Shown here: piece after piece, positions 1-64,000 of the stretch
Position numbering within the stretch: the stretch's first letter is position 1
Layout of the letters: each line of letters starts with the position of its first letter
NCBI GenBank assembly: GCA_024220505.1
Contig: JAKZZE010000002.1
Coordinates: 1-64,000, forward strand
Origin: Rhizopus arrhizus
Lineage: Eukaryota > Mucoromycota > Mucoromycetes > Mucorales > Rhizopodaceae
DNA length: 64,000 nucleotides
Direction of reading: 5' to 3'
The notes under the pieces: model-generated
Databases searched by the model: none
Seen by the model: only the letters and a program-made list of their open reading frames with translations
What the model was told of the DNA's origin: nothing
Program-made: the position numbers and the translations under genes

Positions 1-90
1 TCTTGTTCCTTTGTCTCCGAGGTTATCACAGTTAATGATCCTTGATCGCTTGTATTTTAACCTTTATTTTATAAAAACATAAATTTCGAC
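1..90 (+). mobile_element. 3' end of an element upstream of the LINE array (partial)
   Basis: This stretch directly precedes the first LINE unit and ends in an A-rich tail, just as units precede each other further on. It has a small hairpin (37-47) followed by CGCTTG. The text around it resembles the 3' end of the short element ending at 26451 (both have a TTATCAC motif, then ATGA, a hairpin, a C-G-C-Y-T-G box and an A/T-rich tail) more than the LINE 3' end. I read it as the 3' terminus of another array member that enters from outside the window. Its 5' part is not visible. Confidence 0.5.
37..47 (+). other. 3'-terminal hairpin, variant GATC-CTT-GATC
   Basis: A 4-bp stem (GATC/GATC) with a 3-base loop, preceded by AAT and followed by CGCTTG. 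The same position in other array members carries different stem bases that still pair. LINE reverse transcriptases of several clades recognise a 3' stem-loop in their RNA, so this is a candidate recognition site (inference). Confidence 0.45.
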
Positions 91-292
91 TGAGCTAAGC
101 GACCACCTTTCTTTCGCTCTTCCGACCGTTACACAAGGTAGACGACGCGTAATCAACTTTGAACTCGATTATCTCGCTCAATATAATACATCCATCAACC
201 GTTTTAACATCAAAAAATTCGCTAATTTTTTCTCTACAAACCATATTTTTTCAAGTTCATAACTCCTTTTTTTACAATTTTCGACATCTCCC

Positions 293-1272
293 ATGTCAGA
301 ACATTCCACCCTTGCTAATTTGCAAATGTCGACAAATGTCACAACTAATGTCGACATGCCCAACTCAACCGACCTCACACAAGCTGTGCAGTATCTATTA
401 AATACTGTTCAAACCCTCCAACACCGTGTTACAACACACGACGACCTCTTGGCCGAACTTACTGCATTACGCAGTGAAAACTCTACATTGAAAGCCGAGA
501 TTGCTAATCTCAAAGCTCAATTGAATGCTGCATCTGGCGAATCTGTCGCTAAGGCTACTTTTTCTGTTCCTGTCTCTTCTGTCCCTACTTCTGTGGTCGA
601 ACAAGCGCCAACTACTGTCCGCCCTACTTATAGTGCTGTTGCCGCCCGTAACACTTCCAAACCTGCGTCTAAAAAGCGTAAGCTTGCTGCCGGCCGAACT
701 TTTCAACCTGTGGATCCTACTGCACCTCGTGGATTCGAGTACTTGTACTTGAACCGTAACCGTAAGCTCACCCGCGCTGAAGTCAGACGTAATCTACGTC
801 TACTTGGTCTTGACCTCTCTCGTCTGCTCGATATCTGCTTCCCTGGCCCAAAGGTCATTGGTCTATTGGTGCACGTTCTTTACAAAGAAGGTGGTTTCTC
901 TTCTTTCTGCTGCCAAGGTTCCGTTGGTTGACGGTTTTGATCCATTGGATCCTGTCAACTTGGCGGATCCTGAGCTCCAGCATCTTTCATCGGCTGACAA
1001 GGCTAATGAATGTGCTGAGCTCCAGTTCACTCGCTGCTCCCGTGCTCTCTCTCGTCTTGGTGCTGGCCGTGCTCACCTGGTGGGTCCCATAGGTAAGTAC
1101 TTTTCTTCCAAGGGTTGGCGATGAGGACTCTTTGAGTCAGATTCTGTCTTCCCTTCCCCCTTCCTCTTTTGCTTCTCGTGGTCGTGACCCAGGCGCTGCT
1201 TTCCGTGGTGACACGGTCATGTCAGATGCTTTGGTCTCTGATTCCGCTAGTGCTGGATCACACTCATTATGA
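293..1272 (+). pseudogene. LINE ORF1, unit 1, frameshifted
   Basis: Starts at the ATG at 293. The first ~200 codons are open and show a leucine-rich coiled-coil stretch (about residues 25-85), an Ala/Ser/Thr-rich linker, the basic SKKRKL nuclear-localisation-like motif and the conserved FQPVDP..RGFEYLYLNRNRKL region. The frame is lost near 885-895 (a GAGGTGATC motif of other units reads GGTGGTTTC) and again near 1118, where ATC of GGATCGATGAG is missing or reduced. The N-terminal 60 residues differ markedly from those of units 2, 4, 5 and 6, so unit 1 carries its own ORF1 variant. The TGA stop at 1270-1272 overlaps the ORF2 ATG. Confidence 0.8.
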
Positions 1273-4200
1273 GTGAGGTCCAACACCTTTCTATAAGCCT
1301 TTGGAACGCGAATGGTCTTCGGACCACGACCGTTCATGAGGTCTTGTCTCATTGTCTCTCCTCTACTCTCCTTTTCATCACCGAGACTTGGCTTCTTTCC
1401 CCTTCTCTTCTTCCTACTGACTGGATGCAGTATCATGTGTATGGTGTTCCTGTACCTTCGGCCAACCGTGGTTCGATGGGTGTTACTGCCTGGTCTCTCC
1501 TTCTTGTCCCTTTCCTGTCTCTCAACTTCCTTCACCGAATCGGTATACCCTTTCGTTGAAGGTCGGACCCTTTCGCATTCATTGTTTGTATGTTCCTCCT
1601 CCTCTTTCCAACTCTGAATTTGTAATGTACTTTCCTCCATCCCCTCCTTACCCAATACTTTTATTTGTGGCGACTTTAATGCTCGTCTTGGTGACCTCAC
1701 TGGTGATGCATTGGTCTCTCCTCGTGGTGCTGCTATGGCTCGCTGGCTTGCTGATCGCTCCTTGACCGTTCTGAACGGCCCACTGGCTCATGGTATTCCT
1801 ACCTGGGTCGGGTTTCGTGATGATCGAGAGATGAGTAGCATCATTGACATGTTTTTAACAAACGCGTCATTGATGTCTCCTCGCCTTGACATCGCGTCTG
1901 ACTTGTCTCTTGGTTCTGACCATCGTCTCTACCTTGTCTTTTCATTTGCTCAGTCAAGTGCCTCTGAGTCTTCATCTGAATACTGATGCTACCATTCATC
2001 CTCGTCGATTTGGAACTTGTCTCGCCTTGGTGAACCTGATCCATGTCAATTGTATCAAGATACACTTTCGTTCGTCCTCTGCTCCTTTGCTTCTCAACTG
2101 AAGAGGTTGGTTCAACACCCTCCTTCTTCACGTCCGCCTATTGACGACCTCAACGCGTCGCTCAACTCAATCATCTACCGCTCTCTTGACTCTTCTGTCG
2201 GTGATCGTCCTCCTCGTCCTTCCATTGGAAAAAGTACTGGACACAACAACTAAGATGCTGCTGACTTCCGCAACAGGTGCTACCGTAGATGGCGTCGTGC
2301 CTTTGGCATCGACAAAGTCTATTGGTGGCATCAACATCAACAAGCGAATACCTCTTTCCGTCAAGCTGTGGCCAATGCCAAACGTCTGTCCTGGCAAGCA
2401 TTTTGCAAGTCTCTCGAATCTGACTTCACTAAAGCCGTTTCCAAAGTCAAGCAACTCAATCGACGACATCAGTCATCATCGTCGTTTTCCCATCCTGATG
2501 GTCCGTCTAAGGCAGTGGAGGTAATGGCTAGTCACTTGGCTTCGGTCTTTGATGGCAGTCTTCTACCTTCCACTCGCCCACCACCTCCATCATCTCATCC
2601 TCTCTTGGTTGCCTCTTGGTCTCCATGGTTCGTCTCCCTGGTTCGTCTCCTTCTGGTTCGTTTCCCTCTGGTTCCGCTGGTTCTCCTGGTCCTTCAAATC
2701 TCTCTTCGCTCCTTTAACTATTCACATGTACATCGGTCAGCTCCCTACTCGTAAAGCTCCTGGTGCTGATCACATCAAGGCCGAGATGCTCAAGCCGATC
2801 AGTACTGACCTGTCATTCATTCTTCCTGGTTCTTTACTCTATGCTATCAATGGTCCTATTTCCTTCTCTGTGGCGACATGCTCAAGTTATCCATTTCAAG
2901 AAAGGTGATTCTCACTTCCCTCAAATACCGTCCATCTCACTCACATCTGTTTCCGCAAGCTACTTGAGCTGTCGCTGTCCATGGTTGTCCTCTGTCTCTC
3001 CTCCTCTTGACCTTGCTCAAGGTGGTTTCGTCCTCGTCGATCTGCCCTGATCAGCTCTGTCCTTCATGACTATACAGTCGTATTACGTCGCTCTCATCGT
3101 TTCCTGTGGTATTCCTGGATATCAAGTCGGCCTACGATACCGTCGACCGGCGTGTTATCTGGGATGCTCTCTCTCGTTCTGGTGCTGGTTCTCTCCTTGT
3201 CTGCCTCTCTTGGTTCATCTTTTGATGATGTCTCGGTGTCTGTCTGGTGTCAAACCATTCTTCTGCTGCTTTCTCCTGTCACCGGTGTCTTGCAAGGTTC
3301 TGTTCTCAGTCCTCACTTGTACTCGGTGTACATCAACACTCTTCCTTCCCTCCTTCGTCAAGTCGCTGCTCCTGCCACCATTTGGTTCCCTCCTCTGGTT
3401 CTGCTATGCTGGTATGGTCCCAGTGAACTCTCTCCTCTTTGCTGACGATGTCGCAGTCATTGGCTCGGCAAAGTCAGTCAAAGAGATGCTCAAGCTCTGT
3501 GAAGAACACTCCCTGTCTCTTGGATATCGCTGGAATCCTCTGAAGTGCGCGGTGCTCAACCACCCCACTTCCTCTTCATCGTCATCTGGTTCAACCCAAC
3601 TAAGCTCTATGGTACTTCTCTCCCTTGGTCGACAAGTTCGTATACCTTGGTATGCCTTTCGTCAAGACTGGTCTCTCTGCTGCTTCGGTGCTTCTCTTCG
3701 TTCTCCTGGTGTGCTTCAACTATGGGTATTCTCAACAAGATTGGCGTGAATCGTCAAGGCTTTTCTCTGCTCTGTGTGCTCGGATCTATGCTACTTTGTC
3801 CGTCCAAAGTTCGAATATGGTCTCTATCTCAAGTTTACTGCAACTCAAGTCAAAGAAATAGACGTCTTCAAGACCGATGCCTTCGTATGATGGTTGGTGG
3901 TCATGCCACCTCCTCTACGTGGTCATCAACACATGACAACCTTGCCATCTATGCACCACCGCATAGATGTGCTTACAACTCGTTTCTGCCTTCGTGCCCG
4001 CTCTCTTCCTGGTTCTTGCCTGCTGTCTCTCCTGTCGTCAACGCTGCCTGTCTCTCGAATCAAGATCCATCTTGACAAGAATCCGCTCTTCTTGGCTTGC
4101 CTTCTCCTCCTCCGTCCTCCGATGCTCGGCTCAAGACCTTCTTTCGCCAGTATCGTGAGCGTCAAGTCACATCCTTGTCACCTCCACTACCCAGGTTCTC

Positions 4201-4604
4201 TTACGCGCATGTCGCCCTGCTCTGGTGGTTGATCCCATCTTATACGTTCCTGCAACCCGTGCAGAACGCTCTCTCTTGGTTCGTTGGCGTCTTGGTGGCT
4301 GCCAGGTAAGCCTGAAGACTGTCCTTGTGGCCGTGATCGTCGCTCTCGCCGTCACTTTTTCGAGTGCGATTTGATCCCGTCTTTCCTTTGGTCTGACCTT
4401 CCTCGCTGTCCTCCTGGGTCTTATCCCATTGACTTTGCTCTTTCCTCGTTGCCTCTTGGTCGCTCAGCTCGCTGTCCTCCTTGGTGGTCATCTCTCTTGT
4501 TGATGCTCTGGCATATCAACGTCTCTGCCGTCCTGATAGCTTCTATGCTATTGACTCTTCTCCTGGTGCCTTATGGTATTCTCTCTTCTCGTAACTCTGA
4601 CTGA
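1269..4604 (+). pseudogene. LINE ORF2 (endonuclease-reverse transcriptase), unit 1, multiply frameshifted
   Basis: Matches the intact ORF2 of unit 3 from its first residues (MSEVQHLSISLWNANGL) to its last (RNSD, stop at 4604), but the reading frame changes many times. Recognisable pieces in different frames include the APE motif around 1800-1930, the RKAPGADHIKAEML segment near 2750, the FADDVAV catalytic box near 3440 and the C-terminal RRSRRHF zinc-knuckle region near 4345. No functional product is possible from the sequence as given. Confidence 0.85.
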
Positions 4605-4813
4605 AACCCTTCTTTGTCTGTCTCCTACTGATCCCCCACGGAAGTAAAGCCATCAAAGTTCCTTGCCGTTGGGTTGTGACAGTAGGTCAGCTAAGTTGTG
4701 GAAGTAGGCAGTCAATCTCATCTTTTGCTTTGTCTTTTTTTTGGAGTTTTTCTGTTTCTCAGGCTCCTTTTTTTGTATCTTATTCTTTTTTTGTACTTGA
4801 AGATGCAATTAAT

Positions 4814-4824
4814 GACTTTTAGTC
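4814..4824 (+). other. 3'-terminal hairpin of the LINE, variant GACT-loop-AGTC
   Basis: Four-bp stem GACT/AGTC with a 3-base T loop, followed by GCCTGC and then the A-rich tail. Equivalent hairpins, with 4-base T loops, are at 9676-9687, 14523-14534, 19378-19389 and 24267-24278. It lies about 45 nt before each unit end, where a LINE reverse transcriptase would be expected to recognise its template. Confidence 0.5.
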
Positions 4825-5067
4825 GCCTGCAAATCTATTCCTATTAAATAAAAACAAAATCTTTAACCTGAGCTAAGCGACCACCTTTCTTTCGCTCTTC
4901 CGACCGTTACACAGGTATAGTACGCGTAATCAACTTTGAACTCAATATCTCTGCGAATACGATACATCCATCCACCGTTTTAACACCAAATAATCGTCGT
5001 ATTTTTCTCTACAACCTATATTTTTTCAACTCGATTGCTGTATTTTTCACCATTTTCGACATTTCCC

Positions 5068-6071
5068 ATGTCTCAACAATCTGGCTCCCCCATTTCGCTC
5101 ATCTCGCAAGATGGAGTTGCAAATGTCAACATTCCAAACGCTTCTGACATGCAACAAGCTTTGCAATATTTACTGCACAACTTCCAAACCCTCCAGCAAC
5201 GTGTTTCAACACACGATGACTTGTTTGCTGAACTGACTGCTTTACGCAGTGAAAATGCTACTTTGAAGGCGAAAATCGCCTCACTCGAATCTCAACTTTC
5301 CGCTGGCGCTGACGTCAACCGTTCTTCCGCTTTTCCTCTTTGGCTTCCGACCCGGTTACCATACGTGCACCCCAAGATGCACCCCAAACGAACAATGCAA
5401 CCTATAGTTCTATTGCTGCCAAGGCTGCTGCTACTACTACTACTACTACCCGTCGCCCACCTAGCAAGAAGCGAAAGCTTGCTGCTAGTCGTCCCTTCCA
5501 ACCTGTGGATCCTTCTGCTCCTCGTGGTTTTGAATACCTGTACTTGCACCGTAACCGCAAGCTGTCCCGTGCTGAAGTTAGACGCAACCTGCGTTTACTT
5601 GGTCTTGATCTTTCCCGTGTCTTGGACATTTGCTTCCCTGGCCCAAAGGCCATTGGTCTCCTGATTCATGTTCTTTACAAAGAAGAGGTGATCTCTCTTC
5701 TATCTGCTGCCAAGGTTCCGTTGGTTGACGGTTTTGATCCTCTGGATCCTATCAACTTGGCGGATCCTGAGCTCCAGCATCTCTCATCGGCCGACAAGGC
5801 TAATGAATGTGCTGAGCTCCAGTTCACTCGCTGCTCCCGTGCTCTCTCTCGTCTTGGTGCTGGTCGTGCTCACCTAGTAGGTCCCATAGGTAAGTACTTT
5901 TGTTCCAAGGGTTGGCTGGATGACGATTCTTTGAGTCAGATTCTGTCCTCCCTTCCCCCTTCCTCTTTTGCTTCTCGTGGTCGTGACCCAGGCGCTGCTT
6001 TCCGTGGTGACACGGTCATGTCAGATGCTTTGGTCTCTGATTCCGCTAGTGCTGGATCACACTCATTATGA
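5068..6071 (+). pseudogene. LINE ORF1, unit 2, one frameshift
   Basis: ATG at 5068 (MSQQSGSPISLISQDG). The frame is lost near 5332 where a run of five T in units 5 and 6 is four T here; it continues in the next frame to the TGA at 6069-6071. Restoration would need only one base, so this could be a recent lesion or a homopolymer sequencing error. The downstream half (SKKRKL motif, RRNLRLLGLDL, ICFPGPKAIGLL) is intact. Confidence 0.85.
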
Positions 6072-9000
6072 GTGAGGTCCAACACCTTTCTATAAGCCTT
6101 TGGAACGCGAATGGTCTTCGGACCACGACCGTTCATGAAGTCCTGTCTCATTGCTTATCCTCCACACTCCTTTTTATTACCGAAACTTGGCTTCTTTCCC
6201 CTTCTCTCCTTCCTACTGACTGGATGCAGTATCATGTGTATGGTGTTCCTGTACCTTCGGCCAACCGTGGTTCGATGGGTGTTACTGCTCTGGTCTCTCC
6301 TTCTTGTCCCTTTCCTGTCTCTCAACTTCCTTCAGCGAATCGGTATACCCTTTCGTTGAAGGTCGGACCCTTTCGCTTTCATTGTTTGTATGTTCCTCCT
6401 CCTCTTTCCAACTCTGAATTCATTGATGTACTCTCCTCCATTCCTTCTCTCCCCAATACTTTATTTGTGGCGACTTTAATGCTCGTCTTGGTGACCTCAC
6501 TGGTGATGCATTGGTCTCTCCTCGTGGTGCTGCTATGGCTCGCTGGCTTGCTGATCACTCCTTGACCGTTCTGAACGGCCCACTGGCTCATGGTATTCCT
6601 ACCTGGGTCGGGTTTCGTGATGATCGAGAGATGAGTAGCATCATTGACATGTTTTTAACCAACGCGTCATTGATGTCTCCTCGCCTTGACATCGCGTCTG
6701 ACTTGTCTCTTGGTTCTGATCATCGTCTACTTACGCTGTCATTTTCCTTTGCTCAGTCAAGTGCCTCTGAGTCATTGTCTGATACATCTGATGCTACTAT
6801 TCATCCCCGTCGACTATGGAACTTGTCTCGCCTTGGTGAACCTGATCCATGTCAGCTGTATCAAGATACCTTTCGCTCGTCATCTGCCCCATTGCTTTCT
6901 CAACTGAAGAGGTTGGTTCAACACCCTCCTTCTTCATGTCCACCTATTGACGACCTCAACGCGTCGCTCAACAACATAATCTACAGGTCTCTTGACTCTT
7001 CTGTCGGTGATCGTCCTCCTCGTCCTTCGCATTGGAAAAAGTACTGGACACAACAACTCCAAGATGCTGCTGACTTTCGTAACAGGTGCTACCGTAGATG
7101 GCGTCGTGCCTTTGGTATTGACAAAGTCTATTGGTGGCATCAACATCAACAAGCAAACACTTCTTTTCGTCAAGCTGTGGCCAATGCCAAACGTCTCTCT
7201 TGGCAAGCATTTTGCAAGTCCCTCGAATCTGACTTTACGAAGGCCATATCTAAAGTCAAGCAACTCAAACAACGACATCAGTCATCATCGTCGTTCTCAC
7301 ATCCTGATGGTCCGTCTAAGGCAGTGGAGGTAATGGCTAGTCACTTGGCTTCGGTCTTTGATGGCAGTCTTCTACCTTCCACTCGCCCATCACCACCTCC
7401 ATCTCCATCCTCTCTTGGTTTGCCTCTTGGTCTCCATGGTTCATCTCCTTCTGGTACGTCTCCCCCTGGTATGTCTCCTTCTGGTTCCTCTGGTCCTCCT
7501 GGTTCAAGTCAGTCTTTATTCAGTCCTTTAACAATACATATGTATATCGGCCAGCTCCCTACTCGTAAAGCTCCTGGTGCTGATCACATCAAGGCCGAGA
7601 TGCTCAAGCCGATCAGTACTGACCTCTCCCACTTGCTGTCTTGGTTCTTTTCCTTGTGCTGTCAATGGTCCTACGTTCCTTCCCTCTGGCGGCATGCTCA
7701 AGTCTATCCGATCTTCAAGAAAGGTGATCCTTCGCTGCCGTCCAACTATCGACCCATCTCACTGACCTCGGTGTTTAGAAAGCTCCTTGAGCTTAGTCTT
7801 GCTCCATGGCTCGCCTCGGTGTCTCCTCGACTTGATCTTGCTCAAGGTGGCTTTCGTCCTCGTCGCTCAGCTCTTGATCAAGCCTTATGTCTTCATGAGC
7901 TGATGCAGTCCTATTATCGTCGCTCACATCGGTTTCCTGTGGTTGCATTCCTGGATATCAAGTCGGCCTACGATACCGTCGACCGGCGTGTTATCTGGGA
8001 TGCTCTCTCTCGCTCTGGTGCTGGTTCGTCTCCTTGTCTGCCACTCTTGGTCCATCTCTTTGATGATGTCTCGGTGTCTGTCTTGGTGTCCAACCATTCT
8101 TCTGCTGCTTTCTCTCCTGTCACCGGTGTCTTGCAAGGTTCTGTTCTCAGTCCTCACTTGTACTCGGTGTACATCAATACATTACCTGCTCTCCTCCGTC
8201 AAGTCGCTGCTCCTGCCACCCATTTGGTTCCCTCCTCTGGTTCTCCTGATGCTGGTATGGTCCCAGTTAACTCTCTCCTCTTTGCTGATGATGTCGCAGT
8301 CATTGGCTCGGCAAAGTCAGTCAAAGAGATGCTCAAGCTCTGTGAAGAACACTCACTGTCTCTTGGTTATCGATGGAATCCTCTAAAGTGTGCGGTGCTC
8401 AACCACCCCACTTCCTCTTCATCGTCATCTGGTTCAACCCAACTAAAACTCTATGGTACTCCGCTTCCTTTGGTCGACAAGTTCGTATACCTTGGTATGC
8501 CTTTCGTCAAGACTGGTCTCTCTGCTGCTTCGGTGCTTCCTCTTCGTTCTCCTGGTGTCCTTCAACTGATGGGTATTCTCAACAAGATTGGTGTAAACCG
8601 TCAAGGCTTTTCTCTTCTCTTGTGTGCTCGGATCTATGCTACTTTTGTCCGTCCAAAATTCGAATATGGTCTCGCCATTTCCAAGTTTTCTGCTGCTCAA
8701 GTTAAAGAAATTGACCGCTTACAAGACCGATGCCTTCGTATGATGGTAGGTGGTCATGCCACCTCCTCTACATTGGTCATCAAACACATGACAACATTGC
8801 CATCTATGCACCACCGCATAGATGTGCTTACAACTCGTTTCTGCCTTCGTGCCCGCTCTCTTCCTGGTTCTTGCCTGCTGTCTCTCCTGTCGTCAACGCT
8901 GCCTGTCTCTCGAATCAAGATCCATCTTGACAAGAATCCGCTCTTCTTGGCTCTGCCTTCTCCTCCTCCGTCCTCCGATGCTCGGCTCAAGACCTTCTTT

Positions 9001-9465
9001 CGCCAGTATCGTGAGCGTCAAGTCACATCTATTGTCACCTCCACTACCCAGGTTCTCTTACGCGCATGTCGCCCTGCTCTGGTGGTTGATCCCATTCTCT
9101 ACGTTCCTGCTACTCGTGCAGAACGCTCTCTCTTGGTTCGTTGGCGTCTTGGTTGGCTGCCAGGTAAGCCTGAAGACTGTCCTTGTGGCCGTGATCGTCG
9201 TTCCCGTCGCCACTTTCTTGAGTGCGATTTGATACCGTCTTTCCTCTGGTCTGATCTGCCTCACTGTCCTCCTGGGTCCTACCCTATAGACTTTGCTCTT
9301 TCCTCGTTGCCTCTTGGTCGCTCAGCTCGCTGTCCTCCTTGGTGGTCATCTCTCTTGTTGATGCTCTGGCATATACAACGTCTGTGCCGTCCTGATAGCT
9401 TCTATGCTATTGACTCTTCTCCTGGTGCCTTATGGTATTCTAGCTCTTCTCGTAACTCTGACTGA
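6068..9465 (+). pseudogene. LINE ORF2, unit 2, one frameshift in the endonuclease domain
   Basis: Starts at the ATGA overlap (6068). One base is missing near 6460 (CTTTATTTG where unit 4 has CTTTCATTTG), just before the conserved GDFNARLGD motif, so the endonuclease is split. From there to the stop at 9465 the frame is open and contains the rest of the endonuclease (SDHRLLTLSF), the whole reverse transcriptase with FLDIKSAYD and FADDVAV, and the C-terminal zinc knuckle. Confidence 0.85.
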
Positions 9466-9944
9466 AACCCTTCTTTGTCTGTCTCCTACTGATCCCCCAC
9501 GGAAGTAAAGCCATCAAAGTTCCTTGCCGTTGGGTTGTGACAGTAGGTCAGCTAAGTTGTGGAAGTAGGCAGTCAATCTCATCTTTTGCTTTGTCTTTTT
9601 TTGGAGTTTTTCTGTTTCTCAGGCTCCTTTTTTTGTATCTTATTCTCTTTTTTTTGTACTTGAAGATGCAATAATGACTTTTTAGTCGCCTGCAAAATAT
9701 CTTCCTATTAAATAAAAACAAAATCTTTAACCTGAGCTAAGCGACCACCTTTCTTTCGCTCTTCCGACCGTTACACAAGGTAGACGACGCGTAATCAACT
9801 TTGAACCCGATTATCTCACCCAATACTATACATCCATCAACCGTTTTACTATCAAAAAATTCGCCTAATTTTTCTCTACAAGATATATTTTTTTCAAGTT
9901 CATAACTCCTTTTCTTGCAATTTTCGACATCTTCGACATTACCC

Positions 9945-10931
9945 ATGTCAACTAATCCCGGTCTTAACATTTCACCCATCTCAACAGATGGCGTTGCAAA
10001 TGTCGACATTTCCAATATTCCAAATATTCAAGAAACTTTACACTATTTGTTAAACACCGTTACTGCACTACAACAAGAAGTTTCGACACATGCTAGTGTC
10101 ATTGCTGAACTTTCTGCTCTGCGCACTGAAAATGCGTCTTTAAAATCCAAAATTGCGACTTTAGAAGCGCAATTGGCTTCATCTTCTTCTCCTTCTGTCG
10201 CTTCTGCTGCTTCTGTCTCTGTTCCTGCTGCTAAACCAACTTCTTTGGCTGCACAAAATGTTTCGCCTGCTGTCCAAGCTACATACTCTGCTGTTGCTGC
10301 TCGTCCTGCTGTTCGTTCTCCATCTAAAAAGCGCAAATTGGCTGCTAGTCGCGCTTTCCAACCCATTGATCCCGATGCCCCACGCGGTTTTAAATACTTG
10401 TATCTCAATCGCAATCGTAAGTTAACTCGCTCTGAGATTCGAAGAAATCTTCGCTTGCTTGGTCTGGACTTGTCTCGTGTCCTCGATGTCTGTTTCCCTG
10501 GCCCCAAGGCTATTGGTCTTTTGGTCCATGTTCAGTATGTGCCAGAGGTGATCTCTCTGCTCGCTACTGCAAAGGTTCCGTTGGTTGACGGTTTTGATCC
10601 CCTGGATCCCGTCAACTTGGCTGATCCTGAGCTTCAGCACCTCTCCCTATCTGCAAAGGCGGATAAGTGTGCTGAACTTCACTACTCCCGCTGTTGTCGT
10701 GCTCTTTCTCGTCTTGGTGCTGGTCGTCCCCATTTGGTCGCCCCAGTAGGTAAGTATTTCTCTTCCCATGGCTGGATCGATGACGACTCCTTGAGTCAGA
10801 TTCTTTCTGAGCTTCCCCCTTCCTCTTTTGCTTCTCGTGGTAGAGATCCAGGCGCTGCTTTCCGTGGTGACACGGTCATGTCAGATGCTTTGGCCTCTGA
10901 TTCCGCTAGTGCTGGATCACACTCATTATGA
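9945..10931 (+). CDS. LINE ORF1 protein, unit 3 (divergent variant)
   Basis: 328-residue protein from the ATG at 9945 (MSTNPGLNIS). It begins with a hydrophilic stretch and a leucine/glutamine heptad region (about residues 28-80) that should form a coiled coil, as in the ORF1 chaperone-like proteins of many LINEs. An Ala/Ser/Pro linker follows, then SKKRKLAASRAF, a likely nuclear-localisation signal, and a conserved globular segment (about 140-290) with RRNLRLLGLDLSRVLD and CFPGPKAIGLLVHV. No CCHC zinc knuckle is visible. The N-terminal third differs strongly from the ORF1 of units 2, 4, 5 and 6, whereas the last ~60 codons match them closely. The stop overlaps the ORF2 start by ATGA. RNA binding is inferred from the family, not shown. 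Confidence 0.85.
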   Translation: MSTNPGLNISPISTDGVANVDISNIPNIQETLHYLLNTVTALQQEVSTHASVIAELSALRTENASLKSKIATLEAQLASSSSPSVASAASVSVPAAKPTSLAAQNVSPAVQATYSAVAARPAVRSPSKKRKLAASRAFQPIDPDAPRGFKYLYLNRNRKLTRSEIRRNLRLLGLDLSRVLDVCFPGPKAIGLLVHVQYVPEVISLLATAKVPLVDGFDPLDPVNLADPELQHLSLSAKADKCAELHYSRCCRALSRLGAGRPHLVAPVGKYFSSHGWIDDDSLSQILSELPPSSFASRGRDPGAAFRGDTVMSDALASDSASAGSHSL

Positions 10932-13900
10932 GTGAGGTCCAACACCTTTGTATAAGCCTTTGGAACGCGAATGGTCTTCGGACCACGACCGTTCATGAAG
11001 TCCTGTCTCATTGCTTATCGTCCACACTCCTTTTTATTACCGAGACTTGGCTTCTTTCCCCTTCTCTCCTTCCCACTGACTGGATGCAGTATCATGTGTA
11101 TGGTGTTCCTGTACCTTCGGCCAACCGTGGTTCGATGGGTGTTACTGCTCTGGTCTCTCCTTCTTGTCCCTTTCCTGTCTCTCAACTTCCTTCACCGAAT
11201 CGGTATACCCTTTCGTTGAAGGTCGGACCCTTTCGCATTCATTGTTTGTATGTTCCTCCTCCTCTTTCCAACTCTGAATTTGTAAATGTACTTTCCTCCA
11301 TCCCCTCCTTACCCAATACTTTTATTTGTGGCGACTTTAATGCTCGTCTTGGTGACCTCACTGGTGATGCATTGGTCTCTCCTCGTGGTGCTGCTATGGC
11401 TCGCTGGCTTGCTGATCGCTCCTTGACCGTTCTGAACGGCCCACTGGCTCATGGTATTCCTACCTGGGTCGGGTTTCGTGATGATCGAGAGATGAGTAGC
11501 ATCATTGACATGTTTTTAACAAACGCGTCATTGATGTCTCCTCGCCTTGACATCGCGTCTGACTTGTCTCTTGGTTCTGATCATCGTCTACTCACGCTGT
11601 CTTTTTCATTTACTCAGTCAAGTGCCTCTGAGTCATTGTCTGATATACCTGATACCACTCTACATCCTCGTCGATTATGGAACTTGTCTCGTCTTGGTGA
11701 ACCTGATCCATGTCAGCTGTATCAAGATACATTTCGTACGTCCTCTGCTCCTTTGCTTTCTCAACTGAAAAGGTTGGTTCAACACCCTCCTTCTTCACGT
11801 CCACCTATTGACGACCTCAACGCGTCGCTCAACAACATAATCTATCGTTCTCTTGACTCTTCTGTCGGTGATCGTCCTCCTCGTCCATCCCATTGGAAAA
11901 AGTACTGGACACAACAATTACAAGATGCTGCTGACTTCCGCAACAGGTGCTACCGTAGATGGCGTCGTGCCTTTGGCATCGACAAAGTCTATTGGTGGCA
12001 TCAACATCAACACGCAAATGTTTCTTTCCGTCAAGCTGTGGCCAATGCCAAGCGTCTGTCCTGGCAAGCATTTTGCAAGTCTCTCGAATCTGACTTCACT
12101 AAAGCCGTTTCCAAAGTCAAGCAACTCAATCGACGACATCAGTCATCATCGTCGTTTTCCCATCCTGATGGTCCATCTAAGGCAGTGGAGGTAATGGCTA
12201 GTCACTTGGCTTCGGTCTTTGATGGCAGTCTTCTACCTTCCACTCGCCCACCACCTCCGTCATCTCTATCCTCTCTTGGTTTGCCTCTTGGTCTCCATGG
12301 TTCGTCTCCCTCTGGTTCGTTTCCCTCTGGTTCCGCTGGTTCTCCTGGTCCTTCAAATTCTCTCTTCGCTCCTTTAACTATTCACATGTACATCGGTCAG
12401 CTCCCTACTCGTAAAGCTCCTGGTGCTGATCACATCAAGGCCGAGATGCTCAAGCCGATCAGTACTGACCTGTCATTCATTCTTTCCTGGTTCTTTACTC
12501 TATGCTATCAATGGTCCTATGTTCCTTCTCTGTGGCGACATGCTCAAGTTTATCCCATTTTCAAGAAAGGTGATTCATCACTTCCCTCAAACTACCGTCC
12601 AATCTCACTCACATCTGTATTCCGCAAGCTACTTGAGCTGTCGCTGTCTCCATGGTTGTCCTCTGCATCTCCTCCTCTTGACCTTGCTCAAGGTGGTTTC
12701 CGTCCTCGTCGATCTGCCCTGGATCAGGCTCTGTGTCTACATGAACTGATACAATCATATTACCGTCGTTCTCATCGGTTTCCTGTGGTGGCATTCCTGG
12801 ATATCAAGTCGGCCTACGATACCGTCGACCGGCGTGTTATCTGGGATGCTCTCTCTCGTTCTGGTGCTGGTTCATCTCCTTGTCTGCCTCTCTTGGTCCA
12901 TCTTTTTGATGATGTCTCGGTGTCTGTCCTGGTGTCAAACCATTCTTCTGCTGCTTTCTCTCCTGTCACCGGTGTCTTGCAAGGTTCTGTTCTCAGTCCT
13001 CACTTGTACTCGGTGTACATCAACACATTACCTGCTCTCCTCCGTCAAGTCGCTGCTCCTGCTACCCATTTGGTTCCCTCCTCTGGTTCTGCTGATGCTG
13101 GTATGGTCCCAGTGAACTCTCTCCTCTTTGCTGACGATGTCGCAGTCATTGGCTCGGCAAAGTCAGTCAAAGAGATGCTCAAGCTTTGCGAACAACATTC
13201 ACTGTCTCTGGGTTATCGATGGAACCCAACAAAATGTGCGGTGCTCAACCATCCACCATTGTCATCTTCTTCGTCTTCCTCTGATCGCCTCCAGTTGTAC
13301 GGTACTCCTCTGCCTTTGGTGGATGAGTTCGTATACCTTGGAGTGCCCTTCGTCAAGTCTGGTCTCTCTGCTCCTTCCTTGGTTTCTCTTCGGTCTCCTG
13401 GTGTACTCAAGGTTATGGCTATTTTAAACAAGATTGGTGTCAACCGTCAAGGTTTCTCTCTTCTGCTCTGCTCACGCATCTATGCTACCTTTGTTCGCCC
13501 GAAGTTTGAGTATGGCCTAGCCATATCTCGGCTGACGGCAACCGACCTCAAATCTATAGAAAATCTGCAAGATCGCTGTCTTCGTCTCTTGGTTGGTGGT
13601 CATCGTACCTCTTCTACAACAATCATCAAGCATATTACCACGCTGCCATCTATGCGTCATCGTGTAGATGTGCTTACAACTCGCTACTGTCTTCGTGCTC
13701 GCTCTCTCCCTGCTTCTTGCTTGCTGTCTCTGCTGTCAACAACGCTACCTGTCTCTCGTATCAAGGTTCATCTTGAAAAGAATCCGCTCTTCTTGGCTCT
13801 GCCTTCTCCTCTTCCGTCCTCCGATGCTCGGCTCAAGACCTTCTTTCGCCAGTATCGTGAGCGTCAAGTCACGTCTATTGTCACCTCCACTACCCAGGTT

Positions 13901-14311
13901 CTCCTACGCGCATGTCGCCCTGCTCTGGTGGTTGATCCCGTTCTTTACGTTCCTGCAACCCGTGCAGAACGCTCTCTCTTGGTTCGTTGGCGTCTTGGCT
14001 GGCTGCCAGGTAAGCCTGAAGACTGTCCTTGTGGCCGTGATCGTCGTTCCCGTCGCCACTTTCTTGAGTGCGATTTGATCCCGTCTTTCCTTTGGTCTGA
14101 CCTTCCTCGCTGTCCTCCTGGGTCTTATCCCATTGACTTTGCTCTTTCCTCGTTGCCTCTTGGTCGCTCAGCTCGCTGTCCTCCTTGGTGGTCTTCTCTT
14201 CTGTTAATGCTCTGGCACATCCAACGCCTCTGCCGTCCTGATAGCTTCTATGCTATTGACTCTTCTCCTGGTGCCTTATGGTATTCTAGCTCTTCTCGTA
14301 ACTCTGACTGA
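10928..14311 (+). CDS. LINE ORF2: APE endonuclease-reverse transcriptase, unit 3 (intact)
   Basis: 1127-residue replicase. Residues 1-225 are an apurinic-like endonuclease that nicks target DNA: LWNANGL (11-17), TET with Glu39, GDFN (135-138), IID with Asp194 and SDH (217-219). A Pro/Ser/Gly-rich linker (440-480) precedes the reverse transcriptase (about 490-770), which copies element RNA at the nick: RKAPGADHI, NYRPISL, the first catalytic Asp in FLDIKSAYD (Asp625), LQGSVLSP and FADD (734-737). A Ser-rich insertion and a conserved tail follow, ending in a zinc-knuckle-like C-x-C-x7-H-x4-C near residue 1040. There is no RNase H domain. The start is the ATG in the ATGA overlap, so translation probably relies on re-initiation after ORF1. 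Clade assignment (I/Jockey/Tad-like versus other) is not decided. Confidence 0.93.
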   Translation: MSEVQHLCISLWNANGLRTTTVHEVLSHCLSSTLLFITETWLLSPSLLPTDWMQYHVYGVPVPSANRGSMGVTALVSPSCPFPVSQLPSPNRYTLSLKVGPFRIHCLYVPPPLSNSEFVNVLSSIPSLPNTFICGDFNARLGDLTGDALVSPRGAAMARWLADRSLTVLNGPLAHGIPTWVGFRDDREMSSIIDMFLTNASLMSPRLDIASDLSLGSDHRLLTLSFSFTQSSASESLSDIPDTTLHPRRLWNLSRLGEPDPCQLYQDTFRTSSAPLLSQLKRLVQHPPSSRPPIDDLNASLNNIIYRSLDSSVGDRPPRPSHWKKYWTQQLQDAADFRNRCYRRWRRAFGIDKVYWWHQHQHANVSFRQAVANAKRLSWQAFCKSLESDFTKAVSKVKQLNRRHQSSSSFSHPDGPSKAVEVMASHLASVFDGSLLPSTRPPPPSSLSSLGLPLGLHGSSPSGSFPSGSAGSPGPSNSLFAPLTIHMYIGQLPTRKAPGADHIKAEMLKPISTDLSFILSWFFTLCYQWSYVPSLWRHAQVYPIFKKGDSSLPSNYRPISLTSVFRKLLELSLSPWLSSASPPLDLAQGGFRPRRSALDQALCLHELIQSYYRRSHRFPVVAFLDIKSAYDTVDRRVIWDALSRSGAGSSPCLPLLVHLFDDVSVSVLVSNHSSAAFSPVTGVLQGSVLSPHLYSVYINTLPALLRQVAAPATHLVPSSGSADAGMVPVNSLLFADDVAVIGSAKSVKEMLKLCEQHSLSLGYRWNPTKCAVLNHPPLSSSSSSSDRLQLYGTPLPLVDEFVYLGVPFVKSGLSAPSLVSLRSPGVLKVMAILNKIGVNRQGFSLLLCSRIYATFVRPKFEYGLAISRLTATDLKSIENLQDRCLRLLVGGHRTSSTTIIKHITTLPSMRHRVDVLTTRYCLRARSLPASCLLSLLSTTLPVSRIKVHLEKNPLFLALPSPLPSSDARLKTFFRQYRERQVTSIVTSTTQVLLRACRPALVVDPVLYVPATRAERSLLVRWRLGWLPGKPEDCPCGRDRRSRRHFLECDLIPSFLWSDLPRCPPGSYPIDFALSSLPLGRSARCPPWWSSLLLMLWHIQRLCRPDSFYAIDSSPGALWYSSSSRNSD

Positions 14312-14781
14312 AACCCTTCTTTGTCTGTCTCCTGCTGATCCCCCACGGAAGTAAAGCCATCAAAGTTCCTTACCGTTGGGCTGTGACAGTAGGTCAGCTA
14401 AGTTGTGGAAGTAGGCAGTCAATCTGATCTTTTGCTTTATCATTTTTTTGGAGTTTTTCTGTTTCTCAGGCTCCTTTTTTTGTACCTTATTCTTTTTTCA
14501 TTGTACTTGAAGATGCAATAATGACTTTTTAGTCGCCTGCAAATATCTTCCTATTAAATAAAAACAAAATCTTTAACCTGAGCTAAGCGACCACCTTTCT
14601 TTCGCTCTTCCGACCGTTACACAAGGTATAGTACGCGTAATCAACTTTGAACTCAAATATCTCTGCGAATACGATACATCCATCTACCGTTTTAACACCA
14701 AAATAATCGTCGTATTTTTCTCTACAAACTATATTTTTTTCAACTCGATTGCTGTATTTTTCATCATTTTCGACATTTCCC

Positions 14782-15786
14782 ATGTCTCAACAATCTGGCT
14801 CCCCCATTTCGCTCATCTCGCAAGATGGAGTTGCAAATGTCAACATTACAAACCCTTCTGACATGCAACAAGCTTTGCAATATTTATTGCACAACTTTGA
14901 AACCCTCCAGCAACGTGTTTCAGCACATGATGACTTGTTTGCTGAACTGACTGCTTTACGCAGTGAAAATGCTAATTTGAAGGCGAAAATCGCCTCGCTT
15001 GAAGCTCAAATCTCCGCTGGCGCTGACGTCAACCGTTCTTCCGCTTTATCTCCTTTGGTTTCCGACTCGGAATCCATACGTGCACCCCAAGTTGCATCTC
15101 CAATCAACAAAGCAAGCTATGGTGCTATTGCTGCCAAGGCTGCTGCTACTACTGCTACTACCACCCGTCGCCCACCTAGCAAGAAGCGAAAGCTTGCTGC
15201 TAGTCGTCCATTCCAACCAGTTGACCCTTCTGCTCCTCGTGGTTTTGAATACCTGTACCTGCATCGAAACCGCAAGCTGTCCCGTGCTGAAATTAGACGC
15301 AACCTGCGTTTACTTGGTCTTGATCTTTCCCGTGTTTTGGACATCTGCTTTCCTGGCCCAAAGGCCATTGGTCTCCTGATCCATGTTCTTTACAAAGAAG
15401 AGGTGATCTCCCTTCTTTCTGCTGCCAAGGTTCCGTTGGTTGACGGTTTCGATCCCTTGGATCCTGTCAACTTGGCGGATCCTGAGCTCCAGCATCTTTC
15501 ATCGGCTGACAAGGCTAATGAATGTGCTGAGCTCCAGTTCACTCGCTGCTCCCGTGCTCTCTCTCGTCTTGGTGCTGGCCGTGCTCACCTGGTGGGTCCC
15601 ATAGGTAAGTACTTTTCTTCCAAGGGTTGGATCGATGAGGACTCTTTGAGTCAGATTCTATCCTCCCTCCCTTCTCCCCTTTCTGCTTCTCGTGGTCGTG
15701 ATCCAGGCGCTGCTTTCCGTGGTGACACGGTCATGTCAGATGCTTTGGTCTCTGATTCCGCTAGTGCTGGATCACACTCATTATGA
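14782..15786 (+). CDS. LINE ORF1 protein, unit 4
   Basis: 334 residues from the ATG at 14782 (MSQQSGSPIS). The frame is also open upstream through non-ATG codons, but this is the first ATG and is shared with units 2, 5 and 6. A coiled coil spans about residues 25-80 (FETLQQRVSAHDDLFAEL), then a linker with an Ala/Thr run, the SKKRKL basic motif near residue 138, and the conserved RGFEYLYLHRNRKL to GPIGKYF segment. It differs from unit 5 ORF1 mainly in the linker after residue 80. Confidence 0.85.
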   Translation: MSQQSGSPISLISQDGVANVNITNPSDMQQALQYLLHNFETLQQRVSAHDDLFAELTALRSENANLKAKIASLEAQISAGADVNRSSALSPLVSDSESIRAPQVASPINKASYGAIAAKAAATTATTTRRPPSKKRKLAASRPFQPVDPSAPRGFEYLYLHRNRKLSRAEIRRNLRLLGLDLSRVLDICFPGPKAIGLLIHVLYKEEVISLLSAAKVPLVDGFDPLDPVNLADPELQHLSSADKANECAELQFTRCSRALSRLGAGRAHLVGPIGKYFSSKGWIDEDSLSQILSSLPSPLSASRGRDPGAAFRGDTVMSDALVSDSASAGSHSL

Positions 15787-18700
15787 GTGAGGTCCATCAC
15801 CTTTCTATAAGCCTTTGGAACGCGAATGGTCTTCGGACCACGACCGTTCATGAGGTCTTGTCTCATTGTCTCTCCTCTACTCTCCTTTTCATCACCGAGA
15901 CTTGGCTTCTTTCCCCTTCGCTCCTTCCTACTGACTGGATGCAGTATCATGTGTATGGTGTTCCTGTACCTTCGGCCAACCGTGGTTCGATGGGTGTTAC
16001 TGCTCTGGTCTCTCCTTCTTGTCCCTTTCCTGTCTCTCAACTTCCTTCACCGAATCGGTATACCCTTTCGTTGAAGGTCGGACCCTTTCGCCTTCATTGT
16101 TTGTATGTACCTCCTCCTCTTTCTAACTCTGACTTTATTAATGTACTATCCTCTATTCCTTCTCTCCCCAATACTTTCATTTGTGGCGACTTTAATGCTC
16201 GTCTTGGTGACCTCACTGGTGATGCATTGGTCTCTCCTCGTGGTGCTGCTATGGCTCGCTGGCTTGCTGATCACTCCTTGACCGTTCTGAACGGCCCACT
16301 GGCTCATGGTATTCCTACCTGGATCGGGTTTCGTGATGATCGAGAGATGAGTAGCATCATTGACATGTTTTTAACAAACGCGTCATTGATGTCTCCTCGC
16401 CTTGACATCGCGTCTGACTTGTCTCTTGGTTCTGACCATCGTCTACTCACGTTGTCTTTTTCATTTACTCAGTCAAGTGCCTCTGAGTCATTGTCTGATA
16501 TACCTGATACCACTCTACATCCTCGTCGATTATGGAACTTGTCTCGCCTTGGTGAACCTGATCCATGTCAACTCTATCAAGATACCTTTCGTTCGTTTTC
16601 TGCTCCTTTGCTTTCTCAACTGAAGAGGTTGGTTCAACACCCTCCTTCTTCACGTCCGCCAATTGACGACCTCAACGCGTCGCTCAACAACATCATCTAC
16701 CGTTCTCTTGACTCTTCTGTCGGTGATCGTCCTCCTCGTCCATCGCATTGGAAAAAGTACTGGACGCAACAACTTCAAGATGCTGCTGATTTCCGCAACA
16801 GGTGCTACCGTAGATGGCGTCGTGCCTTTGGCATCGACAAAGTCTATTGGTGGCATCAACATCAACAAGCGAATACCTCTTTCCGTCAAGCTGTGGCCAA
16901 TGCCAAACGTCTGTCCTGGCAAGCATTTTGCAAGTCTCTCGAATCTGACTTCACTAAAGCCGTTTCCAAAGTCAAGCAACTCAATCGACGACATCAGTCA
17001 TCATCGTCGTTTTCCCATCCTGATGGTCCATCTAAGGCAGTGGAGGTAATGGCTAGTCACTTGGCTTCGGTCTTTGATGGCAGTCTTCTACCTTCTACTC
17101 GCCCATCACCACCTTCATCTCCATCCTCTCTTGGTTTGCCTCTTGGTCTTCATTGTTCGTCTCCTTCTGGTGCGTCTCCCTCTGGTTCTTCTGGTCCTCC
17201 TGGTTCTTCAAATTCTCTATTCGCTCCTTTAACTATTCACATGTACATCGGTCAGCTCCCTACTCGTAAAGCTCCTGGTGCTGATCACATCAAGGCCGAG
17301 ATGCTCAAGCCGATCAGTACTGACCTCTCCCACTTGCTGTCTTGGTTCTTTTCCCTATGCTGTCAATGGTCCTACGTTCCTTCCCTCTGGCGGCATGCTC
17401 AAGTCTATCCGATCTTCAAGAAAGGTGATCCTTCGCTGCCGTCCAACTATCGACCCATCTCACTGACCTCGGTGTTTAGAAAGCTCCTTGAGCTTAGTCT
17501 TGCTCCATGGCTCGCCTCGGTGTCTCCTCGACTTGATCTTGCTCAAGGTGGCTTTCGTCCTCGTCGCTCAGCTCTTGATCAAGCCTTATGTCCTCATGAG
17601 CTGATGCAGTCCTATTATCGTCGCTCACATCGGTTTCCTGTGGTTGCATTCCTGGATATCAAGTCGGCCTACGATACCGTCGACCGGCGTGTTATCTGGG
17701 ATGCTCTCTCTCGCTCTGGTGCTGGTTCGTCTCCTTGTCTGCCACTCTTGGTCCATCTCTTTGATGATGTCTCGGTGTCTGTCTTGGTGTCCAACCATTC
17801 TTCTGCTGCTTTCTCTCCTGTCACCGGTGTCTTGCAAGGTTCTGTTCTCAGTCCTCACTTGTACTCGGTGTACATCAATACATTACCTGCTCTCCTCCGT
17901 CAAGTCGCTGCTCCTGCCACCCATTTGGTTCCCTCCTCTGGTTCTCCTGATGCTGGTATGGTCCCAGTGAACTCTCTCCTCTTTGCTGATGATGTCGCAG
18001 TCATTGGCTCGGCAAAGTCAGTCAAAGAGATGCTCAAGCTCTGTGAAGAACACTCACTGTCTCTTGGTTATCGATGGAATCCTCTAAAGTGTGCGGTGCT
18101 CAACCACCCCACTTCCTCTTCATCGTCATCTGGTTCAACCCAACTAAAACTCTATGGTACTCCGCTTCCTTTGGTCGACAAGTTCGTATACCTTGGTATG
18201 CCTTTCGTCAAGACTGGTCTCTCTGCTGCTTCGGTGCTTCCTCTTCGTTCTCCTGGTGTCCTTCAACTGATGGGTATTCTCAACAAGATTGGTGTAAACC
18301 GTCAAGGCTTTTCTCTTCTCTTGTGTGCTCGGATCTATGCTACTTTTGTCCGTCCAAAATTCGAATATGGTCTCGCCATTTCCAAGTTTTCTGCTGCTCA
18401 AGTTAAAGAAATTGACCGCTTACAAGACCGATGCCTTCGTATGATGGTAGGTGGTCATGCCACCTCCTCTACATTGGTCATCAAACACATGACAACATTG
18501 CCATCTATGCACCACCGCATAGATGTGCTTACAACTCGTTTCTGCCTTCGTGCCCGCTCTCTTCCTGGTTCTTGCCTGCTGTCTCTCCTGTCGTCAACGC
18601 TGCCTGTCTCTCGAATCAAGATCCATCTTGACAAGAATCCGCTCTTCTTGGCTCTGCCTTCTCCTCCTCCGTCCTCCGATGCTCGGCTCAAGACCTTCTT

Positions 18701-19166
18701 TCGCCAGTATCGTGAGCGTCAAGTCACATCTATTGTCACCTCCACTACCCAGGTTCTCTTACGCGCATGTCGCCCTGCTCTGGTGGTTGATCCCATTCTC
18801 TACGTTCCTGCTACTCGTGCAGAACGCTCTCTCTTGGTTCGTTGGCGTCTTGGTTGGCTGCCAGGTAAGCCTGAAGACTGTCCTTGTGGCCGTGATCGTC
18901 GTTCCCGTCGCCACTTTCTTGAGTGCGATTTGATACCGTCTTTCCTCTGGTCTGATCTGCCTCACTGTCCTCCTGGGTCCTACCCTATAGACTTTGCTCT
19001 TTCCTCGTTGCCTCTTGGTCGCTCAGCTCGCTGTCCTCCTTGGTGGTCATCTCTCTTGTTGATGCTCTGGCATATACAACGTCTGTGCCGTCCTGATAGC
19101 TTCTATGCTATTGACTCTTCTCCTGGTGCCTTATGGTATTCTAGCTCTTCTCGTAACTCTGACTGA
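15783..19166 (+). CDS. LINE ORF2: APE endonuclease-reverse transcriptase, unit 4 (intact)
   Basis: 1127 residues, open from the ATGA overlap to the TGA at 19166. All endonuclease and RT motifs listed for unit 3 are present, including GDFNAR, SDHRLL, FLDIKSAYD and FADDVAV. The proline/serine linker between the two enzymes is of the same type as in units 1-3 (SSLGLPLGLHCSS), unlike units 5 and 6. The stretch after the RT active site has the SSSSGSTQLKLYGT version shared with units 1 and 2. Only a few bases distinguish its second half from unit 2, for example a Leu-to-Pro change in the ALDQALC-HEL segment near 17590. Confidence 0.93.
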   Translation: MSEVHHLSISLWNANGLRTTTVHEVLSHCLSSTLLFITETWLLSPSLLPTDWMQYHVYGVPVPSANRGSMGVTALVSPSCPFPVSQLPSPNRYTLSLKVGPFRLHCLYVPPPLSNSDFINVLSSIPSLPNTFICGDFNARLGDLTGDALVSPRGAAMARWLADHSLTVLNGPLAHGIPTWIGFRDDREMSSIIDMFLTNASLMSPRLDIASDLSLGSDHRLLTLSFSFTQSSASESLSDIPDTTLHPRRLWNLSRLGEPDPCQLYQDTFRSFSAPLLSQLKRLVQHPPSSRPPIDDLNASLNNIIYRSLDSSVGDRPPRPSHWKKYWTQQLQDAADFRNRCYRRWRRAFGIDKVYWWHQHQQANTSFRQAVANAKRLSWQAFCKSLESDFTKAVSKVKQLNRRHQSSSSFSHPDGPSKAVEVMASHLASVFDGSLLPSTRPSPPSSPSSLGLPLGLHCSSPSGASPSGSSGPPGSSNSLFAPLTIHMYIGQLPTRKAPGADHIKAEMLKPISTDLSHLLSWFFSLCCQWSYVPSLWRHAQVYPIFKKGDPSLPSNYRPISLTSVFRKLLELSLAPWLASVSPRLDLAQGGFRPRRSALDQALCPHELMQSYYRRSHRFPVVAFLDIKSAYDTVDRRVIWDALSRSGAGSSPCLPLLVHLFDDVSVSVLVSNHSSAAFSPVTGVLQGSVLSPHLYSVYINTLPALLRQVAAPATHLVPSSGSPDAGMVPVNSLLFADDVAVIGSAKSVKEMLKLCEEHSLSLGYRWNPLKCAVLNHPTSSSSSSGSTQLKLYGTPLPLVDKFVYLGMPFVKTGLSAASVLPLRSPGVLQLMGILNKIGVNRQGFSLLLCARIYATFVRPKFEYGLAISKFSAAQVKEIDRLQDRCLRMMVGGHATSSTLVIKHMTTLPSMHHRIDVLTTRFCLRARSLPGSCLLSLLSSTLPVSRIKIHLDKNPLFLALPSPPPSSDARLKTFFRQYRERQVTSIVTSTTQVLLRACRPALVVDPILYVPATRAERSLLVRWRLGWLPGKPEDCPCGRDRRSRRHFLECDLIPSFLWSDLPHCPPGSYPIDFALSSLPLGRSARCPPWWSSLLLMLWHIQRLCRPDSFYAIDSSPGALWYSSSSRNSD

Positions 19167-19637
19167 AACCCTTCTTTGTCTGTCTCCTACTGATCCCCCA
19201 CGGAAGTAAAGCCATCAAAGTTCCTTGCCGTTGGGTTGTGACAGTAGGTCAGCTAAGTTGTGGAAGTAGGCAGTCAATCTCATCTTTTGCTTTGTCTTTT
19301 TTTTGGAGTTTTTCTGTTTCTCAGGCTCCTTTTTTTGTATCTTATTCTCTTTTTTTTGTACTTGAAGATGCAATAATGACTTTTTAGTCGCCTGCAAAAT
19401 ATCTTCCTATTAAATAAAAACAAAATCTTTAACCTGAGCTAAGCGACCACCTTTCTTTCGCTCTTCCGACCGTTACATAAGGTATAGTACGCGTAATCAA
19501 CTTTGAACTCAAATATCTCTGCGAATACGATACATCCATCCACCGTTTTAACACCAAAATAATCGTCGTATTTTTCTCTACAAACTATATTTTTTTCAAC
19601 TCGATTGCTGTATTTTTCACCATTTTCGACATTTCCC

Positions 19638-20642
19638 ATGTCCCAACAATCTGGCTCCCCCATTTCGCTCATCTCGCAAGATGGAGTGGCAAATGTCAAC
19701 ATTCCAAACCCTTCTGACATGCAACAAGCTTTGCAATATTTATTGCACAACTTCCAAACCCTCCAGCAACGTGTTTCAACACACGATGACTTGTTTGCTG
19801 AACTGACTGCTTTACGCAGTGAAAATGCTACTTTGAAGGCGAAAATCGCCTCACTCGAATCTCAACTTTCCGCTGGCGCTGACGTCAACAGTTCTTCCGC
19901 TTTTTCCTCTTTGGCTTCCGACCCGGTTACCATACGTGCACCCCAAGATGCACCCCAAACGAACAATGCAACCTATAGTTCTATTGCTGCCAAGGCTGCT
20001 GCTACTACTGCTACTACTACCCGTCGCCCACCTAGCAAGAAGCGAAAGCTTGCTGCTAGTCGTCCATTCCAACCAGTTGACCCTTCTGCTCCTCGTGGTT
20101 TTGAATACCTGTACCTGCATCGAAACCGCAAGCTGTCCCGTGCTGAAATTAGACGCAACCTGCGTTTACTTGGTCTTGATCTTTCCCGTGTCTTGGACAT
20201 CTGCTTCCCTGGCCCAAAGGCCATTGGTCTCTTGGTCCACGTTCTTTATAAAGAAGAGGTGATCTCTCTTCTCTCTGCTGCCAAGGTTCCGTTGGTTGAT
20301 GGTTTTGATCCTCTGGATCCTATCAACTTGGCGGATCCTGAGCTCCAGCATCTTTCGTCGGCTGACAAGGCTAATGAATGTGCTGAGCTCCAGTTCACTC
20401 GCTGCTCCCGTGCTCTCTCTCGTCTTGGTGCTGGCCGTGCTCACCTAGTGGGTCCCATAGGTAAGTACTTTTGTTCCAAGGGTTGGCTGGATGACGATTC
20501 TTTGAGTCAGATTCTGTCCTCCCTTCCCCCTTCCTCTTTTGCTTCTCGTGGTCGTGACCCAGGCGCTGCTTTCCGTGGTGACACGGTCATGTCAGATGCT
20601 TTGGTCTCTGATTCCGCTAGTGCTGGATCACACTCATTATGA
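19638..20642 (+). CDS. LINE ORF1 protein, unit 5
   Basis: 334 residues from the ATG at 19638. Same architecture as unit 4: coiled coil, linker with an Ala/Thr run (AAKAAATTATTTRR), SKKRKL motif and conserved C-terminal domain. The linker variant (SSAFSSLASDPVTIRAPQ) is the one also seen in unit 2, which identifies the single T lost there. Open to the TGA at 20640-20642. Confidence 0.85.
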   Translation: MSQQSGSPISLISQDGVANVNIPNPSDMQQALQYLLHNFQTLQQRVSTHDDLFAELTALRSENATLKAKIASLESQLSAGADVNSSSAFSSLASDPVTIRAPQDAPQTNNATYSSIAAKAAATTATTTRRPPSKKRKLAASRPFQPVDPSAPRGFEYLYLHRNRKLSRAEIRRNLRLLGLDLSRVLDICFPGPKAIGLLVHVLYKEEVISLLSAAKVPLVDGFDPLDPINLADPELQHLSSADKANECAELQFTRCSRALSRLGAGRAHLVGPIGKYFCSKGWLDDDSLSQILSSLPPSSFASRGRDPGAAFRGDTVMSDALVSDSASAGSHSL

Positions 20643-23600
20643 GTGAGGTCCAACACCTTTCTATAAGCCTTTGGAACGCGAATGGTCTTCGGACCACGAC
20701 CGTTCATGAGGTCTTGTCTCATTGTCTCTCCTCTACTCTCCTTTTCATCACCGAGACTTGGCTTCTTTCCCCTTCTCTTCTTCCTACTGACTGGATGCAG
20801 TATCATGTGTATGGTGTTCCTGTACCTTCGGCCAACCGTGGTTCGATGGGTGTTACTGCTCTGGTCTCTCCTTCTTGTCCCTTTCCTGTCTCTCAATTTC
20901 CTTCACCGAATCGGTATACCCTTTCGTTGAAGGTTGGACCCTTTCGCATTCATTGTTTGTATGTTCCTCCTCCTCTTTCCAACTCTGAATTTGTAAATGT
21001 ACTCTCCTCCATACCCTCCTTACCCAATACTTTTATTTGTGGCGACTTTAATGCTCGTCTTGGTGACCTCACTGGTGATGCATTGGTCTCTCCTCGTGGT
21101 GCTGCTATGGCTCGCTGGCTTGCTGATCACTCCTTGACCGTTCTGAACGGCCCACTGGCTCATGGTATTCCTACCTGGGTCGGGTTTCGTGATGATCGAG
21201 AGATGAGTAGCATCATTGACATGTTTCTAACAAACGCGTCATTGATGTCTCCTCGCCTTGATATCGCGTCTGACTTGTCTCTTGGTTCTGACCATCGTCT
21301 GCTGACCTTGTCTTTCTCATTTGCTCAGTCAAGTGCCCCTGGGTCATTGTCTGAAACATCTGATGCTACCATTCATCCTCGTCGATTATGGAACTTGTCT
21401 CGCCTTGGTGAACCTGATCCATGTCAGCTGTATCAAGATACATTTCGCTCGTCATCTGCTCCATTGCTTTCTCAACTGAAGAGGTTGGTTCAACACCCTC
21501 CTTCTTCACGTCCGCCTATTGACGACCTCAACGCGTCGCTCAACTCAATCATCTACCGCTCTCTTGACTCTTCTGTCGGTGATCGTCCACCTCGTCCATC
21601 CCATTGGAAAAAGTACTGGACGCAACAACTTCAAGATGCTGCTGACTTCCGCAACAGGTGCTACCGTAGATGGCGTCGTGCCTTTGGCATCGACAAAGTC
21701 TATTGGTGGCATCAACATCAACAAGCGAATAGTTCTTTCCGTCAAGCTGTTGCCACTGCCAAACGTCTCTCTTGGCAAGCATTTTGCAAGTCCCTCGAAT
21801 CTGACTTTACGAAAGCCATCTCTAAAGTAAAACAACTCAAACGTCGTCACCTCACCTCATCATCATTCACTCATCCTGATGGTCCGGCTACGGCAGTGGA
21901 AGTAATGGCTCGTCACTTGGCTTCTGTTTATGATGGTCACTTGCTTCCATCTGTCCGTCCGCCTGCTCCTCCTGATCCGTCTTCTCTTGGTTTGCCCTTT
22001 GGTCCTCCTGGTTCGTCTCCTTTGGTTGTCTCCCCTGGTGCTGCTACTCATACTTCTATGTCTAATACTCATTCCACTCATTTCAACACTTCAATATTCT
22101 CGCCTGCAACATTGGCTTTACTTATCGGTCAACTGCCTACGCGCAAAGCTCCTGGTGCTGATCACATCAAGGCCGAGATGCTCAAGCCGATCAGTACTGA
22201 CCTGTCATTCCTTCTTTCCTGGTTCTTTACACTCTGCTGTCAATGGTCCTATGTTCCTTCTCTGTGGCGACATGCTCAAGTTTATCCCATTTTCAAGAAA
22301 GGTGATTCATCACTTCCCTCAAACTACCGTCCGATCTCACTCACATCTGTATTCCGCAAGCTACTTGAGCTGTCGCTGTCTCCATGGTTGTCCTCTGTCT
22401 CTCCTCCTCTTGACCTTGCTCAAGGTGGTTTCCGTCCTCGTCGGTCTGCTCTGGATCAGGCTCTATGCCTACATGAACTGATACAATCGTACTACCGTCG
22501 CTCCCATCGGTTTCCTGTGGTGGCATTCCTGGATATCAAGTCGGCCTACGATACCGTCGACCGGCGTGTTATCTGGGATGCTCTCTCTCGCTCTGGTGCT
22601 GGTTCCTCTCCTTGTTTGCCTCTCTTGGTCCATCTCTTTGATGATGTCTCGGTGTCTGTCTTGGTGTCAAATCACTCGTCCGCTCCTTTTTCTCCTGTCA
22701 CCGGTGTCTTGCAAGGTTCTGTTCTCAGTCCTCACTTGTACTCGGTGTACATCAATACATTACCTTCCTTACTTCGTCAAGCTGCTGCTCCTGCTACTCA
22801 TTTGGTTCCCTGCTCTGGTTCTGCTGCTGCTGGTATGGTCCCAGTCAACTCTCTCCTCTTTGCTGACGATGTCGCAGTCATTGGCTCGGCAAAGTCAGTA
22901 AAAGAGATGCTCAAGCTTTGTGAAGAACATTCGCTGTCTCTGGGTTATCGATGGAACCCAACAAAATGTGCGGTGCTCAACCACCCACCATCATCGTCTT
23001 CCTCGTCTTCTCTTCCGTCTTTGTCTGATCGCCTCCAGTTGTACGGTACTCCTCTGCCTTTGGTGGATGAGTTCGTATACCTTGGAGTGCCCTTCGTCAA
23101 GTCTGGTCTCTCTGCTCCTTCCTTGGTTTCTCTTCGGTCTCCTGGTGTCCTCAAGGTCATGGCTATTCTAAACAAGATTGGTGTCAACCGTCAAGGTTTC
23201 TCTCTGCTGCTCTGCTCTCGACTGTATGCTACCTTTGTTCGCCCGAAGTTTGAGTATGGCCTAGCCATATCTCGGCTGACGGCAACTGATCTCAAGTCTA
23301 TAGAAAATCTACAAGATCGCTGTCTCCGTCTCTTGGTTGGTGGTCATCGTACCTCTTCTACCACCATTATCAAGCATCTCACTACTTTGCCATCTATGCG
23401 TCATCGTGTAGATGTGCTTACAACTCGCTACTGTCTTCGTGCTCGTTCTCTTCCTGCTTCTTGCCTGCTGTCTCTCTTGTCATCAACGCTTCCAGTGTCA
23501 CTAATCAAGATCCATCTTGAAAAGAATCCGCTCTTCTTGGCTCTGCCTTCTCCTCTTCCGTCCTCCGATGCTCGGCTCAAGACCTTCTTTCGCCAGTATC

Positions 23601-24055
23601 GTGAGCGTCAAGTCACTTCACTCGTCACCTCCACTACCCAGGTTCTCTTACGCGCATGTCGCCCTGCTCTGGTGGTTGATCCCATCTTATACGTTCCTGC
23701 TACTCGTGCAGAACGCTCTCTCTTGGTTCGTTGGCGTCTTGGCTGGCTGCCAGGTAAGCCTGAAGATTGTCCTTGTGGACGTGATCGTCGCTCTCGCCGT
23801 CACTTCCTCGAGTGTGATTTGATCCCGTCCTTCCTTTGGTCTGATCTGCCTCGCTGTTCTCCTGGGTCCTACCCTATAGACTTTGCTCTTTCCTCGTTGC
23901 CTCTTGGTCGCTCAGCTCGCTGTCCTCCTTGGTGGTCTTCCCTGCTTCTTATGCTTTGGCATATACAACGTCTCTGCCGTCCTGATAGCTTCTATGCTAT
24001 TGATTCTTCTCCTGGTGCCTCTTGGTATTCTAGCTCTTCTCGCAACTCTGACTGA
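20639..24055 (+). CDS. LINE ORF2: APE endonuclease-reverse transcriptase, unit 5 (intact, longer linker)
   Basis: 1138 residues, eleven more than units 3 and 4. The extra residues lie in two variable places: the linker before the RT, which reads SSLGLPFGPPGSSPLVV and continues with a Thr/Ser/His-rich stretch, and the Ser-rich insertion after the RT active site (SSSSSSSLPSLSDRLQ). Around them the endonuclease and RT cores match the other units, with FLDIKSAYD, LQGSVLSP and FADDVAV intact and the C-terminal zinc knuckle present. Open from the ATGA overlap to the TGA at 24055. Confidence 0.93.
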   Translation: MSEVQHLSISLWNANGLRTTTVHEVLSHCLSSTLLFITETWLLSPSLLPTDWMQYHVYGVPVPSANRGSMGVTALVSPSCPFPVSQFPSPNRYTLSLKVGPFRIHCLYVPPPLSNSEFVNVLSSIPSLPNTFICGDFNARLGDLTGDALVSPRGAAMARWLADHSLTVLNGPLAHGIPTWVGFRDDREMSSIIDMFLTNASLMSPRLDIASDLSLGSDHRLLTLSFSFAQSSAPGSLSETSDATIHPRRLWNLSRLGEPDPCQLYQDTFRSSSAPLLSQLKRLVQHPPSSRPPIDDLNASLNSIIYRSLDSSVGDRPPRPSHWKKYWTQQLQDAADFRNRCYRRWRRAFGIDKVYWWHQHQQANSSFRQAVATAKRLSWQAFCKSLESDFTKAISKVKQLKRRHLTSSSFTHPDGPATAVEVMARHLASVYDGHLLPSVRPPAPPDPSSLGLPFGPPGSSPLVVSPGAATHTSMSNTHSTHFNTSIFSPATLALLIGQLPTRKAPGADHIKAEMLKPISTDLSFLLSWFFTLCCQWSYVPSLWRHAQVYPIFKKGDSSLPSNYRPISLTSVFRKLLELSLSPWLSSVSPPLDLAQGGFRPRRSALDQALCLHELIQSYYRRSHRFPVVAFLDIKSAYDTVDRRVIWDALSRSGAGSSPCLPLLVHLFDDVSVSVLVSNHSSAPFSPVTGVLQGSVLSPHLYSVYINTLPSLLRQAAAPATHLVPCSGSAAAGMVPVNSLLFADDVAVIGSAKSVKEMLKLCEEHSLSLGYRWNPTKCAVLNHPPSSSSSSSLPSLSDRLQLYGTPLPLVDEFVYLGVPFVKSGLSAPSLVSLRSPGVLKVMAILNKIGVNRQGFSLLLCSRLYATFVRPKFEYGLAISRLTATDLKSIENLQDRCLRLLVGGHRTSSTTIIKHLTTLPSMRHRVDVLTTRYCLRARSLPASCLLSLLSSTLPVSLIKIHLEKNPLFLALPSPLPSSDARLKTFFRQYRERQVTSLVTSTTQVLLRACRPALVVDPILYVPATRAERSLLVRWRLGWLPGKPEDCPCGRDRRSRRHFLECDLIPSFLWSDLPRCSPGSYPIDFALSSLPLGRSARCPPWWSSLLLMLWHIQRLCRPDSFYAIDSSPGASWYSSSSRNSD

Positions 24056-24288
24056 AACCCTTCTTTGTCTGTCTCCTGCTGATCCCCCACGGAAGTAAAG
24101 CCATCAAAGTTCCTTACCGTTGGGTTGTGACAGTAGGTCAGCTAAGTTGTGGAAGTAGGCAACAAATCTGATCTTTTTACTTTATCTTTTTTTTGGAGTT
24201 TTTCTGTTTCTCAGGCTCCTTTTTTTGTACTTATTCTTTTTTCTTTGTACTTGAAGATGCAACAATGACTTTTTAGTCGCCTGCAATA

Positions 24289-25930
24289 TACAGTGGGTCA
24301 AAAAACTGCACCAACCTAACCTAATTTTTCGGAAATAAGAGCATAGGTCTGTCAGTTTTATAGCAAACATTATGAAACTTGAACCAAACAAAGTTAATAC
24401 TATTATGATTTATTGACAAAACTTTCAAAGTCAGAAGCTGAGTATACACTTAAAGCGAGCCCAGAAAAAAGCGGAGGTCGGTTGGTGCAGTTTTTTGACT
24501 TTCTTAAAATCGAGTGGATCCACCCTTTTCTGCTAATACTGCTTGTATTCTGGCGGGCAAATTGTCTATATATTTGATGCATTGTTTCTTAGTAAACGAA
24601 TTCCATTCATTTTCGGCTCTTTCCCGCAGTTCATGGATGCTGGTCGCCCTATTATCATACATGCTCAGCTTTAGCTTCAAATGATGCCATACATGTTCAA
24701 CAGGATTAAGATCTGGACTTTGTGATGGTCAATCGTCAATGTAAACCATGCCCCTATCTTTCATTCATTGCGTTGTGAACTTTGATCGATGTTTACGATC
24801 ATTGTCGTGCTGAAATACCGATGGTTTCCAATTCAGACCATAGTACTTCATGGTGTCCTTCAGACTTGTAGCAAGAATTTCTTGGTATAGCTCTGAATTC
24901 ATGGTACCATCATAGACCTGACATGCGTATCCAGGTCGTGCGCTGGTTATACAACCCCATAACATGAGACCGCCGCCTCCATGCTTCACAGTAACGTCGA
25001 TATGGTGGGGCTGTAAACGATCGCATTTTTTCTTCCAATAATATTTGCAACCATCTGAGCCCCAAATGTTAATTTTGGTCTCACCAGAAAATAGCACACG
25101 TCGCCAATCATGTACTGTCCAGTATTGATGCTTTTTTGCCCATGTCAATCGAGCCTTCTTATGCTTTTCAGCCAATAATGGCTTCTTCTTTTTGATCTCA
25201 GCATAAATTTCAACTGAATGTAAAACATTAATGGCCGATTGATACGACATAGGGTGTCCAAGCTCCTCCAACTTCATTTGAACATCCTTGGCAGTCTTCC
25301 AGTAACCCGTGAGTACTTGTCTCTTGATGTATCGACGCGCTGATTTTGCCACAATGCTCGATTTATCTCCGCTTTTACGTATTCTATTATGCATCCAGTT
25401 ATTTGCATACCTATTAACGGTATTTCTATGCACTCAAACTCGTTTCCCAATGACTGTGGGGTCAACGCTATCTTCCAATAGTGGTTTGATACTGTTTTGA
25501 ACATCGAATGGAACCGTTTTGGGCATTTCTAATGATGGATAGACACTGGCGATGTATGATGCGTTTGGGTAAAGTAGGAAAGAAAGAAAAAAGGAAAATA
25601 ATTGCAAAAAAGTTTATTTTAAGATCCCCAGTGTGACTACATACTCCACAGACTAATTTATATCTGCCGGAATGGCCTCAGTCCGGGCATATAGTGTCAA
25701 ACCCACTTTTATTTTAAAAGTCAAAAAACTGCACCAACCGACCTCCGCTTTTTTCTGGGCGCGCTTTAAGTGTATACTCAGCTACTGACTTTGAAATTTT
25801 TGTCAATAAATTATAATAGTATTAACTTTGTTTGGTTCAAGTTTCATAATGTTTGCTATAAAACTGACAGACCTATGCTCTTATTTCCGAAAAATTAGGT
25901 TAGGTTGGTGCAGTTTTTTGACCCACTGTA
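24289..25930 (-). mobile_element. Tc1/mariner transposon with 213-bp inverted repeats, inserted in LINE unit 5
   Basis: Element 24291-25928 flanked by a TA duplication (24289-24290 and 25929-25930). The ends are CAGTGGGTCAAAAAACTGC and its reverse complement. The terminal inverted repeats are about 213 bp (24291-24503 and 25717-25928). Within each repeat the terminal ~20-mer (TCAAAAAACTGCACCAACC) occurs a second time at the inner edge in opposite orientation, so each end can itself fold back. The unit 5 sequence on both sides rejoins the expected LINE tail when the element is removed. Transposase is on the minus strand and is broken. Confidence 0.93.
24504..25526 (-). pseudogene. Tc1/mariner transposase, broken by three TGA stops
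   Basis: 340-codon frame from ATG at 25526 (MPKTVPFDVQ) to TAA at 24504, the usual size for Tc1 transposases. It has an N-terminal helix-turn-helix region (TVIGKRV..HRNTVNRYAN), a second HTH, and the DDE catalytic domain. Three in-frame TGA stops interrupt it, at 25434-25436, 24765-24767 and 24729-24731; each can come from one C-to-T type change (CGA or TGG to TGA). The first catalytic Asp is also lost: the motif reads FSGETK where the family has FSDE/FSDETK. The second (QHDND) and third (DLNPVEHVW) acidic positions remain. The element can only move, if at all, with enzyme from elsewhere. Confidence 0.9.
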
Positions 25931-25964
25931 TCTTCGTAATTAAATAAAAACAAAATCTTTAACC

Positions 25965-26451
25965 TGAGCTAAGCGACCTAGTTCGACCCCTGATAGGATC
26001 TTCGGATCTATCCCTTCCCTGCCCCTCTACATGTTCTCTTTGCCGAGTGCATCAAGCACTTTTGTTTCTCCGCCTGTGTGTTGCGTTGCGTAGCAGCTGA
26101 GCATCTGTCTACTTTCCTTCCCTTTCGGGGGACTTTGGTGTGCGCTCTTGATGATAATACTGGTTTTAACGCCACTGCTGTTCTGGTCGGTTGGTCTGCG
26201 TTGGTTGTTTGTCGAGCGTTGTTGGTCCGCGGTGCCGGGATGCCCAGCCCGGGCTTAATGAAGCGCGTTCTGTTCTGCCTCAAGTCTTCGTCTCTGGCTC
26301 CAGCTCCCCCCAATATTAATTCGTTCCTTCTTTCTTCCTTTCCCTCCTCCCCCATAATAGTTTGTATGCTTTCCAGTTTATCACTGTGGATAGCAATAAT
26401 GACATATTTGTCGCCTGCATATTATCCAATAAAATATAAAAATCTTTAACC
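25965..26451 (+). mobile_element. 487-bp non-coding array unit, candidate SINE-like partner of the LINE
   Basis: Begins with the same TGAGCTAAGCGACC as every LINE unit and ends with a 3' hairpin, a CGCCTGC box and an A-rich tail followed directly by the next unit start. Between these ends the sequence is unrelated to the LINE, richer in G and C, and has no convincing protein frame. Near the 5' end is GTTCGACCCC (25981-25990), which resembles a tRNA-type B box, and a small stem GATC-TTCG-GATC (about 26000). The 3' hairpin differs in bases from the LINE hairpin but keeps pairing. The simplest reading is a short non-autonomous element copied by the LINE machinery because it shares the 3' signal. 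Confidence 0.55.
26401..26412 (+). other. 3'-terminal hairpin of the short element, variant GACA-TATT-TGTC
   Basis: Four-bp stem GACA/TGTC with a TATT loop, preceded by AAT and followed by GCCTGC as in the LINE. Compared with the LINE (GACT/AGTC) the fourth pair is A-T in place of T-A, a compensatory change. Confidence 0.5.
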
Positions 26452-26654
26452 TGAGCTAAGCGACCACCTTTCTTTCGCTCTTCCAACCGTTACACAAGGT
26501 ATAGTACGCGTAATCAACTTTGAACTCAAATATCTCTGCGAATACGATACATCCATCCACCGTTTTAACACCAAAATAATCGTCGTATTTTTCTCTACAA
26601 ACTATATTTTTTTCAACTCGATTGCTCTATTTTTCATCATTTTCGACATTTCCC

Positions 26655-27659
26655 ATGTCTCAACAATCTGGTTCCCCCATTTCGCTCATCTCGCAAGATG
26701 GAGTGGCAAATGTCAACATTACAAACCCTTCTGACATGCAACAAGCTTTGCAATATTTATTGCACAACTTTGAAACCCTCCAGCAACGTGTTTCAACACA
26801 CGATGACTTATTTGCTGAACTGACTGCTTTACGCAGTGAAAACGCTACTCTGAAGGCGAAAATCGCCTCACTCGAATCTCAACTCTCCGCTGGCGCTGAC
26901 GTCAACAGTTCTTCCGCTTTTTCCTCTTTGGCTTCCGACCCGGCTACCATACGTGCGCCCCAAGATGCACCCCAAATGAACAAAGTAACCTATAGTTCTA
27001 TTGCTGCCAAGGCTGCTGCTACTACTGCTACTACTACCCGTCGCCCACCTAGCAAGAAGCGAAAGCTTGCTGCTAGTCGCCCATTCCAACCAGTTGACCC
27101 TTCTGCTCCTCGTGGTTTCGAATACCTGTACTTGCATAGAAACCGCAAGCTGTCCCGTGCTGAAATTAGACGCAACCTGCGTTTACTTGGTCTTGATCTT
27201 TCCCGTGTTTTGGACATCTGCTTTCCTGGCCCAAAGGCCATTGGTCTCCTGATCCATGTTCTTTACAAAGAAGAGGTGATCTCTCTTCTTTCTGCTGCCA
27301 AGGTTCCGTTGGTTGACGGTTTCGATCCTTTGGATCCTGTCAACTTGGCGGATCCTGAGCTCCAGCATCTTTCATCGGCTGACAAGGCTAATGAATGTGC
27401 TGAGCTCCAGTTCACTCGCTGCTCCCGTGCTCTCTCTCGTCTTGGTGCCGGTCGTGCTCACCTGGTGGGCCCCATTGGTAAGTACTTTTGTTCTAAGGGT
27501 TGGATCGATGACGACTCTTTGAGTCAGATTCTGTCTTCCCTTCCCCCTTCCTCTTTTGCTTCTCGTGGTCGTGACCCAGGCGCTGCTTTCCGTGGTGACA
27601 CGGTCATGTCAGATGCTTTGGTCTCTGATCCCGCTAGTGCTGGATCACACTCATTATGA
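26655..27659 (+). CDS. LINE ORF1 protein, unit 6
   Basis: 334 residues from the ATG at 26655, open to the TGA at 27657-27659. It combines the N-terminal coiled coil of unit 4 (FETLQQRV) with the linker of unit 5 (SSLASDPATIRAPQ), another sign of exchange among units. The SKKRKL motif and C-terminal domain are unchanged. Confidence 0.85.
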   Translation: MSQQSGSPISLISQDGVANVNITNPSDMQQALQYLLHNFETLQQRVSTHDDLFAELTALRSENATLKAKIASLESQLSAGADVNSSSAFSSLASDPATIRAPQDAPQMNKVTYSSIAAKAAATTATTTRRPPSKKRKLAASRPFQPVDPSAPRGFEYLYLHRNRKLSRAEIRRNLRLLGLDLSRVLDICFPGPKAIGLLIHVLYKEEVISLLSAAKVPLVDGFDPLDPVNLADPELQHLSSADKANECAELQFTRCSRALSRLGAGRAHLVGPIGKYFCSKGWIDDDSLSQILSSLPPSSFASRGRDPGAAFRGDTVMSDALVSDPASAGSHSL

Positions 27660-30317
27660 GTGAGGTCCAACACCTTTATATAAGCCTTTGGAACGCGAAT
27701 GGTCTTCGGACCACGACCGTTCATGAAGTCCTGTCTCATTGTCTCTCCTCTACACTCCTTTTTATCACCGAGACTTGGCTTCTTTCCCCTTCTCTCCTTC
27801 CTACAGACTGGATGCAATATCATGTGTATGGTGTTCCTGTACCTTCGGCCAACCGTGGTTCGATGGGTGTTACTGCTCTGGTCTCTCCTTCTTGTCCCTT
27901 CCCTGTCTCTCAACTTCCTTCACCGAATCGGTATACCCTTTCGTTGAAGGTCGGACCCTTTCGCATTCATTGCTTGTATGTTCCTCCTCCTCTTTCTAAC
28001 TCTGAATTTATTAATGTACTCTCTTCCATCCCCTCATTACCCAATACTTTCATTTGTGGCGACTTTAATGCTCGTCTTGGTGACCTCACTGGTGATGCAT
28101 TGGTCTCTCCTCGTGGCGCTGCTATGGCTCGCTGGCTTGCTGATCGCTCCTTGACCGTTCTGAACGGCCCACTGGCTCATGGTATTCCTACCTGGGTAGG
28201 GTTTCGTGATGATCGAGAGATGAGTAGCATCATTGACATGTTTTTAACAAACGCGTCATTGATGTCTCCTCGCCTTGACATCGCGTCTGACTTGTCTCTT
28301 GGTTCTGACCATCGTCTACTCACGTTGTCATTCTCATTTGCTCAGTCAAGTGCCTCTGAGTCTTCATCTGATACTCCTGATTTCACTCTACATCCTCGTC
28401 GACTATGGAACTTGTCTCGCCTTGGTGAACCTGATCCATGTCAGCTGTATCAAGATACTTTTCGTTCGTCCTCTGCTCCTTTGCTTTCTCAACTGAAAAG
28501 GTTGGTTCAACACCCTCCTTCTTCACGTCCGCCAATTGACGACCTCAACGCGTCGCTCAACTCAATCATCTACCGCTCTCTTGACTCTTCTGTCGGTGAT
28601 CGTCCACCTCGTCCATCCCATTGGAAAAAGTACTGGACGCAACAACTTCAAGATGCTGCTGACTTCCGCAACAGGTGCTACCGTAGATGGCGTCGTGCCT
28701 TTGGCATTGACAAAGTCTATTGGTGGCATCAACACCAACAAGCAAATGTTTCCTTTCGTCAAGCTGTGGCCAATGCCAAACGTCTGTCCTGGCAAGCATT
28801 CTGCAAGTCCCTTGAGTCTGACTTTACTAAAGCCATCTCAAAAGTAAAGCAACTCAAACGTCGTCACCTCACTTCATCCTCATTCACTCATCCTGATGGT
28901 CCGGCTACGGCAGTGGAAGTAATGGCTCGTCACTTGGCTTCTGTCTATGATGGTCACTTGCTTCCATCTGTCCGCCCGCCTTCTCCTCCTGATCCGTCTT
29001 CTCTTGGTTTGCCCTTTGGTCCTCCTGGTTCGTCTCCTTTGGTTGTCTCTTCTGGTGCTGCTGCTCAAATTCTTACATCTACTGCTCATTCCGCTCATTT
29101 CAACACTTCAATATTCTCGCCTGCAACATTGGCTTCACTTATCGGTCAACTGCCTACGCGCAAAGCTCCTGGTGCTGATCACATCAAGGCCGAGATGCTC
29201 AAGCCGATCAGTACTGACCTGTCATTCATTCTTTCCTGGTTCTTCACTCTATGCTATCAATGGTCCTATGTTCCTTCTCTGTGGCGACATGCTCAAGTTT
29301 ATCCCATTTTCAAGAAAGGTGATTCATCACTTCCCTCAAACTACCGTCCAATCTCACTCACATCTGTATTCCGCAAGCTACTTGAGCTGTCGCTGTCTCC
29401 ATGGTTGTCCTCTGTCTCTCCTCCTCTTGACCTTGCTCAAGGTGGTTTCCGTCCTCGTCGGTCTGCTCTGGATCAGGCTCTATGCCTACATGAACTGATA
29501 CAATCGTACTACCGTCGCTCCCATCGGTTTCCTGTGGTGGCATTCCTGGATATCAAGTCGGCCTACGATACCGTCGACCGGCGTGTTATCTGGGATGCTC
29601 TCTCTCGCTCTGGTGCGTCAAGTCCGTTCCTGTCTCTCTTGGTCCATCTGTTTGATGATGTCTCGGTGTCTGTCTTGGTGTCCAATCACTCGTCCGCTCC
29701 TTTTTCTCCTGTCACCGGTGTCTTGCAAGGTTCTGTTCTCAGTCCTCACTTGTACTCGGTGTACATCAATACATTACCTACTCTCCTTCGTCAAGTCGCT
29801 GCTCCTGTCACTCATTTGGTTCCTTCCTCTGGTTCTGCTGATGCTGGTATGGTCCCAGTGAACTCTCTCCTCTTTGCTGACGATGTCGCAGTCATTGGCT
29901 CGGCAAAGTCAGTCAAAGAGATGCTCAAGCTATGTGAACAACATTCGCTGTCTCTGGGTTATCGATGGAACCCTACAAAATGTGCGGTGCTCAACCACCC
30001 ACCATCATCTTCTTCCTCGTCCGATCGCCTCCAGTTATATGATACTCCTCTGCCTTTGGTGGATGACTTCGTATATCTTGGAGTGCCCTTCGTCAAGTCT
30101 GGTTTCTCTGCTCCTTCTTTGGTTTCTCTCCGGTCTCCTGGTGTCATCAAGGTTATGGCTATCCTGAACAAGATTGGTGTCAATCGTCAAGGTTTCTCTC
30201 TTTTGCTCTGCTCACGCATCTATGCCACCTTTGTTCGCCCGAAGTTTGAGTATGGCCTAGCCATATCTCGGCTGACGGCAACCGACCTCAAATCTATAGA
30301 AAATCTGCAAGATCGCT

Positions 30318-30616
30318 TGTGGAATAGGCGTGTTGTTTCTCTCGATTAATAAAATTAACAATAAATCAAATAATCGATGAGTCTCTTGAACCTCTTTATT
30401 GAGTAAGGACGAGAGAGAGAGCCCATTCAATATAAACTACGTCTTAGAATATAACAATATGATTTAGGGTCCGAGGTAGTACGGTATAAATTGTGTGGGC
30501 TGTTTATCGTACATAGCACGAAGTGCTATATATGATATACAGTCAAATTATTAATTTTAAGAATCTTTTGAGTGATCTCACACGACATTAAGGAAATTAT
30601 TAGAGTAAATACGACA
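30318..30616 (-). mobile_element. Solo LTR, 299 bp, minus orientation
   Basis: Bounded by TG..CA with a 5-bp target duplication TCGCT (30313-30317 and 30617-30621). Read on the minus strand it begins TGTCGTATTTAC, contains an AATAAAGAGG polyadenylation-like motif near its end and finishes ATTCCACA. Removing it restores the LINE ORF2 frame. It was left by recombination between the two LTRs of an LTR retrotransposon. Confidence 0.88.
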
Positions 30617-30664
30617 TCGCTGTCTTCGTCTCTTGGTTGGTGGTCATCGTACCTCTTCTACCAC

Positions 30665-31060
30665 TGTGGTATTTACACATATAATAAAGTAATACTGTAA
30701 ATTACTACGAGCAATGATCATCCAAATTAGGAATATCGGACATTGTATTATGCCACGTCAAATAAAATCATATCCCGATCCACTCCAGAATATTCTAACA
30801 AGTTCCTGAATCAGGATTAATAATTACTTCTTGATAAAAGATGTTAAACAATACCAATCATATAATTAACGCATCGTCTAATATCGATTAATAATCAATA
30901 ATCATATACTGTGACTACTATTATTTAGCCGTGGATAGAAAAGTATAAATACCCTCATATTTTTAACTTGAATAAAGGACAATCTACTTTGAGTCTCACT
31001 TATTTTTATATTTGTTGATTGACCTAGTACTTTTTTATATTATAAACCCTAAATATCACA
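30665..31060 (+). mobile_element. Solo LTR, 396 bp, plus orientation
   Basis: Begins TGTGGTATTTAC and ends AAATATCACA, so the terminal 10 bases are near-perfect inverted repeats. The 5-bp target duplication is ACCAC (30660-30664 and 31061-31065). It contains AGTATAAATACC, a TATA-like box, and GAATAAAGG, a polyadenylation-like motif. Its first bases resemble those of the neighbouring solo LTR, suggesting related families, but the bodies differ. Confidence 0.88.
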
Positions 31061-31313
31061 ACCACCATTATCAAGCACATTACAACACTGCCATCTATGC
31101 GTCATCGTGTAGATGTGCTTATCACCCGTTACTGTCTTCGTGCTCGCTCTCTCCCTGGTTCCTGCTTGCTATCTCTGCTGTCAACAACGCTACCTGTCTC
31201 TCGTATCAAGGTTCATCTTGAAAAGAATCCGCTCTTCTTGGCTCTGCCTTCTCCTCCTCCGTCCTCCGATGCTCGGCTCAAGACCTTCTTTCGCCAGTAT
31301 CGTGAGCGTCAAG

Positions 31314-31827
31314 GGCTGAAGGAAAAGATACGATGCAAGGGTATTCCAGGCCGGATACATGTCCTACATAAAATCTAATTATGGTAATCGATGCGCCCGA
31401 ATTTTCCGGATCGAATGGTATAACTTTAATGACCGCCGCACATAAACTCAGCTCGTAAATCGCATAATATCGATAAAAAACTACCTTTGACGGACTAAAA
31501 AAGAAGGATTGCGTGCCCGCTGTTTGTTGCACAGAGGCATCCATTACCTCAAACGATTCAAATAATTTTTTCGCTTCTAATGATGGTAGTTTTGAAGCAG
31601 TCACTGTACCACCCGATGAACTACGGTCATTCAAAGACGAAAAAACTATTTGGCTGACCGTCAAGTAAGGTTACGGCGTGATTGCAGACCGGATACTACC
31701 CATATTTGAAACTTACACCCAATTATGGATCCATTTAATGATTCTGCACCAAATGATGATACATGTGAAGCGATCACATTAGTATTCAGGAAGCATCTGC
31801 TTCCAAACACTAAGACGCCGCATCGAT
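31314..31827. other. Unidentified debris right of the LINE array
   Basis: From the LINE break onward there is a minus-strand open stretch (about 31664 down to the LINE edge, ~115 codons outside the LINE) with no ATG start and no family I recognise; it contains the segments ELSLCAAVIKVIPFDPE and GASITIIRFYVGHV. It may be an exon or transposon gene fragment. The rest shows nothing I can name. Confidence 0.3.
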
Positions 31828-32196
31828 TAAGTGTTCTAACTATAAAAGTAGGGACAAAGAAGAATTAACAAGGCCGAACAATAGTTCTAAAGTCGAATAC
31901 TTTTATTAAAGAAAGATTTCAAGGCTATTTATATTAGTTGAGCAAGACCTGAGATTAGATGACAAAAATAGTTACGACCGATATGATTTGACATGTATAA
32001 GAAAAATTTTATAGACTGATGTTAATAATCAACTGTTGAGATGAAAGTAAAACTTGGCTGTTTAGGGCAGTGATAATTATCAGGTTCTATTCTTATTCAA
32101 ACTCATTTGTAAAGATTTAGTCCAGAATGATAAGACTGTATCTTATTGACATGTCAAAACATGACAATGAGTCTAAATCAATTTTTATTTTTAAAC
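31828..32196 (-). mobile_element. LTR-like fragment, minus orientation (boundaries uncertain)
   Basis: On the minus strand the sequence ends in GTTAGAACA and has an AATAAAAG motif and a TATAAATAG-like box in the same order and spacing as the other LTRs here. I could not find the other end or a target duplication; the Ty3 element inserted at 32197-32201 may have cut it. Confidence 0.35.
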
Positions 32197-32201
32197 CGCA
32201 C

Positions 32202-32606
32202 TGATGTATCCATCATTCATAACTCGATATGAAAACAGTATTAATAAGCTACATGTAAAATATATCCAATAGATAGGCTACAGGTTAATTCGGATAATCT
32301 TCATTAAGGATAAGATGCTGCGTAATTGCACGGTTAAATTATATTAAATCCAGGAACTAAATCACAGTCAATCATATACGAGTATTCTATGGATAAATGC
32401 TTATGATGACAAAGATAACAATGGAAGAACACGTAACCATTATCTATTTGTCATCAGTTATATCATACTCATTAATTATTAATCCATAACATGAAATATT
32501 ATCCGTGTATGAAAAGTATAAATAGAGTATCATTTTCTTATTAAATAAAGCAATCTCTTTATCGAGTCTCGTCCTCTCTTGTTCCTTTCTATTCTTGGAT
32601 AAATCA
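32202..32606 (+). repeat. 5' LTR of the Ty3 element
   Basis: Starts TGATGTATCC and ends GGATAAATCA. A TATA box (TATAAATAG) lies at 32517-32525 and a polyadenylation motif AATAAA at 32544-32549, giving a short R region. Confidence 0.95.
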
Positions 32607-32657
32607 TTTTTTTTGACGAATTCTCTTTACTCTATTATTACTACGCTATTCTCAAAC

Positions 32658-35600
32658 ATGTCTATCAACTCTAATCTTTTGGCTTACAACGAAGAAACCC
32701 TTCTTTCTGAAAGTGACCCTGCTTTCATTGGTCCTAGACTTGAAAAGCCCTCCATGGTTAATGGGATTGAACTTCCTCTTACTGGATCTCCAAACTCTAT
32801 TACAGAAGATATAGAGATGGAAGAAGTTGAACCCAGGGCTATGGCCTCTCCACTCGCTGGTGTCAAGGGCAGTGGCGCAGCACCACCTTCTCAGGTCTCG
32901 GGTAGTCGTAATTTGACGGCTACCGTCCAGACTTTGACGAAACAGGTAGAACAAATTGCTGCGGCTATCACAGGTCAAGAGCTTTCAGGAAAGCAACTGG
33001 CTAACCTTTCCCGTGAATACACGACCAAGTCTACCATCTTGGCCTCCTTGTTGGACTTGCAAGCAAAATTGGCTAATAACTTGACTATACAGACCAATGG
33101 CTCTGCCATTAACGGTTCTAACAGTCAACCTACGGTGGTTCCTCAAAACTTACCTTTGTTTCAGTACACTGGTAATGTAGAGAACTCAGCATTGCCCGTC
33201 TTTAAAGACATTGCTGACTGTATCCGACGTTTTGAGGATATACTCTTTGCGTACCGCTTGGATGTACAGGTGCATTGGCAGCGCCTCATCCCTTTCTCCC
33301 TTACCCATACTCAGCGTTCTTGGTATGACGAATTACGGGTAAAGAAGAATTTATCTTGGACCATATTCAAGGAACAATTAACCTTGAAATATGGCATCGA
33401 ATCCACTGAGGCTCAAGCCCACGCCTCAAGAGAGCTGTTAACCATCAGCATGCAACCTGATGAATCTGTGGAAAAATACACTGACCGCTTCTTGAAGCTC
33501 AAGCGTGAAGCCACTCCCGTAGCTGACGATTTTTTGGCTATTTTGTTTGTGAACTCCCTCACTAGTAGCCTCCAAAATCATGTCAACATGGCCATCGTCA
33601 GTCTTGATCAGGAGGCAAAGAATGACATAAACCTCCTTTCTAGTATCGCAAGAAAGTTTCATACGAAACAACAGACCTTGCCCCATATGTCAACTAAAAA
33701 ATTCAATAACCAACCCTCTCAAGTCAACGGGTTGAACCCGCCCAGTGGTATTCATAAAAGAAACCACCGTACGGATGGAAGGACTTGTATCATCCATGGA
33801 AAGTGCAACCACACAACAGATCGTTGTAAAAAGGCTCAGGAACTTGGAATTGCTAACAGTATGAACAAAGAGACATCTAGTAAGCGTTGCTTTAAATGCA
33901 ACGCTCCTTTTACTAGGGAGCATTTAAATGTTTGCCCTAAAAGGAATCAACCTCTTTCTGCTGGTTCTGCCTCCTCCTCCTCTACTGCACCTACCATAAC
34001 CAGGGCATTCCGCTCACTTCAGTTGACTGGCAGTGAAGATAAAGCAATGGGTACAAATGCTTCTAAATACAACCCTGCCAACCAACAAAGCCACGATGAA
34101 GAACAGGATCTTGACGATAAAGCCGTCAAGGACATCCACTACTACTCATCATTATGTAAGTTGCAACCGTTTAATACAAAACTTCACAGTTTTAATAACA
34201 AACGTACTGATTCCTTTTTTGTACCCATCACTATAGAAAATGTCCGTACTTGGGCTTTGGTTGATACTGGGTGTAATACTTCTACGATCTCTCCTGACCT
34301 AGCAAAAATTATAAACGTTAGAACTTTTCCTGTTTCAGGAAAATTACAATTAGCTAGTTTGGATACCTTGGTATCTAGAACTGCTATTACAGATCAAATA
34401 AAAGTATTTTATAACGGAATCAATGTCTTACATGAATTTGAAATTTTTAAGTTTGATAAGGATATACCTATTTGTATTGGTACAGATCTTATGCCTAAGT
34501 TAAACATTAACTTGACAGGTTTAGCTGTTACGTGGGATAGTCCTAATATCTCTACAATACCTGATCCAATAGACCCTTCACCTATCAAACCTAATAAGTC
34601 ACCCGCTGGTACTCACCAACAGCGTGAACAACTTATGGACGCATTACAGCCATATTTGAGCGCCAATGCTAAGATCCCTAGCACGTCTGCATGTCCTCTA
34701 CCTGAAGCGATAGTTCGCTTGGAAACTGAACCAGGTAAAACCACTTATAGACGACAGTATCCTATTGCACTGTCAATCCAGCCTAAAGTACAAGAACAGG
34801 TTGATAAATGGTTAGCAGATGGTGTAATTGAAATAGCTCCTCCTAATACTGCATTTAACTCTCCTTTGTTGACTGTACGTAAAAAGGATGCTAATGGTAA
34901 TTATAGTGACGATGTACGGGTGTGTATAGACCCCAGACATATCAATGCAATACTCATAAAAGATCGTACCGACCGCTTTCAATTACCATTGATAGCTGAG
35001 TTGCATCAAAAAATGAGTGCTGCGACACTATTCACAGTACTTGACCTCAAACAAGCTTTTCATCGGTTACCTCTAGCTGATGAGCATAGAGCCCTTACAG
35101 CTTTTACATTTAACGGTCAACAATATCAATTCTGTAGAGCACCATTCGGTTTGACCCCTATACCAAATCATTTCCAACGTGTGCTAACTACCCTCTTACA
35201 TGACTTGCCATACGTTACATGTTTCATTGATGATTTAACTATCGGTACTGGACCCGATATTGAGGAACATATCAAATGCGTAAATACTGTCATCGAACGA
35301 CTTACATCAGCTAAATTTATTCTTAACATTGATAAATGTCACTTTATGCAAACTTCGGTAAACATCCTAGGGTTCACTATTAGTCACAATAGTCTCTCAT
35401 TGGATAGCAGAAAGGTTGCAAATGCTTTAGCATGGCCAATACCAAAGACTGGAAAAGATATACAACGCTTTCTAGGCCTCGCTAATTATTTTCGAAGTCA
35501 TCTCCCAAATTTCTCTACCATGACCGCACCGTTAGATAAACTACGTAACGAAGGTTCATTGGAACACATTTGGACTGACAAATACCTACAGGCTTTTCGA

Positions 35601-37520
35601 AATATACAAACAGCCTTATCTAATGCTCCTGTTCTGTCTATACCTGACATGCGTCATGAATTACAGCTAGCTACAGATGCTAGCAACACAGGAATTGGCG
35701 GTGTACTTTATCAAATTATTGACGATAAAACTCGCTATATTGGATTCGCAGCAAGAGCACTGTCGAAGTCAGAAATGAACTACTCGACAACTAAACGAGA
35801 GCTGTTAGCCATCTGTTATCTTTTTGAAAGATTTCACAAGTGGTTGTATGGATCTCAATTCACGCTGTATACTGATCATAAAAGTTTGGTCTATCTTGGC
35901 ACACAAAACATTCCTAATCCCATGATGCTGAATTGGTTCGAAACTATTTTCAACTATACATTCAAAGTAATCCATCGTCCAGGAATTGAAAATGTGTTGC
36001 CGGATTCACTTTCTCGTCTTTTTTCAGACGATACGGAAAAAAGACTGGGGGGAGATAATAATCCTCAGCAACTTTCCATAAAAAATAAAAATACAAAGTC
36101 ACAGAGTAAACGTACTACAGACAACAGTACAAACATAAAACAAAGAGCTGTACAGCTAGTAGACTACATGACACTACCAGAAGAGGAACGTCATAACCTA
36201 TTATTAAAGGCACATCTACTTGGACACTTTGGGGCTGATGCTATTGTAAAGACAATCCACAATGATAATTTGCACTGGATTAATATTAAAAAAGATGCAT
36301 TGCAGCTAGTATCCAATTGTCCTGAATGTCAACAATTTAATATTGGCAAACACGGGTATCACCCTCCCCGTAGTATTCTACCAGATGGTCCTTTTGATCA
36401 CGTCTGTATTGACCTCGGTACCCTGAACATTACATCAACAGAAGGACATAATTTCATTTTAGTCCTAGTTGATCTCTTCACAAGATTTACAATTCTAAGA
36501 CCATTAATGGATAAAACTGCAGTATCCATAGCTAATGAACTTAGAGATATCTTTTGCACTTTTGGTTGGCCCAAAAAGCTTAGTTCAGATAACGGTACAG
36601 AATTCACTAATGAAATATTTAATTCATTAATGGAAACCTGTGGTATTGACCATAGACTTTCACTGCCTTATAACCCATTGGGAAATTCGACTAACGAATC
36701 GTTTGTCGGAATAGCCAAACGAGCTCTTGTTAAAAGATTACAAGGCAAGAAAGACGAGTGGAATCTTTTCCTTCCTAGTATTCAATATGCTATGAATTGC
36801 AAATATTCTAGATTACACCATTCCAGACCATTTGTGCTTATGTATAATAGACAACCAAATGAATTCCAGGATTATTCCAATACACAATCCTCAATACCTA
36901 ACTCTAGTCAGCAGTATGCTAAAGCACTAGAAAATAAATTAGACAATATGAACAACATAGTAATCCCTGCTATACGTAACCGTATTATGACTACTCAAAG
37001 AACTGACAACGAGTATTTTACAAAGAAACACCGCATTGTACATCAACAATTTCCTAATAATAGCGAAGTTATGATAAAAAATGTGAATAGAAATAGTAAA
37101 ACTGACCCAAGGTACGAGGGCCCCTTTGTCGTACATGGAGTCACAAAAAATGGTAGCTACATTTTGACGGATAAAACAGGTACACTATTATCGCGCGACG
37201 TACCTACCTCGCACATCAAACTCATCTCTACAGACAACGTTGTTAATAATCGCGCTGACCAACAACAGTACGATGTGCAGGCAATTATCCAACATAAAGG
37301 AAATAACACTAGTAATTATAAATACCTAGTAAGATGGAAAGGTTATCCTCCAGAATATGATACCTGGGAACCTGCCTCAAGTTTTGATGACATGAGTATG
37401 ATAGAACAGTACTGGGCAAGACGTAACGTCAATAATAACATTGGCAAACGTAAACGCTCATCTCATACCAATGTTCCAACCAAGACTAATAATTTTAACA
37501 AACGAAACAAGACAAAGTAA
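32658..37520 (+). CDS. Ty3/gypsy gag-pol polyprotein with C-terminal chromodomain
   Basis: 1620 residues from the ATG at 32658; the frame is open back into the LTR but without an earlier ATG. Gag spans about residues 1-450, with a Cys/His-rich patch CIIHGKCNHTTDRC near 376 and a second, CFKCNAPF, after it. The aspartic protease has ALVDTGCNTS near 535; the reverse transcriptase has CFIDDLTIG near 857; RNase H has ATDASNTGIGG near 1005; the integrase has an HHCC finger (ending CPEC near 1220) and the D, D, E residues in CIDLGTL, SDNGTEF and NSTNES. A chromodomain (YLVRWKGYPPEYDTWEP, about 1535-1587) ends the protein and would tether integration to marked chromatin in chromoviruses. Gag and pol are one frame, as in Tf1-type elements. 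All catalytic residues are present. Confidence 0.96.
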   Translation: MSINSNLLAYNEETLLSESDPAFIGPRLEKPSMVNGIELPLTGSPNSITEDIEMEEVEPRAMASPLAGVKGSGAAPPSQVSGSRNLTATVQTLTKQVEQIAAAITGQELSGKQLANLSREYTTKSTILASLLDLQAKLANNLTIQTNGSAINGSNSQPTVVPQNLPLFQYTGNVENSALPVFKDIADCIRRFEDILFAYRLDVQVHWQRLIPFSLTHTQRSWYDELRVKKNLSWTIFKEQLTLKYGIESTEAQAHASRELLTISMQPDESVEKYTDRFLKLKREATPVADDFLAILFVNSLTSSLQNHVNMAIVSLDQEAKNDINLLSSIARKFHTKQQTLPHMSTKKFNNQPSQVNGLNPPSGIHKRNHRTDGRTCIIHGKCNHTTDRCKKAQELGIANSMNKETSSKRCFKCNAPFTREHLNVCPKRNQPLSAGSASSSSTAPTITRAFRSLQLTGSEDKAMGTNASKYNPANQQSHDEEQDLDDKAVKDIHYYSSLCKLQPFNTKLHSFNNKRTDSFFVPITIENVRTWALVDTGCNTSTISPDLAKIINVRTFPVSGKLQLASLDTLVSRTAITDQIKVFYNGINVLHEFEIFKFDKDIPICIGTDLMPKLNINLTGLAVTWDSPNISTIPDPIDPSPIKPNKSPAGTHQQREQLMDALQPYLSANAKIPSTSACPLPEAIVRLETEPGKTTYRRQYPIALSIQPKVQEQVDKWLADGVIEIAPPNTAFNSPLLTVRKKDANGNYSDDVRVCIDPRHINAILIKDRTDRFQLPLIAELHQKMSAATLFTVLDLKQAFHRLPLADEHRALTAFTFNGQQYQFCRAPFGLTPIPNHFQRVLTTLLHDLPYVTCFIDDLTIGTGPDIEEHIKCVNTVIERLTSAKFILNIDKCHFMQTSVNILGFTISHNSLSLDSRKVANALAWPIPKTGKDIQRFLGLANYFRSHLPNFSTMTAPLDKLRNEGSLEHIWTDKYLQAFRNIQTALSNAPVLSIPDMRHELQLATDASNTGIGGVLYQIIDDKTRYIGFAARALSKSEMNYSTTKRELLAICYLFERFHKWLYGSQFTLYTDHKSLVYLGTQNIPNPMMLNWFETIFNYTFKVIHRPGIENVLPDSLSRLFSDDTEKRLGGDNNPQQLSIKNKNTKSQSKRTTDNSTNIKQRAVQLVDYMTLPEEERHNLLLKAHLLGHFGADAIVKTIHNDNLHWINIKKDALQLVSNCPECQQFNIGKHGYHPPRSILPDGPFDHVCIDLGTLNITSTEGHNFILVLVDLFTRFTILRPLMDKTAVSIANELRDIFCTFGWPKKLSSDNGTEFTNEIFNSLMETCGIDHRLSLPYNPLGNSTNESFVGIAKRALVKRLQGKKDEWNLFLPSIQYAMNCKYSRLHHSRPFVLMYNRQPNEFQDYSNTQSSIPNSSQQYAKALENKLDNMNNIVIPAIRNRIMTTQRTDNEYFTKKHRIVHQQFPNNSEVMIKNVNRNSKTDPRYEGPFVVHGVTKNGSYILTDKTGTLLSRDVPTSHIKLISTDNVVNNRADQQQYDVQAIIQHKGNNTSNYKYLVRWKGYPPEYDTWEPASSFDDMSMIEQYWARRNVNNNIGKRKRSSHTNVPTKTNNFNKRNKTK

Positions 37521-37714
37521 CGAGCTGAATATGATCTTTTCCCATTACTTTTTTCCTCAAGAGGTTTTTTGGGTTTTTATCGATTATATACCAGAAGAGC
37601 ATACTCTCTCTTTCCTCTACACTTACGTCTTTAATATAAACAGCCTACGCAATCATATTGGATATGATCCCTGTACTCTTCGTTATTCATGATGCTCATC
37701 GGTTGTTCCAACCT

Positions 37715-37723
37715 GGAAGGGGG
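37715..37723 (+). promoter_or_regulatory. Polypurine tract of the Ty3 element
   Basis: GGAAGGGGG, three bases before the 3' LTR. It is the expected primer for second-strand DNA synthesis. Confidence 0.75.
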
Positions 37724-37726
37724 CAA

Positions 37727-38131
37727 TGATGTATCCATCATTCATAACTCGATATGAAAACAGTATTAATAAGCTACATGTAAAATATATCCAATAGATA
37801 GGCTACAGGTTAATTCGGATAATCTTCATTAAGGATAAGATGCTGCGTAATTGCACGGTTAAATTATATTAAATCCAGGAACTAAATCACAGTCAATCAT
37901 ATACGAGTATTCTATGGATAAATGCTTATGATGACAAAGATAACAATGGAAGAACACGTAACCATTATCTATTTGTCATCAGTTATATCATACTCATTAA
38001 TTATTAATCCATAACATGAAATATTATCCGTGTATGAAAAGTATAAATAGAGTATCATTTTCTTATTAAATAAAGCAATCTCTTTATCGAGTCTCGTCCT
38101 CTCTTGTTCCTTTCTATTCTTGGATAAATCA
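37727..38131 (+). repeat. 3' LTR of the Ty3 element
   Basis: Same 405-bp sequence as the 5' LTR by direct reading; followed by the CGCAC target duplication. Confidence 0.95.
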
Positions 38132-38225
38132 CGCACGAATGATTTTTAAAAAAAAAGTGTATGTTAATTTTTTTTTTTTTTTTTTTATCTCATGTAATTT
38201 TATAGCCTTTTGTATAAACAAGAAA

Positions 38226-40345
38226 TCACATTGTGCTGCTGTAAAAGTCTATTGATTCAAGTATATTTTCTGTGGTCACTCCAGCAATATCTATTATAAT
38301 GTGGATTTCAGTTACTCCAAACATAAATTCTACGGTAATATCTATTCTTTCTCCTGAATTAACATCTGGAAGTAAAGGCATTCTTATAGGGAATTCTGCA
38401 AGCTTTACTACACCTTCGTCTGTAACTTGCCTTGGTATTATATCCTGATCACATGTATATAAGACAACTTATCATAATATAAAATGTTATTCCTGGCGAA
38501 ACTTGTTTTAACATGGTTGTACCTTCTGTATGTTTTGGATATTCCACCCAATATGATCGTTTAATCCTTTTGCCAACTTCAATGCAATTACCCTTTATTG
38601 CTATCGCCTCAAAGCGTGTTGAACATCTCTTTATTCCATCAGCCGTTACAATAGCGCTTGATTCAGGATCGATGTTTTCTTCAAATGGAAGACGCGTTCG
38701 TACACCATATGTTCGACGTAGTATTTTGTTCGAAACTAGTGTTGGCTTTAGAATGTAATAAATTGCCCCTTCGGCAACAGCAAGCTCTCCTCTTGGTGGC
38801 ATGGCTATTTCGCCAACCCAACCATAGTCAATATATTTTTTCAGCGCCTCATACAAACAAAAAGAAGATCCAAATCCACCAACAAGAAAGACGGCATTAA
38901 CAAAACGACCAACTTTTTTTAACTGATCTTCAACTAATGTAACGGCTTTACTTAAAACAGGCCCAAACACATAGTCTTCCAAGTCATTTTTATCAAAAAC
39001 CAATTGCCCATTCTAAAAAAAAATTAGATTCTGTTTCTTTTGAGTCTTCATGAACGTATACCTCATTCAGTAGGTGACTTTTTATATATTTTAAGGCAGT
39101 CGCTGGTACTTCTATCGTATACTGGTTTTCATCACCTCGATAGTTAGGCTAAAGTCAAACTCTATGTTGATTTGGCACTACTATCGTAATAAGATGTTTA
39201 ATGTACCTTTATGTTTTCGACAAACGTATCCATCATTATTTCAAATACACATGCAGGCATTTTTTTTGCGTCACTTCCTAATCTCGACTCTAAAAGATGC
39301 CTCATGTTTTGATCGATGAATGCACTACCACATGCCCCACCATGACCCTTAGTTACCTCTCTTAAGGTTCTTGACGATTGTACGTCCTCTACCAAGCTGT
39401 TGATGATGTTTCAGTATTAATTAATTCTATATAAACGTGCTTATCATTCGCATATTTGAAAAACTTACTAAGTCACTAAGTCTACAGTTCCTCCACCAGC
39501 GTCTACGATCATAAACATATCATCATTTCTCAAATCCAAGGATCTGTATCTATTTTCACAATAGGCTGCTGCTGCTTCCGGCTCGCTTATAAGAACAAGT
39601 CTTTCTAAGGGGTCGGTAGCATTAATCATGTCTGCACGTATAGCAGACTCCCTCATTAACGCTTTGGCTTTATCTGACCAAATAGCAGGCACAGTTAAGC
39701 ACTACAAATTTTGTAAGATGTATGAAATAAAGCATGTAAAAAGACTGTTGCATACATATTTGTATTCATACTGCTTATATTGCTGAAAGCCTTTTGTTTT
39801 TTGGATTTGTTCCACCACATACTCATGAAATGACCGTAAATAATCAGATATAATCTCTACAGGCGTTTTCCCATCAGGTAATGGTATGTCATCTTGAATT
39901 AATGCAAGTTTAAAATACTGTAATAGTGTTCCATCTTGGTTAGGCTACGTATCGCTGTGAATCATCACAAATCAAACTCTATTTTTTTAAATTTACCTTC
40001 AAAGATAATAATCTTGCACCTTTACCCCAATCTAATAATTTACCGTTTTTGTTTTTATAATATAAGGAGGTTGGCGCTTTTGCATAGAAACTATTGCATT
40101 TTGGCCACTTTGTAACTACATTGATGTCATCAAAATCTTCAGTTAAACAAAAGCAACATCCCTATATCATATATGCAGGTACGTATTTGCGTATTGTTAA
40201 CTTCTAAATTGCTGACTTACAGAATAAGTAGTTCCTATTTATAATGATTCTAGCGGCTTAGTATAATTATGATGGCAACAAATCAAGTGTGATTACCAAA
40301 GTCTATAGAAACAGTAACTTGATAAGATCTTTCAACATTTGTCAT
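38226..40345 (-). CDS. HSPA12-like Hsp70 family ATPase, nine exons
   Basis: Exons on the minus strand: 40345-40297, 40234-40221, 40161-39997, 39944-39756, 39701-39469, 39396-39207, 39148-39062, 39012-38503 and 38444-38226, giving about 551 residues. Nucleotide-binding motifs of the actin/Hsp70 fold are present: SIDFGTTYSG (phosphate 1), DAGGGTVDL (phosphate 2) and VGGFGSS (adenosine). TVPAIWSDKAKALMR and ISEPEAAAAYC are typical of HSPA12 proteins, which lack the classic C-terminal substrate lid. Introns are 46-76 nt with GT..AG. The second exon is only 14 nt and encodes the middle of the phosphate-1 loop. The last intron (donor GTTTCG) is the least certain junction; the rest keep frame exactly. 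The gene is close to the Ty3 element but undamaged. Expanded HSPA12-like families are known in fungi and bivalves; the client is unknown. Confidence 0.85.
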
Positions 40346-41141
40346 TCCGAAATGAAGGTAAAAAGATGCACTCTAGAACATTAAGACTTCTATAATTTGA
40401 ATAATGTGCCACAATAATTCCTTTTTGAGAAAAAATTAGTGCAAATAAAATAAAAAAAATGGTAAAAGTAAGCTCGAAAGAAAAGAGCTTTTGCAGGAAG
40501 AGGCATTGTCATCTAGAAGTTAAAATGCACGCAACAAAATTCTTTTGAGAAATCTTCAAGGATTTTTTAGATATTCAACCGCTAGATTGAGGACTTCTTG
40601 AACAGTAAGCCAATATGATTTTTTTCGTGCAATTCATGCATAAGTATGAAATTTAAAAAATAACCTAAATAAAATTTTTTCTAAGCTTGAATAAATTTTT
40701 ATCTTCAAACCACACGATTTTTTTTTTTGGAGGTGTGTATAGCTTTTGTATATACTTTCTTTTCTTCAACTAGTACACATATTTTTCTTCATGATTGAAT
40801 GTGTAGAGTTATCATGTTTGCGCTTAATATATTTAGTATAAAACCCTTTAAAACATTTGCAATTGGTATCACGTCGCTATGATTATAAAAATCTAGCTAC
40901 CTCTATCGTATTTACATCATAAGCTAATTCATAACATAGTATCGTCAAACACAATCGAGCCTTTTTAAATATGATGTATTAAATAAAATTTATCAAAGAT
41001 ACAACTTGTAAACTGTTTAATTGTACTTTTCAATACTTTCTAAATGAAGATCAAAATATATTTTCACTTTAAAAGTATGTGACACGTGCATTTTAAAAAA
41101 AGCATTGTGTTGCTTTATTTTTTATTTATTCTTTTCATGAA
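40346..41141. other. AT-rich intergenic region between divergent genes, with a transposon fragment
   Basis: Separates the HSPA12-like gene (minus) from the gag-protease-like gene (plus). Apart from the Tc1/IS630-type fragment at 40462-40735 I see no gene. The fragment lies within the likely promoter region of either gene. Confidence 0.6.
40462..40735 (+). mobile_element. Tc1/IS630-type transposon end, copy A
   Basis: This 274-bp stretch is the near-identical reverse complement of 51290-51562. It encodes, in the plus direction, the last residues of a transposase (KSKLERKELLQEEALSSRS then stop) followed by the non-coding end, and stops at GGAGGTG. Only the 3' part of the element is present. 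Confidence 0.75.
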
Positions 41142-42419
41142 ATGACCCGGCGTAGAAAGAATATTAAACAAAATGCTAATAGTGATCCAAATGATACACA
41201 AGGTAATAAACCTGAAGCAAAATATACGCCATTGCAGTTGGAGCAGACAAAATTAGCAAAGCAGTTAGAAAGCTACATTATAGAGTTTGAGACAAAAATA
41301 AATCAGCTAAATTACAAATTGCTTAATAGAGAGCTTGTAATTCTTTTTATTGCAAATCTGCACCCACGTTGGAAGCGACTTGTTGAGCCAGTAGAACATA
41401 CCTTCCAGCAATGGGAGGAAGCAGCTAATGCAGCACGATATCATTGCGTCAAGTTGTCCGCTCTATTAGGAAGTGAGCGAGTTGATACCAGCCCGTTGTT
41501 TATTACACAGGAATCTTTGGATATATTGCAGTCTGGATATTTTGCTTCAGAAACAAATTCCGATGTTGAAAGATATTCTAGAGAAAGTTCAATTCAGCAT
41601 TTAATATCGCCAACTTTTACTACAGCTCATGTGGCTAAAAACATAGCGCCGGTGTCACTGCCATCGTCGGCAGCGACAATGAACATTGAAAAGAAAGAAA
41701 AGACAAAGGATAAATCTCACGAAAAAGAAAAACGAAAAGAAAAAAGATCTGAAAAGGCCAAAGAAAAGGAGAACATAATAGAAAAAGAAAAAATAGAAAC
41801 AAAAGTAGAAACAAAAGAAGAAAAGGAATCGGAAAAGGTAGAAAAAGACGTTAAAAAAGAAACTCAAAAGGCAAAAAAAAGAAAAGCTCCTACAGAAACG
41901 AAACAGGATGAGAAACAGAAACAAGAAACAAAAGATGTACTAAAGCAACAAAACAATAACAATAAGAACAACGACACAGTTATTACGGAAAGCGATATCT
42001 ACTATACGGTGCCTGAATGCTATAAGAATGTCAATTTGATGTTTTTAAGCCTCAACATAAATGGAAGAGATGTGAAGGGCTTGTTATCTAAGCTATCATG
42101 GGGAAACTCAGCTATTTCTATAGACTGTATAAAAAGATTAGGACTGCCTTTGATAACATCAGACAGTTATCGCATAAATACAGAGCTTGGATTTGTAAGC
42201 TCTCTTGGCTTTGTAAATCTGCCTATTCTACATCCAGCTGATCCTAATATTAAATCAGAATTGATGGCTCAAGTTTTGCCAAAGATTTATGATGGTAAAG
42301 TAGAATTAGTTCTTGGCTCAGACTTTTTCTTTAAATTTAAGCCAATTTTAAACATAAAACAACGGGCAATTCGGTTCCTTGACAAAGAAGTACCTTATTT
42401 CGTACACAAACTAAATTGA
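41142..42419 (+). CDS. Gag-protease-derived protein with degenerate retropepsin domain (candidate domesticated gene)
   Basis: Single exon, 425 residues, unbroken. The N-terminal part (about 35-110) has RELVILFIANLHPRWKRLVE and EEAANAARYH, resembling the C-terminal half of retrotransposon Gag. Residues about 180-270 are a very Lys/Glu-rich charged region. The C-terminal ~125 residues look like a retropepsin: LNINGRDVKGLLS, AISIDCIKRLGLPL and VELVLGSDFFFKF correspond to the usual inner-surface, helix and LGxDFL motifs. However the catalytic D-T/S-G is replaced by a stretch reading KLSWGNS, so it should not cleave. No RT, integrase or LTRs adjoin it. I infer a host-adopted Gag-Pro relic; a decaying fragment is less likely given the long open frame with repeat-rich core. 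Function unknown. Confidence 0.6.
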   Translation: MTRRRKNIKQNANSDPNDTQGNKPEAKYTPLQLEQTKLAKQLESYIIEFETKINQLNYKLLNRELVILFIANLHPRWKRLVEPVEHTFQQWEEAANAARYHCVKLSALLGSERVDTSPLFITQESLDILQSGYFASETNSDVERYSRESSIQHLISPTFTTAHVAKNIAPVSLPSSAATMNIEKKEKTKDKSHEKEKRKEKRSEKAKEKENIIEKEKIETKVETKEEKESEKVEKDVKKETQKAKKRKAPTETKQDEKQKQETKDVLKQQNNNNKNNDTVITESDIYYTVPECYKNVNLMFLSLNINGRDVKGLLSKLSWGNSAISIDCIKRLGLPLITSDSYRINTELGFVSSLGFVNLPILHPADPNIKSELMAQVLPKIYDGKVELVLGSDFFFKFKPILNIKQRAIRFLDKEVPYFVHKLN

Positions 42420-42693
42420 ACACAAATAAAATCATATTTTCGTCATGATCCCTATGACAAACTATGTTTATACCAATCCATTTGGTTAATAAGCAAGCTA
42501 TATTGTACTATGTATGTCCATTAATTATAAACAAACTTACCATAACGAACAGCATACTTTACCAGCATTTGCTAAAAACGCGAAATTTTTATTGAGAATT
42601 TAGGCACGATGATCTGAGGGAGCAAATTCCCTTTTGTTTAGAATAGGGGAGTTTTAGGTAAATATAATATAGCAATCAAAGATAAAGAAATAC
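42420..42693. other. Intergenic, no gene seen
   Basis: AT-rich sequence after the gag-protease-like gene; nothing recognisable. Confidence 0.5.
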
Positions 42694-43286
42694 TGTTAGA
42701 ACTTGGTATCTCTTTATTAAGTTAAGATAACTATGATTAGATAAAAAAAATAAATTCTACATGTAAAAAGTGAGAGTATTTATAGACATGATACGGATAA
42801 AGAATTAGGACAGATTTATAATCAATTTGACAGAATAGATGATTACTATTTCTAATTATTAGTTTAGCCAGTTCCTAGCTTGTATTGTCAATTATGCTAT
42901 TGGGATGGTTTCAGATATAACTATTTAAGGAGACGGTACGAATGGATATAAAGATCCTTAGTTCCGTGATTGGATATCATTGTTAACAATAATATCTCAG
43001 TCAGGATAAATGTTTTCATGACTAATGATGATCCGGTAAGTAATCGTCATTCCTTATTCAACATGCTCATATTATTAATAAACTACATTACAACCATGTC
43101 ATCTTATTTGACTATGTGAAGTAAATATGAATAAAGCTTAATATAAAAATCTAATCAAAGTATTCTATTGATCTGTGTTGGGAATAATGTTATAAATGAT
43201 TCCAAGTTATGTCAGCATACTATTTAGGATCATATCCGATTCCTTTTACTAAAATAAAGTGACTATAATCTTATGTATCCTTAACA
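42694..43286 (-). mobile_element. Possible solo LTR, minus orientation
   Basis: Bounded by TGTTAGAAC on the left and CTTAACA on the right (TGTTA/TAACA inverted ends). On the minus strand it has a TATAAATACTC box and TTAATAAAGAGATACC near its end, the same arrangement as the other LTRs here. I could not find a matching 5-bp target duplication, so the boundaries or the identity may be wrong. It lies just before the BEACH pseudogene, which may have lost its 5' exons to it. Confidence 0.4.
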
Positions 43287-43337
43287 CCTTTTCTTTTTTT
43301 ATGTTAGGTTTTACTCAATATTATATAAATATTCAAT

Positions 43338-49860
<6,523 letters not shown>

Positions 49861-49989
49861 TGTTAAGCTTTGTAAACCTTACTTTGGCAGACTTGTATCA
49901 TTGTTTAATGATCCATGAAGCCTTTTTATATAAAACTCTTTTTATTTCATTTTATCAGACTTTTTTTCACAACAATCATTTTCAAGCTG

Positions 49990-50930
49990 GACAACTAAGG
50001 CTATTAAAGTGCAATACGTTTAAAGAAATTTCTATTTATTAATAAAATATAAAATCAAATCGACACGTGATATTTTATTACATCGCTTTTTGAACTGGTT
50101 AGTTCTGGACGATAAAAGTAGCTAAAAAACCCTCTGGGCTCGAGGGTAAAAATGCTGTGGCTGAGGGGATAATGGAACAAGTGTTTTGTATATAGTTATG
50201 GGGACCAAGATAACCATTCAAGCAGTTGCTTTCCAGGATTTGTTGGTAGTGATGGCTCTATTTGGTGATATAGGTAGTCGAGTTCCCGCAAGATAGTGCA
50301 GATTATAGGACATCTGGACATCCAAGATATTTTTATATGACAGAAGCGCGTCTTGCGATTAGATAGCCTATTGAAAAAGGAAAGATAGGGGATCAGTTGT
50401 AGTCTTCGGTGTCTGTAGGCGGTGATGCATGTCGAGACATTAGGTAACACACTGTTTTGTAAAGAGCTGCGACGGGTGGCGAACACAAGAAGCAGCTTTA
50501 TGACCAGGCAACCAACCAAGACGCCAGCGTACACATCGATTTCTTTCAGTTCTTGACATCGGCAACCAAAGGATTGGATCTTAAGAAATTTTAGGACGGC
50601 ATAGCGAGAGAAAGCTAGAGTTACGCGCAGCACGCCGTTGTTCCAAGTTGTCTTGTAAAAATTGTAGACGTATGCTCTTTAATAGCCGCTTGTCTAGGGA
50701 GTCAATATATTGTGTACATCGTTTCCACAGCGGTGTTTTTGATATATCATACCATTGTGAGTGATTTTTTGAAAGACGCATATGCGGCAATAAACACATC
50801 AGAAGAGTGTCGCCCAGTAGTGACAAGGAGCGTAAGAAGAATTGTGCTTGTAGAATATGTGTACGCTCTGTCATAGTTAGTAACTTTGTCAGCTGTAGCT
50901 TTACTTTTATAGAGGATTTGTATGATTAGA
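49990..50930 (-). pseudogene. LINE ORF2 C-terminal fragment, copy 1
   Basis: Minus-strand remnants of the post-RT region of a LINE: RTHILQAQFFLRSLSL.DTLLM, TPLWKRCTQYIDSLDKRLL, then after frame changes RELDYLYHQIEPSLP and ending KQLLEWLSWSP. The style matches the tail of other fungal LINEs but not the array family. The part further downstream is a 3' UTR with a small hairpin CCCTC..GAGGG near 50130. No endonuclease or RT is attached. Confidence 0.55.
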
Positions 50931-50984
50931 ATGCTATACGATTAAACAGATTTTTATTTATAAATAATTAAACCTCTATTGGGC

Positions 50985-51250
50985 GCACGATTGTAATATT
51001 ACATCTTTTCCGCCCGAGGAAGTTCATAAAGGAAAGATAGTGGTAACTAAAAAACCACTTTTAGGAACAAAGATAAAAATGCTTTGGAAAAAGTGAATAG
51101 GATCAAGTGTAAAACACACTAGTGAGAAGGAAAAGAGGGTAGCCATTCTAAGAGTCTTTGCCCAAGGTGAGTGGGCGGAGTAGGTGGAATCTTAGCGTGA
51201 TATAGATAATCGAGTTCATATAGGTTTCTGCATATAGTTGGCCAGGGTGC
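50985..51250 (-). pseudogene. LINE 3' fragment, copy 2, beside copy 1
   Basis: Repeats the last coding part and 3' UTR of copy 1 in diverged form: both have a GATATAG.TA.TCGAGTTC block (50266 and 51199 regions), a run of CTAAAAAACC in the UTR and the same spacing between them. Two same-oriented 3' ends lying side by side suggests successive insertion of one family. Confidence 0.5.
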
Positions 51251-51289
51251 CGTACAAAAGCTATACACTATTTTCACAAATTATTCATA

Positions 51290-51894
51290 CACCTCCAAAA
51301 AAAAAATCGTGTGGTTTAAAGATAAAAATTTATTCAAGCTTAGAAAAAATTTTATTTAGGTTATTTTTTAAATTTCATACTTATGCATGAATTGCACGAA
51401 AAAAATCATATTGGCTTACTGTTCAAGAAGTCCTCAATCTAGCGGTTGAATATCTAAAAAATCCTTGAAGATTTCTCAAAAGAATTTTGTTGCGTGCATT
51501 TTAACTTCTAGATGACAATGCCTCTTCCTGCAAAAGCTCTTTTCTTTTGAGCTTACTTTTACATACTGACCAAAGTTGTCCAATTGGGTTGAGATGGGGA
51601 ATTAGCTGCAAGATAAACACAGCCGCAACAGCGTTGCTTAATGTATTTTCTGATATCGTCATTCGTGTGAATAGGAGTATTGTCCATAACAATGTAGCTG
51701 CTCTTCAATCACCCTTGCTGATACAAAATATCAACAATATTTGCAATGAAATTATAGTACTCAGTAACATTTCCCTTTTTGGCATTTTCAAAAGCTTGAG
51801 CACTGCTTGCTGTCTTTCTCTTCTTTGAAGGGACAGATGCTCTTGATCTTTTTACCTTGATTTTTACTACACCGTAAGGAGAAATAATATTCAA
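51290..51894 (-). pseudogene. Tc1/IS630-type transposase fragment and transposon end, copy B
   Basis: The minus strand encodes the end of a DDE transposase: ISPYGVVKIKVKRSRAS, an Ala/Lys-rich stretch, VMDNTPIHTNDDIRKYI (second catalytic Asp) and, after a frameshift, HLNPIGQLWSVCKSKLKRKE (the LNPIEQxW block with Glu changed to Gly). Stops and the frameshift make it inactive. The non-coding end down to CACCTCC at 51290 is the inverted copy of 40462-40735. Confidence 0.75.
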
Positions 51895-52682
51895 ATAGTT
51901 ATTGTTTTGGTCCTTGTCTTGGGTACATATGCAAAAGCACAGCTCCCTCCCCCCTATTTTTCTATCATGCCACAGAGTGCCTCATGTTCATTTAGTTTTA
52001 TTCATTTATTGATACATTCATAATTATGTTTAACCATTAGCTTTGTTTTAATATATTCCATAACAAAGGACAAGTACTGCTATTGTAGTCCTTTAAGAAA
52101 ATTGATAACCAAAATAAGTTACAAGTAGTAGGACTTTTTTAATAGAAGAAAGAAAATCATTCTTTGTACATGTTTATAATTTCTAGTTTGAGAAGTTACA
52201 TCTTCATTTCATTGTCTTGACGCAGAATAATTGTGACCTTTTACTATTTGGATTTTGGATCGGGGTTGATGACTTAATGTATTCTATATTTTGACAATTT
52301 ACTAATATGTGTTTCTGTTGAATCATTTCAATATCTAACTTTTGTTTCCCTAATCATAGTGTTACTACTGACACTATTAATCAAAATGATATTAATCAAA
52401 GTTATATTATGACCCAAAAATACTATCTATGAACAAAGGAAGAGAAACTGAATATGAATATGACCCAATGGAAACACAACACGATAAGCCCTCTAAGAAG
52501 TCCCGAATATTATGCATCTCAAGACAAAGAAATTATGATTAAGCCCCTTTAAAATAAACATACTTTAATAAAGAATATCTAGCTTCTACCTAAAAAGTTC
52601 TATAGATTTCGACTTATTTGGTTGTCACTAACTTGTAAAAATCACAACATTATATAAAGTCCCGTTTACTTCCTTCTTTCTC
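51895..52682. other. AT-rich region upstream of the Fanzor remnant
   Basis: No intact gene. A short open stretch near 52455-52540 (EYDPMETQHDKPSKKSR) could be the eroded N-terminal part of the following Fanzor-like gene, but I cannot support it by motif. Confidence 0.3.
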
Positions 52683-53227
52683 TTGCTTTATCAATCCTAT
52701 TCTGCTCCAAATACCCGGTATCAAGAACCTGTGAGAGGCGTCGGATTCAGAAGGCTGCTGAAGAAACATGGATTTTTAGTGTGTTTGATTGATGAGTTTC
52801 GAACAAGGCAGTGTTGCCCCTCTTGTGGACATCATAGTCTAACAACCTTCAAGAGAATATCGAATCCAAGTTCATATCAAAGACGAAATAATCCTGAAGT
52901 TATTTGTCATGGTTTACTTAGATGATCAAATACTCTGATCAATGACTATCAAAATTGTTTGCTTTTTTTTTTTTGTCTCTGAGATGTATAACTAAAAATT
53001 GCAAATTGACCGTGCAAAACATTTCAGGAGCTGAAGAGCTTTGTGAACGTTTATGCAATCGGGATTTGGCAGCATGCCTAAATATGATTCATATTGTTCG
53101 TAACCTTTGCTTAAATGGTAAAATACCAGGGAGGTTTCAGCGTGCTGAGGTTGAAAGAAGAGGCCTAATTAGAAGAAGAAGATCTGAAGAGAATGAAGAA
53201 GGACGAATTTTACCTAGAACTCAGTGA
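52683..53227 (+). pseudogene. Fanzor (eukaryotic TnpB-like) C-terminal remnant
   Basis: Two open pieces in different frames. The first (52683-52922) reads VRGVGFRRLLKKHGF, CLIDEFRTRQCCPSCGHH and ends NNPEVICHGLLR. The second (from about 52985) reads RCITKNCKL and then RLCNRDLAACLNMIHIVRNL. This is the C-terminal pattern of Fanzor/TnpB RNA-guided nucleases: a zinc ribbon (C-x2-C ... C-x5-C) followed by the RuvC-III motif NRDxxAxxN with its catalytic Asp. RuvC-I and RuvC-II are not found upstream, so it is a truncated relic. About 62 extra bases between the two halves of the ribbon are flanked by AGATG on both sides (52920-52924, 52982-52986) and contain a T run; they lack a GT donor and look like a small insertion. 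No intact guide-RNA end or element termini are recognised. Confidence 0.7.
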
Positions 53228-53814
53228 CCTTCTGACACGATTATCGCTGTGTTACCCTATATGCACTTTGGCAAACTTGAACTTAAATAAGTTGGTACTT
53301 TGTTTATTAACATTCAGTTGTTGCACCTTTTATCATTCAATGTAGGTTTCGAGCAATTGATAAGCTTCATGCTGTTGATATATTATCTATTCTCTACCTA
53401 CTATTTTTTTTTCTTTTATTATATGTATTCATTATTGCCATTATTTTTATTCTATCTTTTGCACTAATTTCTCTTCTACTTTTGCTCAAAATTTTTATCT
53501 GCTTCTACGCTAAGTTTATTTTTACTTTTGCACCATTTTTTCTGTTTTATTTGTACAAATTTTTTTCTCAAAAGTATACCAACGGTTTCGGAATAAAGTG
53601 TATGCAATCTTTGCATTAGGAATATTCATCAACTTATGTTGATTTTAGTAGAAGATGTATAATCCATTCTTCTTAAAGGAGTGATTTGAGAAGACATTTT
53701 AGATTTTTTGCTAAATTGCTTACTATATGATTTAACAGGCATGCATTGGCACTATCAATCCATACACGCAACAATAATAACAGCGTATATTAATATGTCT
53801 TTTTAATTAAATGA
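53228..53814. other. Intergenic, AT-rich
   Basis: Lies between the Fanzor remnant and the 3' end of the gamma-COP gene. Long T-rich stretches; no gene seen. Confidence 0.5.
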
Positions 53815-56800
53815 TTATTTAATAGCAGAAAGGGCAAACTCAGAAATCGTGATATCTTCGCTACGAACTGACAATTCAAAAGCAGCACCAGAAGCAGAAT
53901 TAAATGTCATTCGACATTTTGCCAGAATCTTTTTTCCTGTTAAGAATGTGCCAGACATTATCAAGGTATGAATGTTAGGATTGCGGAGTAAAGAGCTATC
54001 TTGAAGTGGCTGTAATCCAAACAGTTTTATAATTGTTGTACATGCTACTTGAAGGTTAGGAGCTTTTTAAGATCTAGAGCGAAAACCTGAACTACTTCTC
54101 CATCGGCTAATTTGTTGAATTCTTCTTCAAATTCAGAAATATACGTTGGTTGTATATAGTCTTTTATAGATAATTCTACATCATCAACTTGGTATTCATC
54201 TTCATATCCCTGTTCATCAGGTTCTCCTGTAACTGGGTCACAATCCTTGACTGTAAACTGTAGTTTACATGAAAATGAGGCTATGATAATGATAATGAAA
54301 AAAGGGTTTCAAGCTGTTTCTGCTTTTGTTATATCCTATTTTTACCAACAGGAAAATCGCTTATTTCTTGTTTTTCATACGCGACATAAATATGTTCCAA
54401 AGTATTATATTCTATCTTGGAAGCAGGGAGATCAAGCACTTTTACTAAACCCAATTCTTGGTCATCAATATCCATGATCACTTCCACGTTTTCCAGCAGT
54501 TGATCATTCAGTGTATTTAAACAATCAAATTGAAATACTATATGCTTAGCAAATATATGTTTCACGCAACAAACAACATATTCAGTTTCAGTTTCGGTAA
54601 CATGGACTCTTTTTGAACTTTTTAATAGCGCGCCAAAGGTAGTAATTTCTGGAACAGAAGACAGAGCCTCAGTATATATAACTTTTTGGTCTAATAGACT
54701 ATTTTGACAAGCATCCAAATTGTTCATCTTGTTATACGCATTATCGGTCTGTAAAGGAATGACGCTATCAGTCGACTGCTTCTGTTCATTAGAGGAATTC
54801 GCTCTGACTTCTTTGCTGGTGGTGGGGATTGTGTTTAAATCAAATGCCTTTTCATTGGTTTTTGAACCGATGTACTGTATTAACTCTCGTTCCAAAATAG
54901 GAAGAGCCCAAGTCGACCCATCAAAGCCACAGTGCTTTCCCAAATCTCTTTGTTTCATAAGCTCAAGAGCCAATGTTGCCCGATCTCGAACTTCGTCATC
55001 ACTGTCGTCTTGGCAACGCATCAATAACACCTTGATGTTACTTTTAACATCATCTTTGGATGTGCTTAGTCCAAATTTGGCCAAGGCATTAACAGCTGCA
55101 GCGCGTACAATAGTGTTTTCTAAAATAACTCGATTATATATATGCCGAATATATTTAGTAGGTGAATTTGTTTTGGGTCCTTCCACACCAAGCAGATGAA
55201 GGATGCGAACTGAAAGTTTGGTAAATTCGCAGTCTTCAATGAATTCACACAGGTAAGATAATGCTATGTAAATAAATATTTAATAATGTAGTTCTTTAAT
55301 GGTTAGAAATATAGCCTACCTAAATCTTTAGACTCAGAAATAATATGAGCAATATCAAACATTGCCTCGACAATCGTCTTTTTAAAATCATATCCTCCTT
55401 CGTCACGTAAGAGGCTACCCAGAAAGGTTAGCATTTCGGCTTGCTTTCTAGGAAATTTGATGCAAAGTGAATGAACGGTGCTGACGATGATCACCTTGAA
55501 TTCATCAGATGCATCTCCCATAAACTTTGATATCTGACTCATAAGACGATCAATAGAAGTTTCGTTAGCTGTCTTGAGCAAGGTTGTTATGGCGATCGTA
55601 GCTATACTACGATTTGAATCTGAGACGAGGCTTTCAATATCTGGATTACATGAAATGACGGCAGAAGGTTTGCGTAAGGCAAGATTATTCAAAATGCGTA
55701 CAGAAGCAAGTCGAAGAGTAGGCTTTGGTGAAGAGAGGAATGATTGTAAGACTACATATATAGTTTATGGTGAGCTTATTGATTTAAAATCGAGTAATGC
55801 ATCCAACCCTTTCTTCTTCTTTTTACCTGAAATGGCAGGATAAATTTCATTTGATGTTGTATCCTTCATTTCACAAATAGCACGCGCTGTCTCCAATTTT
55901 ATCATATCACTTTTATGTTTCAAATAGCTTCCCAGAAGGTCATAAATACGTCTTACAGATCTAAAAAAAGGGGGGGGGACATTCTGTCAACAGCTATTCT
56001 TTTCAATCAAAACGTCTTTTCTTACCCTGGATCATCTTCCAATACTTTACAGGCGCATCGAATCAGCATACAAACAGCAGCAGGATTTTTAAGCACACCA
56101 TTTTGATCACTTGTACTAGAAAATGCCTGAACAAGCTTTGCGATTGCTACACGATCATGCTGTCTGATAAGATAAAGCAACCCCAAGCCATGGTACTGAA
56201 CAATATGGCTATTTGATTGAATTATTTGTGATTGACTTGATGAGGAACCAAAACTTGATAGAAATCCAGAAGCAGTAGAAGCAAATCCACCGGATGCAGA
56301 TTTGCTGTGAATGGCTTCTTGAACTTCAGGTGCCCATCGTCGTACGATATCTTTTGATGAATCAAACATATGATAAGATGAAACAAGTGCTGCTGCTGCT
56401 ACTGAGGGATTTTTATCTACGATGCATGCCTTGACGATACGCTCGATTGCTTGAATCATTGAGGGCTACAAGTAAAAGTCTGAGTCAGTAGATGAGGTTG
56501 TATCAGGCTTTTGCCTTCAAAAATATATTACTGTTTACATCAGTTATAAGGCGCAAGGCACGAATGGCATTGGCTCTGTAGATTGTCTCTTGATTTGATT
56601 GAATATCTTTAATTAAAGACTGTGTGACCATAATGACATCCTGTGCAGCGTTGGATAGATCCTTAATAACAAGATACATCATTTGTCTAAGAAAGATCTA
56701 TTGAAAGTATAAAATGAGTATAGATTGGACATTAAAACATGCATAAACTGACATCCTTAGACTGAAAAAGCTTAATGACGTTAAAAAATAAAACTGTTGC

Positions 56801-57054
56801 TTCTTGAGTATTGAAAGGCTCGCCCGAAGAATATAAGTAAAGTATCTTGGTAAGTAATATCCGACAATTTCCAATGTCAAGAGGTGAATCGTTAAAGCAG
56901 CGGGATTCTTGAAGCACCGTTGTCTTATTGACCTGTGAAAATGGACCGATTTCTATGGAAATAAAATGACATTAACATTCTCGAATTTTATAGTGTACAT
57001 TAAGCTAAAAAAAAAAGACATACTTGATTCTTTGTCTCTTTTAACGAAATCCAT
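53815..57054 (-). CDS. SEC21: Coatomer subunit gamma (gamma-COP, Sec21/COPG), with an apparent one-base frameshift near the C terminus
   Basis: Eight exons on the minus strand: 57054-57024, 56952-56753, 56697-56539, 56465-56026, 55960-55827, 55751-55320, 55263-54346 and 54280-53815; introns 47-82 nt. The product (about 926 residues) is the large COPI coat subunit that binds Arf1 and cargo tails in retrograde Golgi-ER transport. The N-terminal adaptin/HEAT trunk shows TTVLQES, ALVSSYHMFDSSKDIVRRW, SDSNRSIATIAITTLLKT, EFKVIIVSTVHSLC and KYIRHIYNRVILE; the C-terminal appendage shows VFQFDCLNTLNDQ and FTVKDCDPVTGE. In the last exon the frame breaks at the T run 54064-54068: one extra base would rejoin DLKKAPNLQVACTTIIKLFG and give a total divisible by three. 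Because the gene is essential in other fungi and otherwise clean, a homopolymer error in the sequence is the likelier cause. Confidence 0.9.
54064..54068 (-). other. Homopolymer frameshift site in gamma-COP
   Basis: Five T on the plus strand (A5 in coding sense). Upstream frame ends LDLKKLLTFK then TAG; downstream conserved sequence NLQVACTTIIKLF is in another frame. Six bases here would restore continuity. Confidence 0.7.
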
Positions 57055-57402
57055 GTAGATACCAAGATAAAAGTGGGGAGAGCAAAGGAAAACAGTTGTG
57101 ATTGTTTGGTAGTTGGTCATTGTTCAAACAGCGAAGTGCGCTCTTTTAAACCATATCCGTTTCTTTAGTCTCTTGGGCTGTTTTTGCTAATCTTTGCTTC
57201 ATTTCGAATATTTTTTTAGTGTAAAGAAAGATAGTTGATTATTAAATACTCTAGATCCGTTATACTCGGTCATTTTTGTTAGCTAAAAAAATTTTAAATA
57301 AAATAATATTATGTAAAGTGTTAAAACAGTTAAAGTTTAACTTGTAAGCTCAAACAGGATAGACAAACGTCCAAAATGATGCTTTTTCTTTGTTTTGTAA
57401 AC

Positions 57403-57458
<56 letters not shown>

Positions 57459-57582
57459 CAATTGAGGGATAATGCAAAAGCATTTAATTTACACTAGAGA
57501 AGCTTGGCTTTTGATTGGTTGGTGACTATTTCCAGCGCAATCTACAAAACCAGAAAAATATTTTTTTTCTTTTTCTTTAAAG
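57055..57582. promoter_or_regulatory. Divergent promoter between gamma-COP and the TCD-like gene, with a 55-base T run
   Basis: 528 bp separate the two start codons. A run of 55 T (57404-57458) lies 125 bp before the plus-strand ATG. Long poly(dA:dT) tracts exclude nucleosomes and are common in fungal promoters; the length here is extreme and the exact count is uncertain. Confidence 0.55.
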
Positions 57583-59200
57583 ATGTCAACAATTACACTG
57601 TTTGCTGAAACTACTCAACGGTTTCTAGAACGAAATTCCAATGCGGTCAAGCTGAGCCTGACAGCAGTAGCAGCTTCAGCTCTAACAGCCGTCAGTATCA
57701 TTAGTTATCAAACCAATCAACGCCGTTTAAGAGCGAGATCTTTAAAAGACGAACTTAAAGAAGCAGAGTTACATAGACCTATTGATTTAACGCCCGTAGG
57801 CACAACCATTAGCCACCACATTCCACCCAACTTGTTTACAGAGCAGTCGATTGAAGCACAATTAAGCAAAATGACTGAATTCTTGGGCAAAAAAGGAGCG
57901 CGTAAGGTTCGAGAGTCTTTTGTGATTATAGTCGGTGCGGGTGGTGTAGGTTCTTGGGCAGCGCTTATGCTTTTACGTTCTGGTATAAAGCGCATTCGAA
58001 TCATTGATTTCGATCAAGTTACTTTAAGTAGCTTGAACCGTCATGCTGTTGCGACTTTAGAAGACGTTGGTACACCTAAAGTTCGATGTATCAAAAAACA
58101 TTTTAACGAGATTGCTCCCTTTGTACAAGTTGAAGATTGTATTGATTTATTAAATGAAGATAATGTGGATGATTTGCTGGGAGGTAAGTTTATTTAGACC
58201 AAAAATCAATGAAATATTAATTTATGTAGGAAATCCTGATTTTGTTATTGATGCAATTGACAATATCAACACTAAAATTGATTTAATGAAATATTGTTAT
58301 GAAAAGAAATTAAATGTTATTAGTTCAATGGGCGCTGGTGCAAAAGCTGATCCATCTCGTATTCAAATTGCCGATATAAGCGAGACATTTGGTAAATGAG
58401 AAGAAGAAGAAAAAAAGGGCGGGGGGATAAAAGAGCTTACTTTTTGTGTATCGATTTAGAGGATCCACTTGCGAGAGCAGTTAGAAAAAAGTTAAAAAAA
58501 TTAGGTATTCTTAGTGGAATACAAGTAGCTTACTCTACCGAAAAGCCCAGCCATGTTAAACTATTGCCACTAGGTAAGATAGAGAAAGGATGCGTATAAT
58601 AAAAAAAAACTGATGATTTTGTTTAAAAGAGGAAGAAAAAGTTGAAGATAGAGAAGAATTTGCGGCATTACCTGATTTTAGAGCACGTATCTTGCCTGTA
58701 TTGGGGACTATTCCTAGTATGTTTGGTATGGCTATAGCAGCGAATATTATTCTTTGTATAGCAAAATATTCAGATTTTGATCCACTTGCTATTAAATTAA
58801 GAGAAGGATTGTATGGAAGGGTTCATAAAGAGATGATGACTAGAGAACAAAAGAGATTTAAAGAAATGTAAGATGTGAATTATAGAAAACAGATATTTAA
58901 TTTATTAGGGTTTGTACATTGGATGTACGCGATGTAGGATATATTTTTGAAGAAATGTGGCATGGAAAGAGTATCCTATCTGGTCCAAGTGACAAATTAT
59001 GCTTAACAAGATGGGATAAAACAAAACGACTTGGATATTTGAATACTGTATGCATGACAAGAATAGAAGCTAATACTCACGACAGTTTACCAGAAAATAC
59101 AGACCTTGAGAAATATTATGGAAAGGAAGTATACAATCGTGTTATCGATCGATTCAATCAGCAAGAAATTCAACATAAAACTTGGGAACAAGTCTTGTAA
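57583..59200 (+). CDS. tRNA threonylcarbamoyladenosine dehydratase (TCD1/TcdA family, E1-like)
   Basis: Five exons: 57583-58183, 58230-58391, 58460-58573, 58630-58868, 58910-59200; 468 residues. The N terminus has a single membrane segment (about 22-44, LSLTAVAASALTAVSIISY), as in yeast Tcd1/Tcd2, which sit on the mitochondrial outer membrane. The E1-like ATP-binding core follows: FVIIVGAGGVGSWAALML, IIDFDQVTLSSLNRHAVA, FVIDAIDNINTKIDL and VISSMGAGAKADPSRI. These enzymes adenylate and cyclise the t6A37 base of tRNAs to ct6A. The later part (GTIPSMFGMAIAANIIL) is the conserved end of the family core, followed by a fungal C-terminal extension. All junctions are GT..AG and keep frame. Tcd1 versus Tcd2 cannot be decided, so no symbol is given. 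Confidence 0.88.
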
Positions 59201-59638
59201 ATAATAGAAAAATTAAAATTTATGGATAGTTTATACGCCCAACAATCTTGTTATAAAAAGCAATTTTAAATATTGTACAAAGAATGATTCTTGTTTTGTT
59301 CATTTGAAACAGTACTTTTAAAGCTCAATGCGCATTATATAAAAGCATGTGTTTTAATTGGATAAAATATGTGAGCCAACCTTCTTTCATTATCTCAAAA
59401 TGAATAATTTTGATTGGTTAAAATCAAGTCTTACAAGAATAATTTTAGTCGAAACAAAAAATCATGCAAATCCATGCTTGAAATAAATACAGGAGAAATA
59501 AAGATTGGTTCTATTTATTTATTTCTATCTTTAATCTATTTACGTGACTCTATTCACTTGTTTTGATTTATAAACCATTTCTTGCTTTTCCTTTTTTTTT
59601 TTTCTTTTATTATTTATTTTCTATTATTATTATTTTTA
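59201..59638. other. Intergenic between two same-strand genes
   Basis: AT-rich, with T-rich tract just before the next ATG; no gene seen. Confidence 0.5.
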
Positions 59639-61456
59639 ATGAACACATTCATACCAAGATCACCTCCTTTAGGGCCTAATGAGTCAATCAAGATAGATAA
59701 TATCACATCTACTTCTCCACCCAAGACACCTCCTGGTGAAAAAAGTAAATTTTCTTTTAAAGGTGAAGTACGTCAATTTGGTCAAGGTGAATTTGAATCA
59801 GAGCAGCATTTTTATCCAAGAGTGCTGAATGCTCAAATTCATCCACTCATTCAATCATTTTTCACTTTGGGAAATGAACGTATCATTGCTCGTTATACTC
59901 ATCTCAATCCTCAAGTAAAACCAGAGTTATTAAAAAAGATATTGTCCTATACACCAAAACATTTTCAGTGGGCAGGTAAATAAAAGAAATAAAAAAAAAA
60001 AAAATCATTTATTCAATTCGATTATAGGCTCTGATCTATTTAATGTAACCACCGCTTCTGGTCATCGTCAAATGATCGTGATCGAAACAAACTCTTGTCC
60101 TTCCGGTCAAAAATCAATGCCACTCTTATCTGAAACGGGTGAGCATAACGAACAAGGTGGTTATCGTGTGGTGATTGAATCTGCCTTTCAACATCAACTT
60201 TCAAAAGCAGATCCTCAACTGGGTGGACTGGCCGTGATATGTGACAAGAACATGATGGAATCCACAGGTTATGCTGCTGTCTTGGCTGATGTAGCAAAAG
60301 AACATGTTTGGCATGTAGAATGGCATGTGAATGATCCTGATCCTGATGCAAAATGGATAGACAAAGTACTTTATATTCGTGATAAAGAAAAGAGTAAGTG
60401 AATTCATCTCTTTCTTTATCTTTCTCATCTCCCCCTTCTTTAGATTGGCACCCCATCCGTGCTTGTTTTCGTTATGTCACTCAAAAGCCTTGGAATCGAT
60501 TTCCTTTAAAGACAAGGACAATCGTTATGAATCAAATCATTAGTTGTCTTGCTGGTGGTAGAAATAAAATGATGGCCTCAAGAGCTTATGATTTTTATAA
60601 CTCAGAAATTGTTGACACTGGGCTATCGATCAAGACACCAGAGACGATCAATAATGTCACACTGGGTGAAGTTCCTTTATGGATTCGTTCAATGGGTGGA
60701 CATGCGGTTCTGAAGGTTCCTTATAGTAATGCAGGTCAAGGAGTATACACGATCACAAACAAGAATGAACTCAATGATTTCTTGAGCCAAGACCATCATT
60801 ACGATAAGGTAAACGGTTGATTATTGATGAACTTTATTGATTTTATCCCTAGTTTATCGTTCAATCACTTGTCGGAAATGCTTCTTGGTCAAGTGCGACA
60901 AGAACAGGAAAGTTCTTTCATGTTGGAACCATTCCGAATAAAAAGAGTAATACGTTTGTGAGTGATCTTCGTATGATGGTAGCAGGTAAATAGAAATCAT
61001 ATTTGATAATTTTATTTATATTCATTCATTCACAGGAAGTGAAGATGGCTTTAAGCCTGTTTGTATCTATGGACGTAAAGCTAGACTTCCACTGTTAGGA
61101 GAACTAAGAGAAGATGGTACATGTGAAGTTGATAAAGTATCTCTTTACTCATTATGTCTATAGATGACACTTGGGATATGCTTGGAACAAATCTATCCAT
61201 TAAGCTACCAGACGGTAGTTGGACAACAGATACTTCTAGGTTAATATTAATGGATCGTAAAGATTTCAATCAATTGGGTCTTGGCATAGATGATTTGATA
61301 GACGCCTACATACAAACCGTACTGGCCGTGATTGCTATTGATCGTATGGCGGCAAGACTAATGGCTGATGGAAATTTTGATTATCAATTATTTCAAAGTC
61401 TTAATCCTGATAATGCTTTGATGGATGAAATCAAAGAAGCAAATGAAGATTTTTAA
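59639..61456 (+). CDS. Uncharacterised protein, ATP-grasp-like
   Basis: Six exons: 59639-59975, 60028-60393, 60444-60808, 60853-60985, 61036-61116 and 61164-61456; 524 residues. The fifth intron is 47 nt with donor GTACATG; using it keeps the frame ([18 protein letters not shown]). The N terminus is Pro/Thr-rich and probably disordered. Notable blocks are [20 protein letters not shown] (about 120-140), which looks like an active-site segment, [20 protein letters not shown], which resembles the ATP-grasp nucleotide-binding strand and glycine-rich loop, and [21 protein letters not shown] infer an ATP-dependent ligase-like fold; substrate and pathway are unknown. I do not recognise a named family. 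Confidence 0.7.
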
Positions 61457-61700
61457 TGCATTGTAAAAAAAGACTAAATAAATTCTAACCTATTTTAATT
61501 CATTTATTATTATTGAAATAATATTTACATAATTATCCTTTTTTATAAGGAGCTATAAGCTCGGGTTTTTATTAAGTGACAAATAAGGATGGCACGGGAA
61601 AACGTTTTTGGTATGGAATATTTTAGGTTTTGAATTGTTTTTCATGGTTTTGTATTTATAGAGTCGAGCATGTACAGTTTAGTGGCAGTCAACAAGATGA
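61457..61700. other. 3' flank of the ATP-grasp-like gene and 3' end of the minus-strand LINE
   Basis: Contains a small palindrome (GAGCTTATAGCTC on the minus strand, near 61545-61560) that may be the 3' hairpin of the LINE remnant to its right. The exact element boundary is not clear. Confidence 0.35.
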
Positions 61701-61856
61701 AAGATACAATAACTGTAAATGTGGAAGAGGTAGAGGAGAAATCCCACTTGATAATAGCGATTCTTGGAGAGAAACGGACAAGAGTTGATAAGCATAGCGA
61801 ATGGTGACATCAGTAAGGAAAGGACGATTATCAAAAACAACTGCCCAATGATTGCG

Positions 61857-63319
61857 TCATATAGCCAACAAGATGGTACCAAGGAAAACAGAGAGAGCAT
61901 GGACCGTATCAGAGCGACATTTAGGGAAATTTAGGAGGAACAGTGCACGATGTAGCGAATAAATCGAAAACGGTTGTTCAAATTGTGAATCCCAAAGAGG
62001 GGACCAAACGGCAAGCTTTTGAGGACAGTCAAAGAGGAAATGGGAAGGTATTTCTTCCAGGTTTTTGCAAATAGGGCATAATTTAAAAGGCAGGTAAAGG
62101 TTCGACCGGCAAGGCAGTTTATTATGGGTTAACCTTACCATATGTTGCGACTTTGTGGTCGAAGGAGGGAAGCGCCATAGGAGAAACCATTTTGAGGGGG
62201 GAGGGGGAAGATCTGCGTATAGGGTCAAAGAAGACACTGGAGGGTTACATAGACAACAGTACCGTTTGGATGTGAGGCGTAGTTGATCACCGGGTTTTGG
62301 TGTCAAGGATAAGGCTACCAGGAAAGGAGACATGTCGATATGCGTGTGAGCTACCGGGATGAACGATGAGCTGGGTCGCAAGATGACCCGGACAAAAAAA
62401 GGATAAAGCTTCATATGATCAGATCGAACCCATTTAAGAAAGCGTTTTGTGAGGTATGGGTGTAGAGAGATTTCACTAGAAGATTTAGGTCGTAAGATGC
62501 CAATCATGAGTGGGCCCGCCACTGGCCTTTACCAAGAACAGTGGAATGCACAGGAGCCCGAAGAGCAAAATAGGATGTGACTAGGAAGAGATCTGACCAA
62601 GATGGTTGAATGAAAGAAACATTTGAAGACATTTTACAATCATAAAGGTCTAGAGCGCCAAAGATGTAATCGATACAAGATCTAGACATACCTCTAGAAA
62701 ATATCACTTAGAAGAGGTGATCGATATATGATAGCCAAGAAGGAGGTGCCTGACAGGGAACTGCAGAAGAAATAGGAGTTGCATATGTGTAATTGAAATC
62801 GCCAAGGACAAGATGCCTGGATGAGACATTTGGTAGCAGTGGTGTTCGGTTTTGAGCCAATGTATCAAAAAAAAACGAAGCGATCACGACTTGTTGCGGA
62901 AGCATAAATCACTGTAATGTATACAGGTTCAAAGGCATCTTGTGTATGTGAGACCAAGGTAGTAATGCCACGACCACAGATACTAAATCTGGTATCCGAA
63001 AAGGACAGCAACGGAGAAAATAAATTAGACCACAGTGTGGAGCTCATAAACTGTCAGTTGCTTAGAATTGAAGATGGAAGGTTTCTTGTAATGGAATAGT
63101 CGACGCTTGAGTTCCTTGAAGCGCTAGAATATCAAGAGAACGCGTACGAAGATAACGAATGAAATGGTTTCGAACTGATACATCAGCCGTCTTGACAAGA
63201 CTGCAGCAGTTGAGAGTAGCAATTCGAAAGTTAATTGAATTTGTTTGTTGAAAGATATCCGGGGGGTTAAAAGTTTCGTGAGAGTTAGAAGCCGTACGAG
63301 TACTCAATAAAGATGTCAT
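61857..63319 (-). pseudogene. LINE ORF2 remnant: endonuclease joined to C-terminal zinc knuckle, RT deleted
   Basis: ATG at 63319, twelve bases after the ORF1 stop. The frame changes at about 63060, 62890, 62707 and 62510, with stops at each break. Endonuclease pieces: TLNCCSLVKTADVS, LVLGDFNYTY, DYIFGAL. The next piece, RPKSSSEISLHPYLTKRF to LAVWSPLWDSQF, is the region that lies after the RT in fungal LINEs and carries a C-x2-C-x8-H-x4-C knuckle. The missing RT shows an internal deletion before or after insertion. Confidence 0.7.
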
Positions 63320-63330
63320 ATTAATAAAGA

Positions 63331-64000
63331 TTATTGAGAAGGTAGAGGGTCTACACTACTATATGATGCGACCAGATGTTCAGAGGTAATCCCTCCCTGT
63401 GTATCGATACTCATATCATCATTATTAGCTAGATCGTTGGAAGTCGTGTGAATAGAAGGGTCAGGATACCCCATCATTTCTGTATCCTCATTGGAAGTCA
63501 GAGGCTTGCCAGAGAGTTTCGTTTGATGGGGTACGTAGAATTCACAATCACGATGTTGTTTACCAACATGGCTTTCTTTCTTACAGTGTGGACAGACCTT
63601 AACAGCTGGAACAACAGGAATTATACTGTTATTAGTATAGGTGGAATCTTCAGATGTCAACATCTTATTAGTAGCTGAACGTAGAACCCAGGCATACTTT
63701 GACTTCTCACTTCCAGGCTGCTTAAGAATAGTAGGAATACCTGAAGCCTCTTGCACTGTAATAGGTGTTACAACCAGAAGTGAGGTGGTCTCTATATTAG
63801 CCTCATCAGACACGACAAAACCTTTATCAAGAGAAGTGACTGAATCGGAAGTGCTGATAGGAGGTTTCTCAGTAGCCGACATAACAAGTGTTTTACGGGT
63901 TTTCTTGCTGGGAGCGTCCGAGACTCCATATATATTCTTTCTATCACAGTATTTAGCGATATGTCCGGATTCATTGCGCCAATAGCAGATAGTAGCTTGC
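63331..64000 (-). pseudogene. LINE ORF1 remnant with two Cys/His motifs, runs off the window
   Basis: The frame is open from the window edge to the TAA at 63331. Near the edge it reads CYWRNESGHIAKYC, which is a CCHC knuckle with its second Cys changed to Arg (TGC to CGC). A second motif, CPHCKKESHVGKQHRDC, lies at about 63550-63600. CCHC knuckles bind nucleic acid in many LINE ORF1 proteins; the array LINE ORF1 lacks them, so the families are different. The 5' end lies outside the window. Confidence 0.65.

Follow-up and report, generated by a model that had tools for sequence, protein, structure and literature searches.

An AP-endonuclease LINE of Rhizopus arrhizus and its SINEs occupy a fixed position in tRNA genes and appear to rebuild them on insertion

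A LINE of Rhizopus arrhizus with an AP-type endonuclease, together with SINEs sharing its 3′ end, very probably inserts antisense in tRNA genes by target-primed reverse transcription and rebuilds its target in doing so. As judged from sequence, the 14-mer TGAGCTAAGCGACC between the units of its head-to-tail arrays is a target-site duplication (TSD) from tRNA-Ile(AAU), the reverse complement of nucleotides (nt) 1–14, and not element sequence.

Structure of the array in the window

The window (the whole 64,000-nucleotide stretch analysed, at the start of contig C12) contains seven exact TGAGCTAAGCGACC sites, starting at 91, 4869, 9733, 14579, 19435, 25965 and 26452, which flank six LINE units and a single SINE arranged head-to-tail, bearing out a sequence-only reading of six units and a short element joined without spacer. 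When up to two mismatches were allowed, 12 matches were found in the window, relative to a mean of 0.16 and a maximum of 2 in shuffles (0/100 reached 12); the remaining five lie on the reverse strand with 2 mismatches, near the ends of units 1–5, and are irrelevant to the joints. The same reading had one tail always preceding the 14-mer; AAAATCTTTAACC does stand directly before six of the seven exact sites, whereas site 91 follows another tail, ...CATAAATTTCGAC. The features are:

1–90, + strand: 3′ end of a distinct retroelement family, B (tail B, ...TTTCGAC), adjoining the first TSD; C12:1-91 is one of seven family-B matches
91–104, + strand: TSD, matching tRNA-Ile(AAU) nt 1–14 exactly in reverse complement
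105–4868, + strand: LINE unit 1, at the contig edge, both ORFs interrupted, many small indels
4869–4882, + strand: TSD, exact 14-mer
4883–9732, + strand: LINE unit 2
9733–9746, + strand: TSD, exact 14-mer
9747–14578, + strand: LINE unit 3 (ORF2 10928–14311)
14579–14592, + strand: TSD, exact 14-mer
14593–19434, + strand: LINE unit 4 (ORF1 14782–15786, ORF2 15783–19166)
19435–19448, + strand: TSD, exact 14-mer
19449–25964, + strand: LINE unit 5 (ORF1 19638–20642, ORF2 20639–24055; ORF1 stop and ORF2 start overlap as ATGA)
24291–25932, − strand: Tc1-like DNA transposon of 1.64 kb in the 3′ UTR of unit 5, its terminal repeats matching each other in reverse; PF01498 (HTH_Tnp_Tc3_2) was found within it at 24765–25433, minus strand
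25965–25978, + strand: TSD, exact 14-mer
25979–26451, + strand: SINE1 copy without tRNA-like head, its final bases matching those of the LINE (complete tRNA-like heads of SINE1 are present in L025, L063 and L082)
26452–26465, + strand: TSD, exact 14-mer
26466–31313, + strand: LINE unit 6, interrupted after 30267, with a further piece at 31070–31313 and its 3′ end missing

Because contig C12 begins within the family-B 3′ end, the tRNA gene expected upstream of this array probably lies off the contig. On C3 and C14 the order is tRNA-Ile, 14-mer, a 162–163-bp family-B element, 14-mer, LINE.

The element has two ORFs in all and no LTR, with endonuclease and reverse transcriptase (RT) in one ORF. 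Scans of ORF2 from units 4, 5 and 6 showed profile matches to an AP-type endonuclease (PF14529/PF03372) upstream of an RT (PF00078), and the ORF2 motifs TETW, GDFN, SDH and FADD are presumably the catalytic motifs. No restriction-like endonuclease was among the Pfam matches of ORF2 at E 0.001, and ORF1 had no confident Pfam match. In a PDB sequence comparison the top two entries were 8gh6/8ibw ("Reverse transcriptase-like protein", which we take to be R2 of Bombyx), followed by human L1 ORF2p with similar E-values. The combination of endonuclease and RT, a target position shared between copies and marked by a TSD, and 5′-truncated copies with a constant 3′ end identifies the element as a site-specific non-LTR retrotransposon.

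Origin of the joint sequence

Genome-wide, the joint CTTTAACC+TGAGCTAAGCGACC was found 76 times (reversed-pattern control, 0), with 75 joints clustered on C3, C9, C12, C14, C18, C24 and C31 and one on C41 adjoining a tRNA-Ala joint. Exact Ile 14-mers number 95 (reversed control, 0) and all are accounted for, nine lying in intact tRNA-Ile genes and 86 directly after a retroelement tail, which is CTTTAACC in 76 cases, a one-base variant of it in five and tail B in five. Where elements of these kinds occupy tRNA-Ala or tRNA-Pro genes, the 14-mer is instead the first 14 nt of the gene concerned, and the tRNA-Ala 14-mer was found at 19 joints (control, 0). Where the flank of an Ile, Ala, Pro or Thr 14-mer was read, it was the rest of the tRNA or a retroelement tail in 97/97 cases; since most of these places were fetched via joint or tRNA searches, the 95 exact Ile 14-mers constitute the unbiased set. 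A tRNA segment had been named as one thing to check the 14-mer against, and it matches tRNA-Ile nt 1–14, with the first 14 nt of other tRNAs at other targets. Of the targets offered earlier, the short repeated site is the correct one, here the tRNA gene; the 14-mer is no junction peculiar to the element.

The tail sequence AAAATCTTTAACC occurs 109 times genome-wide (reversed control, 5). Among the 100 sites listed, 91 continue with TGAGCTA and four with the tRNA-Pro or tRNA-Thr 14-mer; the other five comprise three at 14-mers of no identified source and two without tRNA likeness, one of which is a truncated copy with its own perfect 14–16-bp direct repeat, indicating that the stagger is a property of the element itself. 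Among these 100 of the 109 sites, none held a full-length copy flanked by random sequence, and random LINE insertion is ruled out as the source of the array, as had been argued.

Occupancy of tRNA genes

The insertion position is fixed at tRNA nt 14/15, in box A, with the element antisense to the tRNA and starting at nt 1. ARAGORN called intact tRNAs at element 5′ ends. All nine intact tRNA-Ile genes are identical, and in seven an element begins right after nt 1 (at C24:212087 only a short SINE-like head is visible); the other two, on C25, showed no recognised element. Every tRNA-Ala gene found (11/11) carries an element exactly at the site, two of them (C34, C29) recognised solely from a head ~10 nt long, as does every tRNA-Pro gene found (7/7), and tRNA-Thr provides one target case. 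In a sample of 20 other tRNA genes, 12 had no recognised element at nt 1.

Elements start exactly at tRNA nt 1 on C3, C4, C5, C8, C9, C11, C12, C14, C17, C20, C22–C24, C29, C31, C32, C34, C40 and C41, with several such starts on some contigs. This precision on many contigs makes it distinctly improbable that pericentromeric LINE clustering, as with Grem-LINE1 in Mucor, explains the arrays and leaves the tRNA link secondary, even though ORF2 matches proteins of Mucor species at ~50% identity, several of the array tRNAs form opposed pairs and Grem-LINE1 is described as crowded in pericentric regions (PMC7377519). It is also extremely improbable that assembly produced the arrays: contig C12 begins inside an array, C14 terminates within a LINE, C13 and C18 end 1.6 kb and 1.1 kb past their last joint, and unit 1 has many small indels, but more than 20 tRNA loci show mostly different flanks, unit orders and TSDs (flank sequence is shared by the two C25 loci and likewise by the two C24 loci).

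Proposed insertion mechanism

In the proposed mechanism, the tRNA gene would be recognised and its coding strand nicked after A14, in box A, and the freed ...AGCTCA-3′OH would serve as primer for copying the tail of the LINE RNA. Cleavage of the other strand would follow immediately before nt 1, precisely where the tRNA gene begins at its 5′ end, so that the TSD is 14 bp long and consists of tRNA nt 1–14; one of its copies would remain attached to nt 15 onward. As the TSD supplies nt 1–14, the tRNA on the 5′ side of the LINE is complete, and the target has been restored. A further element would enter the same gene, between it and the previous element, resulting in a head-to-tail pile with one TSD per joint and the youngest unit nearest the tRNA. 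The RNA would start inside the TSD; some copies have 5–8 nt of the TSD of another tRNA at their 5′ end, such as CGACC at a C17 Ala site and AAGAACGC at a C8 Pro site.

A broader reading, which taken as a whole seems somewhat favoured, is that AP-endonuclease LINE families and tRNA-headed SINEs form a guild for which tRNA genes (Ile, Ala, Pro and Thr at least, probably also Lys, Met, Phe and Gly) are landing pads that are never exhausted. The cut in box A would yield a TSD corresponding precisely to the front part that the gene would otherwise lack; after each normal insertion both a whole tRNA gene and a new target would be present, and the arrays would be ordered in time, youngest at the tRNA, with layers marked by DNA transposons inserted at a fixed upstream distance.

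Growth of the arrays

LINE copies only ~0.1% apart lie at three loci on two contigs, among other neighbours: C12:9747 (window unit 3), C12:768959 and C9:1171486, with unit 3 differing from the C9 copy by 4 substitutions and from C12:768959 by 6. Divergence between neighbouring units is 4.8–14.0% in the window, 6.7–13.9% on C9, 9.7–15.3% on C14 and 7.6–12.8% at C12:769–805 kb. Because near-identical copies adjoin neighbours that are 7–14% divergent, and 5′-truncated units (e.g. C3:1662285, C11:67270, C11:54664) have normal joints, the units were inserted independently. Multiplication of one insertion by unequal exchange or tandem duplication would explain the uniform head-to-tail order, but it is very improbable and disfavoured, since neighbours diverge by 4.8–15.3% over the four arrays while near-identical copies sit at other loci, and LINE, SINE and truncated units alternate; the earlier suggestion of unequal exchange does not match this pattern.

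A DNA-transposon end lies 54–59 bp from tRNA nt 1 at 12/49 tRNA flanks, and 55–59 bp after 12/65 internal joints in several sequence contexts, the other 53 having none. In a control covering the window and twenty contig stretches of 2–10 kb each, the transposon end occurred seven times: five at these joints, one as the other terminus of the same insertion and one elsewhere. The spacing at internal joints suggests, short of proof, that arrays grow at the tRNA, and this evidence comes almost wholly from tRNA-Ala loci, where 11 of the 12 spaced transposons lie (11/19 Ala vs 1/44 Ile joints).

An unlikely but competing account is that the element recognises its own tail/TSD joint and new copies enter any internal TSD, the end of the tail, CTTTAACC, being similar to CTCTAACCAAC, which precedes the cut in tRNA-Ile. 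Besides this likeness, the account predicts the same joints and is consistent with very young copies occupying the third place of the window and C9 arrays. The 12 joints with transposon spacing as beside real tRNA genes argue against it, being expected if those joints once adjoined a tRNA, although this is weak for the Ile arrays; the tail is also less like the tRNA-Ala flank CTCTACCATT, yet Ala arrays form. Own-joint targeting may operate at times. The near-identical copies occupy position 3 in the window and on C9 and position 1 at C12:768959, and their positions gave no "youngest at tRNA" pattern.

The C41 tRNA-Ala array mixes Ala and Ile TSDs, indicating that some exchange or multi-unit copying occurs: an Ile TSD stands between two of its units, the first of which begins with CGACCGACC. 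Several units could be deposited together in this way if reverse transcription jumped between templates or ran along a read-through RNA of several units, and the foreign TSD bases on other copies agree with this. As a general account it is improbable, since it would not put the 14-mer of the local target between units, and the Ala-locus joints read (19, found via that 14-mer) carry the Ala 14-mer, C41 supplying the only Ile joint found in an Ala array. Template jumping, proposed earlier as a source of the array, is thus at most a minor contributor. A C18 joint lacks tRNA nt 1–7, indicating a damaged tRNA gene, and the 14-mers at the two ends of SINE L064 differ.

Insertion at the tRNA gene with rebuilding of the target would account for long head-to-tail LINE arrays. 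Site-specific mobile elements usually spoil their targets or exhaust the free ones; here the cut geometry would turn duplication into repair, so that every gene found of an isotype can be occupied (tRNA-Ala 11/11, tRNA-Pro 7/7) without gene loss. The endonuclease would have a definable target in box A, and the arrays may be readable as records of insertion time.

Comparison with known systems

Site-specific LINEs are known from 28S rDNA (R1/R2) and telomeric repeats (SART/TRAS), and R1 has a 14-bp TSD and can form tandems; their target is a repeat array, unlike the dispersed tRNA gene that is rebuilt here. LINEs specific for tRNA genes are also known, one of them from Trichomonas vaginalis (the TV of NeSL-1_TV). 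In the sections of the papers drawn on here, NeSL-1_TV (tRNA-Pro) and the planarian families LIN15_SM (tRNA-Arg) and LIN25_SM (tRNA-Glu) are treated as relatives of NeSL, of the restriction-like-endonuclease group (PMC4640811); they share sequence-specific insertion inside tRNA genes with the present element, which differs in its AP-type endonuclease, Mucorales host, several isotypes and gene-rebuilding TSD. Dp_NLTR-A of Dictyostelium purpureum and TRE5/TRE3 of D. discoideum are likewise non-LTR elements that use tRNA genes as harmless sites, with NLTR-A 2–6 bp upstream of the mature tRNA sequence (PMC5911963, PMC5006619); they lie over a range of positions (2–6, ~50 or ~100 bp), unlike the single base inside the gene and 14-bp TSD of tRNA sequence found here, and the words "tandem" and "head-to-tail" are absent from PMC5006619.

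Utopia and Keno are site-specific LINEs in another small RNA gene, that of U2 snRNA, with one Utopia family occasionally in tandem and an AP-like endonuclease in Keno (PMC4640811); besides its target, Utopia differs in its restriction-like endonuclease and its absent or 20-bp TSD. Dada elements occupy fixed places in tRNA genes, some with the TSD TAGCTC in the A box (PMC3706591), and are, unlike the present element, DDE DNA transposons with 6–7 bp TSDs. Grem-LINE1 of Mucor is a clustered Mucorales LINE which also has two ORFs, with AP endonuclease and RT in ORF2, and is characterised by its pericentric position (PMC7377519). Relative to these accounts, with NeSL-related cut sites outside the comparison, tRNA-specific LINEs as such have precedent, and what looks new is the type of endonuclease, the position of the cut, a TSD that rebuilds the gene and the habit of forming arrays.

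Layout of the array in the window

The survey covered 50.26 Mb in 41 contigs (C-numbers denote contigs of this assembly); the window is the opening 64 kb of contig 12. The sequence-only reading had described six LINE units and a short element joined end to start without spacer, an A-rich tail being followed each time by the same short sequence. This layout was upheld, with two corrections: a different tail precedes the joint at position 91, and the sixth LINE is broken. Features of the window are as follows.

1-90: tail of a different retroelement family (family B)
91-31313: head-to-tail array of LINE units 1-6 and one SINE
32201-38000: chromodomain-bearing LTR element of Ty3/gypsy type, its ORF at 32595-37520, adjoining the array end; by eye, the sequence immediately 5′ of the ORF is seen again 3′ of it
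61857-62522: perhaps where another LINE ends, judging from a weak zf-RVT match that misses the cut-off (E 0.0018)

The array LINE's ORF2 was nearest to Rhizopus proteins (R. stolonifer, 85% identity over the full length; R. arrhizus, 94% over part only), and on this basis the analysis treated the host as a Rhizopus-like member of the Mucorales. ORF1 received no confident family assignment, and a scan of viral contigs returned no locus related to ORF2.

The joint sequence is the start of a tRNA gene

In copies elsewhere in the genome, GCGTTATTAGCACCACGCTCTAACCAAC precedes TGAGCTAAGCGACC, together forming an antisense tRNA-Ile(AAU) gene, as confirmed by ARAGORN. The 14-mer at the window joints is the reverse complement of nt 1-14 of this tRNA (Ile 14-mer), read as a target-site duplication (TSD); Rfam and ARAGORN gave no match in the window, as expected if it holds just 14 nt of tRNA. 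A genome search with tRNA-Ile gave 11 matches, of which nine are intact and identical, one (C18) matches at 67/74 nt, and the last (85%) was called tRNA-Val by ARAGORN. The exact Ile 14-mer has 95 genomic copies (reversed control 0), preceded by the tail CTTTAACC in 76, by one-base variants of this tail in five and by tail B (TTCGAC) in five, with the other nine lying within the intact tRNA-Ile genes. As all 95 are accounted for, the exact 14-mer occurs in the assembly only as tRNA nt 1-14 or at a joint.

Occupancy of tRNA genes

The 14-mer at a joint tracks the target tRNA gene and not the inserted element. At 19 joints (control 0) it is TGAGCTACATCCCC, the first 14 nt of tRNA-Ala(AGC); one SINE is inserted at tRNA-Thr(CGT), and a family-B copy on C3 lies at a tRNA-Phe 14-mer. 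All 11 tRNA-Ala genes found have an element starting directly beyond nt 1, with LINE heads, SINE heads or 5′-truncated pieces at nine and, on C34 and C29, just some 10 nt of SINE-like head, then another insertion. The seven tRNA-Pro(AGG) genes found are likewise all occupied, by SINE3 (four), LINE heads of another family (two) and SINE1 (one). An element abuts nt 1 in 7/9 intact tRNA-Ile genes, that at C24:212087 having a short SINE-like head only; two on C25 have no recognised element at nt 1. At the C18 tRNA-Ile a LINE is joined after nt 8, so that nt 1-7 are missing. A non-random sample of 20 other tRNA genes was picked across score classes from 63 RF00005 matches (63 of 2878 candidates being scored); in five a LINE-type head stands no more than 9 nt from nt 1, two have a SINE2-like head and one a possible disrupted head, and in 12 no element was recognised at nt 1.

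Such tRNA-Ile and tRNA-Ala genes often stand in opposed pairs 7-80 kb apart, with similar flanks in some, and these are possibly inverted duplications or centromere-like regions.

Opposed pair: C24:133669/212087
Opposed pair: C9:1147995/1161758
Opposed pair: C11:54664/67270
Opposed pair: C25:412839/420230

Insertion is antisense to the tRNA and leaves the TSD at the LINE 5′ end attached to tRNA nt 15 onward, so that the gene there is complete and altered only in its upstream flank. As tRNA promoters lie within the gene, an occupied gene is predicted to stay transcribable. The complete gene is then once more a target.

3′ ends and off-target copies

The sequence AAAATCTTTAACC has 109 genomic occurrences (reversed control 5), and TGAGCTA follows it at 91 of the 100 examined by coordinates. 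CTTTAACCTGAGCTA occurs 98 times, at 76 Ile joints, 19 Ala joints and three with changed 14-mers. By eye, the nine examined AAAATCTTTAACC sites without TGAGCTA are all LINE or SINE tails: three at the tRNA-Pro 14-mer, one at tRNA-Thr, three at 14-mers to which no tRNA was assigned (TGGACCATTGAGGA and TTAACCATCCGCGC), and two without tRNA likeness. One of these last two is an approximately 840-bp 5′-truncated LINE flanked on each side by the same perfect 14-16-bp direct repeat, so a stagger of roughly 14 bp comes with the element itself. In the other, a remnant, no direct repeat was found. On C28 the tail lies within a LINE remnant. tRNA genes are thus a strong, not an absolute, insertion preference.

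Independent insertion versus unequal exchange

Twenty-two LINE units were extracted and 19 analysed, win_6 and C12b_4 being partial; C5_last, C34_last and C23_2 were dropped because their extraction was poor, with non-LINE sequence in part of the 4.85 kb that precedes the tail (35-56% apparent distance to other units). Window unit 3, C9 unit 3 and the copy at C12:768959 are 4 to 6 substitutions apart over 4.8 kb, with at most two gap events. These near-identical (0.1%) copies occupy three loci on two contigs, the two C12 loci being 759 kb apart with different neighbours, and diverge by 12.8-14.0% from their direct LINE neighbours. Adjacent units across four arrays diverge by 4.8-15.3%, window unit 2 is nearest (2.2%), among the compared units, to one inserted at a tRNA-Ala gene, and the neighbours of matched near-identical blocks differ between loci. 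Copies at C3:1662285, C11:67270 and C11:54664 have different 5′ truncation points and normal joints. Had unequal exchange produced the arrays, none of the near-identical distant copies, the divergent neighbours or the varied truncations with normal joints would be predicted. The other rivals considered were template jumping, targeting of the element's own junction, clustering at centromeres and an error of assembly; we favour independent insertion. Both ORFs are open in 8/19 units, in keeping with recent activity.

Possible array growth at the tRNA gene

The end of a DNA transposon, CACTGCAAATAAT or CACTGCACCCAATC (CACTGCA, then AATAAT or CCCAATC), is linked to tRNA genes at a fixed distance: in 12/49 tRNA flanks it stands 54-59 bp upstream of nt 1 (L-numbers label genomic stretches).

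Flanks with the transposon end: L030, L076, L077, L083, L092, L100, L106-L108, L112, L114, L115

The same end lies 55-59 bp beyond 12 of 65 internal joints having at least 75 bp of sequence (Ala 11/19, Ile 1/44, Pro 0/2), and the intervening 55-59 bp vary (SINE1, SINE2, headless SINE, truncated LINE and others). In a control comprising the window and twenty stretches (about 0.5 Mb counting both strands) the end occurred seven times: five at joints, one at the far end of one such insertion and one elsewhere. The simplest reading of these positions, nearly all at tRNA-Ala loci, is that the transposon-bearing joints would once have adjoined the tRNA, gained the transposon there and been displaced by later insertions. 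More than one transposon layer is present on C11, C9, C17 and C23. Divergence alone proves no youngest-at-tRNA order, and C9 units 1 (99% relative on C24 over 2.27 kb, among 40 of 206 candidates scored) and 3 (0.1% relatives) do not settle it. The starts of two further repeated sequences, the GACGAAGTCGGATTT type (4/49 flanks: L030, L033, L110, L114) and GAGAAATGGTATAGTAGG (2/49: L084, L105), were also seen 9-12 bp upstream of nt 1.

Foreign TSD pieces at 5′ ends

Some copies carry a foreign TSD piece at the 5′ end: CGACC, with which the Ile 14-mer ends, at a C17 tRNA-Ala site; CGACCGACC in a C41 copy; and AAGAACGC, the end of the tRNA-Gly 14-mer, at a C8 tRNA-Pro site. From these pieces we infer that LINE RNA can begin 5-8 nt within the TSD and that copies pass between isotypes. 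A LINE with two fused heads (GCCGAGA joined to TTCCGACCG) is common to C41 and C24 (L017 5293-5870; L038), indicating that a chimaeric copy has spread. A short family-B element adjoins tRNA-Ile at C3:1635624-1635801 and C14:1062441-1062617 (163 and 162 bp, respectively, from TSD to TSD), and probably also at window 1-90; either the element itself is small or truncation has recurred at one point.

Comparison with known systems

The open-access literature gave no account of this habit in Rhizopus or Mucoromycota, nor of tRNA-targeting LINEs like it, and the portions available of PMC3706591 and of the Dictyostelium and yeast papers found do not describe it; on open-access searches only, the habit is unreported. 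From the sections available, a 2018 review (PMC5911963) regards the targets of fungal retrotransposons, LINEs included, as incompletely worked out. The nearest prior art, as far as the excerpted text goes, is PMC4640811, with the tRNA-gene-specific LINEs NeSL-1_TV, LIN15_SM and LIN25_SM; in dictyostelids, non-LTR elements insert in the neighbourhood of tRNA genes, coming as close as 2-6 bp upstream (PMC5911963, PMC5006619, in part). We file the Rhizopus array LINE as a new form of site-specific non-LTR retrotransposon, not assigned to a clade. Compared with what these sources describe in the parts available, it differs in endonuclease type and exact position, in a TSD that rebuilds the gene, in combining LINEs and SINEs within its arrays, and in occupying all the genes found for two isotypes.
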